Below, piece after piece: positions 1-64,000 of a stretch of 64,000 nt of DNA. This stretch comes from Mesostigma viride (taxonomy: Eukaryota > Streptophyta > Mesostigmatophyceae > Mesostigmatales > Mesostigmataceae): the NCBI GenBank assembly GCA_009746045.1, contig RPFO01000002.1:2005506-2069505 (forward strand), given 5' to 3'. Below the pieces are notes generated by a model. It did not search any database. It saw nothing but the letters and a program-made list of their open reading frames with translations, and was not told the DNA's origin. Every line of letters begins with the position of its first letter. The stretch's first letter is position 1. The position numbers and the translations under genes are program-made.

Positions 1-487
1 ATTCATTCATTCATTCATTCATTCATTCATTCATTCATTCATTCATTCATTCATTCATTCATTCATTCATTCATTCATTCATTCATTCATTCATTCATTC
101 ATTCATTCATTCATTCATTCATTCATTCATTCATTCATTCATTCATTCATTCATTCATTCATTCATTCATTCATTCATTCATTCATTCATTCATTCATTC
201 ATTCATTCATTCATTCATTCATTCATTCATTCATTCATTCATTCATTCATTCATTCATTCATTCATTCATTCATTCATTCATTCATTCATTCATTCATTC
301 ATTCATTCATTCATTCATTCATTCATTCATTCATTCATTCATTCATTCATTCATTCATTCATTCATTCATTCATTCATTCATTCATTCATTCATTCATTC
401 ATTCATTCATTCATTCATTCATTCATTCATTCATTCATTCATTCATTCATTCATTCATTCATTCATTCATTCATTCATTCATTCATT
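1..487. repeat. (ATTC)n microsatellite
   Basis: A nearly perfect ATTC tetranucleotide array runs from the left edge of the window to about 487, so its true length is unknown. It directly abuts sequence shared with the 3' ends of LINE-like copies elsewhere in the window (a CTCCCGTTGGGGAGT-type block at about 496-515, compare 24,598-24,615). The other copies end in short A/T-rich tails such as (AATT)n. I infer that the array is an expanded 3' tail of a minus-strand retroelement. Confidence 0.95.
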
Positions 488-942
488 AAACTCGTGCTCC
501 CGTTGGGGAGTCACGGAGCACCGAAGTGCTTTTAATCCCTGTATGTGCACATTGCACAACAGGAAGAAAGCCGCAGAGACCCCCTTTCTCCTTCATGCCA
601 GAGGCATGCCACAGCTGCAATCGGACACGGTAGACGATCCGGCGGCAAGTTCTGCTGTGGGTGCAATAAGATCCATGTGAGCATATCATAGCAAGGAGCG
701 TGGGCAAGTGATCTGATCATATCCAGGACGTAGCATGGCTGTACAAGGGCTAAGCTAAGGCTAGGGCTGGTTGTGTACCGTGTGTTAGCGGTGCACGTGA
801 CTAGGTAATAATGGTGTATGGCACAGCGTGGAAATCATTCTAAGCATGGCTGCCATGGCGGCAGTGACTACCAATGGGTACAAGCTAGGGCTATTATACA
901 AGCTACTCTAGCCCACAGGGGGCGTCCACATCTTGTGCATGG
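488..942 (-). mobile_element. LINE-like 3' untranslated region, minus orientation
   Basis: This segment lies between the (ATTC)n tail and an ORF1-like fragment. Its distal end resembles 24,596-24,640: a CTCCCGTTGGGGAGT block followed by CACGGAGCACC. No reading frame of note is present. The call rests on position and the shared terminal block only. Confidence 0.45.
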
Positions 943-944
943 TT

Positions 945-1205
945 GATCATCAGGTCCCCACCCCTCCAGTACACCTCATGGGCTTCTGGGGGTCCTGCTT
1001 GTGGCGGAGGTATTCCGGCCATAGAGGTCGCGTCGCTGCTGCTGCTGAGCGGGGGTCAGGTCGTCGTCCAGCGTCCAGGTGAGGTTGTGCAACCTCTGGA
1101 AACGAGAAAGGAGCCGCTGCTTGTCCTCGGGGGAGGGGAAGGTGAGCAGGACTGGTGTGGGAGCAGCCTTGACGTCCCGTACGGTAAGAGTTGAGCGCCT
1201 ATTGT
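945..1205 (-). pseudogene. LINE ORF1-like C-terminal fragment
   Basis: The minus strand reads APTPVLLTFPSPEDKQRLL, then TWTLDDDLTPAQQQQRRDLY, followed by a stop and a GVLEGWG remnant. The order (PVLL-F, charged stretch, LDDDLT-x-QQ-x-R, then a Trp-Gly element) matches other ORF1 remnants in this window at 27,066-27,297 and 32,440-32,730. It resembles the C-terminal domain of LINE-type ORF1 proteins, which bind RNA in the retrotransposition particle. The fragment is 5' truncated and interrupted by a stop, so it is not functional. Confidence 0.55.
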
Positions 1206-2100
1206 ACTCCAGCGCCGGGATCCCCTATATCCAATGTTCAGGGTCTTCTTTGTGAAAGCCTCGTGTCCAGCTCACTCCAATGTCGCCATGGGCTCACTCC
1301 AGGGCAGCCCCCTGGCATATCAAGGAGACAACCAGCGCAGGCCAGAAATCGGGAGAATCCGGACCATGGTAGCTCGAGCCTGCCGTTATCTTGTCCGCAT
1401 GTTCGAGTCGTTCAGGATGATGAAGATGAATGGTGATGGAAATGTGTAGCCTTGTGCATTGAAATTATGGCTGGCTTACATGTAGAGCGGCTAGATGACC
1501 TAGACGGTGGGGCCGGAAACAGCATGCTTGATCAGGGCGTGTGTTTCGAGCCTAGCTGGCCGGGAGTGTCTAGTGGTGAGCACCATGGCTGCGATCGCTC
1601 TCCCAGCATTTACGAGGAAATACCCACAAATGGAAAACCACTGAAAAGGTCTAGCTAGTCAGTCATTACGTTAGCCATGCCATGATTCCAAACGTCCAAG
1701 AACTGCACACGGTGCAAAGGCAAAAAGCCGGAGGACAGCACTTTCAAATGTGCGGCGGGAACCAACAGCCTGCGCCGCCAGAAAACATCGTGTTGCTGCA
1801 GCGACGCGACGATGCGGACAACGAATCCAGTGCCAAGCTTGGAACGGCCGCAAAGGAGATCCCCCTGGCATATATCTGTCATCTGGAGGCAGATGGCCCG
1901 CAAGTAGAGGTGGCAGGTAGTCATGAAGGAGACCACCCCCAAGTCAGTGGGGGCTCCGCGTGTGCCCAAGTATGGCATTCACAGTGATTCGGGCTGTGGT
2001 GCCCACAACGTACCCGTATTAAACTAGGTCTTAGATGGCTGGAGCTCCCTCCATCCCATCCCACTCTCGACTGTACTGAGGACTTATGCTCACGTAACGC
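1206..2100. other. interval with no gene recognised
   Basis: Open frames of about 100 codons occur on both strands at 1,655-1,987, but neither shows a domain or motif I recognise. The 17-mer ATCAAGGAGACAACCAG at about 1,320-1,336 recurs near 3,311 and 31,212. The segment is most likely retroelement or degraded repeat DNA. Confidence 0.4.
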
Positions 2101-2102
2101 TG

Positions 2103-2330
2103 TTACTTAATCTTGGTGACCGCGCCGTCCAGCTTTTTCTCGAGGTCGACTGTGAGGGTCGGCCACGTCTCGGCGCCATACGTGAGAAACGGGGGGACCA
2201 GGACCTTTGTACAGGTCCTGCTTCTCGCGCTTGCGCCAGAGGGCTTTTATTGGCGGAGCGGGTGCCAGGCGAGGGAGATACGGTGGTCAACTGACATGTC
2301 GGCCTCGCATTTGGGGAGCAGGCTGCCGAG
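2103..2330 (-). pseudogene. LINE reverse transcriptase C-terminal fragment
   Basis: The minus strand encodes a PPFLTYGAETWPTL segment followed by a charged tail and a TAA stop at 2,103-2,105. The YGAETW motif is typical of the region after the catalytic core of non-LTR reverse transcriptases. The preceding ALWRKREKQDLYKG-like part lies in another frame, so a frameshift separates the two. This is a truncated, inactive remnant of a LINE. Confidence 0.55.
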
Positions 2331-2451
2331 CAGCCGAACGCGGAACCGGTAGGGGACACGTAGTACTTATACTTTCGCGTAATTATTTTCCTAATGAGAT
2401 TAGCACAGTTCTCCGTACCAAGCCTGTGCGCATGGCACGCAAGTACATACA

Positions 2452-2738
2452 TACTCTGATTTGGCACGCCGCAATGGTGAAGACCATTTGCGTTCAGTGC
2501 CGGTCCGCGGAAAACGCGGAAAACGCGATCTGCAAACGAATCCGACCGGAATCGAACTGGGGACCTCTCGCACCAACTTTCGCTGACTATAGGACGGACG
2601 TCTCCGGATCCTAGGGCATCGCCAACTTACACCTACAGTCATCCGCAAAAGTTCTCCTGTCCGAGGAGTGATGCAAGCCTTTCGGATTTGGTACTAGATA
2701 AATCATTCGAGATCTGTGTGTGTAGGAGTACTACACAC
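2452..2738 (-). mobile_element. tRNA-like SINE, copy A
   Basis: About 287 bp that closely match 31,721-32,009 in the opposite orientation. On the minus strand it contains a tRNA-style B box within CCCCAGTTCGATTCCGG and an upstream TATAGTCAGCGAAAGTTGG that resembles an A box. A tail module follows with a repeated TTTTCCGCG block and CACTGAACGCAAATGG. Internal polymerase III-type boxes in a dispersed repeat of about 290 bp are the usual signature of a tRNA-derived SINE. No coding capacity is seen. Confidence 0.7.
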
Positions 2739-3743
2739 GTGACATACATACGTACGCACGTGCCTACGTACGTACATACGTACTGATTGGCTTTTGCACC
2801 TCCTGCAAGCACATTTTTAAGAATAAAGCATTAAACCACCCTGGATCACATAACCATAAAGCGTTTTCAAAATTTTATGTAACAGTCCCTGTCAGTATGG
2901 ACAGGCAGTGCTGCTGCTGGGGTGCTCACTGGCAGCGTGCTGCTGTGGTGTGCTCACTGGCAGCACAAATGCGTGCAAGCTCACATAATTTCCATACTTG
3001 GACCATAGCCTGTTCAAGGATGCCAGTGTCACACCACAACATGTAAACTACTCTATCAACCACACTTGTCAGTTCTTGTATTGGATGGATCCAATGCTTT
3101 CAATTTGTAACAAAAGCCCGCCATAAAAAAATTAGCCCCTAGAAAATCAGGCTCCAGAAGAGCCAATGGTGTAAAAAATTATTTATCTCTCCATTTCAGC
3201 ATCTCAGTGAGTTGGGCTGCTACCTTTACTCTTGCCTTGATAGCGGACAGCGTCCGCCCATCAGCTCTTTTGAGATTTTATGCTGCGCAGGGACAAAGCA
3301 AACAGCGCCGGCCAAGATCAAGGAGACAACCAGAGATGCATGTTCAGCAAGAGGAGAACTGAGGGAGCCCGGGCCAGCATTCCCATTCTGAACAAACAGA
3401 AATTGATGAGATAAGCAGGCATGAGGGACCAAACCTGCTCGGTAAGGCCAAGAACCACCTACTGGCGCGAGTAAGGCAGAGCAGCTGCCACAGCAGGTTG
3501 CCATGCAGTGTGCACTGCTCTGACCACGATGTCAGCTTGTAAAAGTCCGGCTTTGCTTGTAAAAGCCCAGACCCAAAATCCATTCAAAAAAAAAAAGAAG
3601 GCCAGTGACAGCATAGCAGACTGAGTTAATACCCAACCTCGCATCACCACGGTACAGACGCAAGTGCAAGCATGGTCGCCCCATACACCGTGTGGATGCC
3701 AGTGGGCGCGGGCAGGAGACGCAGAGGCAGCTTGGCGTGCACG
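2739..3743. other. AT-richer interval, downstream of the AAPT gene
   Basis: No gene recognised. The start holds alternating ACGTACGT-type simple sequence (about 2,740-2,785) next to SINE copy A. The 17-mer ATCAAGGAGACAACCAG recurs at about 3,311. The part closest to 3,743 may contain the 3' untranslated region of the minus-strand AAPT gene, or a further terminal exon. Confidence 0.4.
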
Positions 3744-3820
3744 TTACCGGAAGCAGTGCATGCACAGGCCCGTGGCCATCTCACCTGAAGCAGTGGATGC
3801 GCAGGCCCGTGGTGATCTCC
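3744..3820 (-). repeat. 37-bp tandem duplication of the AAPT last exon end
   Basis: The minus strand reads the end of exon 16 ([12 protein letters not shown]) and then a second copy 37 bp later that reads [13 protein letters not shown] in a shifted frame. Both copies end where a stop codon overlaps a donor-like sequence: CAG|GTGAGA (TGA) for the first and CCG|GTAACG (TAA) for the second. Confidence 0.88.
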
Positions 3821-6800
3821 CCGATAACACCCAGGCAGTAGTGTGCGTGCAGCGCCGCTGAGGGGGCCAGGGTGTGGCAGGGGTGGAGAACGCGGCGAAA
3901 CAGACCAAGTCGTGTGATCCAAACCGCAGGGCATGCGGAAATATTGTGAGCAGATGCCACGCAGGCTGGTGCAGTACTTGGAATTTGGGATGCACCTTTG
4001 CTCTGGCCCCGGTCACGCGCGCGGGACTTGCCGTAGTCGCAGGACATGAAGAGCCACGTAAGCAAGCATGAGAGGGCACGGGGCGTCGCATTGCACGGTA
4101 CCGCCAACTTGGTGGAACGTGAGCACAAGCGGGCTGGATTTTCAGGCCATGCTAAAACATACCCCGGAGTATCCCCGCGGGGTGCGACCGTGCCCTATTA
4201 GCCAGCAGCAGCACATGCGGTGCGCCACGGCATGCTTTTGTCCATGGGGGTGCCCGAAGAGAGAGGTCAAGCATGCCACGTGCTGGAGGTCAAGGGGACG
4301 AAGGCACTGAGCACGCAACGCCAGCGCCACAAGGTGTGGATGGGAACGTGCGAACAGCCAAGGAAACAAGCCCCCCGAGACCCCGAATATACATCCGCAT
4401 ATCCTCAAGCATTTACTTCAGCATATGCATACACGAGTGCATCGCTCACCGGAGTAGCACGCATCCAGGACCAGCATCCATATCTCTTGCTCACCGGAGT
4501 AGCACGCATACAGGACCAGCATCCATATCTCTTGCTTACCGGAGTAGCACGCATACAGGACCAGCATCCATATCTCTGGGATCAGGGGGCGGCTGCAAGC
4601 ACCCACCACAAAAGCAGCAGCAGGGACGCAGCAAGCCGGATGAGGCGGAGAAAGCATGCAGGTGCCGTAGGAGATGACAGAGATGCGTGATAATGGCTTG
4701 CCAGCAGAATGGCACCAGCGTAGCTACTAAGGCCACCAGTACCAGGGAAGGAGGGGAATGGCACAAACTATTCGATGGCTCAGGAATATCTCCATTAGCT
4801 GCTATGTTAACACTAGCGCAAGTGTGTTTCTGCTATAACTTTCCAATCCGACAGCCTTGCAACAAGGACTGCGTGCATAACGCCTTGAAGCTGTGCGCCC
4901 TGGGCAGGTCCCCGCCCCCCCCCCCCTGAGGCGGCACTCTGGCAACCCCTGCATGTCGGCATCCTCTTCCACCACAGACTGCCAGCTGTCGCGATGACAC
5001 AACGCATGCAGCGCAGAGGTGTCGAACAGCTACTTACATCCTACCGTTCCCTGTGAGGCATGCTCCATCCGAGCACATGGCTGGCACTGGACGCCAGCCA
5101 TTCCCCTGGGCACGGCCAGGCAGGTGCATACTGCATGCGGTGCCCTGTGGGCCCCTGCCCTAGTACAGCAGTGACGATGCTGCAGATACCACAATGCGGC
5201 CAGCAGGATGCCATCGCATGCGGTTGGCGCAGCCACTCCACACAACAACGTCCTGTCACACGCACAACCCCCCCTAAAAGGACAACGCCGGTTTCAGGCA
5301 AGGGCTGTGGGGCGTCCCGAGTATACAGGCAAGAAATCTACCGAGAAGGGCATGTGCTGCCCAGGCAGCGCTACGGGATGGTGCGAGCCACAGGCATGCA
5401 GGCACCACCCAGGAGAAGGCACACAGGGGAAAAACAGGGGGAGAACAATGAGGGGCACGGCTTGTAGAGGAAGGGCAATTTCTCAAGCGTCAACTGCGCA
5501 TGCTTGGCACTCACTTGTCGGCGAACAGCTTGGCGGAGAGTGCGTTGGAGATGGCCAGCGGCAGCACGAAGAGGGCCTGCGGCGGCCGCAAGGCACGGGG
5601 CCAGGGAAAAGGGGGCATTGTGAGGGTTCTGGGAGGGGAAGAGAGGGAAGGTAAGATGGGGTTGTTTGACCTGCGGACAACACATGGCCCAATGGCATGA
5701 CACGTACCCAACACGGCCGCAGCCTGACCCATGCTCATGCAAGGTGATAGGAGCAAGGTGATCGGCAAACACCATAAGCCATGCTGGACGACGAAACAGG
5801 GACTATGTCTGAGCATGATCCAAGTGAGCATCAGCAGCAGGCATCACAGGCGGCAGCACAGCGTGTCCCTGCACTACCCAGGTGGATGCAGGCATGCAGC
5901 ACGACACGACGCAGCTCAAAGCCTCAGTATGCCATCTATATGGCCCCCGGAAACAAGTAAGTGCTGCCATTGGCCAGAATACGCAGCAACCGGTTTCCTT
6001 GTTCATTACCCCCTCCTGACATATTTCACCCCCTCCCCACCATTCCCATCCTCTGCACGCCCCCTTCCTATTCCTTCTGCACGCCCCCTTCCTATTCCTT
6101 CTGCATGCCGCCTTCCTATTCCTTCTGCATTAAATTAAATTAAATTAAATTATAACATGCCTCCGTGGGGAGGTCATGTAGCACATATTCCATGATGGAT
6201 GGAGTGGAGGAAGCCGCGTGATCGAACTAGCCTAACTCTAAGCTATCTAGAAAATCCTTCTGCATGCCGCCTTCCTATTCCTTCTGCACGCCCCCTTCCT
6301 ATTCCTTCTGCACGCCCCCTTCCTATTCCTTCTGCACGCCCCCTTCCTATTCCTTCTGCACGCCCCCTTCCTATTCCTTCTGCACGCCCCCTTCCTATTC
6401 CTTCTGCACGCCTGCAATGCACTCAAGCAAATGCCACCGGCTGGTAACAAAAGCTTTCCAGCCCTCTGCCACCACCGGCTGGTAACATGTGCTGGTGTCG
6501 CCACCCAAGCTTACTTAACCGTCATTCTGTTGGCCCCTGGCTAGAATGCTCCCCACCACCAAGGTGCTGCCAACCAGCAGATAGCCAGGGTGGCCAGGAT
6601 CCCCTGGGTAAGCTAGCCACCTACCAGCGTCATGCCGGTCTTCATCCCCAGCGGCTCGTCGCACAGGTTAGCGAGGATCATGCGGCCCTGGGGGGCGGGG
6701 GGGGGAAGAGGGGGGAAAGGGGGGAAGCCATACATGCCAATGGACAGAGCGGAAGAGGCAAGCACATAAGACTTGGGTGGCAGTGGCGCACAGCACAGCG

Positions 6801-9800
6801 TGACAAGAACGGCGCGACCCTGGGTACTACAAGGCCCTGGATGCGCTGCACCAGGGGGGGGCATGGGAGGAATGGCGAGGATAGGGGGTTATTCGCGACA
6901 TGGAACACGGGGCATGCGCTTGTCTAGAAAACTAGATGACGTAAGGAATGTTCCTCAAGCCTGGGAGCTCAACTAACTGCAACATTATCACCTAGCATTG
7001 GGATGGTGATTCTTCAATCGACCGTGTGGTTGTTTGGATATGACACAAGACGTGGTCAAGCGCGGCAAGGCACGCCACCTCAGATGCTGGTGTAATGAGG
7101 ACAGTTTAAGGAGACAGCATCACAGTAAGCAACAGAATGGGCTGCCGGATGCCGACGAGAGTGAGGGACCCAGAGGCACGCGTGCCACCACGGTGCCCAA
7201 GATCACGCGTGCCAGCTCACCACCATGGTGCCGAATGAGATCCCTGCCGCCATGAAGAGGAGGAAGGGGTGCTTGCGCATGATGTCGGTGGGGGAGACGA
7301 GCCCCCTGGCAGCGCGCAGGTACCCCAGCGGGCGCATGCGGATCAACAGGGCACCGCGCAGCGCTAGTGGGTGCATGGGCGTTAGCATGATGGAAGAGCG
7401 TACTGTGGAAGAGCATACCTTCCTGAGAGCCAGCCAACAACTTCTAGCCGTAGGGACAGGCAGAGAGCGTTGGGGAAGCCCGGTACAAAACGTACATTGG
7501 GCTGTTCAACCTCAAGAAACTACACTCAGGAGATATGAACTATCCAGCAACCAGACTCTTGGGCCACATCAATGGAGCTCCCGTAAGTAGGCCATGATGG
7601 GCAGTTCCAAACAACGAAACTGGAACGCTACTACAATGTACATGCAGATGATGGACCACAATTACTCCCTAAGATCCGTTGCTTGCGGCAGCCTCGCTCT
7701 GGAAGCAGCATAATCCTTGCCTGCACACTTACGCCCTCACAGCCCAGCACAGACGGACATGCTGGCCACTTGGGGTGTGGGATCCAGCACAAGAGGCGCC
7801 AGCCGGTGGCTACAATCCAGAAGTGAGAGCACACAGCCAACCGCTCCCTTCAGAAATGAACGCCATTCCAGCCTTAATGTAGCCACCAACGCATTGCTTA
7901 CCTGAAAACTGTTTTCATTGGCTGATTCCTGAAACTGTGTGCACTGTGAGCTTCATCCTTCCAGGCAGATCTGTCAGACCCGTCTGGTACCCCGACACCA
8001 AGATCTGGAATAAAATATTCCTCTTGTGCGGTGCATCTGTCGCAGCTAGAGACTGGACATCCTGACAGGTGGACCCTGCTAGAAGTTGCAGTAAGGACTA
8101 CGTAGACTGCTATTCCTTGGCTGCTAAAGACGTATCAAGCTAGTCGCCCAAGGGTGCTCAGCAAGCAGTAACGCCGTGGCACTTGCAACACGGATGGTTC
8201 CTGGGCACCCACCAGATGAAGACCATGGAGATGAGGAGGAAGAAAGGGATGGTCTGGAGGAATGCGGATGTCAGTGAGCGCTTGTCCTTCTGGATCTTGT
8301 GGCGCACGTTCGCGTAGCTGTCGACGCAGCAGGGTAGGGGGGCGGGGGGGGCGCCACCGAGTGCCGGATAAACCGCATGAGCAGGCAGCAGGGAGCACAG
8401 GGAGCAGGGAGTAGGGAGCAGGGAGCAGGGAGCAGGGAGCAGGGGGCAGGGGGCAGGGGGCAGGGAGCAGGGAGCAGGGAGCAAGGGGCAGGGGGCAGGG
8501 GGCAGGGGGCAGGGGGCAGGGGGCAGGGGGCAGGGGGCAGGGGGCAGGGGGCAGGGGGCAGGGGGCAGGGGGCAGGGGGCAGGGGGCAGGGGGCAGGGGG
8601 CAGGGAGCAAGGAGCAGGAGCAGGGAGCAGGGAGCAGGGAGCAGGGAGCAGGGAGCAGGGAGCAGGGAGCAGGGAGCAAGGAGCAGGGAGCAGGGAGCAG
8701 GGAGCAAGGAGCAGGGAGCAGGGAGCAGGAATACAAAAGCTTGACACAATCATGACCACCTGCACACCATACAGTGCTAAAATGCAGATTTGTCAGGTTG
8801 GAACGGGTCATTAAACATCGAATTCGGCCCAAATTCGCCTCTCAGCATTACATAAATAACAATATAGCAGGCTTTAAGCATTGCCTGTAGAATCGCCGTG
8901 GATCCCTGCTAGCAAATATGGTCATGGATGCGCCTTGCAGGGCATGGCCGTGAGTCTTGCCTACCAAAAGTGCCTGCAAGTTTTTTCCTACAGTTTCCAT
9001 GCCTGCCAACACATGCTAGCAACCAGCTGTCAACATGACCGACTGGCGAGTGCGGTGGACACCTCACTGCCTGAACCAGGGGTAGTGCTGAGAGCACAGC
9101 CACTGACAGGGACAAACTCAGAGTTGAGCCTGGCTTGTGGGTAACACTAAGAGAGCCACAAATGGACCGTTGCCTGTGACTGATACTGGGAAAGAGTAGC
9201 AAGGCTGCTACCGATGCTTATGCAAAGTCCCAGTAGCTTCTGGCCAAGTCTAGGATGGTTGCCTCAACCACCCCCATCCCCTCTTTCCCCCATTCCCCTG
9301 CCCCTGCCCCATCACCGCAGCCAGCACGGTGCGACCTACTTGGCGTAAACGGTCGGGATGAGTGCGACGGTGGTCATGATCATCAGCACCACGTCCATCG
9401 TGATCACGTGCTCTGGACCAGGGGTGTGTAGGGGGGACAAGTGGCGCGCCCAGGGTTGTCAAGGCGGCAACAGCAGGAGGGCAGATGCCAAATGCGTCAT
9501 GGGGATGCAGAAGCAGGGCCGTTCGCGGGGCGACAGCAAGACGCGACGGGTGGCACAAAGCGAACACGGTTGACGATTAGAGTGCAAAAGGGTGGTTACC
9601 TTTTACCCCACCACACGCTTGATGTGTAATATTGCCCCCTAGCAAGGGAATGATGGGCTGACTCAGTACAGTAGTGTGCATTTCCAACCAGCTCCATCAC
9701 AAGTGTTCCCATGGCTCACCCGTCCGCATGACTGCCGGGAATGTGTTGTCCTTCCCATCAGCACACAGAGAAGCCGGCAGTGTAATGGGAGTGGCATTAC

Positions 9801-12800
9801 AACCCCAGCCACCTCAACACATAGCATGTGTTTACAATACAAGTGGGTATAATGGCCATCACGTTTATCTTCTTCCTCGTATCACGTAGATCAGGTCATG
9901 CACCGAGAAAGATAGGGACCTCTGAAGGATGTACGTGCACAGGGATGGGGAAACATGCCGTCCGCACGTCCTCATCCGTCCTCATCCATCAAGGGGAAAC
10001 GCGTCGGCAAGAGACCGGTAGTAAGCTATGGAAGCGCCACCTCGGCGAACAGCAGACCACCGGCACATGGGACTTCCAGACCTACACCCTTGCAACCCCG
10101 CGCACCAGGCCAATAGGAAGCAGGTAGACCCTCTCTGAGCGACCGCAGGCATGACCATCGCGCTGCAGCGATGCCCTTGCGTGATGAGATGCCAGGCCGA
10201 CACACCTGCAACCAGTCCCACGCCCACCTGGTTCTCCACTGCAACAATGCTGGCGCCGTCTACACTGGCATATCTCCGGGCCGGCAGCATGCCAAAATGT
10301 TGGCATGGCAACATGATGTGATCGTGCCATTTGCGACGGTCATGCCAGATATTGGGACCTTGCTGCCTGGGGGTACCTCCTACCTGGGATGAATGGCATG
10401 AGCGCGCCGAGCACAGGGATGTCCCTGAAGGGGGCCCACCAGAACAAAGGGCCTGCACGGCACCACAGCAAGGGGGAGGCAGCCAATAAACACATAGTGT
10501 GGTGAATGCTGGGCAGTCCGTACGCCAGGGCTGCAGCAGGTCCGAGAAGCTCTGGGTCGCATGACATCCCAGATTAGCTGCGAATTAAACCAGGAAGTTC
10601 CTGCATGAAGCAGCAGCAGACTTGCAGGAGACTTGCAGCAGACTTGCACAGATGCACAGGCAGCTCACACCGTCCCAGAACAGGCCCAATCTGCCCACGG
10701 CATGAAGCAAAAAAAGATTTCTTCAGGCACCACCATTCCGTTCACCAGCCTTCCCGGCCCTGTTGCTCATCAACGCCAGCGCACAAGCACTGACAGCTCA
10801 ACCTTGCGGTGGGAGCCGATACAGAGGGAGCGCCGCAAGAATTAAACGCTCAAAAGAGAATTCTAGAATTGATGTTTACAAGCCCCGGTTTGCCCCCACC
10901 AAAGGACGCCATGGCGAAGTGGACAAGGCTCAAATGTAGCATGGCTAAACGGGTCACGCACTGGGATGCCTCTGTGTGGCACAGTAGACTAGAGAAATAT
11001 GTACACCAACGCACCAACGCAGCCGGGGGCAGCCCCCAACCCCAGTCCCTGGCAAGAGCGAGCGCTCTACGTACCCGTGAAGTAGGTGATGAAGTGGAGG
11101 GTATAAATAATGAAGAGGCCCTCGTTGGGCCCATTGATGATCCCCAGATGGAGGGAGCCAGTGTGATAACTGTTGTCCAGCGTGTGCCGATGACACCGGT
11201 GTGCCGACAAGCAGCCGGGGGCACACCCGCACAGACCACCCACCCACCCACCCACCCACCCACCCACCCACCCACCCACCCACCCACCCACCCACCCACC
11301 CACCCACCCACCCACCCACCCACCCACCCACCCACCCACCCACCCACCCACCCACCCACCCACCCACCCACCCACCCACCCACCCACCCACCCACCCACC
11401 CACCCACCCACCCACCCACCCACCCACCCACCCACCCACCCACCCACCCACCCACCCACCCACAGCCACCCAGCAAGAAACAGCAGGCACAGCAGGCACA
11501 GCAGGGCAAACAGGAGTGTTGTCAAAATCGAAGCCCAACGCAAAATAGGAGCCCGGCTGCCTGTGTCTACCGCAGGGGTTTCACAACAAGGGAAGCACAC
11601 GAGGGCATGCAAGAGCAGAGCCAAAACACGGCTGAGCCCTTTACCGGGAAAGCTAACAAGGCAGATCAGCCAAAGACGATGCCAAAGCAGCAAGCCTAGA
11701 CCGCGGGGAGAGCCAGCATGCGCACCCCGGGCACGCCTGCAGGCAAGCTGTGCCATGGTAAACATGAAGGGTGGCATCAAGGAAACCGTGGCAAAGATCA
11801 CGATATACTTTCTCAAACATTTGCGCAACATGCAACAAGTGATAAACACCACTGCAACAACAGGAGAATGCTCTATCAACGGAACCCCCAAGCAAAACTG
11901 AGCTACAGTACAGCGCCCCTGCATGCAATAAAGTTAGTGCCCGGTAGTCAAAGCATCTAGGGACGGCATGCCCAAGCCTGTTGGACTGAGAGCGACAAAA
12001 AAGTCTAATGACCACTAAAAGGCAGAGAAACATGACAGTTACCATTTGCCAAATTCAGTAGGACCTCTAATACCACCACGTGCTACCTGGAAAGACAAAC
12101 CGAGGAAAAAAGCAAGGCCAGCAGGGTGCACAGCACAGCAAGTCCCGAGGCAGAAAATGCAAGCATAGAGCCTTGTGCACCGGTGGTTACTTATTGGGCA
12201 CTCGCCATGAGTGCAAGTGATGGCAGCAAAACACAAGCGGCAACAACAAAGCTGGGCGAACTGCATTCTTGAAGTATTAGAGCTGCAAATCCGCGCATGT
12301 CACGATAGAGGCTGGGCACCTACTGTTCCCACGTGGCGAAGAAGAAAGAGGTGACGCCCAGGAACCAGAGCCAGATGACGCGCAGGCTGCCGTCATACGC
12401 CACCATCAGCGTGGATGCCAGCGCCAGCGTTTGGAACTGTTGCAGGTGGCAGTGGTTGGGCACGTGGCAGTTCAAAGCCAGCCACGTGGGATATCCCATG
12501 AACAAAAACAAACACACACGGCCACACCAGGGCACATGCGGCAACCGAAACACATGCCAAGATGGCTTCAGCAAAACTACAAGCGACCGAAAAGACCCTA
12601 GGTTCGTGCAAGGTTACAAGGACAGTGTGGTACATACAACTGAGCTCATGCTGCATTCCTGACAACGCTCTACATCCCTGCACTGGCTGTTCCACCTCCC
12701 TGTCATGCTGCGACATCGTCCTTGTTTATCTGTTAGCGTGTCGCTGGAAATGGGCCATTGAGACCCTAGTAGTGCCTGGCAGGGGTACTGGGGGGGGGGG

Positions 12801-15800
12801 GGGGGGGCAGAGGGGGGGAAGCAGGGGGGCATCAAACGCGGGTGGGGAGCGGCACAAGTGTTTGGACAACCGTGTGTTGTGGGCGAAACTCATACCCTTG
12901 GCACATCGTTTGATGAGCCCACACGCCTGCCGAGCGTGAGCTTACCGAGCACGAGAGTGAGTCGCAGCCTGGCAGCAGCGAACAAGGCACGTTCCCGCGG
13001 CCATCCGTGCCCGATGGTTGACCCCAAGTGGCAGGGGCAAGCGTGGTAGAAAGGGTTGAAGAAGAGCGCTCGTGCCAGGCATGTAGGAGAAACGTAGTGA
13101 CGATGAGGGAACAGCAACAATAAGCATTCTCTTTAGGGAAGGGCGAGATGTTCACGCACATGTTAGAATAACAAACAGGTTTATGCATACTATAAAAATT
13201 ATCCGCTTGATTCCAAGGAGATCTTCCTGTAAAGTTCTTAGCGAAGCATTTCCATACAACAAATGCCGCCATACGTGCACACTGTACAGCTGCTGCCCCA
13301 AAGCCCCCTGTTTGCATCGTGTTGTCGTGTTTGTGAACGAGCAACCTGACCTCAACGCCACCCTCAACGTCAATCTTCGGGACGGATGGTTGGCATCAAA
13401 CCTGTGCAATATAAGCACGCGCTTTTCAAAAGCAAACCCAGCCAATCCACTGGACAAAGCTATGTGCGCCAGGTGGAAGGCGTTCCTCTCACAGCTAACG
13501 GTCACGCCCACACGCGGAAAAAAAGCAGCGACAGATGCAAGACCTTGCCACCATATCTGCTGGGCCTAACCAGATGCACATAAATGGCCCTTGCCATACC
13601 GGGAGCTTTTCCACACAACCACTCCACCAGCTTCAATACCTGCAGGCGATTTACCCGACTCTGCACCATTACCACGACCAGCAAATGCAGCTTCCCATAC
13701 TTTTACCAAAAAAGGACAAGAATGCAAATGTTTCTCTGCCTCCTGAACGGCCAGGCGCAGCTCAATCCAAACAGGAGCAGACAAGATAGCCTGGCACAAC
13801 CAGGCCGCAGCAGGCAGGTCCAGGCAAGACTCAGGGCAAGGACTGGCTCGGCAGTTGGGAAACTGGTAAAAGTTTGGCCAAATTCACTTGCAACTTCAAT
13901 TAAAACAGCATACAGCACTGGATTCGAAAGATTCTGCTGAACCCAATACACCACCCCTTCAAGTCAAGCGGGCATGTACTGGCAAGCGCTGCATGCTCTC
14001 ACCAACTTTGACCCCACTTTATTCACGAAATAAATTAAGAAAAGAAATAATTTAGGAAAGAAAAAAAGCATGACCTAAAAGTGGAGGGGTAGACATGGGG
14101 AACAGAGCGATGCAACATGTTAAACAGGAGAGCTCAAACAATCAGGCGGCAGCAGCACCAGCAACCGCAGCAAATACTGTCGTCAACAGGAACAAGGTTG
14201 TCTTCTGTGTCTAAGCAGCTGCTCGCACTCTCGCTTGACCACTATGGACGACAGGATGCACACGCAGGTAACGGCTACAGGGCGGCAGGGACAATTGATT
14301 CCCAATGCTAGCACACGCACCGTGGTCAAACAGCTCTCCCAGTGGTGACGAGGAGTTGGTGCGCCGGGCCTGCTTGCCGTCAACCGCATCAAACGTCTGC
14401 CCGTGATGTCCACCACACAAGCGCGAGGCAGGATGCCGTGGAAAGGACAGCACAACACAGGGGGATTTGGGGGGCAAAGAGACCGCCATTCACAGATAAG
14501 CTTGGCAACATGTCAGAAATGCCAAGGCTCGTGACGTAGTTGGGTCCCTCAAGCACAGCAAGACCGTGCTGCAATAACTTGTCCCTGCAGTTGACATCCG
14601 GCATACATGCTATCATATATGTGGTAATTCTGCATAACAAGAAACATTTCCAGTGGTGGCTGCAAAGATGCCAATCTGTGACTTCATACTTGGCAGGATT
14701 CCTTTACGGAGCAGAATGCCAACCCAGGTGACATTCCGAGCGCAACCCAGGTGCTGTTCCAAGAGCAAGCAAGTTCTATACAGGAACCATCGTACAATCA
14801 AGACATGGGTGCAATTGCTAGCATCATGCAGCGCCATGGATGCGGTCACGCATCTCTTCCACCGGGCTTGTCATCCATCACTGGGCAGACTGGCTGGCAC
14901 ATTATCCTCACGCTCGTGGTCATCGCCACGCAGTGCTGCGCCACCAACATCAAAGGTCTGCACTTGGCTGACAAGCCGAAGATGCAACCCTTCTGCACAG
15001 GCAGCCTGTGGTGCTGATCTCCTCCGATGCCTGCCCACACACACGAACCCATCCAAGCTGCCACGACCATCATGGCTGACATATGCATTGTGGTGTATGC
15101 GAGCATTGCGCGGTGGCCGCTAAGCCTTCCAAACTACAGCACACAGCCCTGCCTCCAGATCGGGGATAGCGCCTCCATTACACTGAGTGCACACCCACCT
15201 GGACAGATCAACTATATGAATAAAGCCTGGCCATAGAATCCACGAAAGCACCGCCGAAAGAAACTATGTAATCCCGCGAGCCATAGCCAACACACAGGCA
15301 TCAGCTGCAGCTGGGGAGCACCCACCCACCCACCCACCCACCCACCCACCCACCCACCCACCCACCCACCCACCCACCCACCCACCCACCCACCCACCCA
15401 CCCACCCACCCACCCACCCACCCACCCACCCACCCACCCACCCACCACCCCCACCCACCCACCCACCCACCCACCCACCACCCACCCACCCACCCACCCA
15501 CCCACCCACCCACCCACCCACCCACCCACCCACCCACCCACCCACCCATCCACCCACCCAATGAGCTGGTCAGTGGCAAGCAAGTTGAGCAATCGCAGGT
15601 GGGTGCATCCACTGTAAGCTTGGTACAGGAAGAGCAGGATGGGATGGAAGAGGCAACGCCCACGGATCTGTACTTGTTGAGGAACAGTGATCAGAACCTA
15701 TTCTTACCTGGTACAGGAAGAGCAGGATGGCGTGCAGCAGGTAGACGATGCGGGGCGACTCCTCGCGCAGGTTGGGGGAGAACCACTGCCGTGGCGAGGA

Positions 15801-18800
15801 CGGCACAAGGGGCCGAGGACGGCACAAGGGGCCGAAGACGGCACAAGGGGCCGAGGACGGCACAAGGGGCCGAGGACGGCACAAGGGGCCGAGGACGGCA
15901 CAAGGGGCCGAGGACGGCACAAGGGGCCGAGGACGGCACAAGGGGCCGAGGACGGCACAAGGGGCCGAGGACGGCACAAGGGGCCGAGGACGGCACAAGG
16001 GGCCGAGGACGGCACAAGGGGCCGAGGACGGCACAAGGGGAGCACAACATTGGCAGGGCCCACAAAGGGGAATGTGGCAGAGATGCCATACGGAGGAGGT
16101 GGCGAGGGACGGCAAGAGAAACCCAAAGGTAAACAACGGCAGGTGCCGCAGAACCACAGATGCGAGCACAAGCAAACATGCGCCAACGCGTGACCAGGTT
16201 CATCCACCGGGTAACCCGCCCGCAGTCACCAGGATGCATGGCTCAACCGCTGCGGAGGACGTTGCGGACGATAGACCTGGCAAGAGGGTCTGCGTGCCGG
16301 AAAGCAAACGATTCTGTGATAATTTTCCAACATCCAGAAAAAAACGAACGCAAACTCCCACCAGCAAGGCCTTGACTAACAATTAAAAGTCCACCCCGCG
16401 GCCGTCATATCCCACGCCTGCACACAGACAGCAGTGCCCCATCCTGCTACCAGCATTTGAAAAACGGTGCCCTTATAGCTTCAAACTATGCAAAACATAT
16501 AAGCCTGCACTAAGTGCAAACCAACCCTGCCACCGCCCGACCCGCACCTGCGCCTCAAGGCCCCAACTTCAGTACCCGACATCATGCGATAACCCCATGC
16601 AGATAGTACAGAAAGGTCCCACGCCGGCCACTTGCAGGAGGTGAGGAGGTGCATCAAACCCAGCTTTATTCCGTGAGCAAATACTGCGTACAGAAATTAA
16701 ATCCCGGAAGGAAAATGACATGCTGCGTAAAAGTGCCATGGCAGGCAGCAACAAAAGGGCTTGATGCGCAGGGAGGGAGGGAGGAAGGGAGGGAGGGAGG
16801 GAGGGAGGGAGGAGGGAGGGAGGGAGGGAGGGAGGGAGGGAGGGAGGGAGGGAGGGAGGGAGGGAGGGAGGGAGGGAGGGAGGGAGGGAGGGAGGGAGGG
16901 AGGGAGGGAGGGAGGGAGGGAGGGAGGGAGGGAGGGAGGAGGGAGGGAGGGAGGGAGGGAGGAGGGAGGGAGGGAGGGAGGGAGGGAGGGAGGGAGGGAG
17001 GGAGGGAGGGAGGGAGGGAGGGAGGGAGGAGGGAGGGAGGGAGGGAGGGAGGGAGGGAGGGAGGGAGGGAGGGAGGGAGGAGGGAGGGAGGGAGGGAGGG
17101 AGGGAGGGAGGGGGAGGGAGGGAGGGAGGGAGGGAGGGAGGGAGGAGGGAGGGAGGGAGGGAGGGAGGAGAGGGAGGAGGGAGGGAGGGAGGGAGGAGGG
17201 AGGGAGGGAGGGAGGGAGGGAGGGAGGGAGGAGGGAGGGAGGGAGGGAGGGAGGGAGGGAGGGAGGGAGGGAGGAGGGAGGGAGGGAGGGAGGAGGGAGG
17301 GAGGGAGGGAGGGAGGGAGGGAGGGAGGGAGGGAGGGAGGAGGGAGGAGGGGAGAGGGAGGGAGGGAGGGAGGGAGGGAGGGAGGGAGGAGGGAGGGAGG
17401 GAGGGAGGAGGGAGGGAGGGAGGAGGGAGGAGGGAGGGAGGGAGGGAGGAGGGAGGGAGGAGGGAGGAGGGAGGGAGGAGGAGGAGGGAGGGAGGGAGGG
17501 AGGAGGGAGGAGGGAGGGAGGGAGGGAGGAGGAGGGAGGGAGGGAGGGAGGGAGGGAGGAGGGAGGGAGGGAGGGAGGGAGGGAGGAGGGAGGGAGGGGA
17601 GGGAGGGAGGGAGGGAGGGAGGGAGGGAGGGAGGGAGGAGGGAGGGAGGGGGGAGGAGGGAGGGAGGGAGGGAGGGAGGGAGGGAGGGAGGGAGGGAGGG
17701 AGGAGGGAGGGAGGGAGGAGGGAGGAGGGGGGAGGGAGGGAGGGAGGAGGGAGGGAGGGAGGGAGGGAGGGAGGGAGGAGGGAGGGAGGGAGGAGGAGGG
17801 AGGGAGGAGGGAGGGAGGAGGGAGGAGGGAGGGAGGGAGGGAGGGAGGGAGGGAGGGAGGGAGGGAGGAGGGAGGGAGGGAGGGAGGGAGGGAGGGAGGA
17901 GGGAGGGAGGGAGGAGGGAGGGAGGGAGGGAGGGAGGAGGGAGGGAGGAGGAGGAGGGAGGGAGGGAGGAGGGAGGGAGGGAGGGAGGAGGGAGGAGGGA
18001 GGGAGGGAGGGAGGGAGGGAGGGAGGGAGGGAGGGAGGGAGGGAGGGAGGGAGGGAGGAGGGAGGGAGGAGGGAGGGAGAGGGAGGAGGAGGGAGGGAGG
18101 GAGGGAGGGAGGGAGGGAGGAGGGAGGGAGGGGGAGGGAGGAGGGAGGGAGGGAGGAGGGAGGGAGGGAGGGAGGGAGGGAGGGAGGGAGGGAGGGAGGG
18201 AGGGAGGAGGGAGGAGGGAGGGAGGGAGGGAGGGAGGGAGGGAGGGAGGGAGGGAGGGAGGGAGGGAGGGAGGGAGGAGGGAGGGAGGGAGGGAGGGAGG
18301 AGGGGAGGGAGGGAGGGAGGGAGGGAGGGAGGGAGGGAGGAGGGAGGGAGGGAGGGAGGGAGGGAGGGAGGGAGGGAGGGAGGGAGGGAGGGAGGGAGGG
18401 AGGGAGGGAGGGAGGAGGGAGGGGAGGGAGGGAGGGAGGGAGGGAGGAGGGAGGGAGGAGGGAGGGAGGGAGGGAGGGAGGGAGGGAGCCGGGAGGGAGG
18501 GAGGGAGGGAGCCGGGAGGGAGCGAAATGAGAAACCTGCGAACTGAGGGAGAGACTCACCGCCGCCATGCCGCAGGAGAGGAGCACGAAGGAGAAGCCGA
18601 TCAGCGTGATCTGTGGCAGGGACTCAAGTGACAGCGCAGGGTGCCCATCCAGGAATCCATTGATGGTGGCGAGATCGTCACGGTGAGGAGTGGTGATGTG
18701 GCATGCTGACAGGGTACTGTAGGTCCTTTGCAGAGCAAGCATGCCTAAGGCGCCTTCTACAAAGGCCCCACAACTTCATGAACAACGTCAGTAAGCATGG

Positions 18801-21417
18801 GACGGCGCACTATCATCCCTGCAGAGAATGTCTGCTCCTGGTAGCGTTACCTGGTTCTCCATTACCATGTAGTTGGCAGCACTAAGCTCAAGCACGGGTG
18901 CTAGCATTAAGCATGCCTACGTACAAGAGAGAGACGAAGGGCGAAGTGCTTCCATCAGGATAGCAGCAGTGAGACACATGTAAAATTTGACATGTAAGCG
19001 TGCCCGGTGGCATTTAGCGCACGTGGCGTACCGGTAACACCCTGCGACAACCCGCATGAGCCACCTACACTACAAATGGAGCAGCTGCGCAGGTCGCGAC
19101 GGCAGAAAGAGCACACTACGGCGGCGCTATCAATACATATCCACAAGCAAAGTCTGCAAGCTCATCCGTCTCTCACGTATGCCCGCCCTGCCCCGGGTGG
19201 TGCACAGCCCCCCAACCCCCGCCCTGGCCCTGATCCTGGAAGCCATGTTCTAGGGTCCAGGGCATCCGATGAAACAGAATCATCAATTGAAGCAAAATGT
19301 GTTCAATAGAACGAATGATGAGCCACCCACCAGGTTCGGCCTGCAGACCACCCAGCGAGCCGCCCCCGTCCATGATGCATGCATGGCGGCGATCCAACAG
19401 CAAGAAGCGCGGGGGGAATGCGGGGCATATCAATAAGCCAGCCACATCCTGCTGCGCATGCAACCGAGAGGGCACACACCGGCCACGCTGTCCAAGAGTT
19501 GGGGGAGGCACAAGGTGGAAACGCACCATGCATGCTGGCTTATATGTACACCTACACACCCGATGTTGCCTCCTCCTTGGAAGCACCACAACATGGCACG
19601 GATGAGTGGCACCACGTTGCATGCTGGCAGGCAGGCAGGCCACATCCACAGGCTTGGGCACGACACCGCGGCTGGACTCGACCGCCACAAGGAGTGCCAT
19701 TACCAACAACAACAAGCACTCTTCCCCGAGCTTGACACACCCACCCAGGGATACTACAGTGCCCTACCCTGCCCTGCCCTGCCCTGCCCTGCCCTGCCCT
19801 GCCCTGCCCTGCCCTGCCCTGCTCTGCCCTGCCCTGCCCTGCCCTGCCCTGCCCTGCCCTGCCCTGCCCTCCCTGCCCTGCCCTGCCCTGCCCTGCCCTG
19901 CCCTGCCCTGCCCTGCCCTGCCCTGCCCTGCCCTGCCCTGCCCTGCCCTGCCCTGCCCTGCCCTGCCCTGCCCTGCCCTGCCCTGCCCTGCCCTGCCCTG
20001 CCCTGCCCTGCCCTGCCCTGCCCTGCCCTGCCCTGCCCTGCCCTGCCCTGCCCTGCCCTGCCCTGCCCTGCCCTGCCCTGCCCTGCCCTGCCCTGCCCTG
20101 CCCTGCCCTGCCCTGCCCTGCCCTGCCCTGCCCTGCCCTGCCCTGCCCTGCCCTGCCCTGCCCTGCCCTGCGCTTCCCCGCCCCGCCCCGCCCCGCCCCG
20201 CCCTGCCCTGCCCTGCCCTGCCCTGCCCTGCCCTGCCCTGCCCTGCCCTGCCCTGCCCTGCCCTGCCCTGCCCTGCCCTGCCCTGCCCTGCCCTGCCCTG
20301 CCCTGCCCTGCCCTGCCCTGCCCTGCCCTGCCCTGCCCTGCCCTGCCCTGCCCTGCCCTGCCCTGCCCTGCCCTGCCCTGCGCTTCCCCGCCCCGCCCCG
20401 CCCCGCCCCGCCCTGCCCTGCCCTGCCCTGCCCTGCCCTGCCCTGTTGACAAGCTTGACAGCATCAGCGGTTCACTCGATGTTTACATCATCATTTAGCG
20501 CAAAAATTTGATGTGCATGACAGAACCACCTCATCCGCCCATCCGCCGTGACTGCCCTCGTCCATCGTGGCATCAACCAAAGCACACGTCAACTGCCCAA
20601 CAAGGGAGGAAATAGGCTCCCTGCAATTGAGGTGTACCTCAACCACATGAGTAGCATGTCCACAGCTACAAGTGGCATGAACAGACCGCCCTGGCTACCT
20701 TGGTTCCAGAATATATAATAGAAAACCGCCATGCACTGCATATTTGCTGCTGTTAAAAACTACAAACCATTTAGAAAATCCCGACAAGAAGCAGACTACA
20801 TCGAGTTAAAACAATAAGATCCTACGCAATCCAGTGCGTTGGAAGGCAAAGCTGGGGGAAACCCCCCAAGATCCCGCAGCAATTTTTAAAAATTTCGCAA
20901 CGTCCATACATGACACGGGTATAGGAGCTTAAATTAAAAAACATAAGCCAGAACCCCTGTCCTAATTCGCGGAGGACTACCGTGAATGACTAATATTCCA
21001 GAACAAAAGCAAAAGCAAACCTGCACGACGGTAGGTGCGGACTTGAGACAGGTACCATCTCATCACCACCTAGTTTCATGTCTACTATGAGATTGCAACG
21101 ACTATATCGGCGACCGCAGCCGAACACATACCAGGAACCATGCTATACGAAGTAACGAAAGTTAGTCTAGATGACCGATAGGTTGTGCAAACGACTTGCT
21201 AGACGTTGTATCACGGAGATACGAGCATTTCCTAATCTACTGTCTATGCGCAATCACTTGTGGGGGCGTGTACTCACGCTAGCCACATTGGAAAGAAGCG
21301 CACGATGTATGTCCAATAAGGTTGGAAAATGTATTTGGCCATCAGCGATTTGTCCACACCGCTGTACTTGTAACGCCGCAGGCAGTCCATCCCATGCTTC
21401 CCTATGAAGACCCCCAT
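3781..21417 (-). CDS. AAPT1: CDP-choline/ethanolamine aminoalcohol phosphotransferase (AAPT), 16 exons
   Basis: Final step of the Kennedy pathway: transfers phosphocholine or phosphoethanolamine from the CDP-alcohol to diacylglycerol in ER/Golgi membranes. Exons on the minus strand: 21417-21278, 19340-19331, 18610-18560, 15785-15708, 14396-14321, 12968-12946, 12436-12324, 11169-11075, 10452-10384, 9412-9340, 8317-8213, 7305-7221, 6687-6625, 5576-5515, 4592-4540, 3857-3781. All phases agree and the joined product is 390 residues, about the size of plant AAPT. The start is [20 protein letters not shown], as in plants. The CDP-alcohol phosphotransferase motif DG-x2-AR-x8-G-x3-D-x3-D is complete: D99 G100, A103 R104, G113, D117, D121. 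Later conserved blocks include [18 protein letters not shown] and [12 protein letters not shown]. About nine hydrophobic segments are visible. Plant relatives continue a few residues past the final HCFR, so a further exon is possible. Confidence 0.93.
4450..4592 (-). repeat. 45-bp tandem triplication of AAPT exon 15 end plus donor
   Basis: Exon 15 ([17 protein letters not shown]) ends at 4,540 with a GTAAGC donor. Its last part and donor then repeat twice more with a period of 45 bp, ending at GTGAGC donors after 4,495 and 4,450. Because 45 is a multiple of three, all three donors have the same phase, and use of the later ones would add 15 or 30 residues in frame. The only amino-acid changes visible between copies are the linker Lys/Glu and one Tyr-to-Asp. 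Confidence 0.92.
4593..5514 (-). other. AAPT intron between exons 14 and 15
   Basis: Intron DNA. It includes a C homopolymer at about 4,912-4,926. I see no further exon, since exon 14 (phase 2) joins exon 15 directly as an Asn codon. Confidence 0.7.
6052..6412. repeat. 24-bp minisatellite in an AAPT intron, split by a retroposon
   Basis: Units built on CACGCCCCCTTCCTATTCCT repeat about three times at 6,052-6,130 and about seven times at 6,256-6,412. The gap of 125 bp is an inserted short element with a target duplication. The array lies in the intron between AAPT exons 13 and 14. Confidence 0.9.
6131..6255 (-). mobile_element. short retroposon with 10-bp target duplication
   Basis: The 125-bp insert is flanked by perfect CCTTCTGCAT copies at 6,121-6,130 and 6,256-6,265. 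It begins on the plus strand with (TAAAT)n and then ATAACATGCCTCCGTGGGGA. It is related to LINE 3' ends at 29,050, 32,075 and 34,665. In minus orientation it is a truncated 3' end with an (ATTTA)n tail, as expected for target-primed insertion. Confidence 0.75.
8386..8728. repeat. 7-bp GGGAGCA / GGGGGCA minisatellite
   Basis: Blocks of GGGAGCA and GGGGGCA units form an array of about 340 bp in the intron between AAPT exons 10 and 11. The two unit types form homogeneous runs: GGGAGCA at both ends and GGGGGCA in the middle. Long open frames here, rich in Pro-Ala-Pro-Cys or Gly-Gln-Gly, are artefacts of the repeat. Confidence 0.95.
11236..11463. repeat. (CCCA)n microsatellite, AAPT intron 7
   Basis: A CCCA tetranucleotide array of about 228 bp lies between AAPT exons 7 and 8. 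On the transcribed RNA it reads (UGGG)n, which could form G-quadruplexes. Confidence 0.95.
12946..12968 (-). other. 23-nt microexon carrying the last catalytic Asp of AAPT
   Basis: On the minus strand this 23-nt exon is bounded by CCAG and GTAAGC. It completes a Gly codon and encodes CDSLSCS. Its Asp is the fourth and last Asp of the DG-x2-AR-x8-G-x3-D-x3-D motif (D121). The phases (1 in, 0 out) match exons 5 and 7 exactly, and the family has CD[AS] at this place. Confidence 0.9.
15319..15560. repeat. (CCCA)n microsatellite, AAPT intron 4
   Basis: A second CCCA array of about 240 bp, with two single-unit interruptions (CCACCCCC near 15,445 and CCACCACC near 15,478). It lies between AAPT exons 4 and 5. 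Confidence 0.95.
15621..15733 (-). repeat. partial duplication of AAPT exon 4 3' end
   Basis: The exon 4 end (plus-strand TGGTACAGGAAGAGCAGGAT at 15,709-15,728) occurs again at 15,621-15,640, 88 bp downstream in gene sense, inside the intron. The copy has lost the GTAAGA donor, reading CCAAGCTTAC instead. Confidence 0.85.
15791..16040. repeat. 19-bp minisatellite abutting AAPT exon 4
   Basis: About 13 copies of a 19-bp unit containing GGCCGAGGACGGCACAAG. The array begins only a few bases from the exon 4 splice acceptor at 15,786-15,788, so in the transcript it ends directly at the branch-point and polypyrimidine region of intron 3. Confidence 0.93.
16770..18531. repeat. 1.76-kb (GGGA)n polypurine tract
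   Basis: An almost pure purine run of GGGA units, with GGA and GA length variants scattered through it, fills most of AAPT intron 3 and ends about 30 bp from exon 3. In the transcript it is a polypyrimidine (UCCC)n run. The 589- to 681-codon open frames across it are repeat artefacts. Confidence 0.97.
18611..19330 (-). other. AAPT intron 2
   Basis: Intron between the 10-nt microexon and exon 3. I see no further exon or repeat. The acceptor is CTGCCACAG just upstream of the ATC that starts exon 3. Confidence 0.7.
19331..19340 (-). other. 10-nt microexon of AAPT
   Basis: On the minus strand the sequence is CTGCAG, then the ten bases GCCGAACCTG, then the donor GTGGGT. The first base completes an Ala codon begun by exon 1 (phase 2) and the rest encodes Pro-Asn-Leu. 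This restores the conserved W-L-A-P-N-L-I-T-L block of the family between exon 1 (ends MWL plus GC) and exon 3 (starts ITLIGF). Without it the reading frame breaks. Confidence 0.85.
19760..20447. repeat. (CCCTG)n pentanucleotide array
   Basis: About 685 bp of CCCTG units in AAPT intron 1. Two identical interruption blocks (CGCTTCCCC followed by CCCCG units) sit at about 20,170-20,200 and 20,381-20,411, 211 bp apart. This shows that a block of about 211 bp was itself duplicated. Long Ala-Leu-Pro-Cys-Pro frames are artefacts. Confidence 0.96.
20448..21277 (-). other. AAPT intron 1, non-repetitive part
   Basis: AT-richer intron sequence between exon 1 (donor GTGAGT at 21,277-21,272) and the CCCTG array. 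No other exon or element recognised. Confidence 0.6.
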
Positions 21418-22296
21418 CGAAGCTAAAATATATTACGAGGGCCGCCTGCGGCAAAATCTATGAAAAGGAAGGGGCGGCTTTTTGTCCGGTTCGACGTGAA
21501 TACAGGCACCAGCCTCACAAAGTTACGACTTTTGACACTGCGCGTCCCTCATGCTTGAAACAGTTTGTCCGACATGTTTGTCGTGCACGCAGAAACAGGC
21601 CTTTTGGCGCGAGCTGTGCTCAGTGCCAAGTTCCCGCGCCGCGCCGCAGCGGCCAGAAAACGCGCGCAAACAGACATTGCCAAGCTACTACCTAGTACAA
21701 CTAGTAGGCCAAAGAGCTCCGTTCACGGGCTCGTATCGTGATGATCGTGCATTATTATTACGCAATAATATACTGTAAGCAGCTTGCTTGCCTCACAACT
21801 CACAAGTAATGTTTGACAGGTTTTGCAATACAGTATATACATGTCTATTCGGCCTCAACAATCAACATCTCAATGTTTTGGCCCTTCATTTGCCACGCGT
21901 CCCCACTCCCCACTCCCCAGTCGCGGTGGAGGCTCCAATGTCGGAGGTTATTTTTGACTGGTATTTGACTAGTATTTGACTTCTTTTAAACTTGTTTTTT
22001 CTTTCACGAGCTTCACCTCTTTACATTTTTAGAGGATGGATCATCTGCGTGGTCAACTCCAGGTCAAGAAGTTCGGTCGTGCTGCGCGCATGGTTATGTG
22101 CGCTTTCCATCGCCGTACTTAAGTCACGCCCTTTCTGATAAGCGATGAGGCCAAGACAAGGATACTTATTAACGACGTGTGGTGATAGTTATTGGGTGTA
22201 CACCGTCCGAAATTTCAGCACAGGCTGGTGCAGCCCCTTGTGAAAGCTGCATTTTTTCTCAACCTTCCATGCTATTTCGGATTGCGTGACGTTATC
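21418..22296. promoter_or_regulatory. divergent intergenic region between AAPT and the GT29 gene
   Basis: The AAPT start codon (21,417, minus) and the GT29 start codon (22,297, plus) are 879 bp apart and point away from each other. The interval must hold both 5' untranslated regions and promoters. I see no convincing TATA box or repeated operator. A G-rich patch and the palindromic TTATTATTACGCAATAATA at about 21,751-21,769 are the only notable local structures. Confidence 0.5.
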
Positions 22297-23947
22297 ATGA
22301 GGAAGGTGCCAAGTACACGGTGCCTTCTAGGAGCAATTTTTCCGATTTTGGCCTGCTGCTATGCTTGGGAAGGCGCACCGGAGGAGAAATTTGCTCATGG
22401 CAAAGATGCAGGTATTTTCATTTGGGGGGGCGGGATTTGCGAGGTTGCGTTGGCGATATGTCCGAACAAGCACCAGTTGCTGCCGCTCCTGGCATTTGCC
22501 CCCGCATTCTTTCAACTTCACCTGGGCTAGGTTGTGAGCCCTGGCTGTCTTTTCCTCGCGGGATGCTGACCTTGTCATAACCCGTATCGTGTGCTTCACC
22601 TATACCTCTTGGGTCTGCTATTTATCTGCAACAGGAAGCGAGCATGTTCGTTGGACAACCTCTGCTCCACGTGCGAGCAGTGAAACGATCAAAAGAGACA
22701 TGTGGCATCGATTAATGGCAAACTTAGATCATAGCTCCAGCTGGCAGCACCATGAGACCCATGGCGGGTTACAGGGGAGTAGCATGCGGGCACGAATGAC
22801 GAGAAAGCTCACCTACAGTGATGACAGCAGCAGTGACGAAGCGGACGCCTCGGCAAAATGGCTCGCGAGGACGCGGTGGTGTGCGCAGCCACTGCCCAAG
22901 GCCAGGTCTCGCGGTACGCGTCAGCTCCTGCAAAAGCCGACTGCCCGCAGGGTCGCCCCCGCCCCCAGCACAGAAGCAGAAAGCGACGATGCATGGCCAT
23001 CGGATGAGAATGAAGCGGGGAGCAGCCACTCAACCCCCGCCGAGCCAAAGGTGTACTTGGTGGGCAACAACTTCACGGAGCCGACCGGGCCCGGCAAGTC
23101 CAAGCGCATGGCTCGCTTCATCGTGAAGGAGATGACCCCCACCGAGCAGACGTCGTGCCGCCACACGGGCATGGCGTGCGCCGAGGACGCACCCCTGGGG
23201 GGTGCGCGCAAGCGGCTGCGGGAAGGGTCCCTGGGCACGTGCGCACTGGTAGGGCTGGGTGCCAACCTGTTGGGGCGGCGGCGCGGGCGCGATATCGACG
23301 CGCACGACACGGTCATCCGGTTTGGGGGCGCCCCCATTCAGGGGTATGAGGCGGATGTCGGGCGCCGCACGAGCGTGGCGTACGTGCGCGAGGTGCCCAA
23401 CATGCGCAAGGAGGAGCGCACCGAGGGGGGGCCCAAGCGCGTCTATGTGCCCGGCTCGGACGTTTGGGGTAGCCAGGTGGCGCTGCCGGAGCTCATGTAC
23501 GTGTCGGAAGGCCTGCACGACGTGGGCCTCAAGAAACACGTTGATGTGGACGAGCACCGCGGCAAGGCCTACTGGCCGATCACTGCGCTGTCCATGGAGG
23601 GCGGCCTGCGTGCAGTGAACGTGTACCACCGTCTGGCGGGCCTCGTGACCATGGTGGCGGACGAGCTCAAGGGGGCCGACCGCGAGGGGGTGCGCGAGGC
23701 GATTCGGGACCGGATGCTTAAGCCCACGTCCGGCATGAAGCTCATCTTCACGCTCGTCCACTCGCGCCTGTGCACACGGCTGGACCTGTATGGGTTCAGC
23801 CGAGATGGCACAGGGCACTACTTTGAGGGCCTGAGCCATGCCCGCAGGGACGCGCGGAGCGCAATGCATTTTAAGCACGTCGCAGGCTTGGAGTACTATG
23901 TGTACAAGGTCGCGATGGAAAATGGTATATTGTGCCTGTACGATTAA
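22297..23947 (+). CDS. GT29 family sialyltransferase-like protein, two exons
   Basis: Exons 22297-22411 and 22635-23947 join in phase (G|GA) to give 475 residues. Exon 1 encodes MRKVPSTRCLLGAIFPILAC, a basic then hydrophobic start that fits a type II Golgi anchor or signal peptide. Residues about 45-190 form an acidic, Ser-rich stem. The catalytic part has the sialylmotif L signature (CALVGLGANLL, then IDAHDTVIRFGGAPIQGYE, then VGRRT) at about 241-287, motif S (KPTSGMKLIFTLVH, then LDLYGF) at about 401-425, a HYFEG motif III near 433 and an H-x7-E motif VS near 450. Family knowledge: GT29 enzymes move sialic acid from CMP-sialic acid to glycans. Green algae hold many GT29-like proteins whose donor and acceptor are uncertain, so the substrate here is not known. 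The body is in one long GC-rich exon, unlike its neighbours. Confidence 0.88.
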
Positions 23948-24022
23948 AGAGAAGTGCATGTGTCCAACCTTTTTATAAATCGAAAGGAAAATGGATATAT
24001 CAACCATGTTTTCTGACCCGGA

Positions 24023-24027
24023 TGTAA
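24023..24027 (+). other. possible TGTAA poly(A) signal of the GT29 gene
   Basis: TGTAA lies 76 bp past the stop codon. TGTAA is the usual polyadenylation signal in green algae. Supported only by position and the five bases. Confidence 0.35.
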
Positions 24028-24036
24028 TTCTGTTCA

Positions 24037-24110
24037 GATCCAGCCGTGGTCAACCCGTTTCACGTTTCGATACCTTTGGTATCGAGCGGACAGGTGTGTA
24101 GTACTCCTCG
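24037..24110 (+). repeat. dispersed repeat head with 8-bp hairpin
   Basis: CAGCCGTGGTCAACCCGTTT, a hairpin TCGATACC/GGTATCGA (24,067-24,085) and GTGTGTAGTACTCC are shared in order with 31,669-31,738, where the stem has a different sequence (GCGAGACT/AGTCTCGC). There the block leads directly into SINE copy B. Confidence 0.6.
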
Positions 24111-24559
24111 CAACCATTAGCTCACGTAGTATAGCGATCTACTACAATTTCCGCAATTGCTGGCACCTCTCTCCGGTAAAGAGTTTTTCCGCAGTTGGAC
24201 TGTAGCTTGGGATGCCTTCGGATCAGAAGACCCATTCAGCCATTGAATCATACCAGAGGTCCTAGGTCGAATACGTGGTGGAGCTACTTGAACTTCATTC
24301 GCGTTTTGTCGCGCCCCAGCGCGCTTGGCAGCAGTTACTAATTACTAGTTACTATTTACTAGTTGTTGCCTCGATGATATCAACTATGTTTTCTTATTGG
24401 GGCGGGAAATGGCTGCACTGCCTGGAATGGTGTGAGATGGCCTGCTTTCTGCCATGGGCAAGTTCCTATGCTTGCATTTGATGCGAGTGCATGCATGTGC
24501 AAATGCACAATACCACATTGTGATGGCCATGTGCACACTACTTCATGCAACGATGCCAT
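24111..24559. other. interval with no gene recognised
   Basis: AT-balanced sequence between the GT29 gene and the retroelement cluster. It includes a small tandem of TTACTA-type units at about 24,335-24,362. No conserved reading frame is seen. Confidence 0.4.
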
Positions 24560-24579
24560 TGATTTCGACCTCGAGAACA

Positions 24580-24850
24580 ATCATTAATTAAACGCGTGCT
24601 CCCGCGTTGGGGAGTCACGGAGCACCTGAGTGATTTTAAGGGGAGGTGGCACCCCTAATTTGACCTACGCCAACATGACTTGTAATTCATTAGCACAATG
24701 CTGAAATATGATTGGGGGCACTAATTGACATCTCTGGTGAGTTGTCCATGCACTTGTTGGGGGTACGTACTACGCCCATCTATACCAAGGATACGCCATT
24801 ATTGTGCTATGAATAGAAAAGGACGCTAATTAGGGCTGGGTATTAATAAA
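24580..24850 (-). mobile_element. LINE-like 3' end, minus orientation
   Basis: Starts with an ATTAATTAA tail at about 24,583-24,592 and then the CTCCCGCGTTGGGGAGTCAC block also seen next to the (ATTC)n tail at about 496-515. This is probably a truncated 3' end of the same element family. Confidence 0.5.
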
Positions 24851-24894
24851 GGCGCTTTCGGCCCCAACCTTTCTAGGTCGATGATTACGACTGG

Positions 24895-25728
24895 ACCACC
24901 ATTTCTCCGAGTGATGCTATGCATCACATCGTCTTCGGGGACTACGCCTCGCTTTACGACCTGTGCCTCCATCTCCACGCCACTGGAGGCCTCCTCGTCA
25001 CCGACGGCCGACGCTGGCACAACATCAGCCAGATGTTCGGGAGTCCCCGCCCCCAACTCCAACACGCCGTCCTCAACTCTCTTCTCCAGAAGTCTGACGG
25101 CGAGATCTGGGCTCCATCCATCTCCGCCCCCGCATTCCGTTCCATCCTCACGGAAGCCTTTCAGCAGCACGTGACCCACCTTGCTGCCGACATAGCAGCA
25201 ATCGGCGGCACGCTGACTGCTGAACTTCCACACATTTCCACCGCTGCCGCCTCCACCTCCACTGCCATTTCCGCCTCCACTGCCGACATCAAAGCCCAGC
25301 TCCTCGACCTCGACCACCGCCTTCAAGCCACCGCCAACGCCCTTGAGACCTTGCATGACACCGCCGGCCTCACCGCCCAGGCGGTGAAGGACATCGCCGC
25401 CCAGCCGGCTCCTGCTGGCCCGCCCGGCGATGCTCCCTCCACCTGGGCGGACTTGCTTAAGCAGCACACCACCTCCACCACCTCCACCATCTCGGCACAA
25501 CTCAAGCAACAAGCCCTCGACCTTCGCGAGGAAGCCGACATCGCCCGGCGCAGCCACAATGTCATCGTCAAGCACTTCGACCAGTAGGCAGGTGAGACCT
25601 CCACGAGCCTTCTTGAGGCATTTAAGCGCGCCATTCTTGCCCCCATGTTACTCACTGGTGAGCTGGACATGTCGGCTGTCCGCCTCCCCCGCGCGCGGGG
25701 GAAGGCTGGCCCGGCACCCGTGCTCCTC
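24895..25728 (+). pseudogene. LINE ORF1-like gene, interrupted
   Basis: An open frame of 222 codons (from about 24,919, HHIVFGDYASLYDLCLHLHA) runs to a stop at 25,585-25,587 and continues out of frame with LTGELDMSAVRLPRARG to 25,728. The middle is a long Ala/Ser/Thr- and heptad-rich stretch that suggests a coiled coil, followed by KQQALDLREEADIARRSHNV. Related copies occur at 29,560-30,620 and 32,430-33,560. Layout and copy number fit a LINE ORF1 RNA-binding chaperone. Its C-terminal part resumes at 27,068 after a 1.3-kb insertion. Confidence 0.6.
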
Positions 25729-25731
25729 ATG

Positions 25732-27063
25732 GTCCGCCGATGTTGTCCATTTGGACGACAACCCACGTAACGTAAGTGTGCCGCGTAATTCCGTGACCTC
25801 CGACGTAAGGGACGTACCGTAAATTGGTCCGACGGTCCAGGGCAGACCCCAAGTGAATGAAAATGCGAAGGTCGGGCAGATAATTGCGCCATAGCACAGT
25901 AAATACCTCGTGCAATGATAGAGTTGTCACGTGACTTTTGCTAACATTTTTTACCGTTGAGCGCGCGCATACGAGATATGGCTGTCAACGTGCCATTTTG
26001 GTGAAAAATTTGGGTTCGCAGCTTGAAATGGGTCAGATGATGACCCCTGAACGATGATGCATTATGTTGGTACGTCAAGAATGATCAGATTCACGGAACT
26101 GGGAAAACGCTCGGTGGTTATTACCTCTGTCTTGGTCGTCACCATCAGACGAGACGTCCCAGTTGGTATCGCCTGTTTCTTTTTGGTTTCTTGGTAGCTT
26201 CCGTCTGCCTGGGCCTTCCATTGTTTTACGGAAGTCAGCGGCAGCATCTGCTGGGAACGTCGACGAGTTAGACGTCATCTTTGCATAGATAATCAACATG
26301 GTAATGTTGACGGATGCATGGATACAGCGGAAATGGCTGCCTCTGCTACTAGCATTTGTATCCGTGACGTATGCGTGTGGCCAGCGGAACACGGCCAGGT
26401 CATGATCGAGGCAGGTACGGCAATTCGTTTTCGTGTTGTTTGCGTGGAAACTCGTACATTTATACATGCCTTATGGTGGATACATTAGTGGTAATTGCAA
26501 CAGCCTTCCATGCCTGCTCAAGGAGGGGTTTTAGCCAGAATGTTGCCCAACTTTTGTGGCATTTCTTGGGGGGATACCGTTCAGTGAGTGCAAGGTGGCT
26601 TCATATTTGTATTTCAGCATATCTGGCAGTTTCTTGTGGTCAACTATATTGCTTCATTGTATGGCATGGCATAGAAGGCCGTTTGATCGCGCGTAAGCCA
26701 CACACGTAAACGCGGGCATTGTATGGGCCAAATGGGCTATCCGGGTGGTTTGACCCAAGGAAAGCACCATTGGACTATCCAACTAAATTGTCCAATGTTG
26801 GGTTTGAGGTTTTTGACCCTCCCCTGAAAAAAATGGGGGGGTATACTTTTTCTTTGGCACCAAATGATCATCTTTTGGCTCACTTTGACTAAATGTATCA
26901 TCCAAAACACTTACTAGACTCATGATATTATTGCATATTCTGAAAGCCCTTGAAGTGTAGATACTTCTAGCATCTTGGTTGGGGGTATTTGGAGTTGTGG
27001 GCTATGAGTCATGATTTTTTTTATTTTCAGGGGTGTGAAAGTGCCTGAAAGGGCTTGGCGGAC
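25732..27063. mobile_element. 1.33-kb insertion with 7-bp TIRs, candidate DNA transposon
   Basis: The ORF1-like sequence breaks off at 25,728 and resumes at 27,068. The insert starts GTCCGCC and ends GGCGGAC, inverted copies, and each side carries CATG (25,728-25,731 and 27,064-27,067), a possible 4-bp target duplication. Inside I see no transposase; there are short frames only and an AT-rich right half. A non-autonomous element is the simplest reading, though the inverted repeats are very short. Confidence 0.4.
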
Positions 27064-27067
27064 CATG

Positions 27068-27297
27068 GGTTAAGTACATGGCGGACAAGCTGGCGTTCCT
27101 TAAATGCCGCAAGAAGGTCTCGGAAACTCGCTTCACGCTGGGCGACGACTTGACCCTGGCCCAGCAACAACGGCGACGCGAGCTATGGCCGACCTACCTT
27201 CAGCTCCGGCAGAGCGCAAGGGGGAAGCCGGTATACTGGAGGGGGGCGGTCATCCACGTTGACCACAAGCCCTGGCAGTCCCCTCCTGCCACCTCAG
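27068..27297 (+). pseudogene. LINE ORF1 C-terminal segment
   Basis: The sequence encodes MADKLAFLKCRKKVSETRF, then LGDDLTLAQQQRRRELWPTY, then GKPVYWRG and DHKPW. It matches 32,440-32,730 on the other strand almost residue for residue and resembles the fragment at 945-1,205. It is the continuation of the ORF1 remnant that ends at 25,728 and is cut again at 27,298 by a palindromic insertion. Confidence 0.6.
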
Positions 27298-28610
27298 ACT
27301 ACTGGTATATATATTAAAAATATAATTACTTACAGGGCTGCAGAGTGAAATCACTCAAACCAAAGCAAACGCCCAGCTATAAACCTCTATACAGAGCCAT
27401 GTCAAATCTCTATACTACGATAAGACCAATGGAAACTCCTAACGGGAGGAACCTAATAGCCCTGCTGCACCGCAAAATCAGCCCGCGTACGGCGGAGCAT
27501 GATGTCAGCCATGGCCCGAGTCAGCGCAACCGACAAGCGCTGACGCCAATATGACGTCCAGGTCCGCGCCGACCATGAGGCCCGCTGGCCCTCCAGGTCC
27601 AGCCGGTCCTCCCGGAGCCGGCAACACTCCTTGAAGAAGGCGGAGGTCAGGGGCCCCATGGCCCCAAACTCCTCCAGGACAAAGGGCACCACACGATGGT
27701 GCCCGACGTCGCCGTAGGCCAGGAGCTTGGCCCGCTCCGCCCGGTCCGCCGTGTAACCTGCCGTGAGGGAGGCCCCAGCCACGTGGCTAAGAGCCACTAG
27801 GAATATATATAAATATCTTGTTCCGGCCGGGCGGCCTTGTGGTAGCTGTGGGCAGCCGCTGGATCCCACGGGGACTCACTACCTTTCCTGCATGGGGGGC
27901 CAACAGAATCAGAATTGGTATTTGTATTTGCACACTGTCCTCCTGACGGTGGTGCTCGCCATGATTCGGTCGGTTTTCCCCCACGCGAACATCCGGTCCG
28001 AGGATGCGGATGGCGCTGCCTTCTATTCCCCCAACCACCGCGGCCTGACATCGTGGTGCTGGACTTTGAGGGGGGTGGCCGGCATCTGCTTATCGACGTT
28101 TCGGTGGCGCGGCCCTTGGCTCTTAGCCACGTGGCTGGGGCCTCCCTCACGGCAGTGCAGGTTACACGGCGGACCGGGCGGAGCGGGCCAAGCTCCTGGC
28201 CTACGGCGACGTCGGGCACCATCGTGTGGTGCCCTTTGTCCTGGAGGAGTTTGGGGCCATGGGGCCCCTGACCTCCGCCTTCTTCAAGGAGTGTTGCCGG
28301 CTCCGGGAGGACCGGCTGGACCTGGAGGGCCAGCGGGCCTCATGGTCGGCGCGGACCTGGACGTCATATTGGCGTCAGCGCTTGTCGGTTGCGCTGACTC
28401 GGGCCATGGCTGACATCATGCTCCGCCGTACGCGGGCTGATTTTGCGGTGCAGCAGGGCTATTAGGTTCCTCCCATTAGGAGTTTCCATTGGTCTTATCG
28501 TAGTATAGAGATTTGACATGGCTCTGTATAGAGGTTTATAGCTGGGCGTTTGCTTTGGTTTGAGTGATTTCACTCTGCTGTAAGTAATTATATTTTTAAT
28601 ATATATACCA
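27298..28610. mobile_element. 1.3-kb palindromic (foldback) insertion with ~495-bp inverted arms
   Basis: The left arm 27,291-27,797 and right arm 28,120-28,617 are near-identical inverted copies: 69 codons read identically from 27,345 forward and from 28,573 backward. One 5-bp indel (near 27,756) separates them. Both outer ends carry CTACTGGTATATATATT or its complement. The spacer is about 320 bp. The insertion lies between LINE ORF1 and its 3' region, since the undisturbed junction is present at 32,450. The arms carry a retroelement C-terminal domain. Confidence 0.75.
27890..28465 (+). pseudogene. retroelement C-terminal domain, restriction-like endonuclease type
   Basis: Across two frames the plus strand encodes PDIVVLDFEGGGRHLLIDVS, then RAKLLAYGDVGHHRVVPFVL and EEFGAMGPLTSAFFKECC, ending at a stop at 28,465. 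P-D followed some 12-14 residues later by (I/L)DVS, a Lys/Tyr segment and a VPFV block is the pattern of the restriction-like endonuclease in R2-type non-LTR elements (known family layout; my assignment is inference). Frame changes show that it is inactive. An inverted copy of the C-terminal half forms the left arm (27,453-27,790). Confidence 0.55.
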
Positions 28611-29044
28611 GTAGTGTAGATTAGTAAGGCTTAGCCTAGCATGTGGCCCACGCGCATGTGCGCCCATAATGGCCCCCATGGATGATGCCTTCAACATTTA
28701 GCCATGCTTTGTCTATAATGGGACCCCCATGGATGTTGCATTAAGAATTTAGCCATGCTATGCCATGCAGAGAGATGCTCTCTGTCGAGAAGCCATGCCC
28801 TAGCTCTTGTATAGCCATGATGATCTTCCCCCACATGACATACTCCCCCTTAGCTGGGCATAGTGTGAAGATCATGAGGGTGCCGGTGCCCTTGAGGAAC
28901 CTAGAGCAAGTGCTGCTTACATTCCACTCTTGCAGGAAGTAGCCTAGAATGTATTAAAAGCCATATATGCCCCTTCTCAGGGATATGTGCTACATTGACT
29001 CCCAACGGAGTGATGTTGATAGTTAATTAATTAATTAATTAATA
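28611..29044 (+). mobile_element. LINE-like 3' region with (AATT)n tail
   Basis: Starts GTGTAGATTAGTAAGGCTTAGC, shared with the minus strand from about 32,450. It contains repeated ATTTAGCCATGCT blocks and GGGATATGTGCTACATTGAC, then CTCCCAACGGAG, and ends in (TTAA)n at 29,020-29,044. Non-coding. It represents the 3' untranslated part and tail of the element family. Confidence 0.6.
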
Positions 29045-30660
29045 AAGGAACATGACTCCGTTGGGAGTACATGTGGCACATATCCCTGAGATCGAGGGGG
29101 CATATGGCGACTTATTCTGGGCTACTTCCTGCAAGGGTGGGATGTAAACTACACCTGCTCTAGGTGCACCAACGGCACCTGCACCACCATGATCTATCGG
29201 AGCGCTTGCATGGGGCCCGGGATGGGGTGGAAGGTCAGCATGGCTATACAAAAGGGGTCCCCAGTTCGATTCCGGCCTGGATTCATTTGCAGAACGCGTT
29301 TTTCCGCGTTTTCCGCGGACCGGCACTGAACGCAAATGGTTTCCACCTTTGCGGCGTGCCAAATCAGAATACAAAAGGTATAGATAGGGCATGGCTTCTC
29401 AGCAGAGAGTGGCTAGAGCTCTGCATGGGCACAGCATAACTAAATAAAGCTAGGCATCATCTGGTGTGTGGCACATCGATCATAGGCACACATGTACATG
29501 GCTAAATAATGCTAAGGCATCGGCTGGTATAGTGCCTGTAGTAGGCGTCCATGTACAAGGCCACGGTGGCTACATGCGACCAAGGATTTCTCTCTCGAAC
29601 GCCTGTGCAAGCTTCTCAGGTTCAGTCTCACCTTCCACCAGGTCGAAGTTCTTGACGATGACGTTAAGGCTGCGCTTGGCGAGCTCGGCCTCCTCGCGGA
29701 GGTCGAGCGTCTGCTGCTGGAGCTGTGCTGCGACGGCGGAGGTGGTGCATGGAGGTGGTGTGGTGCTTGAGCATGTCCGCCCAGGTCTGGGTTGGAGGAG
29801 CATCGCCAGCAAGGCCAGCGCCGGGCTGGCTTGGCGGCAATGTCCTTCACCGCCTGGCCGGCCGCGGTGAGCTAGGCCTGCGGTGTTTTGCAGGCACTCG
29901 ATGGCAATGGCGTTGTCCTCAGTGGAGGCGCTTGTTGTCGATGTCACGGAGCTGGCCAGTGGTGGCGTCGGTGGAGGCGGTGGGGGGGGGGGGGAGGAGA
30001 GGAGGGTGGAGCTGTGGAGGTGGAAATGGCGGGGAGCTCAGCAGCCAGCGTGCGGCCCGCACCTGCCACATCTGCATGCAGCTAGGGGCGTCACGTGCTG
30101 TGAGATGGCTTTTTTAAGGTGGAGGAGGAAGGTGGATTTGGGCAAGGGGGAGGGGACCCAGAGGTCTTCGGCAGAGCGCTGAAGGATGGCAAAGAGGGGG
30201 GCCGGCGAGCTGAAGGCGCGGTTGGGACCAGTCGGGCAGACCTGTGGTTAGGTCCGCAGTGAGAAAACCGGCCGTCAGGTCCGTTGCGGAGGCGATTATG
30301 GCGGAGGAGGAGGCGCTGGCACACTGACAGGTCAAGGGGGGAGGAGGCGTACGACCCATAAAGCACGAGCTCCACGTATCTTGATGGGTGGCATGTCGAA
30401 ATAGCTGGGTCTGTTGACGCCAAAGGTGGAAAATAACCTGTCGACGTCAAAGTCGCGCTCAGACCAGCTAGGTTCGGCTGGGCGGCTGCGCTTGGGCTCA
30501 GGCGATGCAGAGGGCGAGGCATTATGCCCGGGAGGGATCTGGGCGACCACCAGTGCGCGACTAGTGTCACCGCTGCCTGTCGGACCTGAGGGCGAAGCGC
30601 AGCCGGAGCTGCAGTCACCTATTTTCAGCCCTGGCTTAGCGCAGCCGCCAGGCTGCGTTG
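29045..30660 (-). mobile_element. LINE copy, minus orientation, ORF1 plus 3' region
   Basis: From the shared tail region inward: CTCCGTTGGGAG at about 29,052, AGCACATATCCCTGAG-like sequence, a SINE-type block at 29,250-29,372, then ORF1 on the minus strand. ORF1 pieces include LYGSYASSPLDLSVCQRLLL (about 30,310-30,360) and LRSLHRRSRE-type and KRSLNVIVKNFDL segments (about 29,640). Frames shift several times. Head to head with 28,611-29,044, it makes the two tails meet. Confidence 0.55.
29250..29372 (+). mobile_element. SINE fragment, copy C
   Basis: CCCCAGTTCGATTCCGG (B-box-like) followed by ATTCATTTGCAGAACGCGTT, the doubled TTTTCCGCG block and CACTGAACGCAAATGG, as in copies A and B. The 5' half is missing. 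Confidence 0.6.
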
Positions 30661-30934
30661 CGTAGAGGAGCGTTTGCTCGACGGCATATATTTTGTAATA
30701 GCTTCGGAAAATTATATCAGCGTGTGCGTCTTAGAAAGACGAAGCGATTGTGATATTCACAGCCGAATTTGATGCCCAAACGTGAAAGTTATGAGCTCCG
30801 CCGTCAGCCATGGCTACCTCGTGGCTTGTGGCTCGCTGGGTATGCTCCATCCAATGCATGCACACATTTGTTGGCAAAGCTGTATGCAGTGTTTATAGTT
30901 CCCAGAGTTTGTATAGCTCGCTGAGCTATTTAGT
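30661..30934. other. interval with no gene recognised
   Basis: Short AT-rich stretch between the LINE copy and the MITE-like inverted repeats. Nothing further is identified. Confidence 0.4.
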
Positions 30935-31445
30935 TGTCTCACTTAATTTACATAATGGAAACGGCGAAACCTTGAGCAGTTATTAATTTCCCCGTAAAAC
31001 AACCCTTTTTTACCCGACATTGGAAATAACTTTTTACAAACACTTCAAAAAAAATACTTGAAAACGCAGCAAAAATCAGTCTAACAGGGGGACAACTGTG
31101 TTCCAAGTTCCAGGTCATTCCGATAAGTCTCAAGTTATATAAGGTTATGTGTGCTAAAACATGAACGTACGCTAAAGGAGCTTTTTCTGTTAATTAAGTG
31201 AGACAACTCAATCAAGGAGACAACCAGAAACAGAAGGAGACAACTATGCCTGGACGCATGGCATATCATCTGTGTGTAAGGCCACTCAGACATGATCAAT
31301 GTTTTCCATCCAAGAAGCCGAAAAACATGCCCAACTTGATCACACGGCTCCCGCGGCCTTCGCGTCTTTCCCCTCAGACAACTACCCTTAGTCCTTCCAC
31401 GCCGTTGGATCGCCATGTGCATGCCCCAGGCATAGTTGTCTCACT
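30935..31445. mobile_element. MITE-like nested inverted repeats with GTTGTCTC ends
   Basis: GTTGTCTCACTTAATT at about 30,935-30,950 is inverted as AATTAAGTGAGACAAC at 31,190-31,205, about 270 bp end to end. A second pair follows: GGAGACAACTATGCCTGG at 31,228-31,245 and CCAGGCATAGTTGTCTC at 31,426-31,442. A third GAGACAAC lies at 31,217. No coding capacity. This suggests two small foldback elements side by side or nested. Confidence 0.55.
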
Positions 31446-31534
31446 TAGCACAACATAAGAAACAGGCTAGGCACCTCATCTGCCCTCACCTGCCCTCGGC
31501 ATGGCCAACTTTGCCATGCAGTGTGGGCATAGCA

Positions 31535-31615
31535 GCTTTTTCCGCGTTTTCCGCGGCCCGGCACTGAACGCAAATGGTTTTCACCTTTGCGGAGTGCCTC
31601 ATCAGAATATACGCT
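31535..31615 (+). mobile_element. SINE 3' fragment, copy D
   Basis: TTTTCCGCGTTTTCCGCGG followed by CACTGAACGCAAATGGTTTT and GCGGAGTGCCT, the 3' module of SINE copies A and B. It sits about 190 bp upstream of copy B in the same orientation. Confidence 0.6.
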
Positions 31616-31668
31616 TGGCTGATTTCGATAGTACCGGCTACGCCCCCTTCTACTAAAAAGAAGGATTC

Positions 31669-32009
31669 AGCCGTGTTCAGCCCGTCTCACGGTGCGAGAC
31701 TGAACAAGTCTCGCGTGCAGACACGTGTGTAGTACTCCTACACACAGATCTCGAGTGATTTATCTAGTACCAAATCCGAAAGGCTTGCATCACTCCCCGG
31801 ACAGGAGAACTTTTGCGGATGACTGTAGGTGTAAGTTGGCGATGCCATGGTAACCGGAGACGTCCGTCCTATAGTCAGCAAAATTGGTGCGAGAGGTCCC
31901 CAGTTCGATTCCGGTCGGATTCATTTGCAGATCGCGTTTTTCCGCGTTTTCCGCGGCCCGGCACTGAACGCAAATGGTTTTCACCTTTGCGGAGTGCCTG
32001 ATCAGAATA
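31669..32009 (+). mobile_element. tRNA-like SINE, copy B with hairpin head
   Basis: 31,721-32,009 matches copy A (2,452-2,738) over its whole length with few differences, including the B-box-like CCCCAGTTCGATTCCGG at about 31,898-31,914. It is preceded by a CAGCCGTG module with an 8-bp hairpin (31,694-31,714) that also occurs at 24,041-24,110. Confidence 0.7.
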
Positions 32010-32039
32010 GCAGCACCATCGCTATAGCTAGTAGGCATT

Positions 32040-33560
32040 ATACATTACATTACATTAAATTATATTGTAACATATCTCCGTTGGGAGTCCAGAGTTAATT
32101 CGTACATGTAGCACATATCCCTGACGGAGAAGGGGCATATGGCTTTCAATACGTACATTCTGGGCTACTTCCTGCAAGGGTAGGGTGTAAACTACTCCTG
32201 CTCGGGGTGCACAAGGTGCACCTGCACCACTACGTTTTCCAGCACCTAAGGCGCGGACACTAGAGGGTGGAAGATCATCATCATGGCTAAACAATGGCTA
32301 GGGCATGGCTTCTCAGCAGAGAGGAGCTCTCTGCATAGGCGAGGCTGGGCTAAATTCATGCATCATCCGTGGAGAGTCCCATTATATAGGCGCACATGCG
32401 CATAGGCTCGAGCCACGTGTGCTAAGCTAAGCCTGACTAATCATCTACACTACTGCTATATTCCCTTGACTGGGGTGGCTGCATGGGGTGGCAGGGGGCG
32501 CCTGCCATGCAGGGCTTGTGGTCGACGTGGATGACGTGATTGACGTCCCCCCTCCAGTATACCGGTTTACCCCCTGCGCTCTGCCGGAGCTGCATGGAGG
32601 TAGGTCGGCCATAGCTCCCGTTGCCGCTGTTGCTGTGCCATGCAGGGTCAAGTCGTCGTCCAGCGTGTAGGAAGTCCCCGAGAGCTTTCTGCGGCATTTA
32701 AGAAACGACAGCTTATCCGCCATGTGTTAAAGGCTAGGAGCATGCAGGGGAGCCGGGCCAGCCAGTTACCCCCGCGCGCGCGGGGAAGGCGGACAGCCGA
32801 CATCTGCAGCTCACCAGTGAGTTGCATGGGGGTAAGAATGTTGCGCTTAAACGCCATGAGAAGAGACTCCGAGTTCTCACCTGCCGGCTGGTCGAAGTGC
32901 TTGACGATGAAATTGTGGCTGCGCTTGGTGAGGTCGGCAGTCCTCGCGGAGGTCGAGCATGTGTTGCTTGAGCTGTGCCGCGAATCATGGTGGAGGTGAT
33001 GGAGGTGGTGTGGTGCTTCAGCATGTCTGCCCAGGTCTGGTTGGGAGCATCGCCGGCCGGGGCCAGCGCCGCGGGGGGCTGGCTTGGCGGGAATGTCCTT
33101 TACCGCCTGGGCGATGAGGCCTGCGGCGGTGTTTTGCAGGCATGCACTCGATGGCGGTGGTGTGGTCGTGGAGGCGCTTGTCGATCATGTCGTGGAGCTG
33201 AGTCTTGATGTCAGCGATGCATGGAGGTGGAGGCAGCCGTGGTGGAGGTGGAGGCGAGCTAGGAGGGTGGAGGTGGAGGTGACGGTGCAGTGGAAAGGTG
33301 AGGAAGGTCAGCAGCCAGCGTGCTGCCCATTGCTGCCACATCTGCAGCGAGGGGAGTCACGTGCTGCTCGATGGCGTCCCTAAGGAGGCCGCGCATGGTG
33401 TCGCGGTCACAACTAGTGGTGGGAAAAAAAAATGTGGGCGTCGCAGCGTCCGAGGAGGGAGCAAAGGGCGATTTGTTGCAAGTGGGAACAGGAGAGGCTG
33501 TGCAGCTTTGCAGCCAAACCGGTCGTGCTGCCACCTAACGGCAGGCGAAGGACGCGGCCA
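32040..33560 (-). mobile_element. internally deleted LINE copy, minus orientation (ORF1 + 3' region)
   Basis: Tail-like ATTACATTACATTA at 32,041-32,058, then CTCCGTTGGGAGTCC and the common 3' region up to about 32,450, joined directly to ORF1 on the minus strand. ORF1 pieces: KPVYWRGDVNHVIHVDHKP, LTGELQMSAVRLPRARGG, LAADVAAMGSTLAADLPHLS. No reverse transcriptase lies between ORF1 and the 3' region, so this is a non-autonomous or deleted derivative. Frames are disrupted. Confidence 0.6.
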
Positions 33561-33599
33561 TCCCAACTCTTGAGTTGGTAGCACAATTCCAAAAGCGTG

Positions 33600-33940
33600 T
33601 CCCACCACGTCCCATGAGTGCAGCTGGTCACTCAGACCTTTCTGCCATCAAGTACGCCGCACCGGGCACAACTGATTCCTCTATCTCCATGGCGCTCAGA
33701 CTCCTCCGGGTGGTGTGTGCCTTGGTTCGGTCGGTCTTTTCCCACTCCATGCACCATCAAGTGTGAGGACGCGAATGGGGCCGGCGGCCCTCTATTCCCC
33801 CAACCACCGGCCCGACATTACCGTGCTCAAGGAATACGATCGGCAGGGTTGCTACCTGCTAATGGCATGATGTCTCTCTCTGTGGCTCGGCCGCTTTCCA
33901 GTCGCCACATCAGTCCTCCGGGCAGCTTGTCACATCCGTG
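33600..33940 (+). pseudogene. degraded retroelement endonuclease-like fragment
   Basis: Pieces in different frames: VRSVFSHSMHHQV, then FPQPPARHY or PTTGPTLPC (the degraded PNHRPDI block), then SVARPLSSRHI. The order matches 27,950-28,130 and 62,510-62,600. It is heavily frameshifted. Confidence 0.45.
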
Positions 33941-34599
33941 ATCATTTGCGTCCGTGCACTAGCTCGAGAAATGGCTGTTCATGCACCGAATCATTTACGC
34001 CCGGTTCAGTTCCGTTGGTTTGGTTCCGCGGTACGTATAGCCGTTAAATTTTGGCTTGGATTTGTTCAAGTCTGGGTACCGGTCGGTGTGAAGCGCCGCA
34101 CCGGATGCTAGTACCCAACTCTACGACGCTTGTGGCTGAATATTTACTATTGTAGTATGTTCAGTCTACAGTTGGTAGATATCGGACGGCACAGTCATTA
34201 TGCCATGATGACTGAGCGTCGCGCGTAATCATTATTGTATTGCTAGCTGCCGTGCGCAGACTGATTTGATTGATGCGCACACGCGTCGCTCATAGCTTAA
34301 GCGCGCCAAAGCCGGAAATGTGTTGTGACAAGCAGGCAGGATTGGCAGCACATACGATTTGCAGTATTGCTGGGAAATGCGCAAATAGTTTGGCGTGCAC
34401 GTAGCCAGGTTTGACAGCTAGTGCTATGGCGCGGGATTTGCTTGCGTCAGCAGCACTTTTGGAAACAGCTAAAGGGAACAAGCCTCGGCCATGGAGGTCG
34501 TTGTTCCATTGTTTCTCTCCCTCACAGCTGGTTTGTTGTCTTCATGGGGATGAAATAGTTCGAGCAGCCCGGAGCTAGCAGCCCCCGTGAGTGGTTGCA
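33941..34599. other. interval with no gene recognised
   Basis: Moderate GC, short frames only. Nothing recognised. Confidence 0.4.
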
Positions 34600-34935
34600 T
34601 TCATTAATTAATTATATATTAATTAATTACTTAATTAATTAATTATTAATTGATTAATTATGAACATAACTCCGTTGGGAGTAAATGTAGCACATATCCC
34701 AGAGAAGGGGCATATGGCTTCTTGCAAGCTACTCCCTGCAAGGGTGGGAATGCCATTCCCAGTAAACGACACTTGCTCTAGGTGCACCAAGAGCACCTGC
34801 ACCCCCCAGAGTCTCGGGCAACACCCAGCTAAGGGGGATGCAGACGATATTTGTTTAAACTTTTGTGTAATTATTTTTCTAATGAGATTAGTAGCATAGT
34901 ACTCCGTGGCATGCCTTTGCGCATGACACGCAAGT
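34600..34935 (-). mobile_element. LINE-like 3' end with (TTAA)n tail, minus orientation
   Basis: An ATTAATTAATTA tail at 34,602-34,658 precedes CTCCGTTGGGAGTAAATGTA and AGCACATATCCC, as in other copies. The block TAATTATTTTTCTAATGAGA at about 34,868-34,887 through CACGCAAGTACTTACTTACT also occurs at about 2,379-2,452, suggesting a second short repeat joined to it. Confidence 0.55.
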
Positions 34936-36880
34936 ACTTACTTACTTAGCTAAGGGGAGCCAGTGGTTGCATGATGCAGTCCATTGCCAAGAACTGATTG
35001 ACGGAAAGGACAATCATGTGTTTTGTTAAGAATGTGTGTAACATCGGGAACGATCAACAGCAGGGAAGGGGACAGCCCCGTAATGCCCTAGGCCTGTCAT
35101 CGGTGGCTCAGGCAAGCTGTCACGGACGCGAGCTATGTCATCCGGGCGCCCACTATGCACAAGACCGGTGACGTGCGCAAGGAATTTGTTTTCTACACAT
35201 TTTCGACAAAGGCTAGTGACCGGGGGGGTACACTAGCACTTGCAGCATAAGAGCGGACGAAAGTGTACATGCGGTCGTGCGCGCACGCCGGGCCAGGCAC
35301 AGCTGGGCGCGCAGCACTGACTTGAGCGGACGGCAGCACAAGTGCGCAGCGTCGAGAGGATCATACGCGAGTTAGGACAGCTGGAGCTGGAGCTGGAGCT
35401 GGACTGCTGGACTTCAACAGCGCCGAGGCTATTGACAGGCCAGGTGTCTTTGTGGTGTAGAATAGCGGGTCAACGTTATGAGGACTGGACAGAAAATGGA
35501 AAAGGACAATTTGCGGTGCGGAGCCAGATCGCTGGAATGAATGCGAAATCGCTGGCAGCCCTACAAAGGGATTTCTTCTAGAAAGGAACGATTGGACGCA
35601 ATGTTTGCTGGGCCACTCACACGCAAGGTGTGAGCGTGCAGATTGTCTGAAGGATATTATCTATTATGCTTCGACCTTGGTGGACGTGACTCAATGCCGG
35701 ACATTCCCAGGGACAGAAATGCCGGATCGAGCCTCTAGGAGATGAGATCGGCAACAGGGTAGCAATTTAGATTTTTCGGGATGCCTTCCTGCTTTTGTTG
35801 GCATGTGTGGTCAGAAAGCCAGGACGGCAACTGGAATGCGGTTTCTATATGCATGGTTCAGGCAGCAAGATAGTTTTGGCATTCCTGGCTGGACTGACAA
35901 GTGTGGCGTGTGTCATGCGTGTGGCATGACGAATGGTTTGGTTCATAGTCGAAGAGGACTCTCACGCAGCGTGTAGTCTCTTCGAGTCTCTCGTTAGTGG
36001 CCTTCGTGTTTCTCCCTTTCCTTGGGAGCAAGGCCGGTAGCATGTCATGGAGCGCTGCCTAAGTGCGGGCTCGTGAGCATGGCCGAGTGCATCGATATTG
36101 AGACTATCAACGTGTTGTAATTGTATTAACTTTCTCAATAAATTCCGCATGTGCGGCTTCATCATCAGACTGTGCAAAGTGTGTGTTGTGAAAGCATTGT
36201 TCTAATAATAGCAGGGGAGGCAAAAGCATCATCTTGCACCATCATATTGTCGCAATTAGAGTAGTTGGAGCGTCTAGCTAACGCCCCAGCAAGGATATTC
36301 AAACGCGGCACGCGACGGTACACAAGGGGATCAATAAGGTGGTCATCAGGCACGAGGGACAGTTCCTTGTCCTCGGCTGAGAGCCCTCTTTTCGTTAATC
36401 ATGGGACAGGTCCTCGCCCACCCCACAGGGCATGCAGTTAAGGCAGGCACGTCAGCTCAGCTCATTTGGGTTTTACCAAAGCTGAGTGGCCAGCCGCATG
36501 GTGGCGCCGGAGGTTGTGGCACGCAGACGCGACAAAGCCAGTAGCTCGATCAACAGCGGAATCATGGAATTCCTTACTACAGCTGCCCTTATAATTGCAA
36601 CATTACAACTCGACAGACAGTGTTTGTAATTCGTCATTGATCTTATTGGAATGGAAAGGTCCTTTGCTTGCTTTGATGATAAAGCATTATCTCAATATGA
36701 AATCGGCTGGCGGGATTGTCTGTCATGAAGGTGGTGTTGCCGTGACTAAGATCGACCGCACATATCATTTTTCACCCTTTTAAAAACGAGAGAGTGGATC
36801 ACACACATGAGTGCTCTATTGCTGTGGATATGTCTTCCAAGTAATAGTCCAGGACATAATGGCACGCAAACGCGACAAGC
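34936..36880. other. interval with no gene recognised
   Basis: About 1.9 kb with only short frames on both strands. A GGAGCTGGAGCTGGAGCTGG simple repeat lies at 35,382-35,401. I cannot assign any coding or structural role. Confidence 0.4.
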
Positions 36881-36885
36881 TGTTG

Positions 36886-37405
36886 ATGCCGGCGCTGCTG
36901 CCGCTGTGGCTCAGCGCGACAAGTTTGCCTAGAGCTTACGTCAATGTGGGGCCCCACCAGGTCATCGCCTTTGTCCTTGAGTGAGTTCGGGGTCATGGGC
37001 CCCGCAGGACGGCGGAGTTCTTTCACGAGTGCTGCCAGCGGCGGGAAGACCGCCTCGATGTCGAGGGTCAGACTGCCCCGTGGTCTGCCCGGACATGGTC
37101 GTCGTATTGGCGGCCTGGACATCCCTGTCCCTCACTCGCACGGTCCGCTGATGTGTTACTCCGCCGCGTCCGGGCCGACTTTGTTGCGACCCAGGAGGTG
37201 TAGGTCACTTCCCCGGCCTGGTGGGCCGGCAGAGGTGTTGCTGCGTGTCGTTAGTTGTACCTTTTGCCGTTGACCAGGCTTGATCCTTTTACGCCCGTGT
37301 CGGATTCTCATTATTGTCTTGAGGGTTCTTCTTGTCGGGGTTTAATTTCCTTCTGTTCCATGCCATTCTCACCTCCGTAATTTATCATTCTCAATGAATA
37401 AAAAT
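36886..37405 (+). mobile_element. 5'-truncated retroelement 3' end, copy 1
   Basis: Contains RRTAEFFHECCQRREDRLDV, then EGQTAPWSARTWSSYW in different frames, a TAG at about 37,201 and a 3' untranslated region. That region matches the copy at 62,501-63,110 through to TTATCATTCTCAATGAAT. It is frameshifted near 36,980 and is an inactive remnant of the same non-LTR family. Confidence 0.6.
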
Positions 37406-38512
37406 AAGGATAACAAGAAGAAAAAGTAAAGTAAAAAGGGTTTTTTTTAATGTGGTGGGGATGGAAACCCCTTACAAGTAGCAGAATACAAGTGTGCGAG
37501 GTGTGAGAATTTCCTTATATGACAAGCAAGGAAATTAAAGAAAAGAAAAAAGAAGTATATAAGAAAAAGTCCACGCTGGGTTGTGGTGAGGAATAGGCGC
37601 TGTTGGGCTTAGGGTCAGGAGTGCGTAGTAGTGAGCGCCCACGACATGTTGGATAGAAATTTCTATACGGATATACTACATGGTACATGGAATATGAACT
37701 AATATTTTTCTTTTAAAACATCGTACATGGATTCTACATGGCATTAGCACAGGAACTGTTTGCACCATCAGCCTATTGCATGACTAGCTAGATTAACCTG
37801 CAGGCATTGGGAGATGTCTCAGTCAATTGTATGTCTTATTAAAACAAAGTAAATCCTTTTATGGATATTAAAAGTATATATTATTTTTCTATGCACTATC
37901 TTGATTTTTCTGATTTTGGTCTTATGCATTAGTTCTTCATCACACACAGCATTTTTAGATTGTACCCCTTCAATTGTTGGCACCAATGCCATAACCAAAC
38001 AGTGACAATAATCTTAACTCAATAAGACAGCTGCCAGTGATGGTTGGGAATCCTACACCATGCTTGGCATTGTTATTTTACAACTGATTGAATACCGGGT
38101 GGAACCCTGAAGAATGAACAGGCCGTGAGCTTAAAAAAAAAAAGTAATCTGGCCATTTGTAAATGGTTAGAGCTGCGTTTGCGCACAGCATTCCTCTGCA
38201 AGGTGGGTGGAAAAAAAGTTGATGGTGCGGCAGCCCTGGCTAAGCCATACCAGTGATCTTACCATGTGCAAAGGCAGGTGGGGCAAGTATCCTTGCAATA
38301 GTCGCTTGCGCTGCTGTCCCATCTGTTGACTGTTTAATGATTTAAATGTGCACTTTTAAGGAGTACAGCCGACATGGCAGCAGTACTTTATCACAGTGTG
38401 CACGTGCTGTTTGCCACCGGTCACGTCCACTCTGCCCAGCATTCCACACATCCTGGAATTTGTTGGGGTCCTTGACAACTGAGGACGTAACTGCCAGGTT
38501 GACAGACCTTCC
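37406..38512. other. AT-rich interval with no gene recognised
   Basis: About 1.1 kb, AT-rich with A/T homopolymers. No conserved frame. Confidence 0.4.
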
Positions 38513-38710
38513 GTAATGTGGCAGCCAGGTTTACTGCGGGCATTGGGGGTATTCAATGTACCAAACATATGTCTGATCGTAATGTGGCAGCCAGGTTTAC
38601 TGCGGGCATGGGGGGGGTTCAATGTACCAAACATTTGTCTGATCGTAATGTGCCAGCCAGATTTACTTCGGGCATTTGGGGTATTCAATGTACCAAACGT
38701 TTCTCTGAAT
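38513..38710. repeat. 66-bp tandem repeat, three copies
   Basis: Units start with GTAATGTGGCAGCCAGGTTT at 38,513, 38,579 and 38,645 (the third slightly changed). Since 66 is a multiple of three, the frame stays open and gives a 22-residue repeat (e.g. FNVPNICLIVMWQPGLLRA). There is no flanking evidence for a real protein. Confidence 0.85.
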
Positions 38711-40245
38711 TACGTAAAACTGACCTGCCATATCAGCTGGCCACCCGATGTTGCGCAACTCTTCTTGAAAAACTTTCACCATTTCGGACTACCATCCTTT
38801 AAGGGACGAACTGAAATGTACCAATTGAAGCCTGCCATGGCCCGGCAGCACAACCTTTTACACGTGAGAGAAGCAGCAGGTAAAGGGCGGCACCGTGTAC
38901 TAACGCACGACGTCCAGCATATTTAGTGAGGCGTGGCGTAATAGACGCGTGCTAGCACGCAGCAGACCATGATCAAATATGGCCGGGGAACGCGGGTATG
39001 CCCCATTTCTGACAACGAACTTTAGGTCAGCCGAAAATTCGGATAAAATCGAGATAGCTAGCGAATGCACCCTGCTCCGAGTGACCAAGCTGCTTCGACT
39101 ACCCTGGCTATGTTAATGTGAGGATCCTCATCTCCTCGCCTTCTCGCGGGAATAAAATAAACCCAACTCAACTCAACTCAACTCAACCTCCTCGCCTTAT
39201 TCACCATGCTCTGCTCCGCTCCCTTATGGACTGCTATGGACTGCTTACAGTAGACCATCACAACTGACGCCTACTAGATCCCTGATGCAGGACCCCGATG
39301 GCCTGCAGCTGCTTCGCCGATGGGGCAAAGAGACGACTTGGTTTTCGTCATTCTTGTCAGACGAACGCAAACGCAACCACGTTGGCTCCTAGCTGACGAC
39401 TGCTAGCGCCGCGTGGCACGCATGAGACGGAGAGTTTGTACGTTTGTCGTTTTATTATAACGGTTGAGGAGGGGTCGAAAAGCGAAAGCTGAAACTGAAC
39501 ATGACAGCGCAGCATTTACTCTGCACTTTCCAGATACCAACTTTCATTTTGGTAGTTGGCCCACTTGTCCTACTGTAGAAACTTTTGGAGACGTGGATTC
39601 CTGTGTGGCCGTGCAGTCGGAGTCAGGGTAAATCTCCGTACTCTAGAGCTGGGAGTTTGCTCCAAAAGTACTGGTGGCCTTGCAAACGTGGCGAATCTTG
39701 GAGCGACAACGGTCAAATCCAACTCCAACGTGACCTTCATGGCCGTATAGATTCTGATTAATTCACTTCACTTATTCCGAGCATTGGCGCACGAGGTCAC
39801 CAAGTTTTTCTATGGCGGCCAAGGATGTGCACGCCCATATTATCGTGGTGCATAGCTCATTGCCGGGACATTCAATTTCCTGAGGTTGTTCACGCCGACG
39901 GCGTGTGATGACTTCCAATTGCAGGGCTGATGCACAGAGCAGGCAGTATTTCGTGCGGTAGCTCGCATACATGGGGTATCCTGGGGCCCATGAATTTGGC
40001 GCAGGACTACTTGCTTGGATAAGCTTTTTCGGTAAGTTCAGTTAAAGGCACTTCGATACACAGGCGCGCCGTCAAACCTTATGCGTTTGATTCAATGTAC
40101 AGCCAAGCCCTAGTAAATCTTTGCACTGTGCGCCGTTAGGTATGCTAGAATGAACTGAGTAACGCATTGCCTTATGACACAGAAGCATCGTGCTTGGTTC
40201 CTTGTATTTTGCATTTTGCGTGTAACTTTTGCCGGCATCCGTCAG
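38711..40245. other. interval upstream of the surface-protein gene
   Basis: No exon recognised. It includes an (ACTCA)n run at about 39,163-39,186. The first exon, signal peptide and promoter of the gene at 40,246 should lie here or further upstream, because the first recognised exon starts in phase 1. Confidence 0.4.
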
Positions 40246-43200
40246 CTTTCCTGAAACTGGCATTGGCGGGCAGCATTGACGTAGCTGATCAGGCCCAGCT
40301 CATTGCAGCGTTGGGTGATCCTAGTGTGGACGACATCAAGATCATCTCCTCGTTTACAATTTCTGCCAATCAAATATCAATTACCCGAGGCGTCCGCATA
40401 CGGGGAGATAATTGCGCAGGCGGGGAATGTGTACTTACCACGGATGGGCTCAGCCCTGTACGGATCTTCCACGTAACCGCCATTGCCTTGATGTCTGTTC
40501 GCATCGAAAAGCTTACCTTCTCGGCTCCCCAGGTACGCAATCTTGGGGCAGACTAACGAGGCGGGCATTAAGTCCCCAGCGCCCTAGAGAAACTTGACCA
40601 CACAGACATTAGCCCACACTACCAGTGCTGGTACCAGATGTTAGAGTTGCGGCCACCCTTACCAGAGGTTGGTCCTACCTGGAGGCACTTCTGATCTCCC
40701 AGGGTGGTTACTCCATATTGCAGTCCCAAGATTCTGATGTTTTTCCCTACTTCCCGCGTGGCATGCAAACGTGGCGTCTCTTCTCGCACTAATGCTGGTT
40801 AGCATGTACCAATGATGACACCACCTGGTCCTGCAGTATGGCACCTACAGGTGGCTACTGTGGCTGCATTGCGCCGCAAGTGACTCCACCACCTCGTGCT
40901 ATATCTATCTCCCATCTCGCCTGCCATGATTGCGACCTCGTAGCGATGCTGTGGTTAGAGAGGACTACTCACCTCCTGGACATTAACTGTACAGGTGGTA
41001 GCCTAAGCTAGGTCATACTCATGCTCCCACTTCACCCACACCCTTGGCCTACCCTGTATCATGGTACACACTGTATCGCCAGTGTCAAGCTAGGTCTAGT
41101 ATGTCACAAACACCCTTACAATGACTTCACAAGCGGTATAAATATGATTTAAAGAGTATTTAAATATTTTCCGAAGGTAGCAAAATCCTTTCAAATACTA
41201 ATTAAATACTTCATCGAGAGGTGGGGCGAGTTTCCACCACATATTTCCACCACAAAGCAGGGAGCTTCTAAATATATTTAAATACTTGGGCGCAAAAACA
41301 GGAGCACGTCAAATATATTTAAATACTTCCCCTGAAACTTTCGTCGCGGCAAAATATATTTAATTATTATTTAAATACTTTAGCCAACAGTTCAGCTATA
41401 GTTTAGAGGTCTTTGCTTACATTTTTATCGGCCGAGCGCGGCTCATGGGGTGACCGCCATTGTGTTTTACGGCGGTAGTATACTAGCAAGCGGCCGCCAG
41501 GCCGGAAAGGGGGGTTGTGGGCGCTGGGGGGTGTTGGAAAGGTGCCCTATTGTACGGTTTTATGTACATTTACTACCCAAGATATATTGATATAAACCAG
41601 GGTACTTACAAACATATGCACTTAAATCTTCTTTAAACATATTTAAATATTTTCTTCATAACACGGATCCTCGCAAAATACATTTAAATATTTTTCCATC
41701 TAGTCGGCGCCCGTGTAAATATGTTGAAATATTTTCGCGCTACTCGGGATTGTCAGCAAATGTATTTAAATACTTTTGCTGGGTCCGGCAACCCATTGCA
41801 AATGTATTTAGAGGTATAAATATTCAGTATTCATAAATCTCTCTATTTTAAATCCATCCACTTATCCGGCCTGTGCATGATTTGCATTCCTGATCCTTGC
41901 CTGGCTCACCTCTCCACGCCCTGACAGAGGAACGCTAATGGTGGTGCAATCAGCTGCGAGGCTGTGCTGCTGACGTACCTAGACCTCCAAGATATCATCT
42001 TCACAAATGTCTACTCAGTAAGTAACTGGCATGACGTAGCGGTCCAGGCATGCCTGGCCTTCTGGTGCTACGCATTTTAGGCGATTCGGTGTTTCACAAA
42101 GTAGTAGCATATGCTGCAGGGTCCAGCGCGACAGCGGATTACCATGCCGTAAGCAAGACAAGTGCAGTGTTTATGTCTCGGAGGAGATACCCAGGGCTCA
42201 ACGAGTAACTCAAGTGCCAGTCACAGATGGGCAGCTGTATCTGACAATCTCCAATCTCAGAGAGTACCTTTTTCAACTACATGCTGTCACATTTTATGAG
42301 CCCCCCTGTTAAGTGATGGCGTGGTATCAAACATGTTGTTGGCTTAAAGCTTTTCGTGTGAAGAAAACGTTGCCACGACCTTGCTGCGCTTAACTCTGCA
42401 CTTGCCTGCCCAGTTGCTGGCAGGCAGATGACCGTGTGAATGCCCCTTGTGGCTGTGCACGCAGGCGCTGCCTGCCTGTTCCTGGTGCGGACAGACAGGC
42501 TGCAGCAAGTCTGCTGGTACCAGGTGTTGGGGTGGGTCAGGATGGCAGGGCATGGCATCGCTGAGCCACTCGTGCACAGGGCGGTTTGTCAGGATGGCGC
42601 GCTACATTGACGCAGACGCAGTAATGAAGTTGTTGACCCCGCTTTTGGGACCCTGCTTGTGGGACCCTGCTTGTGGGACATCACCTAGAAGGCTAGGACG
42701 TGGTGCAGGCGCATCTGCGTGCGGGGCAGCTCGGCACTCTTGGGCGTCCAGCTGCTGCCGTTGCTGATTTATCTTTCACTCCTAATATAGTTTCTGGAGG
42801 AGTAGCAGGGACCGGTCCGTTTGGAGGCTGCTTCCCAAGGTGTGCCAGGTAGCCTCCTGGGTGCCACGCTGGAGATAACCCCGCCGTTGCTTGCATCTGG
42901 ATGCCGCACGCAGGCTAATGGGGCGCTGTACGTTGGGGGCACCGGTTGCGAGGTTACCTGCTCCAACTGCAACTTCACCCGCAACGTCGCGGTGAGTTGT
43001 CGTGGTTTGACAACAAGTTTGGCATGCTGCGTGCCACCTGGCGGCGCGTGGCTGGGTGCCCGTGTACTGCACCTTTTGACTGTGGTGGGTGACACACCTG
43101 GGAAGCGATGGTGGGAGCCCCCACATGTTGTCTCATCGGCAACTTACATTTGGTTTGGACAAGCTATGAGCACGGCGAGGCTTGCTCTTCCGCCCGCGTT

Positions 43201-46200
43201 TTCTCGTCGATGCTGCGCCACTGCCTGTCCCTACTCTTCCCGCAAAAAACTTGGCTGCAGTAGGCACAGCATAGAGCAGGGAAGACGTTGCGCCTCCTTT
43301 CTATCCGCTTGGCAGGTCCAAGGATACCTGAGAAGTGACAAGGTTTGCCGGGCCTCGACCATGGCCTGCCATCCAGATCTCAGCGCCCAGTCTTGCAGGA
43401 TGGGGTGTTCCATGAGATCGCATGCAATCGCAGAGCGGGAATATTGTTCCCATGTAGCCCGTGGTGCCGCCACTATATCTGTACTCATAATAAATTAATA
43501 ATACTATATCTGTACTGTAGATGCCTGAACGAATCGTATTTCAGGATGTGCGAGGCGTCTCCCTCCCGTGCAGGCTTACCTCATCCTAAGATATGGCCAC
43601 ATCCGCCATTGCCAGAATAAAATTACCCCCTTAATGTCGTGTACCCGGCTAGAGCAGGATTGCCTGGCATGTTCTGTTCCCACTTGGCGGGCCCATGTCT
43701 AGTTTTGCATGGCATGACTTTTGCAGACTGCACATGTTTGCCGCAGTGAGGACATTTTCTTCTTTGTGGCCTTGTGAGAGGCTGCTGCCACTCTCTTGTG
43801 GTCATGACATGCTTTGCCCTGCCACGCTTGGAAGAATCAATCATTTTCAGACCAGCTGCCTGCCCTTTGCTCTTGCACCAATCTGGTTGGCTCTCCTATT
43901 GCTACCTGCTGCTCGTGCCATGTCATCTGGGGCCCACTCTCTAACCCCCCGATGCCTCAACTACCCTTACCTGCGTCACTGTGCTCCATCGTTGTGTTAT
44001 CCGCTGCGCGTGTTCGGGTCAACATGCCGCACAGACGGGTAAAGGGGGAGCGGTGGCCGTAGCCGGTGGGAAATTTCTCTGCTACGACTGTGACTTCATT
44101 TCGAACTATGCTGTGGTGAGAACCACACCAATGAAAATGCCTCGAGCGGCTGCGCATCCATAAAGGTGATGGAGCGTTGCTCCAGCTGAGAAGTGACTGA
44201 CCATCCCTTGTGTTACTTGCCAGCCGGCTCACACATGGCGTTCTGGATATAACAAATATATTTAATGTAATATATTCAATGTAATATATTCAATGTAATA
44301 TATTCAATGTAATATATTTAATGTAATATTTATTTTGGATTTTGTGCAATATGTAGCGTGATTTATGTGTGCATGCCTGTGCACCTCTAATCCACCAGTG
44401 GGGGCTGATCATCGGATGGTCAGCCTGATGACTGCAATATATTGACATGAATAAAATGTTTCTGCGAGTGCATCACAGGCTAGCTTAAAGGGCGTGATGG
44501 AGTGGCCGGCCCTGCCCGGTGCATGGCATCTGCCTGCTGTCCCCTGTTTGAGGCCAGCTGAGAGAGTGCCCTTCGGTCTGCCATGGACAGTGCTGACCTG
44601 CGCATTGCGCAAGGATGGTAGAGAGGTAGTCCATGTCTGGTGATGGATTCTTGCAGGTGACTTGAGGCAGGTAATCGCTAGCTGGGGCCGCAGCTTAAGG
44701 TGGAGCACTCCACAAAGGCTCTGCAGCGCTTCGCGGTAGCAGGGCAGGTTGATACCAGCTGGAAGCGGCCTTATCGACTGCAATGCTGATCCAACTGGCT
44801 GCATGGATTCTGTGCGTTGGAGTCCCCAGTTTCCCCAAAACTTGACTATCTACTCTGAGCCAAGACGCGGCATGCCAACATCCCAAGCTATGCGTTTCTG
44901 AACTTGAGGACTACATCGCTGACAAGGGCTGAGCGCTGTCCTGTGTGGCACTGGGTGACTCCCTGCAGGCGGGTGGCGGTGCCGTACAGATATCGGCAGG
45001 GCTGAGCAACCAGCTCTACTACCCGACCTTCGTTAACAATGTGAGCAAGGGCCCGTAGTTGGTAAATGTTGCCAATCCTAATGCAGCTAGGGCTTGTTCC
45101 CACCAGGTCAGTTTCTGCATCGCAGACACGTTGGCATGTATGCCTGCTTATTGCTAGCAAAACCATCGAGGCTGTCCTGGGAGTCCTGCTCCTGGCTGCA
45201 TCGTTGTCTATTAAAACTACCTGACTCTATCTTTGGAGCCTGCCTTGCTGCCAGGAAAGCAGACCTGGCAGATATCATGAACATGATTTTGAGACATTTT
45301 GTACGGGAATACATGCTCTAGAGATACCAGCGCTCCACACGTCAATCTGCATATCAGCATGTGCGGCGATTTGGACTGGCGAACTGGACATCCAGCCAAG
45401 CTTTTTTAATCAGAACGAAGTCTGATCTCCGACCTGTCTGGCATTCTTTCGTATCCGACTCCTTTTGGCTGCCTCATATTTCATATGCTGACATCTTGTA
45501 TGGTCAAACGGGACTTGTTTTAAGTGCTTTACTTTCATGCAAATTGTTCCCTTTGATTGCTGTCTTTGCTTTATTTTCCTTTCAGACGGTAGGCTTGGCG
45601 GCCTCTGGCCCTGACCTTAATATCCAGGGGCTCCTGGTGTCATGCAGCTACTGCCCCTCCACACCAGCACCGGTACGCTGCCGCTGCCTTCCTGTTTTTC
45701 CCTCCAGCTTCTTCTGCCTTGTTTGCGTTTGTGTGCCCTTTTCTCGCTGTCTCGCTTCCCTTATCTCCCTGCATTATCCATCGTACCATGCTTGATGTGC
45801 GGGGTGGAATGAAGGAGCTGTCTTTGTTGGGAACACCCTGGCAGTGCCATGAGTTTTGTGCCATGGCGTAGGCTGCGTATGGTATTGGTCAAAATCACTT
45901 TGCGACAGACACTTGGCTACTCGACCTCACCAACTGCTTTATTCTGGCTCCCAAAGTCTAGTTCAAATGCTACTTTAGTTGCCTACTAGAATGTATACTA
46001 AGTTCATTGGATTACGCTAAAAAAGCGCCACGTCACAATCAGCATGTGAAAATGGTTTTGCCTCGCAAATCTACAGTTCCACCTTGTTTTGGGGCCGCAA
46101 AATAATGTGGCGGAAAGTGATGCTTACCACTCCGGTAAGCTCCTCATTCCCATATAAGCAGCACCATTGCTTTGCAATAATATGGAAGCCGGCGTGCCCG

Positions 46201-49200
46201 GACAAGGAAGCTTGAACATGCCTGCTTGCTTCCCTCATCTGGCCAAACCCTGTACCGCATATCTATTCAGGCATGCAGGGTGAGGAAAGGGAAGGTGGAG
46301 ACCGCCTAGTGGTAGCCTTCCAAGCGAGTCTTAGTAATCTCAAGGACAGCAGCTTTGCGCGCATACTGGGCTCCTGGTCATGTAGTAACTTGCTCGGTCT
46401 GCTTGGCCCTATTGACTAACGGCGAAGTTTGCTGTGTATGCTAGCAGTTTGCTAAGCAAGGTTCCTAGCGTACCACCAAGATAAAAAATTGCCTTGCATG
46501 GTTCCTCGCATTTTGCCCAAGATGTTTGCCTATGCGTTATGAGTCATTAGCCTTTAGAGAGCCTTGGCCGGCTTTTTCTAATTGGCTTGCTCTGTTCTGC
46601 GACATGTGTCTTTCGGCCATGTGCCTGCAGAACACGGCAGGGTCCCAGTCGGCGAGTACTTCTCTTGTGTGTTCAAGTAAGCCACCAGATGGACTTTCTG
46701 ATGCTTTTATGGCTGTATGGCAGCTTTCAAGCCCTTTCCATGCTGGTCAGTGCCCCGGCACACCCTTGTTCCCCCTTGTGGACTGGTGACCAAGGGGTTG
46801 AGCCGTCGAAAATCTGTGGTATTGGTGTTTTCGGCCGTTAAGGGTCCTTAAATACCGCATTTTGCCACAGCTACTAACGAATATTTTCCCTTGGCACTGC
46901 AGGGCCACCTCCGCCTCCTAACCCACCGCCACCGAGGCCGCCACCGCCACCAAGGCCGCCACCGCCGCCAAGTCCTCCGCCTCCACCAAGCCCGCAGCCA
47001 CCGCCACCAAGCCCTCCGCCACTAAGTCCTCCGCCACCAAGTCCTCCGCCACCAAACCCACCGCCACCAAGTCCTCCGCCACCAAACCCACCGCCACCAA
47101 GTCCTCCGCCACCAAACCCACCGCTACCAAGTCCTCCGCCACCAAACCCACCGCTACCAAGTCCTCCGCCACCAAACCCACCGCCACCAAGTCCTCCGCC
47201 ACCAAGCCCTCCGCCACCAAGCCCTCCACCGCCAAGCTCTCCGCCACCTCCATCGCCGCCGCCGTCGCCACCACCACCGTCACCATCACCCCCACCATCA
47301 CCACCTCCGATGGCACCATCACCACCATCGCCACCACCTCCAGATCCCCCACCCCCACCATCACCACCACCTGCAGATCTCCCACCCCCACCATCACCAC
47401 CACCTCCACATCCCCCACCCCCACCACTTCCACCCCCCCCATCACCACCACCGTCACTGCACCCACCAAGCCCACCACCACCATTAATAGGGTTGCCCGT
47501 TTTCATCCCCCCTTCATTGTTGGTAAAATCATCGCCACCACCGCCACCACCTCCACCACCGTCATCACCGCTGCCATCAGGCTTGTATCTTCCAGTCCCC
47601 TCATTGCCACCACTATCGTTGCAGACTTCCCCGCCTCCCTTCTCCCCAAGTGAGTTTCAACCTCCCCCGCGCATGTCAGAGCCACCTTCGTTACTGCTGC
47701 CACCCCTGGCATCCCTGCTGCCGCCATCATCGTCTCTGCTGCCACCAGCTACCCAGTGGCCCCCGCCCGCTGCCCAACCAGACTTGCACCCTCCCCCTCG
47801 GCCACCCTCTTTGCCCCTGTCAGGGAAGCCGCCTGCCAATGCGACCCCTGCAGAGGGCGCTCAGCCACCGGCTCCCCTTCCTAGTCCAGAGGAATCGCCT
47901 TCCACTTCTGCCCACCCACCGCCGAGGTCACCATCGTCGCTGCTGGCACCCGAATCTGAAGGTTCCCCGGTGGGAACGTCCCTACCGCCTGGAGCGCCAG
48001 CTGGGTCACCCTGGCCTTCCCCGCTGGAGGTATTGTCGCCGCCTGCCACAGTGGAAACACCGGCAACGCCTTCCCCTTCCCTGGTGAGCGAGTCTCCCCA
48101 TCCCTTTCCCCCACCAGTCAAGTCCCCCCCTCCCACACGGTCCCCGCCTACACCCCCCAAGTCACCCCCCCCACCCCACTCCCCACCCCCACCCCCAAAG
48201 TCACCACCGCCCCCACGGTCGCCCCCTCCACCTCCAAAGTCACCCCCACCCCCACGGTCGCCCCCGTCCACAGGGTTTCCCCCTCCCTCGCACTCCCCGC
48301 CGCCTCCGCTGAATCCCCCCCAGCCAGCTCCGCCACCACGCGAGCCGTCCTCCCCTCTGCACCCGCCCCACCCGCCCAAGCCGCCACACCCTCCCTCCTG
48401 GACATCACCGCCGTTGCCGCCCCCGCCCACCCCACCGGTGCCCCCGGTTCCCAGCGCCCCACACACGCCACCACAGCCTCCATCCTTCCCACTGTCGCCT
48501 CCACACCCACCGCCGCAGCTGCCTCCGCACGCGCCTAGTTTTCCACCGCCCATGCCCATTTCTGGGCCATCCAGGGTGCCGCCACCCATGTGGCCCCCTC
48601 CACCAGGACCTGGAGGCCCGCCTGCTTCTGCCCTCGTCGTCTCTCTGGTGACCAGTTCGGGCGTCGGGCAGGTGTCCTTGGGTCAGTCCTTCGCCCTGCA
48701 GGCGGACGTGGACGTGACCGGCTCCCCGGACGAAGACGCGGTGGTCCAGCTGTCGTTTGCCAACATGGGAGGTAGCGGGCTCGAGGGCGCAGGTGGTAAC
48801 AGCTCCGATACCACGGGCTGCTCCACCTACCAGCTCGAAGCAGCCACTCCCTCCCAGGGTTCCTGCGGCCTGCCGGATAACGTCACCTGCTCCGTCACGT
48901 GCCGCCTGGGCCGCCTGGCGGTTGGCGCATCCGCGTTTGTGGATCTCTCCCTGCGCCCGCTGGTCCCTGGTGTGCCCCTGGTGATGTCGGCGGCCAAGGT
49001 GGTGGATAACGGCACCGCAGCCACCCAAGTGCCGCTATCCGTGGACGCGGTGGGGGGGGCCCGAGGGGAGGCCGTAGTAGCTGTCGGTACGTGGGGTGGG
49101 GGGGAGCGTCGGTGCGGATTTTGGTAATACAGGTAAGGTGACTAGCAGCAGCTACTGTAGTATAAGCAGCTTATGTTTTTACTACCATCTGCTGGCGCCT

Positions 49201-52200
49201 TTCCCTAGATTACATGTTATTTTTGTAGTCTCAGAAAGCATCTGTTATCGCTCATCGCCGCTTCCGTATGCCCTGGCAGGTACAGGTCACAGTGAACCCA
49301 TCTTGTTTTGGGGCTGCGTTCTGCCTCTGATAAGCATCCTCATTGCGGTACCATTACATCCCCATTCAGGCCGCTGATCCGTTATTGCAGGCTTGGACAA
49401 ACACCCAGGGGCCCGCGGAGCTGTCGAAGACGTGTTGGTGGGTAGGCGATTGCTGACCACTATCCCGTATACTAAAGCACTCCAGAGGGTTGTTCTACGT
49501 CACTTTGGCCCACATGTCAATACGTCTCGGGTTTCTCTGAGCAGATTCCAAGCAGCCCATCATCATCCCAGACCCTGGCATGGGGCAGCGAGTCACCCTG
49601 TACCCTGGTGGGCGGAAGACTTCCCTGCTGGTGGCGTCTCAGTCACCATTGCGCTTCACCATAGCAGGGCCCGCGCTGGCCTCGTGCACCACCGCGCAAA
49701 CCATCGACACGTTTGGCACGGGGGAGGTGCAAGACGTGGTGGCGGGGGCAGGCACCGCCGAGTGGCCGCTTTTGTCATTTACGGTGGGTGGGTGCGGCGG
49801 CTCCTGCGCTGGGAAGGGACTCTAAGTGTGCATATGCACCTGCTCCAGTTGTGTGGTGGACACGGTTAAAAGCTACGCGGTCAATAACATTATAGCGATT
49901 AGAAATTGCTACAGTAACCCACGTTGGTGCATGCCCCTTGGCCACGTATCAGACTGCTGCGTGTCTTACCACACTCATCGCTGTCATCATGCTGGTCACG
50001 ACTATCATCAACAGCCGTTGCATGCCATGCCGGCAGCCAGTAGGTAGTACTCCCGTTGTGTGCCTTCACCAGAGAAGCTGCAGAGTTGGCAATGCACAAA
50101 GTCTTTGTAGCCGTTTTTTTTGGGGGGGGGGGGTCATTTCTTAGTTTGGCCACGCATGTGTGCATGCATACACCTGGCCATGCCATGCCAGGGGTATGCC
50201 GCTGAGGAAATCGCTCGAGGAAAATCCTGGACATAATCTCTGCTTCTGCCGGTGGCTGTCCACAGTGCTTTGCCACAACATGTTGCAGGCAATTGCGGTC
50301 ATCTTCTGGCTTGCATCTGGCATGCGTGCTTGCGCGCTTGTGTCTTCCGTTCCCTTGTCGTCTTATTCAACGGCTCAGGTGGTGCCCACATCAAGTGTGC
50401 TGTCCCTCCAGCTGCTGGCCGGAGCCTGCAGACACGCCGCTGAGGAGCCCAGCCTGGCGACCGACGTGCTGTCGATGCTCGTGGGTGGGTGGTACAGTGT
50501 GCCCACAAGTAGATCTCACACCACCTGTGCAGGCCCAGACCAACGTTGGGAAAGAGGAAAGAGAAATATTGTTTGTAGGGTAGCGGGGAAGGGGAAACTC
50601 TCTTTGTTGTTTCTTTTAGAAAGGGGGGAAGGGAGATTAATATGTTTTCAAAAACGTTTCCCCGGATCAATGAAAGTGGACCGACAGGATGGCAGTTGAC
50701 GACTCGCTCCCCATTGCATGTATGCGTTATGGCACGGCTTTATGAGTGGGCATGTGACTGGATCTGACTGGACCTGGTGGCGCACTCATGTCGTTTTCCA
50801 CCTGCTTCTGACATGTTGAATGCTGTCTTGACCTCGTTTTCCCATGAAAAGGCTGGCACCTTGCCTTGCCTTTGCGTCCTGCGCTGTCCCCGTGAGGATG
50901 TATCCCCATACACCCATCACGACTGCCCACCTAGACGCTGCATTGGAGGGTACCTAGCTGTTCTTGCGGTGCCGTTTAGAGCACAGCTGGGATCTGTTCT
51001 GCCTTTCGTTTGCCACCATGGGCTGTCCGTTTGGCAGCGTAGCCAGAGAGGCCTGTTCCCTTGTTTTCTTTCGTCCATCTGTATGCATCTATTAAGTAGT
51101 CTATTAATTAATCTGTATGCATGCCGCGGATTCTCACCATGGCAAACACACGTTTCCGCCGTTCCTTTATACTGATGGCGCCCCCGAGCCACATGTTTGT
51201 ATGGAACACTGCGTACAGTAGGTGACAGGGAGTGACAGTAATAGTATGTGATCAGAGAGTAGCAGTAGGTGACGCAGCGCCCGTGACCTGTACAGGTTTG
51301 GCATATGACATGGGCTTCATTTGACCCCAAATTTCCCTAAACCTGAACCAACATAAGGGGGGGGGGGGGGGCTCCATCTAAACTTTCACTGAAGTATATT
51401 CAAATTCTGACCAGAATAAGCAAGCACAAACAAAGGGTGCCGTGAACTTGTCGCTAGCGTGGGCGGACTATGAGGCAGGTGTGCTGCAAGCTCCAGCTTC
51501 AGCTAGCTCTTCTCACTGCTAGGAGCTGAGCGTCTCGTCTCAATGCGACATGAGCCGACTGAAACAACGTACCTTTCAGCCTTCAGCCCGCGATTGCAGT
51601 GGAGGTTTTCTGATTATTATAAAATTGTGGGGTTCTGGACTCATAAATACTCCCACTTCTTTGCAGAGGATTTTTTGTCAAATCATTAAAGACTCTGCGC
51701 TATGCATTGGGGTGCACGCCCAGCGCAGTTTAGCCTGGCCCTTTGCTGCCGCATCACGCAGGTTTTTTTAGTTAAGTACAGGCCCCCTCTCAATTGTTTC
51801 GTGGTGTTTTAAACCCAATCTACCTGCTCTTGTGCAACGGTCGGTGGTGGGCTGGTCCTGCCAGACATCACAAGGCCATCGGTCGCGGTTGCTGGTTTAA
51901 GTGGTGTCAGGATTCACGAGGCCACCGCGTCCTTCTCCATCCAGTTCAGCGAGCCTGTCGAAGGCTTCTCAACCGAGGGCATTCGTGTTGAGAACGGCGT
52001 TGCGCTCAGGCAAGTGAAGAAAGCGGCTCGCAACCAGTCTGATCCGATGGGTGGGAATAAAAGGGGGCCCTGGTAGAGAACGGCGTTGCGCTCGGGTAGG
52101 TGGGCGTGCGCTGGGTGGGGTTACGAGTAGCTGGGTGTGAGTAGGCAGGGCAGGGGGGGCGTCCCTAGTTGAGAATGGCGTCGCGCTCAGGCAAGTAACT

Positions 52201-55200
52201 TTAGGTTGTGCAGTTGCGTGGTGGTGCACATTGGGTAGGACATGGGGCTGTACCCCGTAAACTTGGGTGGTTTGCAGCAGGCTGCCCCTTGAGACAGCTC
52301 CTGCGTGGCCACCCTTGCCCTTGCACGCCCATCACAAGATAGCGCGTCTCACTCGTGTGGATGAGAGGGTTTCCCGAGTATGCCCCAGTGCAGCCTGTGG
52401 GCCTTCCCCCCCCTTGGACCATGGGGTGGCCTAGGATCTGACCCATTGCGTGTGCTGGCTGTGCGCGGCTGCCCCCCCCCCATGGCGCCTGCCTGCAGCT
52501 TGCTTCCTTCGGACGCGACGCGCACGGCCTACCAGCTGGTGGTGGCCCCTGACCGCGACGACTTTTGCTTCGTCACCGTCCAGGAGGGGGCGGCGTGGGA
52601 CTTGGTGGGCCACACCAGCACCGCCTCCAACACCGCGCGCGTGGAGCACTGTAAGTAGAGGGCCGGCGCCTCGTGGGCGCGCTCCCCCAAGTTGCTGCGT
52701 TTGTGCAACTGCCAGCAGCAACAAGATGCTCCAGTCAGGTTGAGCACTGTGTGCTGAGAGCCGGCATGGATGAGTGGGGACACCTGACGCGGTAGATCTG
52801 GCATCTTGCCGCACTCCGAATTGGCTATGGGGTGTTTATCGTATTGGGCCTGCTGAGGAAACAATGCCAGACAACATCCCTCCTTATTGCTTCTCGTAGG
52901 AAACAGTTCCTGGCCTGGTAATATCTTTTGTTATTGCTTCTCGTAGGAAACAGTTCCTGGCCTAGTAATATCTTTTGTTATTGCTTCTCGTAGGAAATAG
53001 TTCCTGGCCTAGTGATATCTTTTGGCCATTCCCCGCAGTAAAGTACATCGGCTGTGCGCCTCTGGTTTCATCCGGCTAGCACGATTCCCAATCAGCAGGA
53101 GCGGGCGAGCTTTTGTAAAGGCGAAATGGGACAACGCTGCTCTTGAAAGTGTCCGTCCTGCTCATGCCAGTCTACCTTTCCTCTCAAATGTGCTGCCACA
53201 CACTCCTCTGACGCCATTTCGACCTTGGTACCCGGGTAGCCCTCTCGACCCTGCCGGCCTACCATGCCAAGTTCATGTTCATGTTTGTCACATCGCATGC
53301 GCTCGTGTACTTCATGCCGCGCAAACATGGCGTGTGGCGGCCCTGTTGCACAACCCTCTGGCATTGTGCTGCCCTGTGCCTGTGTTTATTGGAAGCTTGC
53401 TTCGTACAATCTTCATGAAAAAGCAATCGTGCTCGCGACCCCACGATCTTCATATGCTGCTTTTCCGCACACCAGACACGCAACACCGCGCCGCCGTGCA
53501 CGTCATCTCATCCATACTGGGCACCGCGGTGGCCGCGAGCGTGGTGGCATCAGCCGTAGCAATGGGCGCTGGCACAGGGGGGGTCACGGTGAGGGCCGCG
53601 CCTGCCCATTCCTTCCCTCTCACGTGGTGTGTTGCGCCCCTGGTTGGCAGTCTTGCTGTCGCCCTCCCGATGGTGGCTTTGCTGCAGCACGTGTACTTGA
53701 GGTGGACTCGCCCATGTCCATTACAGCGGACCGGCACAGCTGAGTGGCTGCGCGATGTCTTCCCTTGCCTGCGTGTGTCTGAATGTATCTTTGTCTGACG
53801 ATGCGTCACAATTATTTGCTGCTGTGTTCGCGGTACCTGAACGTATGAGCGCCATGGCATGGCTGCGGTGGCTGGTATGATGAGCGCCCTTGCTGGGACT
53901 GGGTGCATGACTGCCGGGCTGCGGACCATGGGTGGAGGGAGCAGGGAACTGTCTTGTGGTGGCAAGCTGCTAGGGATGGCTCATGTTAGCACACAGTATA
54001 CCATGAACCCATTCTCTTCTCCGCTCTTGGCACTTGACTCGATGGACTACCATAGGGGCGCATACAAAGGTGCCTGGTTCCCGAGTTTTTTTTCTTCAAT
54101 TCTTGTCTGGGATTATCTGCTGCCATGATCTGGGCAGCCGTTATTTCATTCGAATCCTCCATCTCCTTTGCTGGCTTTGCTGGCCACTGTAATGGCCAGA
54201 TGAATGTCGCAACACTTACAACGGTTACAATTGGTTTACTGCATCCTAGGGGGTTGCAGAACAAGCCACCTTTTGTAAGGGAGACTAAAGCACAATATTT
54301 TGTTGTATATAGATCTAAATATGCCCTATTCTCTCTTTGATTCCGATCCATGGATGCCTCTTTCTGCACAATGGCTTCCCGTGCTTGTCATTTAAAAGGC
54401 GTGGCTAAATTCCTTGTGTATGGTTAAGTGTGCCCCTGTTTTGCCTCTGCAATCAGCGTCCTTTTGCATGTATCCATCTCTTAATGGCTTGTCTCTCGTC
54501 GCTATCAGCCTAGTATGCGCTGTTCGCTCGTCGCTATCATATGCGCCGTTCGCTCGTGGCTATCGTATGCGCTGTTCGCTCGTCGCTATCAGCCTAGTAT
54601 GCGCTGTTCGCTCGTGGCTATCATATGCGCTGTTCGCTCGTCGCTATCATATGCGCCGTTCGCTCGTGGCTATCGTATGCGCTGTTCGCTCGTCGCTATC
54701 AGCCTAGTATGCGCTGTTCGCTCGTGGCTATCATATGCGCTGTTCGCTCGTCGCTATCAGCCTAGTATGCGCTGTTCGCTCGTGGCTATCATATGCGCCG
54801 TTCGCTCGTGGCTATCATATGCGCCGTTCGCTCGTCGCTATCATATGCGCCGTTCGCTCGTCGCTATCAGCCTAGTATGCGCTGTTCGCTCGTGGCTATC
54901 ATATGCGCCGTTCGCTCGTCGCTATCATATGCGCCGTTCGCTCGTGGCTATCATATGCGCCGTTCGCTCGTGGCTATCATATGCGCCGTTCGCTCGTCGC
55001 TATCATATGCGCCGTTCGCTCGTCGCTATCAGCCTAGTATGCGCTGTTCGCTCGTGGCTATCATATGCGCTGTTCGCTCGTCGCTATCAGCCTAGTATGC
55101 GCTGTTCGCTCGTGGCTATCATATGCGCCGTTCGCTCGTCGCTATCATATGCGCCGTTCGCTCGTCGCTATCATATGCGCCGTTCGCTCGTCGCTATCAT

Positions 55201-58200
55201 ATGCGCCGTTCGCTCGTCGCTATCAGCCTAGTATGCGCTGTTCGCTCGTGGCTATCATATGCGCCGTTCGCTCGTCGCTATCATATGCGCCGTTCGCTCG
55301 TCGCTATCATATGCGCCGTTCGCTCGTCGCTATCAGCCTAGTATGCGCTGTTCGCTCGTGGCTATCATATGCGCCGTTCGCTCGTGGCTATCGTATGCGC
55401 CGTTCGCTCGTCGCTATCAGCCTAGTATGCGCTGTTCGCTCGTGGCTATCATATGCGCTGTTCGCTCGTCGCTATCAGCCTAGTATGCGCTGTTCGCTCG
55501 TGGCTATCATATGCGCCGTTCGCTCGTGGCTATCATATGCGCCGTTCGCTCGTCGCTATCATATGCGCCGTTCGCTCGTCGCTATCAGCCTAGTATGCGC
55601 TGTTCGCTCGTGGCTATCATATGCGCCGTTCGCTCGTCGCTATCATATGCGCCGTTCGCTCGTTGCTATCATATGCGCCGTTCGCTCGTCGCTATCAGCC
55701 TAGTATGCGCTGTTCACTCGTGGCTATCATATGCGCCGTTCGCTCGTGGCTATCGTATGCGCCGTTCGCTCGTCGCTATCATATGCGCCGTTCGCTCGTC
55801 GCTATCATATGCGCTGTTCGCTCGTCGCTATCATATGCGCCGTTCGCTCGTCGCTATCATATGCGCCGTTCGCTCGTGGCTATCATATGCGCCGTTCGCT
55901 CGTCGCTATCATATGCGCCGTTCGCTCGTCGCTATCATATGCGCCGTTCGCTCGTCGCTATCATATGCGCCGTTCGCTCGTCGCTATCATATGCGCCGTT
56001 CGCTCGTCGCTATCAGCCTAGTATGCGCTGTTCACTCGTGGCTATCATATGCGCCGTTCGCTCGTGGCTATCGTATGCGCCGTTCGCTCGTCGCTATCAT
56101 ATGCGCCGTTCGCTCGTCGCTATCATATGCGCTGTTCGCTCGTCGCTATCATATGCGCCGTTCGCTCGTCGCTATCATATGCGCCGTTCGCTCGTCGCTA
56201 TCATATGCGCCGTTCGCTCGTCGCTATCATATGCGCCGTTCGCTCGTCGCTATCATATGCGCCGTTCGCTCGTCGCTATCATATGCGCCGTTCGCTCGTC
56301 GCTATCATATGCGCCGTTCGCTCGTCGCTATCATATGCGCCGTTCGCTCGTCGCTATCATATGCGCCGTTCGCTCGTCGCTATCATATGCGCCGTTCGCT
56401 CGTCGCTATCATATGCGCCGTTCGCTCGTCGCTATCATATGCGCCGTTCGCTCGTCGCTATCATATGCGCCGTTCGCTCGTCGCCATCATATGTGCTTCA
56501 CATGCATACTTTCTTCTTAGCTAGTGCTTTGGACACTCCATGTTCTTCATCATGGTGTCCTTTTCTTTCTCTGTCCTCAGCAGAGTGTGCCTTACATGCT
56601 CATCGTGATCCCGTGGTGTGCCCATGCCCTCGCGCGGCTGCCCATGCCTGCTGCTGGGTGTATGCGTTCCTCCGGCGTTTCCTCGCCATCTCTTGCCTCT
56701 CCTCGATACAGCGCTTCGTCGGCCGGATGCAGTTCTTCCAGGTAAGCCCTGGCACCTCGCACAGGCAGAACGGTGCGCAAGGCTGTGCTATGACTTGGTG
56801 ACGCATTGCTGAGATGTGCACGTGCTGCTGGGTGCAGCAGTGCCAGCAAGCGCGCTCGGGCTACGATTCTATTCCCTAGATGTCAGCTGGGTGCGTGGAT
56901 GTTGGCCAAAGGAGCCTCATGCCATGCATGACAGGCCGAGAAGGATCGTTCTTTTCATGAATGAGGCTTGTAGCACACCAAACCATCTTGTGGATGGTGC
57001 AGGCGCTTTATGCGGATGCCCTTGCCAGCTGCTAGAAACAAGGTACGGCGCCCTGGGTACACGTGCCTCATCAGTTCCGTACACGGGAACGGATTGGTTT
57101 TATGTTTAGTAATGTCCAGCCAAGCACAGGCCGGACGGGGCAATAATTGTTGTGTGCGACTATAGTGTAGTAACATTTGTGCTCAGGTAGTCCCATAAAA
57201 TTTCGCTATGGGGCACCATTTGCATAACAGCCAAGCGCCCTCCGGCTTGGAATGCGATGTCTCCCGCAGCCGGTGGATGGCGCAGACGGATTAGTACAGA
57301 GTTGCAGGAAAATGCTGGCATAGGTGGCGCATGATGTCTGGGGTTGTAATGCTGGCATAGGGGGCGCATGATGTCTGGGGTTGTAATGCTGGCATAGGTG
57401 GCGCATGATGTCTGGGGTTGTAATGCTGGCATAGGTGGCGCATGATGTCTGGGGTTGCTCACCTCCCGCTATTCCCCACCCAGGCTAGCTCTGCGCGGTC
57501 GTACATGCAAGCATTCGGGTTTGCTAACGGTACCACTAGTACAAGTATCAGGTCATTCGTCAACCTGGGTGGTTCGGGTTGTTGGGCATCAAATGTGGGT
57601 GAGGCGTCTCAGGTGGTGGTGTCTACTTAATGCCTTTTCGCTTCATCCAAACTTTGGTGGGGAGGGTGCCACCCATTGCCCAGAAGTGATGGAAGCACAT
57701 CCTGGACTCTGTGCCTATCTTCTGGGTGTTGCAGTTCCTGGGTGCCATGGACATCCCCCTGGACGCGTCCCTGCGGCAGCTCACGCACGGCACCCGCTGG
57801 ATCAACAACGGCTTCCCCTGGCCGATCGGGGGGAAGGGGGGCGCCCCTTCCACGGCGCTACCTGTCAGTCCCGCATCCACAACCAGAGGGGCTGCGCTGA
57901 TGTTCCCGCAAGCACCTGGGAGCCCCCTGGCAGATGCCCTCACCAGTGACGTGGTGGGTGGGCTTGCCCGCCGGTTGCTCGAGGCAGCCATTGACCTCAA
58001 GACGGCGGGGGCGTCGCTGGAAGAGCTCAACCAGCTCGCGCAGGTACCCTTTCCGTACCCTGGATGTGGGGTTGTACTAGATATGCTGACATGTGGGAGA
58101 CGGGCTGCCTTCTGCCATGTGTTCATGGCAGCCTTCACCTTCTTTCTTCTTTCTTGTCGTTATTGAAAGCATCGCTCTCGGCTGCAGCAGCACCAACCAT

Positions 58201-61200
58201 GAACACAACCCAAGCTATGCGGAGCATTGCAGTCATGGCAGCAGCACCAAAGGCAGCAGCAGATGTCCATGCAGCATCAAGTTCTGAAGTAAACAACGCT
58301 AGGCATTGCCAGAGGTTTTTGTCGCTAGAACATCTTGGGGCCATAGCCGTTGTCTGCGTGCCGCAAGCGCACGGTAGCCTGCTGCCCGCTGTCTGCTGCC
58401 CGCTGTCTGCTGCCCTCGTCACCGCTCCCTCATCCCTGCTCCACTCACCAGAGGTCTCCGTCTTGTCAGCTCCCCACGCAGCGCCCCAGCCATCGGGTTC
58501 CTGGCGTGTGTGCTGGCGTGCCGGAGCTGTGGCCCTGGACGGGTACTGCCGCAGGCCGTGACATGAATAGCTAGGCGGGCGGGCGATTCTGTCGGTGGAT
58601 GCGGAGCTGTGCTGACTGATTATGCAAGGCTAACCGGCCGCATGCCTCCCCACCCTCATGCCACCTGCCAATCCACCTGATGGTCCCTGTGGCTCCGCAG
58701 GACATCCAGCCCGATCTGCCCATCCAACCACGGAACGTGGCGGATGAGCTGGCAGACCTTAGCAGGTAACCTGGTTGCTGCGAGTGCCACTTGCGTTGCC
58801 AACCCCGTCATGTGTTGAAGTGCTCGTGGTGCTCCTCTTGCAAATGGTGTGCTCCTGTTGCAAATCGTACGGTGCATCAGCGCTTGAAGCAGTTGTTACA
58901 GGGTTGGACCAACACAGCTTGTAACCAATCGGTGGTCATAAAAGTAACAGCGGCTTGTCCCCTGAACAACCCTCCCCCCCCTCCCCGCCCCCGGGCTCTC
59001 AGACATGGCACCCCCTCCCTGCGTCTCTGTCCTCACTACCTGGTTGCCTAGCTGCAGTTATGGTAGCAGGCAGCCAGCCAACCTGCCTGCGCGTATTCGC
59101 CCAAATAGGTTTGATGAGCTTTTGCTCATTTTATAGTTACATGTGTTACGGGCTCAAAGGGAACCAACCTGCCCTAGGTAGCATAGCTAGCTCTGGCACC
59201 CGTCACGTGGGTACTGTACCAACCTGATGTGGTGCCGGAATGCTGTTCTGACTAGTAGCCCTTGCATCCGACACCCAAGTTTGCGACTCACGATGGTCCT
59301 GTAGTGTCGAAAGTTTGTAGCGACTGGTACCTGTTGGTGCATGCCCCTTCAGGCACGGCGTGCCTGGCAGCGCTATGACAAGTGTACTTAGGTGGCGCCG
59401 GTGACTAGGGAGGTCTCTTTGCACCTAATAATCCATGTGCAGTTAATCATGCGCGAATCGCCACTGCAATTGCCAAGTTCCTTTTTGGCGAATAAGAATA
59501 GGTTGGGGAGTTGCCGCAGGGGTTTCCATCCATCAAAAGCACTTGCTGCAAAATAGGTTTCCAATACTCTCAGAGAGCTAGGTGTCAGTTGCCTAAATGC
59601 ACTGCACTGATACCTGTCGTTAAAGCACCAAAGTTATCATGAGGTGACGAACCTTGATGGCCTGCGCTTGCACCTCCATGGGAGAGATGCCACTTCTTCA
59701 CATGGCAGTGTACTACAGCGTAGATCGTGGGCAGCTACCACCTTGCAGCCTAAGGGTTTTGCTCGTTACTTGAAGCAAGTAAAAATAACGACTTGAAAAT
59801 CTTGCTATGCTGAAGTAGCACGACCAAGCTTGAATTTCCTTTCGGTGCATGATCTGCACTAAGGGCCCTCCAGCGTGCCCTCTTGCCTCGTAATGGATGC
59901 CCATGACAGGTTGGATACTCGTACTAGGGTTGTAATCAATTGTGATGTACTTGGTGTAATGGGTTGTGATGTCGCTCTTGTGAAACCATTCATCGTGCCG
60001 TGGCATGCATGGTATGGCCCACAATGAATCCATCTCATGGTTTGCTGTGCCTGCGACACGCTGCCCACCACGCGCCAGCAAGGACGACTTTGTGGGCGTG
60101 ATCGTGTACAGCGTGTGCGAGCTGGGCGGCTGCCTGCTGCTTCACTGGATCCTCCACAAGCTGTGGGCGCGCATGCAGCGGTCCTACCCCAGCCGCTGGC
60201 CGCAGTTGCCCTCCTTTCTCATGTTTCCCAATCAGGAGATCTCCCTGGCCATGCTCACCTTCCCGTCCATCACGCGCGCATGCACGTTCTACGCAACCAG
60301 TTGAGTGTGGGCTACTAACAAGGATGCTGTATATAGTAGTATACAATTATACAGTAACACATGCTGGGCATGCCATGAACGTGTGCATATGTGCATTGAA
60401 TTCCAGACTTGGCTGTATTGATGTTTTAAATGTGCATGAATTTCCTGGTTTGGTGCGGAGAAGTTTCCCCTTGCCCTAAGTGTCGCTTGGGGGGTGGGGA
60501 GAGACGCCAGCATACATAGCTAGCGAGTCCTGCGCTTGAAAGGTAGTCAGGAGACTCAACAACTAGAGATTCAAAGTAGAGTATTATATGGAGCACGAAA
60601 ATCTGTTGCGTTCTCCCAACAGCGTCCGTGCTTGATGGACACAGAGCCAGTGACGAGTGATGCGTCCGCAAGAAGCGCGGGTCCAAGTGTACAGTGCAAT
60701 GCGGTGATCAGGGTGCTAGGATCAGGGTGCTAGTCAGCACTTTTGGAGCTTTTAGTCCATTCGCTGCGTGCAGTCCAGCTGGGCAGTCATGGTGTGCTCT
60801 AGGGAGATTGGCGCTGCAAGCTGTGACAATCAAACGCATTCACGACCAGAAATGCCTGTCACAAAGTTCAACCTTGCTATGCTGCTGGCTAACGTCGCTC
60901 TTGCCTATGACAAGGCGGTTCCTTGGGGAATACTATTTGGTACCTAGCACCCTGTAGCCCTTTGCAAAGTAGTAGTGACACCGTTGAATTGCTAGGGGTT
61001 ATTTGTAGTGGCCATATGAGTTGGCCGGCATGCTTGTGGGGCATCGCATGACTCTATGCTGCTCCTTACTACCTTCCTGGTGCCTCTGTGGTCATGGTTG
61101 CTGGCAGGCAGCTATGACTGGAGCATCCTGGTTGCCTGCTGCGTGCTGGCCATCTACCCGCTGGCCTTCATGGCCTTCACCTTCCACTTTGTCATCGTGC

Positions 61201-63518
61201 GCGTGCTCAAGGTGCGCCCCACAATACACACACACGCACACACACGCACACACACGCACACACACGCACACACATGCACACACACGCACACACACGCACA
61301 CACACGCACACACACGCACACACACGCACACACACGCACACACACGCACACACACACACGCACACACACGCACACACACGCACACACACGCACACACACA
61401 CACATACACAAACATCCACGTACACTCACACAAGCGCAAGCACACACACAAACAAACAAACAAATAATTAGAATAAACAAACAATAATTATAATTATAAT
61501 AAAATTGACGAACAAATAAACGAGTAAACAAACAAATATGGCAAGACAAGTCAAAGACAAGACAAGACACACACAAGCGCGACCTGGGCACCCCGTGTGC
61601 GCCGCTTGTCGATTGTGCATGCTTGTTAGGCGAGATGGCAGTGCTACCTGCCTGTTGTTGTACGCTTTGGTAGGTTGGGACAGCACTTCCCTTGAACCCC
61701 GTTCTCCCCCGGCTGCTGGAAGCAACAGCACCAGTCCTGGTTCTCATAAGGGCAAAGGGTCCTTGCATGTTGCTCGCTAGACGTGAACAGGGTGCGTATC
61801 AGAGTCTGCAGGACATGGTACCATGAAACGCTTGTTGCAGGGAAATAGGGCTGGCTCCACCCTGCACATGGCTACGGCGCATGGCTGCGGCCCATGGCCG
61901 CAGGGCAGGAGCTCTGCCAATGTGGCATGATGCCAGACAAGTGCTCAGGTGATGTGTACGTGCGGGCTGTTTGTCTGCATTTGGTGTGGGGAGCATGGGC
62001 AGTCGTGCTAATGAAGGAATGGCTAGGCAACCACAGTCGAAATCGGCACCACGGGAGGAGCACAGGGAGGCACAAAGAAGCGAGAGTGACCACGCACGGA
62101 AATGCATGCACGTGGAATTCCAGGGTTCAAGGGGTGGCCACCTTGCAGGGATGGAAACAACCTTGGTGCACCAGAAGGTCTGCGGGCAAGTTAACACTAT
62201 CGCTAGTAGGATGACGTTGTGCAATATGCATGCTGATTGAAGGGTGCATCAGCTTTTGAGGTCAAGCCAGTTCTCATGAAGGTGCTAGCATGGATGGCAA
62301 AAGTTTGTGGTTTGAAGGCCCGGTGCTGAGAATATTCGAAACAGTAGCGATGACCCAGAGGGGACCTGCCATTTCATTGGCGGTGAACTTGTGCCGGCAT
62401 CACACGCCTTGTCAGCAACGTGGCTAATCAAGTGTTCGGGAAGGACCCTCTATACAAGTAGTAAGTAAATACAAACAGATGTGCCGAATATATATACAGG
62501 GACCACCGCCCCGACATGACCGTGCTTGACTACGACGGGCACGGTTGCCACCTGCTCATCGATGTCTCCGTGGCTCGGCCGCTCTCCGGTCGCCACATCC
62601 TCCGGCGCTGCTGCTGCTGTGGCTGAGCGCGACAAGTTTGCCTCCTACGGCAATGTGGGGCCCCACCGGGTCATCCCCTTTGTCCTTGAGGAGTTTGGGG
62701 CCATGGGCCCCAAGACAGCGGAGTTTTTCCACGAGTGCTGCCAGCGCCGTGAAGACCGCCTCGACCTCGAGGGTCAGACCGCCCCGTGGTCTGCCCGCAC
62801 GTGGTCCTCGTATTGGCGGCAGCGCCTGTCACTCGCCCTCACTGGCACCGTGGCTGAGGTGTTATTCCGCCGCACCCGGGCCGACTTAGTCGCGACCCAT
62901 GCGGTCTAGATCCCTCCCAGGCCTGCATGGTGGGCCGGCAGCGATGTGGCTGCGTGTCGTACTTTTGTGATGTAGTTGTACCTTGTGCAGCTGGCGTGAT
63001 CCTTGGATGTCCGTGTCAGATTCCTATTAATTTCTTCAGGGTTCTTCTTCTTTTCTGGTTTTTCCTTATGTTGCATGCCCCTCTCACCTCAGTAACTTAT
63101 CATTCTCAATGAATATATGTACAGGTACACATGTACTAGTATAGCTGTAAGCATCTATTGGGTACGAAGTTTCTGCCTCCAAATGCAGCATCCTTTTTTT
63201 CCTTAACTAAATCTTAATCTTTTTTTGCTACATTTTGTACGCCGTTTGCTGCCGCGTGTCACCGAACTGTGCCTTCCCCCAGCGCAAGGAGGTTGTCTTT
63301 GTGGTGGAGCCAGTTCTGCCAGATAAAAAAACGCACACCTTTGGGGGCACTGTGGCAGTGGCTTCTGCTGTTCAAAAGTTCAAGTCCCGCCTGACGTCCA
63401 ATAAGCCGGTGAACAACACGGTGACGCCCAGGGACCTCAAGCGGGCGGTGACCCGAGCGATCCGAAGGGGGACATGGACCGACCCTGGTGGGGATGTCAG
63501 CAGGAACTACGTGTCGCA
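40246..63518 (+). CDS. large cell-surface protein: beta-helix, Pro-rich stalk, DUF11/Ig-like, TRP-like membrane region (5' and 3' incomplete)
   Basis: Exons: 40246-40532, 41928-42017, 42914-42991, 44035-44115, 44969-45040, 45586-45672, 46631-46676, 46903-49086, 49391-49441, 49545-49783, 50379-50484, 51865-52009, 52499-52650, 53476-53588, 56712-56741, 57735-58043, 58701-58765, 60079-60299, 61108-61211, 63283-63518. Phases agree throughout, giving about 1,565 codons. In order: a pectate-lyase-like/Pmp-like beta-helix (SIDVADQAQLIAALGDPSVD, GGAVAVAGGKFLCYDCDF), a Pro/Ser stalk, a DUF11-like domain, a bacterial-Ig-like domain (FSIQFSEPVEGFSTEGIRVE), then membrane exons. The layout resembles algal proteins that join extracellular beta-helices to a TRP-like channel. 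A role as wall or matrix sensor is inference. The first exon (signal peptide) and the C-terminus lie outside what I can see. Extra small exons may be missing, especially at 53.6-56.7 kb. Confidence 0.8.
41159..41830. repeat. regularly spaced 18-bp AT-rich near-palindromes with unique spacers
   Basis: Copies of AAATATATTTAAATACTT (variants with TATTT or GTATTT) have their TTTAAAT-like centres at 41,159, 41,201; 41,278, 41,318, 41,359; and 41,642, 41,683, 41,724, 41,765, 41,807. Within clusters the spacing is 40-42 bp. The spacers of about 21-23 bp are GC-rich and unlike one another. The array lies in the intron between the first two recognised exons of the surface-protein gene. Confidence 0.85.
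41928..45672 (+). other. modular beta-helix exons, one coil each, phase 0-0
   Basis: Five exons of 90, 78, 81, 72 and 87 nt each start and end in phase 0 and each encode one coil-like unit: RNANGGAISCEAVLLTYLDL, ANGALYVGGTGCEVTCSNCN, TGKGGAVAVAGGKFLCYDCD, AGGGAVQISAGLSNQLYYPT and TVGLAASGPDLNIQGLLVSC. Symmetric modules like these can be gained or lost without changing the frame. Confidence 0.85.
44250..44335. repeat. 14-bp AT-rich tandem repeat
   Basis: About five copies of AATGTAATATATTC in the intron between the exons ending at 44,115 and starting at 44,969. Confidence 0.9.
46905..48625 (+). other. Pro/Ser-rich (hydroxyproline-type) stalk domain
   Basis: About 570 residues of SPPPP, NPPPPSPPPP and KSPPPP type. 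In green algae such stretches become hydroxyproline-rich, glycosylated rods in wall glycoproteins (family knowledge). The 5' half has an 18- to 36-bp DNA-level repeat (CCACCAAGTCCTCCG). The antisense Gly-rich open frames here are shadows. The domain sits in one 2,184-nt exon with the following DUF11-like domain (ALVVSLVTSSGVGQVSLGQS to about 49,050, with Cys pairs in CSVTCRLGRL). Confidence 0.88.
51988..52197 (+). repeat. exon end plus donor present three times
   Basis: The exon ending at 52,009 (GAACGGCGTTGCGCTCAG, then GC-type donor GCAAGT) is followed by two further copies of about 25 bp, at 52,075-52,100 (ending CTCGGGTAGGT) and 52,169-52,197 (ending CTCAGGCAAGT). They lie 86-95 bp apart inside the intron. 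The spacing sequences share only short blocks. Confidence 0.88.
52010..52015 (+). other. GC-type splice donor
   Basis: CTCAG|GCAAGT is the only donor that joins 51865-52009 (phase 2) to the exon at 52,499 in frame and keeps the Ig-like domain intact. AG|GCAAGT is the consensus of the rare GC-AG introns. Confidence 0.65.
52886..53025 (+). repeat. 47-bp tandem repeat carrying acceptor- and donor-like sites
   Basis: Three copies, with TTCTCGTAGG at 52,891, 52,938 and 52,985 (47 bp apart), each read TTGCTTCTCGTAG, then GAAACAGTTCCTGGCCT, then GGTAATATC (first) or AGTAATATC/AGTGATATC (others). An 18-nt exon would fit the first copy, but in phase 1 after the preceding exon it would create a TGA stop. 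Confidence 0.85.
54505..56487. repeat. 2-kb minisatellite of 26- and 32-bp units
   Basis: About 75 copies of a unit containing CGCCGTTCGCTCGTCGCTAT. The 26-bp form has ATATG and the 32-bp form has AGCCTAGTATG before the shared core. 26 leaves remainder 2 on division by 3, so all three frames follow one another and stay open, producing 200- to 337-codon artefactual frames. The array lies in an intron of the surface-protein gene. Confidence 0.95.
57313..57460. repeat. 37-bp tandem repeat, four copies
   Basis: Units start GCTGGCATAGGTGGCGCATG at 57,314, 57,351 (one change), 57,388 and 57,425. They are intronic. Confidence 0.93.
58766..60078 (+). other. intron of the surface-protein gene
   Basis: Lies between the exons at 58,701-58,765 and 60,079-60,299. 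No other exon or element recognised apart from a C-rich patch at about 58,974-58,990. Confidence 0.6.
61225..61450. repeat. (CACACG/CA)n microsatellite
   Basis: A run of about 225 bp of CA with regular CG substitutions (ACACACGC units) starts 13 bp after the donor of the exon ending at 61,211. Frames rich in His-Thr or Val-Cys across it are artefacts. Confidence 0.95.
61451..62485 (+). other. intron sequence with no further exon seen
   Basis: AT-rich first part, then unique sequence up to the retroelement insertion. Open frames of 80-140 codons on both strands show no domain. Confidence 0.5.
62501..63110 (+). mobile_element. 5'-truncated non-LTR retroelement in an intron, with 15-bp target duplication
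   Basis: Flanked by GAATATATATACAGG (62,486-62,500) and GAATATATGTACAGG (63,111-63,125), one mismatch. The insert starts within the endonuclease-like domain (DHRPDMTVLDYDGHGCHLLI), changes frame once near 62,600 and reads VIPFVLEEFGAMGPKTAEFF to a TAG stop at about 62,907-62,909. A 3' untranslated region of about 200 bp follows. The 5' truncation, same-strand 3' end and target duplication are typical of target-primed reverse transcription. The 3' end matches 37,200-37,400. Confidence 0.82.
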
Positions 63519-64000
63519 GTAAGCTCAGGCTCTTTCCTGCTTGGGGGCTGCATGTGTATGGACGATGCTTGTATGTGCTGCTGGCGCTTGTTCCTTTTTT
63601 GACAGACTTTGCCAGGTTGACATGCGCACTGCGACATAGCAAAGCCCTTCGATTATGATGCCCGTCAGGCATCTAAGTTTGTGGCAGCCAATTGCGTGGA
63701 GGCCGGCACGCAACTGTTTTACCTAGGCCCCCCTGGCACATCAACTATCTGTAACCTCTGGACGATGGGGCAGACATACTGCACTTGCTATGCTTTTGCT
63801 ACTTGAATATGTATGGCAGCCACATTTGGGCCTGCACCCTGATGCAGAGATAGTCCTCTGTGGCCTGCCTACCTGAGGCTGTGAGAGAAGCTAGGGCGCC
63901 CTACCTTTTTCTCGTCGTGTAGGGGTTGAAGGTTCCTTTATTGGTACCCACATGACGCAGTCTACGAGCTTTTAACTAATCACCATAGTGCTCCATAGCG
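63519..64000 (+). other. right edge, probable intron of the surface-protein gene
   Basis: The exon at 63,283-63,518 ends in phase 2 at a GTAAGC donor. The family is expected to continue with further membrane and C-terminal exons. None is recognised before the window ends. Confidence 0.5.

Follow-up and report, generated by a model that had tools for sequence, protein, structure and literature searches.

Copies of exon ends in the next intron of Mesostigma viride genes are probably ordinary local duplications tolerated at donor sites

In the genome of Mesostigma viride, the last bases of about 1 in 10 checkable exons, usually together with the splice signal, are copied within the next intron. 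The window, to which the coordinates given for the AAPT and surface-protein genes refer, is the whole analyzed stretch of 64,000 nucleotides (contig RPFO01000002.1, positions 2,005,506 to 2,069,505). The best reading of the pattern, to which we assign a probability of about two in three, is ordinary local duplication that is tolerated at donors and stays visible longer through its coding copy. Short local tandem-type duplications, whether directly joined or separated by filler, would arise anywhere in genes when DNA breaks are repaired or replication slips, the genome being filled with tandem repeats. A duplication within an exon would alter the protein and be eliminated, and one over an acceptor would offer the spliceosome an extra upstream AG and would probably be eliminated more often. 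When a donor is duplicated, we infer that the upstream copy retains the full exon and the working donor, so that the surplus copy becomes intronic and is tolerated. Since one member of the resulting pair is held constant as coding sequence, such a donor copy would remain detectable for about twice the time of an intron-intron pair.

The original prediction named four cases of exon ends duplicated together with their donors in the window, of which exon 15 of the AAPT gene and the Ig-like exon of a surface-protein gene fit fully, whereas AAPT exons 16 and 4 do not. The AAPT reading frame is complete (390 amino acids, with exon 16 as terminal exon), and its relatives are the choline phosphotransferases of yeast and human. 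Exon 15 (4540..4592, minus strand, 53 nt) belongs to this frame and enters a head-to-tail array of three 45-bp copies (4444..4577, minus strand), whose unit consists of about 37 nt of the exon end and 7-8 nt of intron including the donor. Copies 2 and 3 are intronic and in frame with exon 15, the donors of the three copies read GTAAGC, GTGAGC and GTGAGC, and an exon 15 query matched a single place in the genome. Exon 4 (15708..15785, minus strand), also from the complete frame, has a 22-nt exact copy of its end in intron 4 (15621..15642, minus strand), 88 bp from the exon. This copy is real, but it stops one base short of the exon end and the bases after it read AGCTTAC, which leaves the donor uncopied. 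In exon 16 (3781..3857, minus strand), which ends in TGA, the 2 x 37 bp array (3746..3823, minus strand) spans the end of the reading frame. The supposed donor AGGTGAG contains the in-frame TGA and is, judged from the frame, most simply a stop codon; copy 2 likewise closes with a stop (CGG TAA).

Exons 4 and 15 join their next exons via acceptors far downstream of the copies, and in AAPT, the one gene tested for this, no new intron bounded by two copies was found at either exon. The situation resembles intron gain and sliding in Drosophila (PMC2891723), where coding sequence with splice-site-like sequence is tandemly duplicated. The part of that study considered here describes a new intron position, whereas the introns in our case pre-exist and gain a copy of the exon end, usually with the donor.

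In the surface-protein gene, the Ig-like (Big_12) exon (51865..52009, plus strand) has a GC donor and is followed by two intronic copies of its end, copy 2 with a GT donor (52073..52102, plus strand; GTAGGT) and copy 3 with a GC donor as in copy 1 (52168..52196, plus strand). The spacers show no detectable likeness except for a short stretch immediately before copies 2 and 3. A search of the whole Ig region against the genome returned only an exon paralog and left the spacers unmatched. A 78%-identical Ig-exon paralog (L029) carries a copy about 90 nt downstream, as does the window exon, and exon-end copies occurred in 2 of 12 other paralogs. The remaining 10 had no copy at the tested depth, with exon ends placed inexactly. 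A fifth case proposed at 52.9 kb did not hold: this 3 x 47 bp minisatellite (52884..53024, plus strand, in the intron after exon 52499-52650) is purely intronic, contains no exon sequence and was ruled out as a member of the class.

The copy position shared by the Ig exon and its paralog would suit selection that keeps intronic copies as functional decoy or alternative donors, as would the donors retained in Ig copies 2 and 3 and the frame kept by exon 15 copies 2 and 3. We nevertheless consider such selection quite unlikely, given the copy-free Ig relatives and the donors missing from the copies at AAPT exon 4 (GCTTAC) and at two UP exons, 70170 (TTGGGT, first copy) and 68673 (GGGGGG, first copy). 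Moreover, the distance between copies is divisible by three in just 5 of 11 cases. The pairs of close donors recall GYNGYN tandem donors (PMC1779574); in the portion of that work drawn on here, these are overlapping motifs a few bases apart, whereas the present copies comprise 15-45 exon bases.

Within the window, copies were found at 4 of 34 exon ends, with terminal exon 16 counted, and at 0 of 32 acceptors (Fisher P 0.064); this test includes the uncertain surface-gene exons 56581-56741 and 57003-57042. Against an intron baseline of 0.97% of 13,814 query positions, binomial tests gave P values of 3e-4 with all four cases counted, 0.004 with three and 0.04 with just the two strict cases; like the Fisher value, these are post hoc. 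Cruder controls at random positions, in which the long arrays remained, gave 6-18%, above the donor rate of the surface gene, and were discarded since repeats dominate them. In all later counts (9/78, 4/116, 6/62, the positional profile and the 165 exons), exons 61108-61211 and 63283-63518 replace the uncertain ones, and exon 16 is omitted from the three donor counts. Low-complexity windows were excluded, as were sites that overlap masked arrays, and the thresholds (scores 34, 38 and 39; 200 nt) were set after the window cases were known.

Outside the window, exon boundaries are predictions that are not based on transcripts. A self-trained prediction with low exon cost was dropped: it over-predicted (1874 exons) and placed exactly only 2 of 16 AAPT and 5 of 18 surface-gene exons. 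The stricter version used instead was exact for 13 of 16 and 15 of 18, respectively, with those exons part of its training, and over 200 kb many of its chains still contain false or retroelement exons. The final counts cover Pfam-supported genes and one conserved-looking chain without Pfam support (geneB), and omit two further chains, of which one matches CCCH weakly and the other matches nothing. Among mitochondrial-carrier loci, 20 were chosen by eye from 110 matches, yielding 16 scorable donors and 13 acceptors.

The recurrence of the pattern was borne out at exons outside the window, with copies at 6 of 46 donors compared to 1 of 44 acceptors (P 0.06) and 187 of 3779 intron windows (4.95%; P 0.025 against donors). 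With the window included, and hence with the cases of the original prediction, the counts were 9/78 donors, 1/75 acceptors (P 0.010) and 249/9948 intron windows (2.5%; binomial P 1.5e-4). These tests assume independence of windows, and of exons within a gene, which are actually dependent. Copies occurred at 2 of 3 donors of an RPN12-like gene, at 2 of 7 donors of a gene without a Pfam domain and at 2 exons of a mitochondrial-carrier gene on contig C446. Overall, the donor matches are concentrated in few genes.

The excess of donors over acceptors and introns thus holds in the checked genes, but donors did not exceed introns in the wider predicted set (4/116 versus 2.3% of intron windows, P 0.29); among exons scoring at least 15, copies were found at 4 of 61 donors and 1 of 67 acceptors (P 0.155). 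Duplications are frequent in introns and nearly absent within exons: only 1 of 2146 exon-interior windows of the gene set behind the 9/78 count had a copy in the flanking intron. In 250 kb outside the window, overlapping windows scored in both directions gave 0/151 in exon interiors and 11/168 across donors on the donor side, 20/423, 33/651 and 43/465 at 0-100, 100-300 and 300-520 nt into the intron, and 5/184 across acceptors and 3/332 in exon interiors after them on the acceptor side. In this profile, the donor acts as an intron edge. The profile of the window itself leans to the donor (6/57 across donors versus 7/129, 6/229 and 3/169 deeper in the intron). Intron-internal duplications show the same mix as donor copies (17 of 40 head-to-tail, 19 of 40 spaced), and the two-fold factor of coding constraint would lead us to expect 5-10%, slightly under the observed donor rate.

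Every donor copy found sits on the strand of its exon, in the intron directly downstream. Among 62 donors, 6 had a copy 0-300 nt downstream (score at least 38) and none had one upstream, inverted or farther away (to 20 kb within the sampled stretch, arrays masked); the six are nearby and equally oriented, as expected of short local duplications. A search of 165 exons returned 15 copy pairs, with the source at the exon 3' end in 11, at the exon start in 2 and inside the exon in 2. The endpoints, which vary between -1 and about +23, argue against the claim that copies share a stopping place just past the donor. The small overhang past the donor would follow from the shortness of the copies and from the exon sequence needed for them to be noticed. 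At L055 and L029, the unit extends past the exon end to include intron sequence (P 0.003 for both, the lowest value that 300 shuffles allow). Alignments limited by design to +8 revealed no detectable likeness of the intronic bases behind the copy for 8 of 10 spaced cases, while likeness of the exon part reached up to 100%. More likeness of the intronic bases would be expected from a plain tandem unit.

Several of these observations bear on duplication directed to donors, in which the 5' splice site or local transcription or splicing would favor the exon end with its donor as a template for copying into the next intron, for example via an R-loop, U1-bound RNA or RNA-templated break repair. The donor rates in the checked genes, the 11 of 15 sources at exon 3' ends, the homology that often halts 5-14 nt beyond the donor before mostly unrelated spacers, and the concentration in few genes are in its favor. 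It fits poorly with the wider predicted set, the scattered endpoints, the +8 limit built into part of the alignments, the donorless exon 4 copy and the absence of inverted, distant or other-intron placement among the six donor copies. The splicing-linked mechanism of the original prediction is therefore not supported, and we regard donor-directed duplication as unlikely; the same low probability applies to its formulation in which 5' splice sites of some genes are hot spots that repeatedly copy 15-45 exon and 6-20 intron bases downstream, at a rate several-fold above that of acceptors or intron interiors. The hunch is not dead, in view of the exon 3' end sources and the excess of verified donors over intron windows: the data, with few genes holding the matches and with predicted exon boundaries outside the window, can do without donor-directed duplication, which keeps its low probability. 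If the donor bias is real, it would suggest that local duplication is coupled mutationally to splicing or transcription, with a direct path to alternative donors and intron change.

Unrelated spacers would also be left by an element inserted past the donor with duplication of exon end and donor as target site on its far side, and the L037 spacer does contain a dispersed repeat that is also present in the window and several sampled loci. This origin is very unlikely, however, as the spacers of the Ig exon, exon 4, L046, L055 and three UP cases match only their own locus in the sampled sequence, the genome search with the Ig region gave the exon paralog alone, and the head-to-tail cases have no insert.

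Ordinary local duplication agrees with the parts of the literature consulted here. Breaks with 3' overhangs give rise to small tandem duplications (PMC8355091), which are likewise short and direct, with the break position being decisive; the cell experiments described there lack a splice-site context. If the ordinary reading is true, the genome would serve as a natural set of duplicated 5' splice sites, and RNA-seq could reveal how donors are chosen there between near-identical neighbours. In Chlamydomonas and Volvox, tandem repeats are densest in introns and commoner near intron ends (PMC3887541); the likeness lies in green-alga introns that are rich in tandem repeats, more so near exon-intron junctions. 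The part of that study used here gives repeat density per region at both intron ends and, unlike the present analysis, does not single out copies of exon end and donor. The predicted introns of M. viride are rich in local duplications as well, with 44 clusters in the 200 kb sampled.

The genome comprises 440 Mb in 2243 contigs, and the window accounts for 64 kb of it at 55% G+C. Its minus strand holds AAPT, a complete gene of 16 exons that encodes a 390-aa CDP-alcohol phosphotransferase (Pfam CDP-OH_P_transf) whose solved relatives are choline phosphotransferases (E 1.6e-48). Two microexons of 10 nt (window 19331-19340) and 23 nt (window 12946-12968) were observed in AAPT. The plus-strand gene from 40.2 kb, some exons of which are uncertain, combines a proline-rich exon with a bacterial-type Ig domain (Big_12), and an intronless long open frame of ~427 aa lies in another gene at about 22663-23946.

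The original prediction listed four exons in the window whose 3' ends had been duplicated together with their splice donors, and two of them fit this description fully. The first is AAPT exon 15, a clean case, where three 45-bp units each consist of the last ~37 exon bases plus the donor, the two extra units sitting within the intron. The second is the Ig-like exon (51865..52009, plus strand), which is followed by 29-30 nt copies beginning 63 and 158 nt beyond the exon end, with no detectable likeness between the spacers. The GC donor of this exon at window 52009 is the only one among the listed window donors, and the nearest paralog, locus L029 elsewhere in the genome, likewise has GC. The other two cases fall short, because the reading frame terminates at AAPT exon 16, where the presumed donor AGGTGAG reads as the in-frame stop TGA and the second copy likewise terminates in a stop, and because the exact 22-nt copy of exon 4 ends one base short of the exon end with no donor after it. 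The array at 52.9 kb, put forward as a fifth case, proved to be intronic.

Within the window, a 48-base query (40 exon plus 8 intron bases) was compared with the next 200 bases. At a score of ≥39, copies were found at 4 of the 34 exon ends (including the terminal one) versus 0 of 32 acceptors (Fisher P 0.064; window P values were computed after the cases had been chosen and are non-independent), and at 0.97% of 13,814 intron query positions, long arrays excluded. A position profile of the window, made as for the flanking sequence below, gave 6/57 for donor-spanning queries, 7/129, 6/229 and 3/169 deeper in the intron, and 0/49 for acceptor-spanning queries.

Outside the window, flanking sequence of the same contig (C1591) was fetched, 200 kb on the upstream side and 50 kb on the downstream side, and exons were called with a home-made chain predictor. 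In this wider predicted set (score ≥34), 4/116 donors, 1/119 acceptors and 2.3% of intron interior queries had copies (donors versus introns, P 0.29; versus acceptors, P 0.18), and exon-interior queries matched the downstream intron in 1/3550 and the upstream intron in 0/3614 cases. The position profile gave 11/168 across the donor (8 introns), 0/151 in the exon interior before it, 4.7-9.3% in the intron interior, 5/184 across the acceptor and 3/332 in the exon interior after it. Queries starting exactly at the donor (offset 0, upstream and downstream runs) showed duplications in 1/87, versus 7/89 when starting 20 bases upstream and 8/94 when starting 40 bases downstream.

Since some exons called by the chain predictor are false or belong to retroelements, the count was restricted to Pfam-supported genes, in which the genes are supported and the exon boundaries predicted: a proteasome subunit, a lipoyl ligase, an IBR protein, a SPRY- and RNF123-like protein in two pieces and a CBM20 protein, to which geneB, a predicted exon chain without Pfam domain, was added. 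The proteasome-subunit gene (C1591:1,882,381-1,885,809; 82381-85809 of the upstream run; Pfam CSN8_PSD8_EIF3K, E 7.9e-30), which we take to be RPN12-like, carries exon-end copies in the next intron at 2 of 3 tested donors. Among exons of mitochondrial carriers from other contigs (20 loci out of 110 matches, chosen by eye as likely partial exons), copies were found at 2/16 donors, both on contig C446 ~1 kb apart, and at 0/13 acceptors. A predicted exon at C1591:1,870,170-1,870,343, in a gene without Pfam domain, has copies at acceptor and donor alike.

Combining the window, the restricted set and the carriers, copies occurred at 9/78 donors, 1/75 acceptors, 249/9948 intron queries and 1/2146 exon-interior queries. 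When the window is left out, 6/46 donors compare with 1/44 acceptors (P 0.06) and with 187/3779 intron queries (P 0.025); without geneB as well, 4/39 donors compare with 0/37 acceptors (P 0.064; versus introns, P 0.18), and the donor matches are non-independent, being paired within AAPT, the RPN12-like gene, geneB and the C446 carrier gene.

With respect to geometry, 6 of 62 donors had a copy at a score of ≥38 located 0-300 nt downstream on the same strand, and none of the 62 had a copy upstream, farther out (to 20 kb within the sequence examined) or inverted. One acceptor, in geneB, had a copy ≤300 nt upstream, and one further acceptor match was exon 15's own array. Starting from 165 exons together with their edges, a search yielded 15 copy pairs, the source being the exon 3' end in 11 (8 exons, terminal exon 16 counted), the exon start in 2 and the exon inside in 2; the four not derived from 3' ends are in part low-complexity or low-scoring, bar one geneB acceptor case. 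This tally favours the donor and argues against an entirely uniform process, provided that duplications inside exons are not purged. It had also been proposed that the copies share a stopping point, as a sign of non-randomness. In 11 cases, the copied exon part measured 15-45 nt and homology ended between -1 and +8, the latter being the query's own limit; with an extended query, the ends lay at -1, +6 to +7, +12, +14, +14 and +22, and at about +23 in L029. The apparent common end is largely expected, as short copies needing exon sequence reach little past the donor. Past the copy, likeness extends into the intron part in L029 and in a further locus, L055 (P 0.003), and was undetected in 8 of 10 spaced cases.

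Overall, local duplications are plentiful in these introns and almost missing from exon interiors. Within the upstream 200 kb, duplications internal to introns (median length 36.5, spacing 52; 17/40 head to tail, 19/40 spaced) show a similar mix of head-to-tail and spaced copies. A duplication spanning a donor would leave the first exon end and donor whole and add only intron, one spanning an acceptor would put an earlier AG on offer, and similarity would fade more slowly where one copy is coding. Such a filter, together with the slower loss of similarity, would predict copies at donors roughly twice as often as in introns (5-10%, our estimate), seldom at acceptors and hardly ever in exons. 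The counts agree with this prediction within error, the donors (9/78) lying at the high end, and a genuine donor bias is possible. Among plants and green algae, tandem repeats are described as densest in Chlamydomonas and Volvox introns, rising towards intron ends (PMC3887541), one proposed route of intron gain in Drosophila is the duplication of coding sequence in tandem (PMC2891723), and DNA breaks are reported to give rise to small tandem duplications (PMC8355091). We recognised no description of exon-end-plus-donor copies as a class among the open-licence papers returned by our searches.

AAPT exon 15 was found at one place in a genome search, and a protein search returned at least 12 other relatives of the Ig exon. 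In the closest, L029 (78% DNA identity), the exon end and donor are copied about 90 nt downstream, and another, L037, has a long copy. The remaining 10, whose exon ends were set solely by the protein-match end, showed no copy at the depth tested; at least one of them, L041, continues as an open frame beyond that end. The exon-end copies are thus old in one pair, or else they originated repeatedly. A dispersed repeat of ~57 nt occurs at window 6144-6191, 29030-29087 and 34644-34700, and at the fetched loci L003, L015, L016, L017, L026 and L037.
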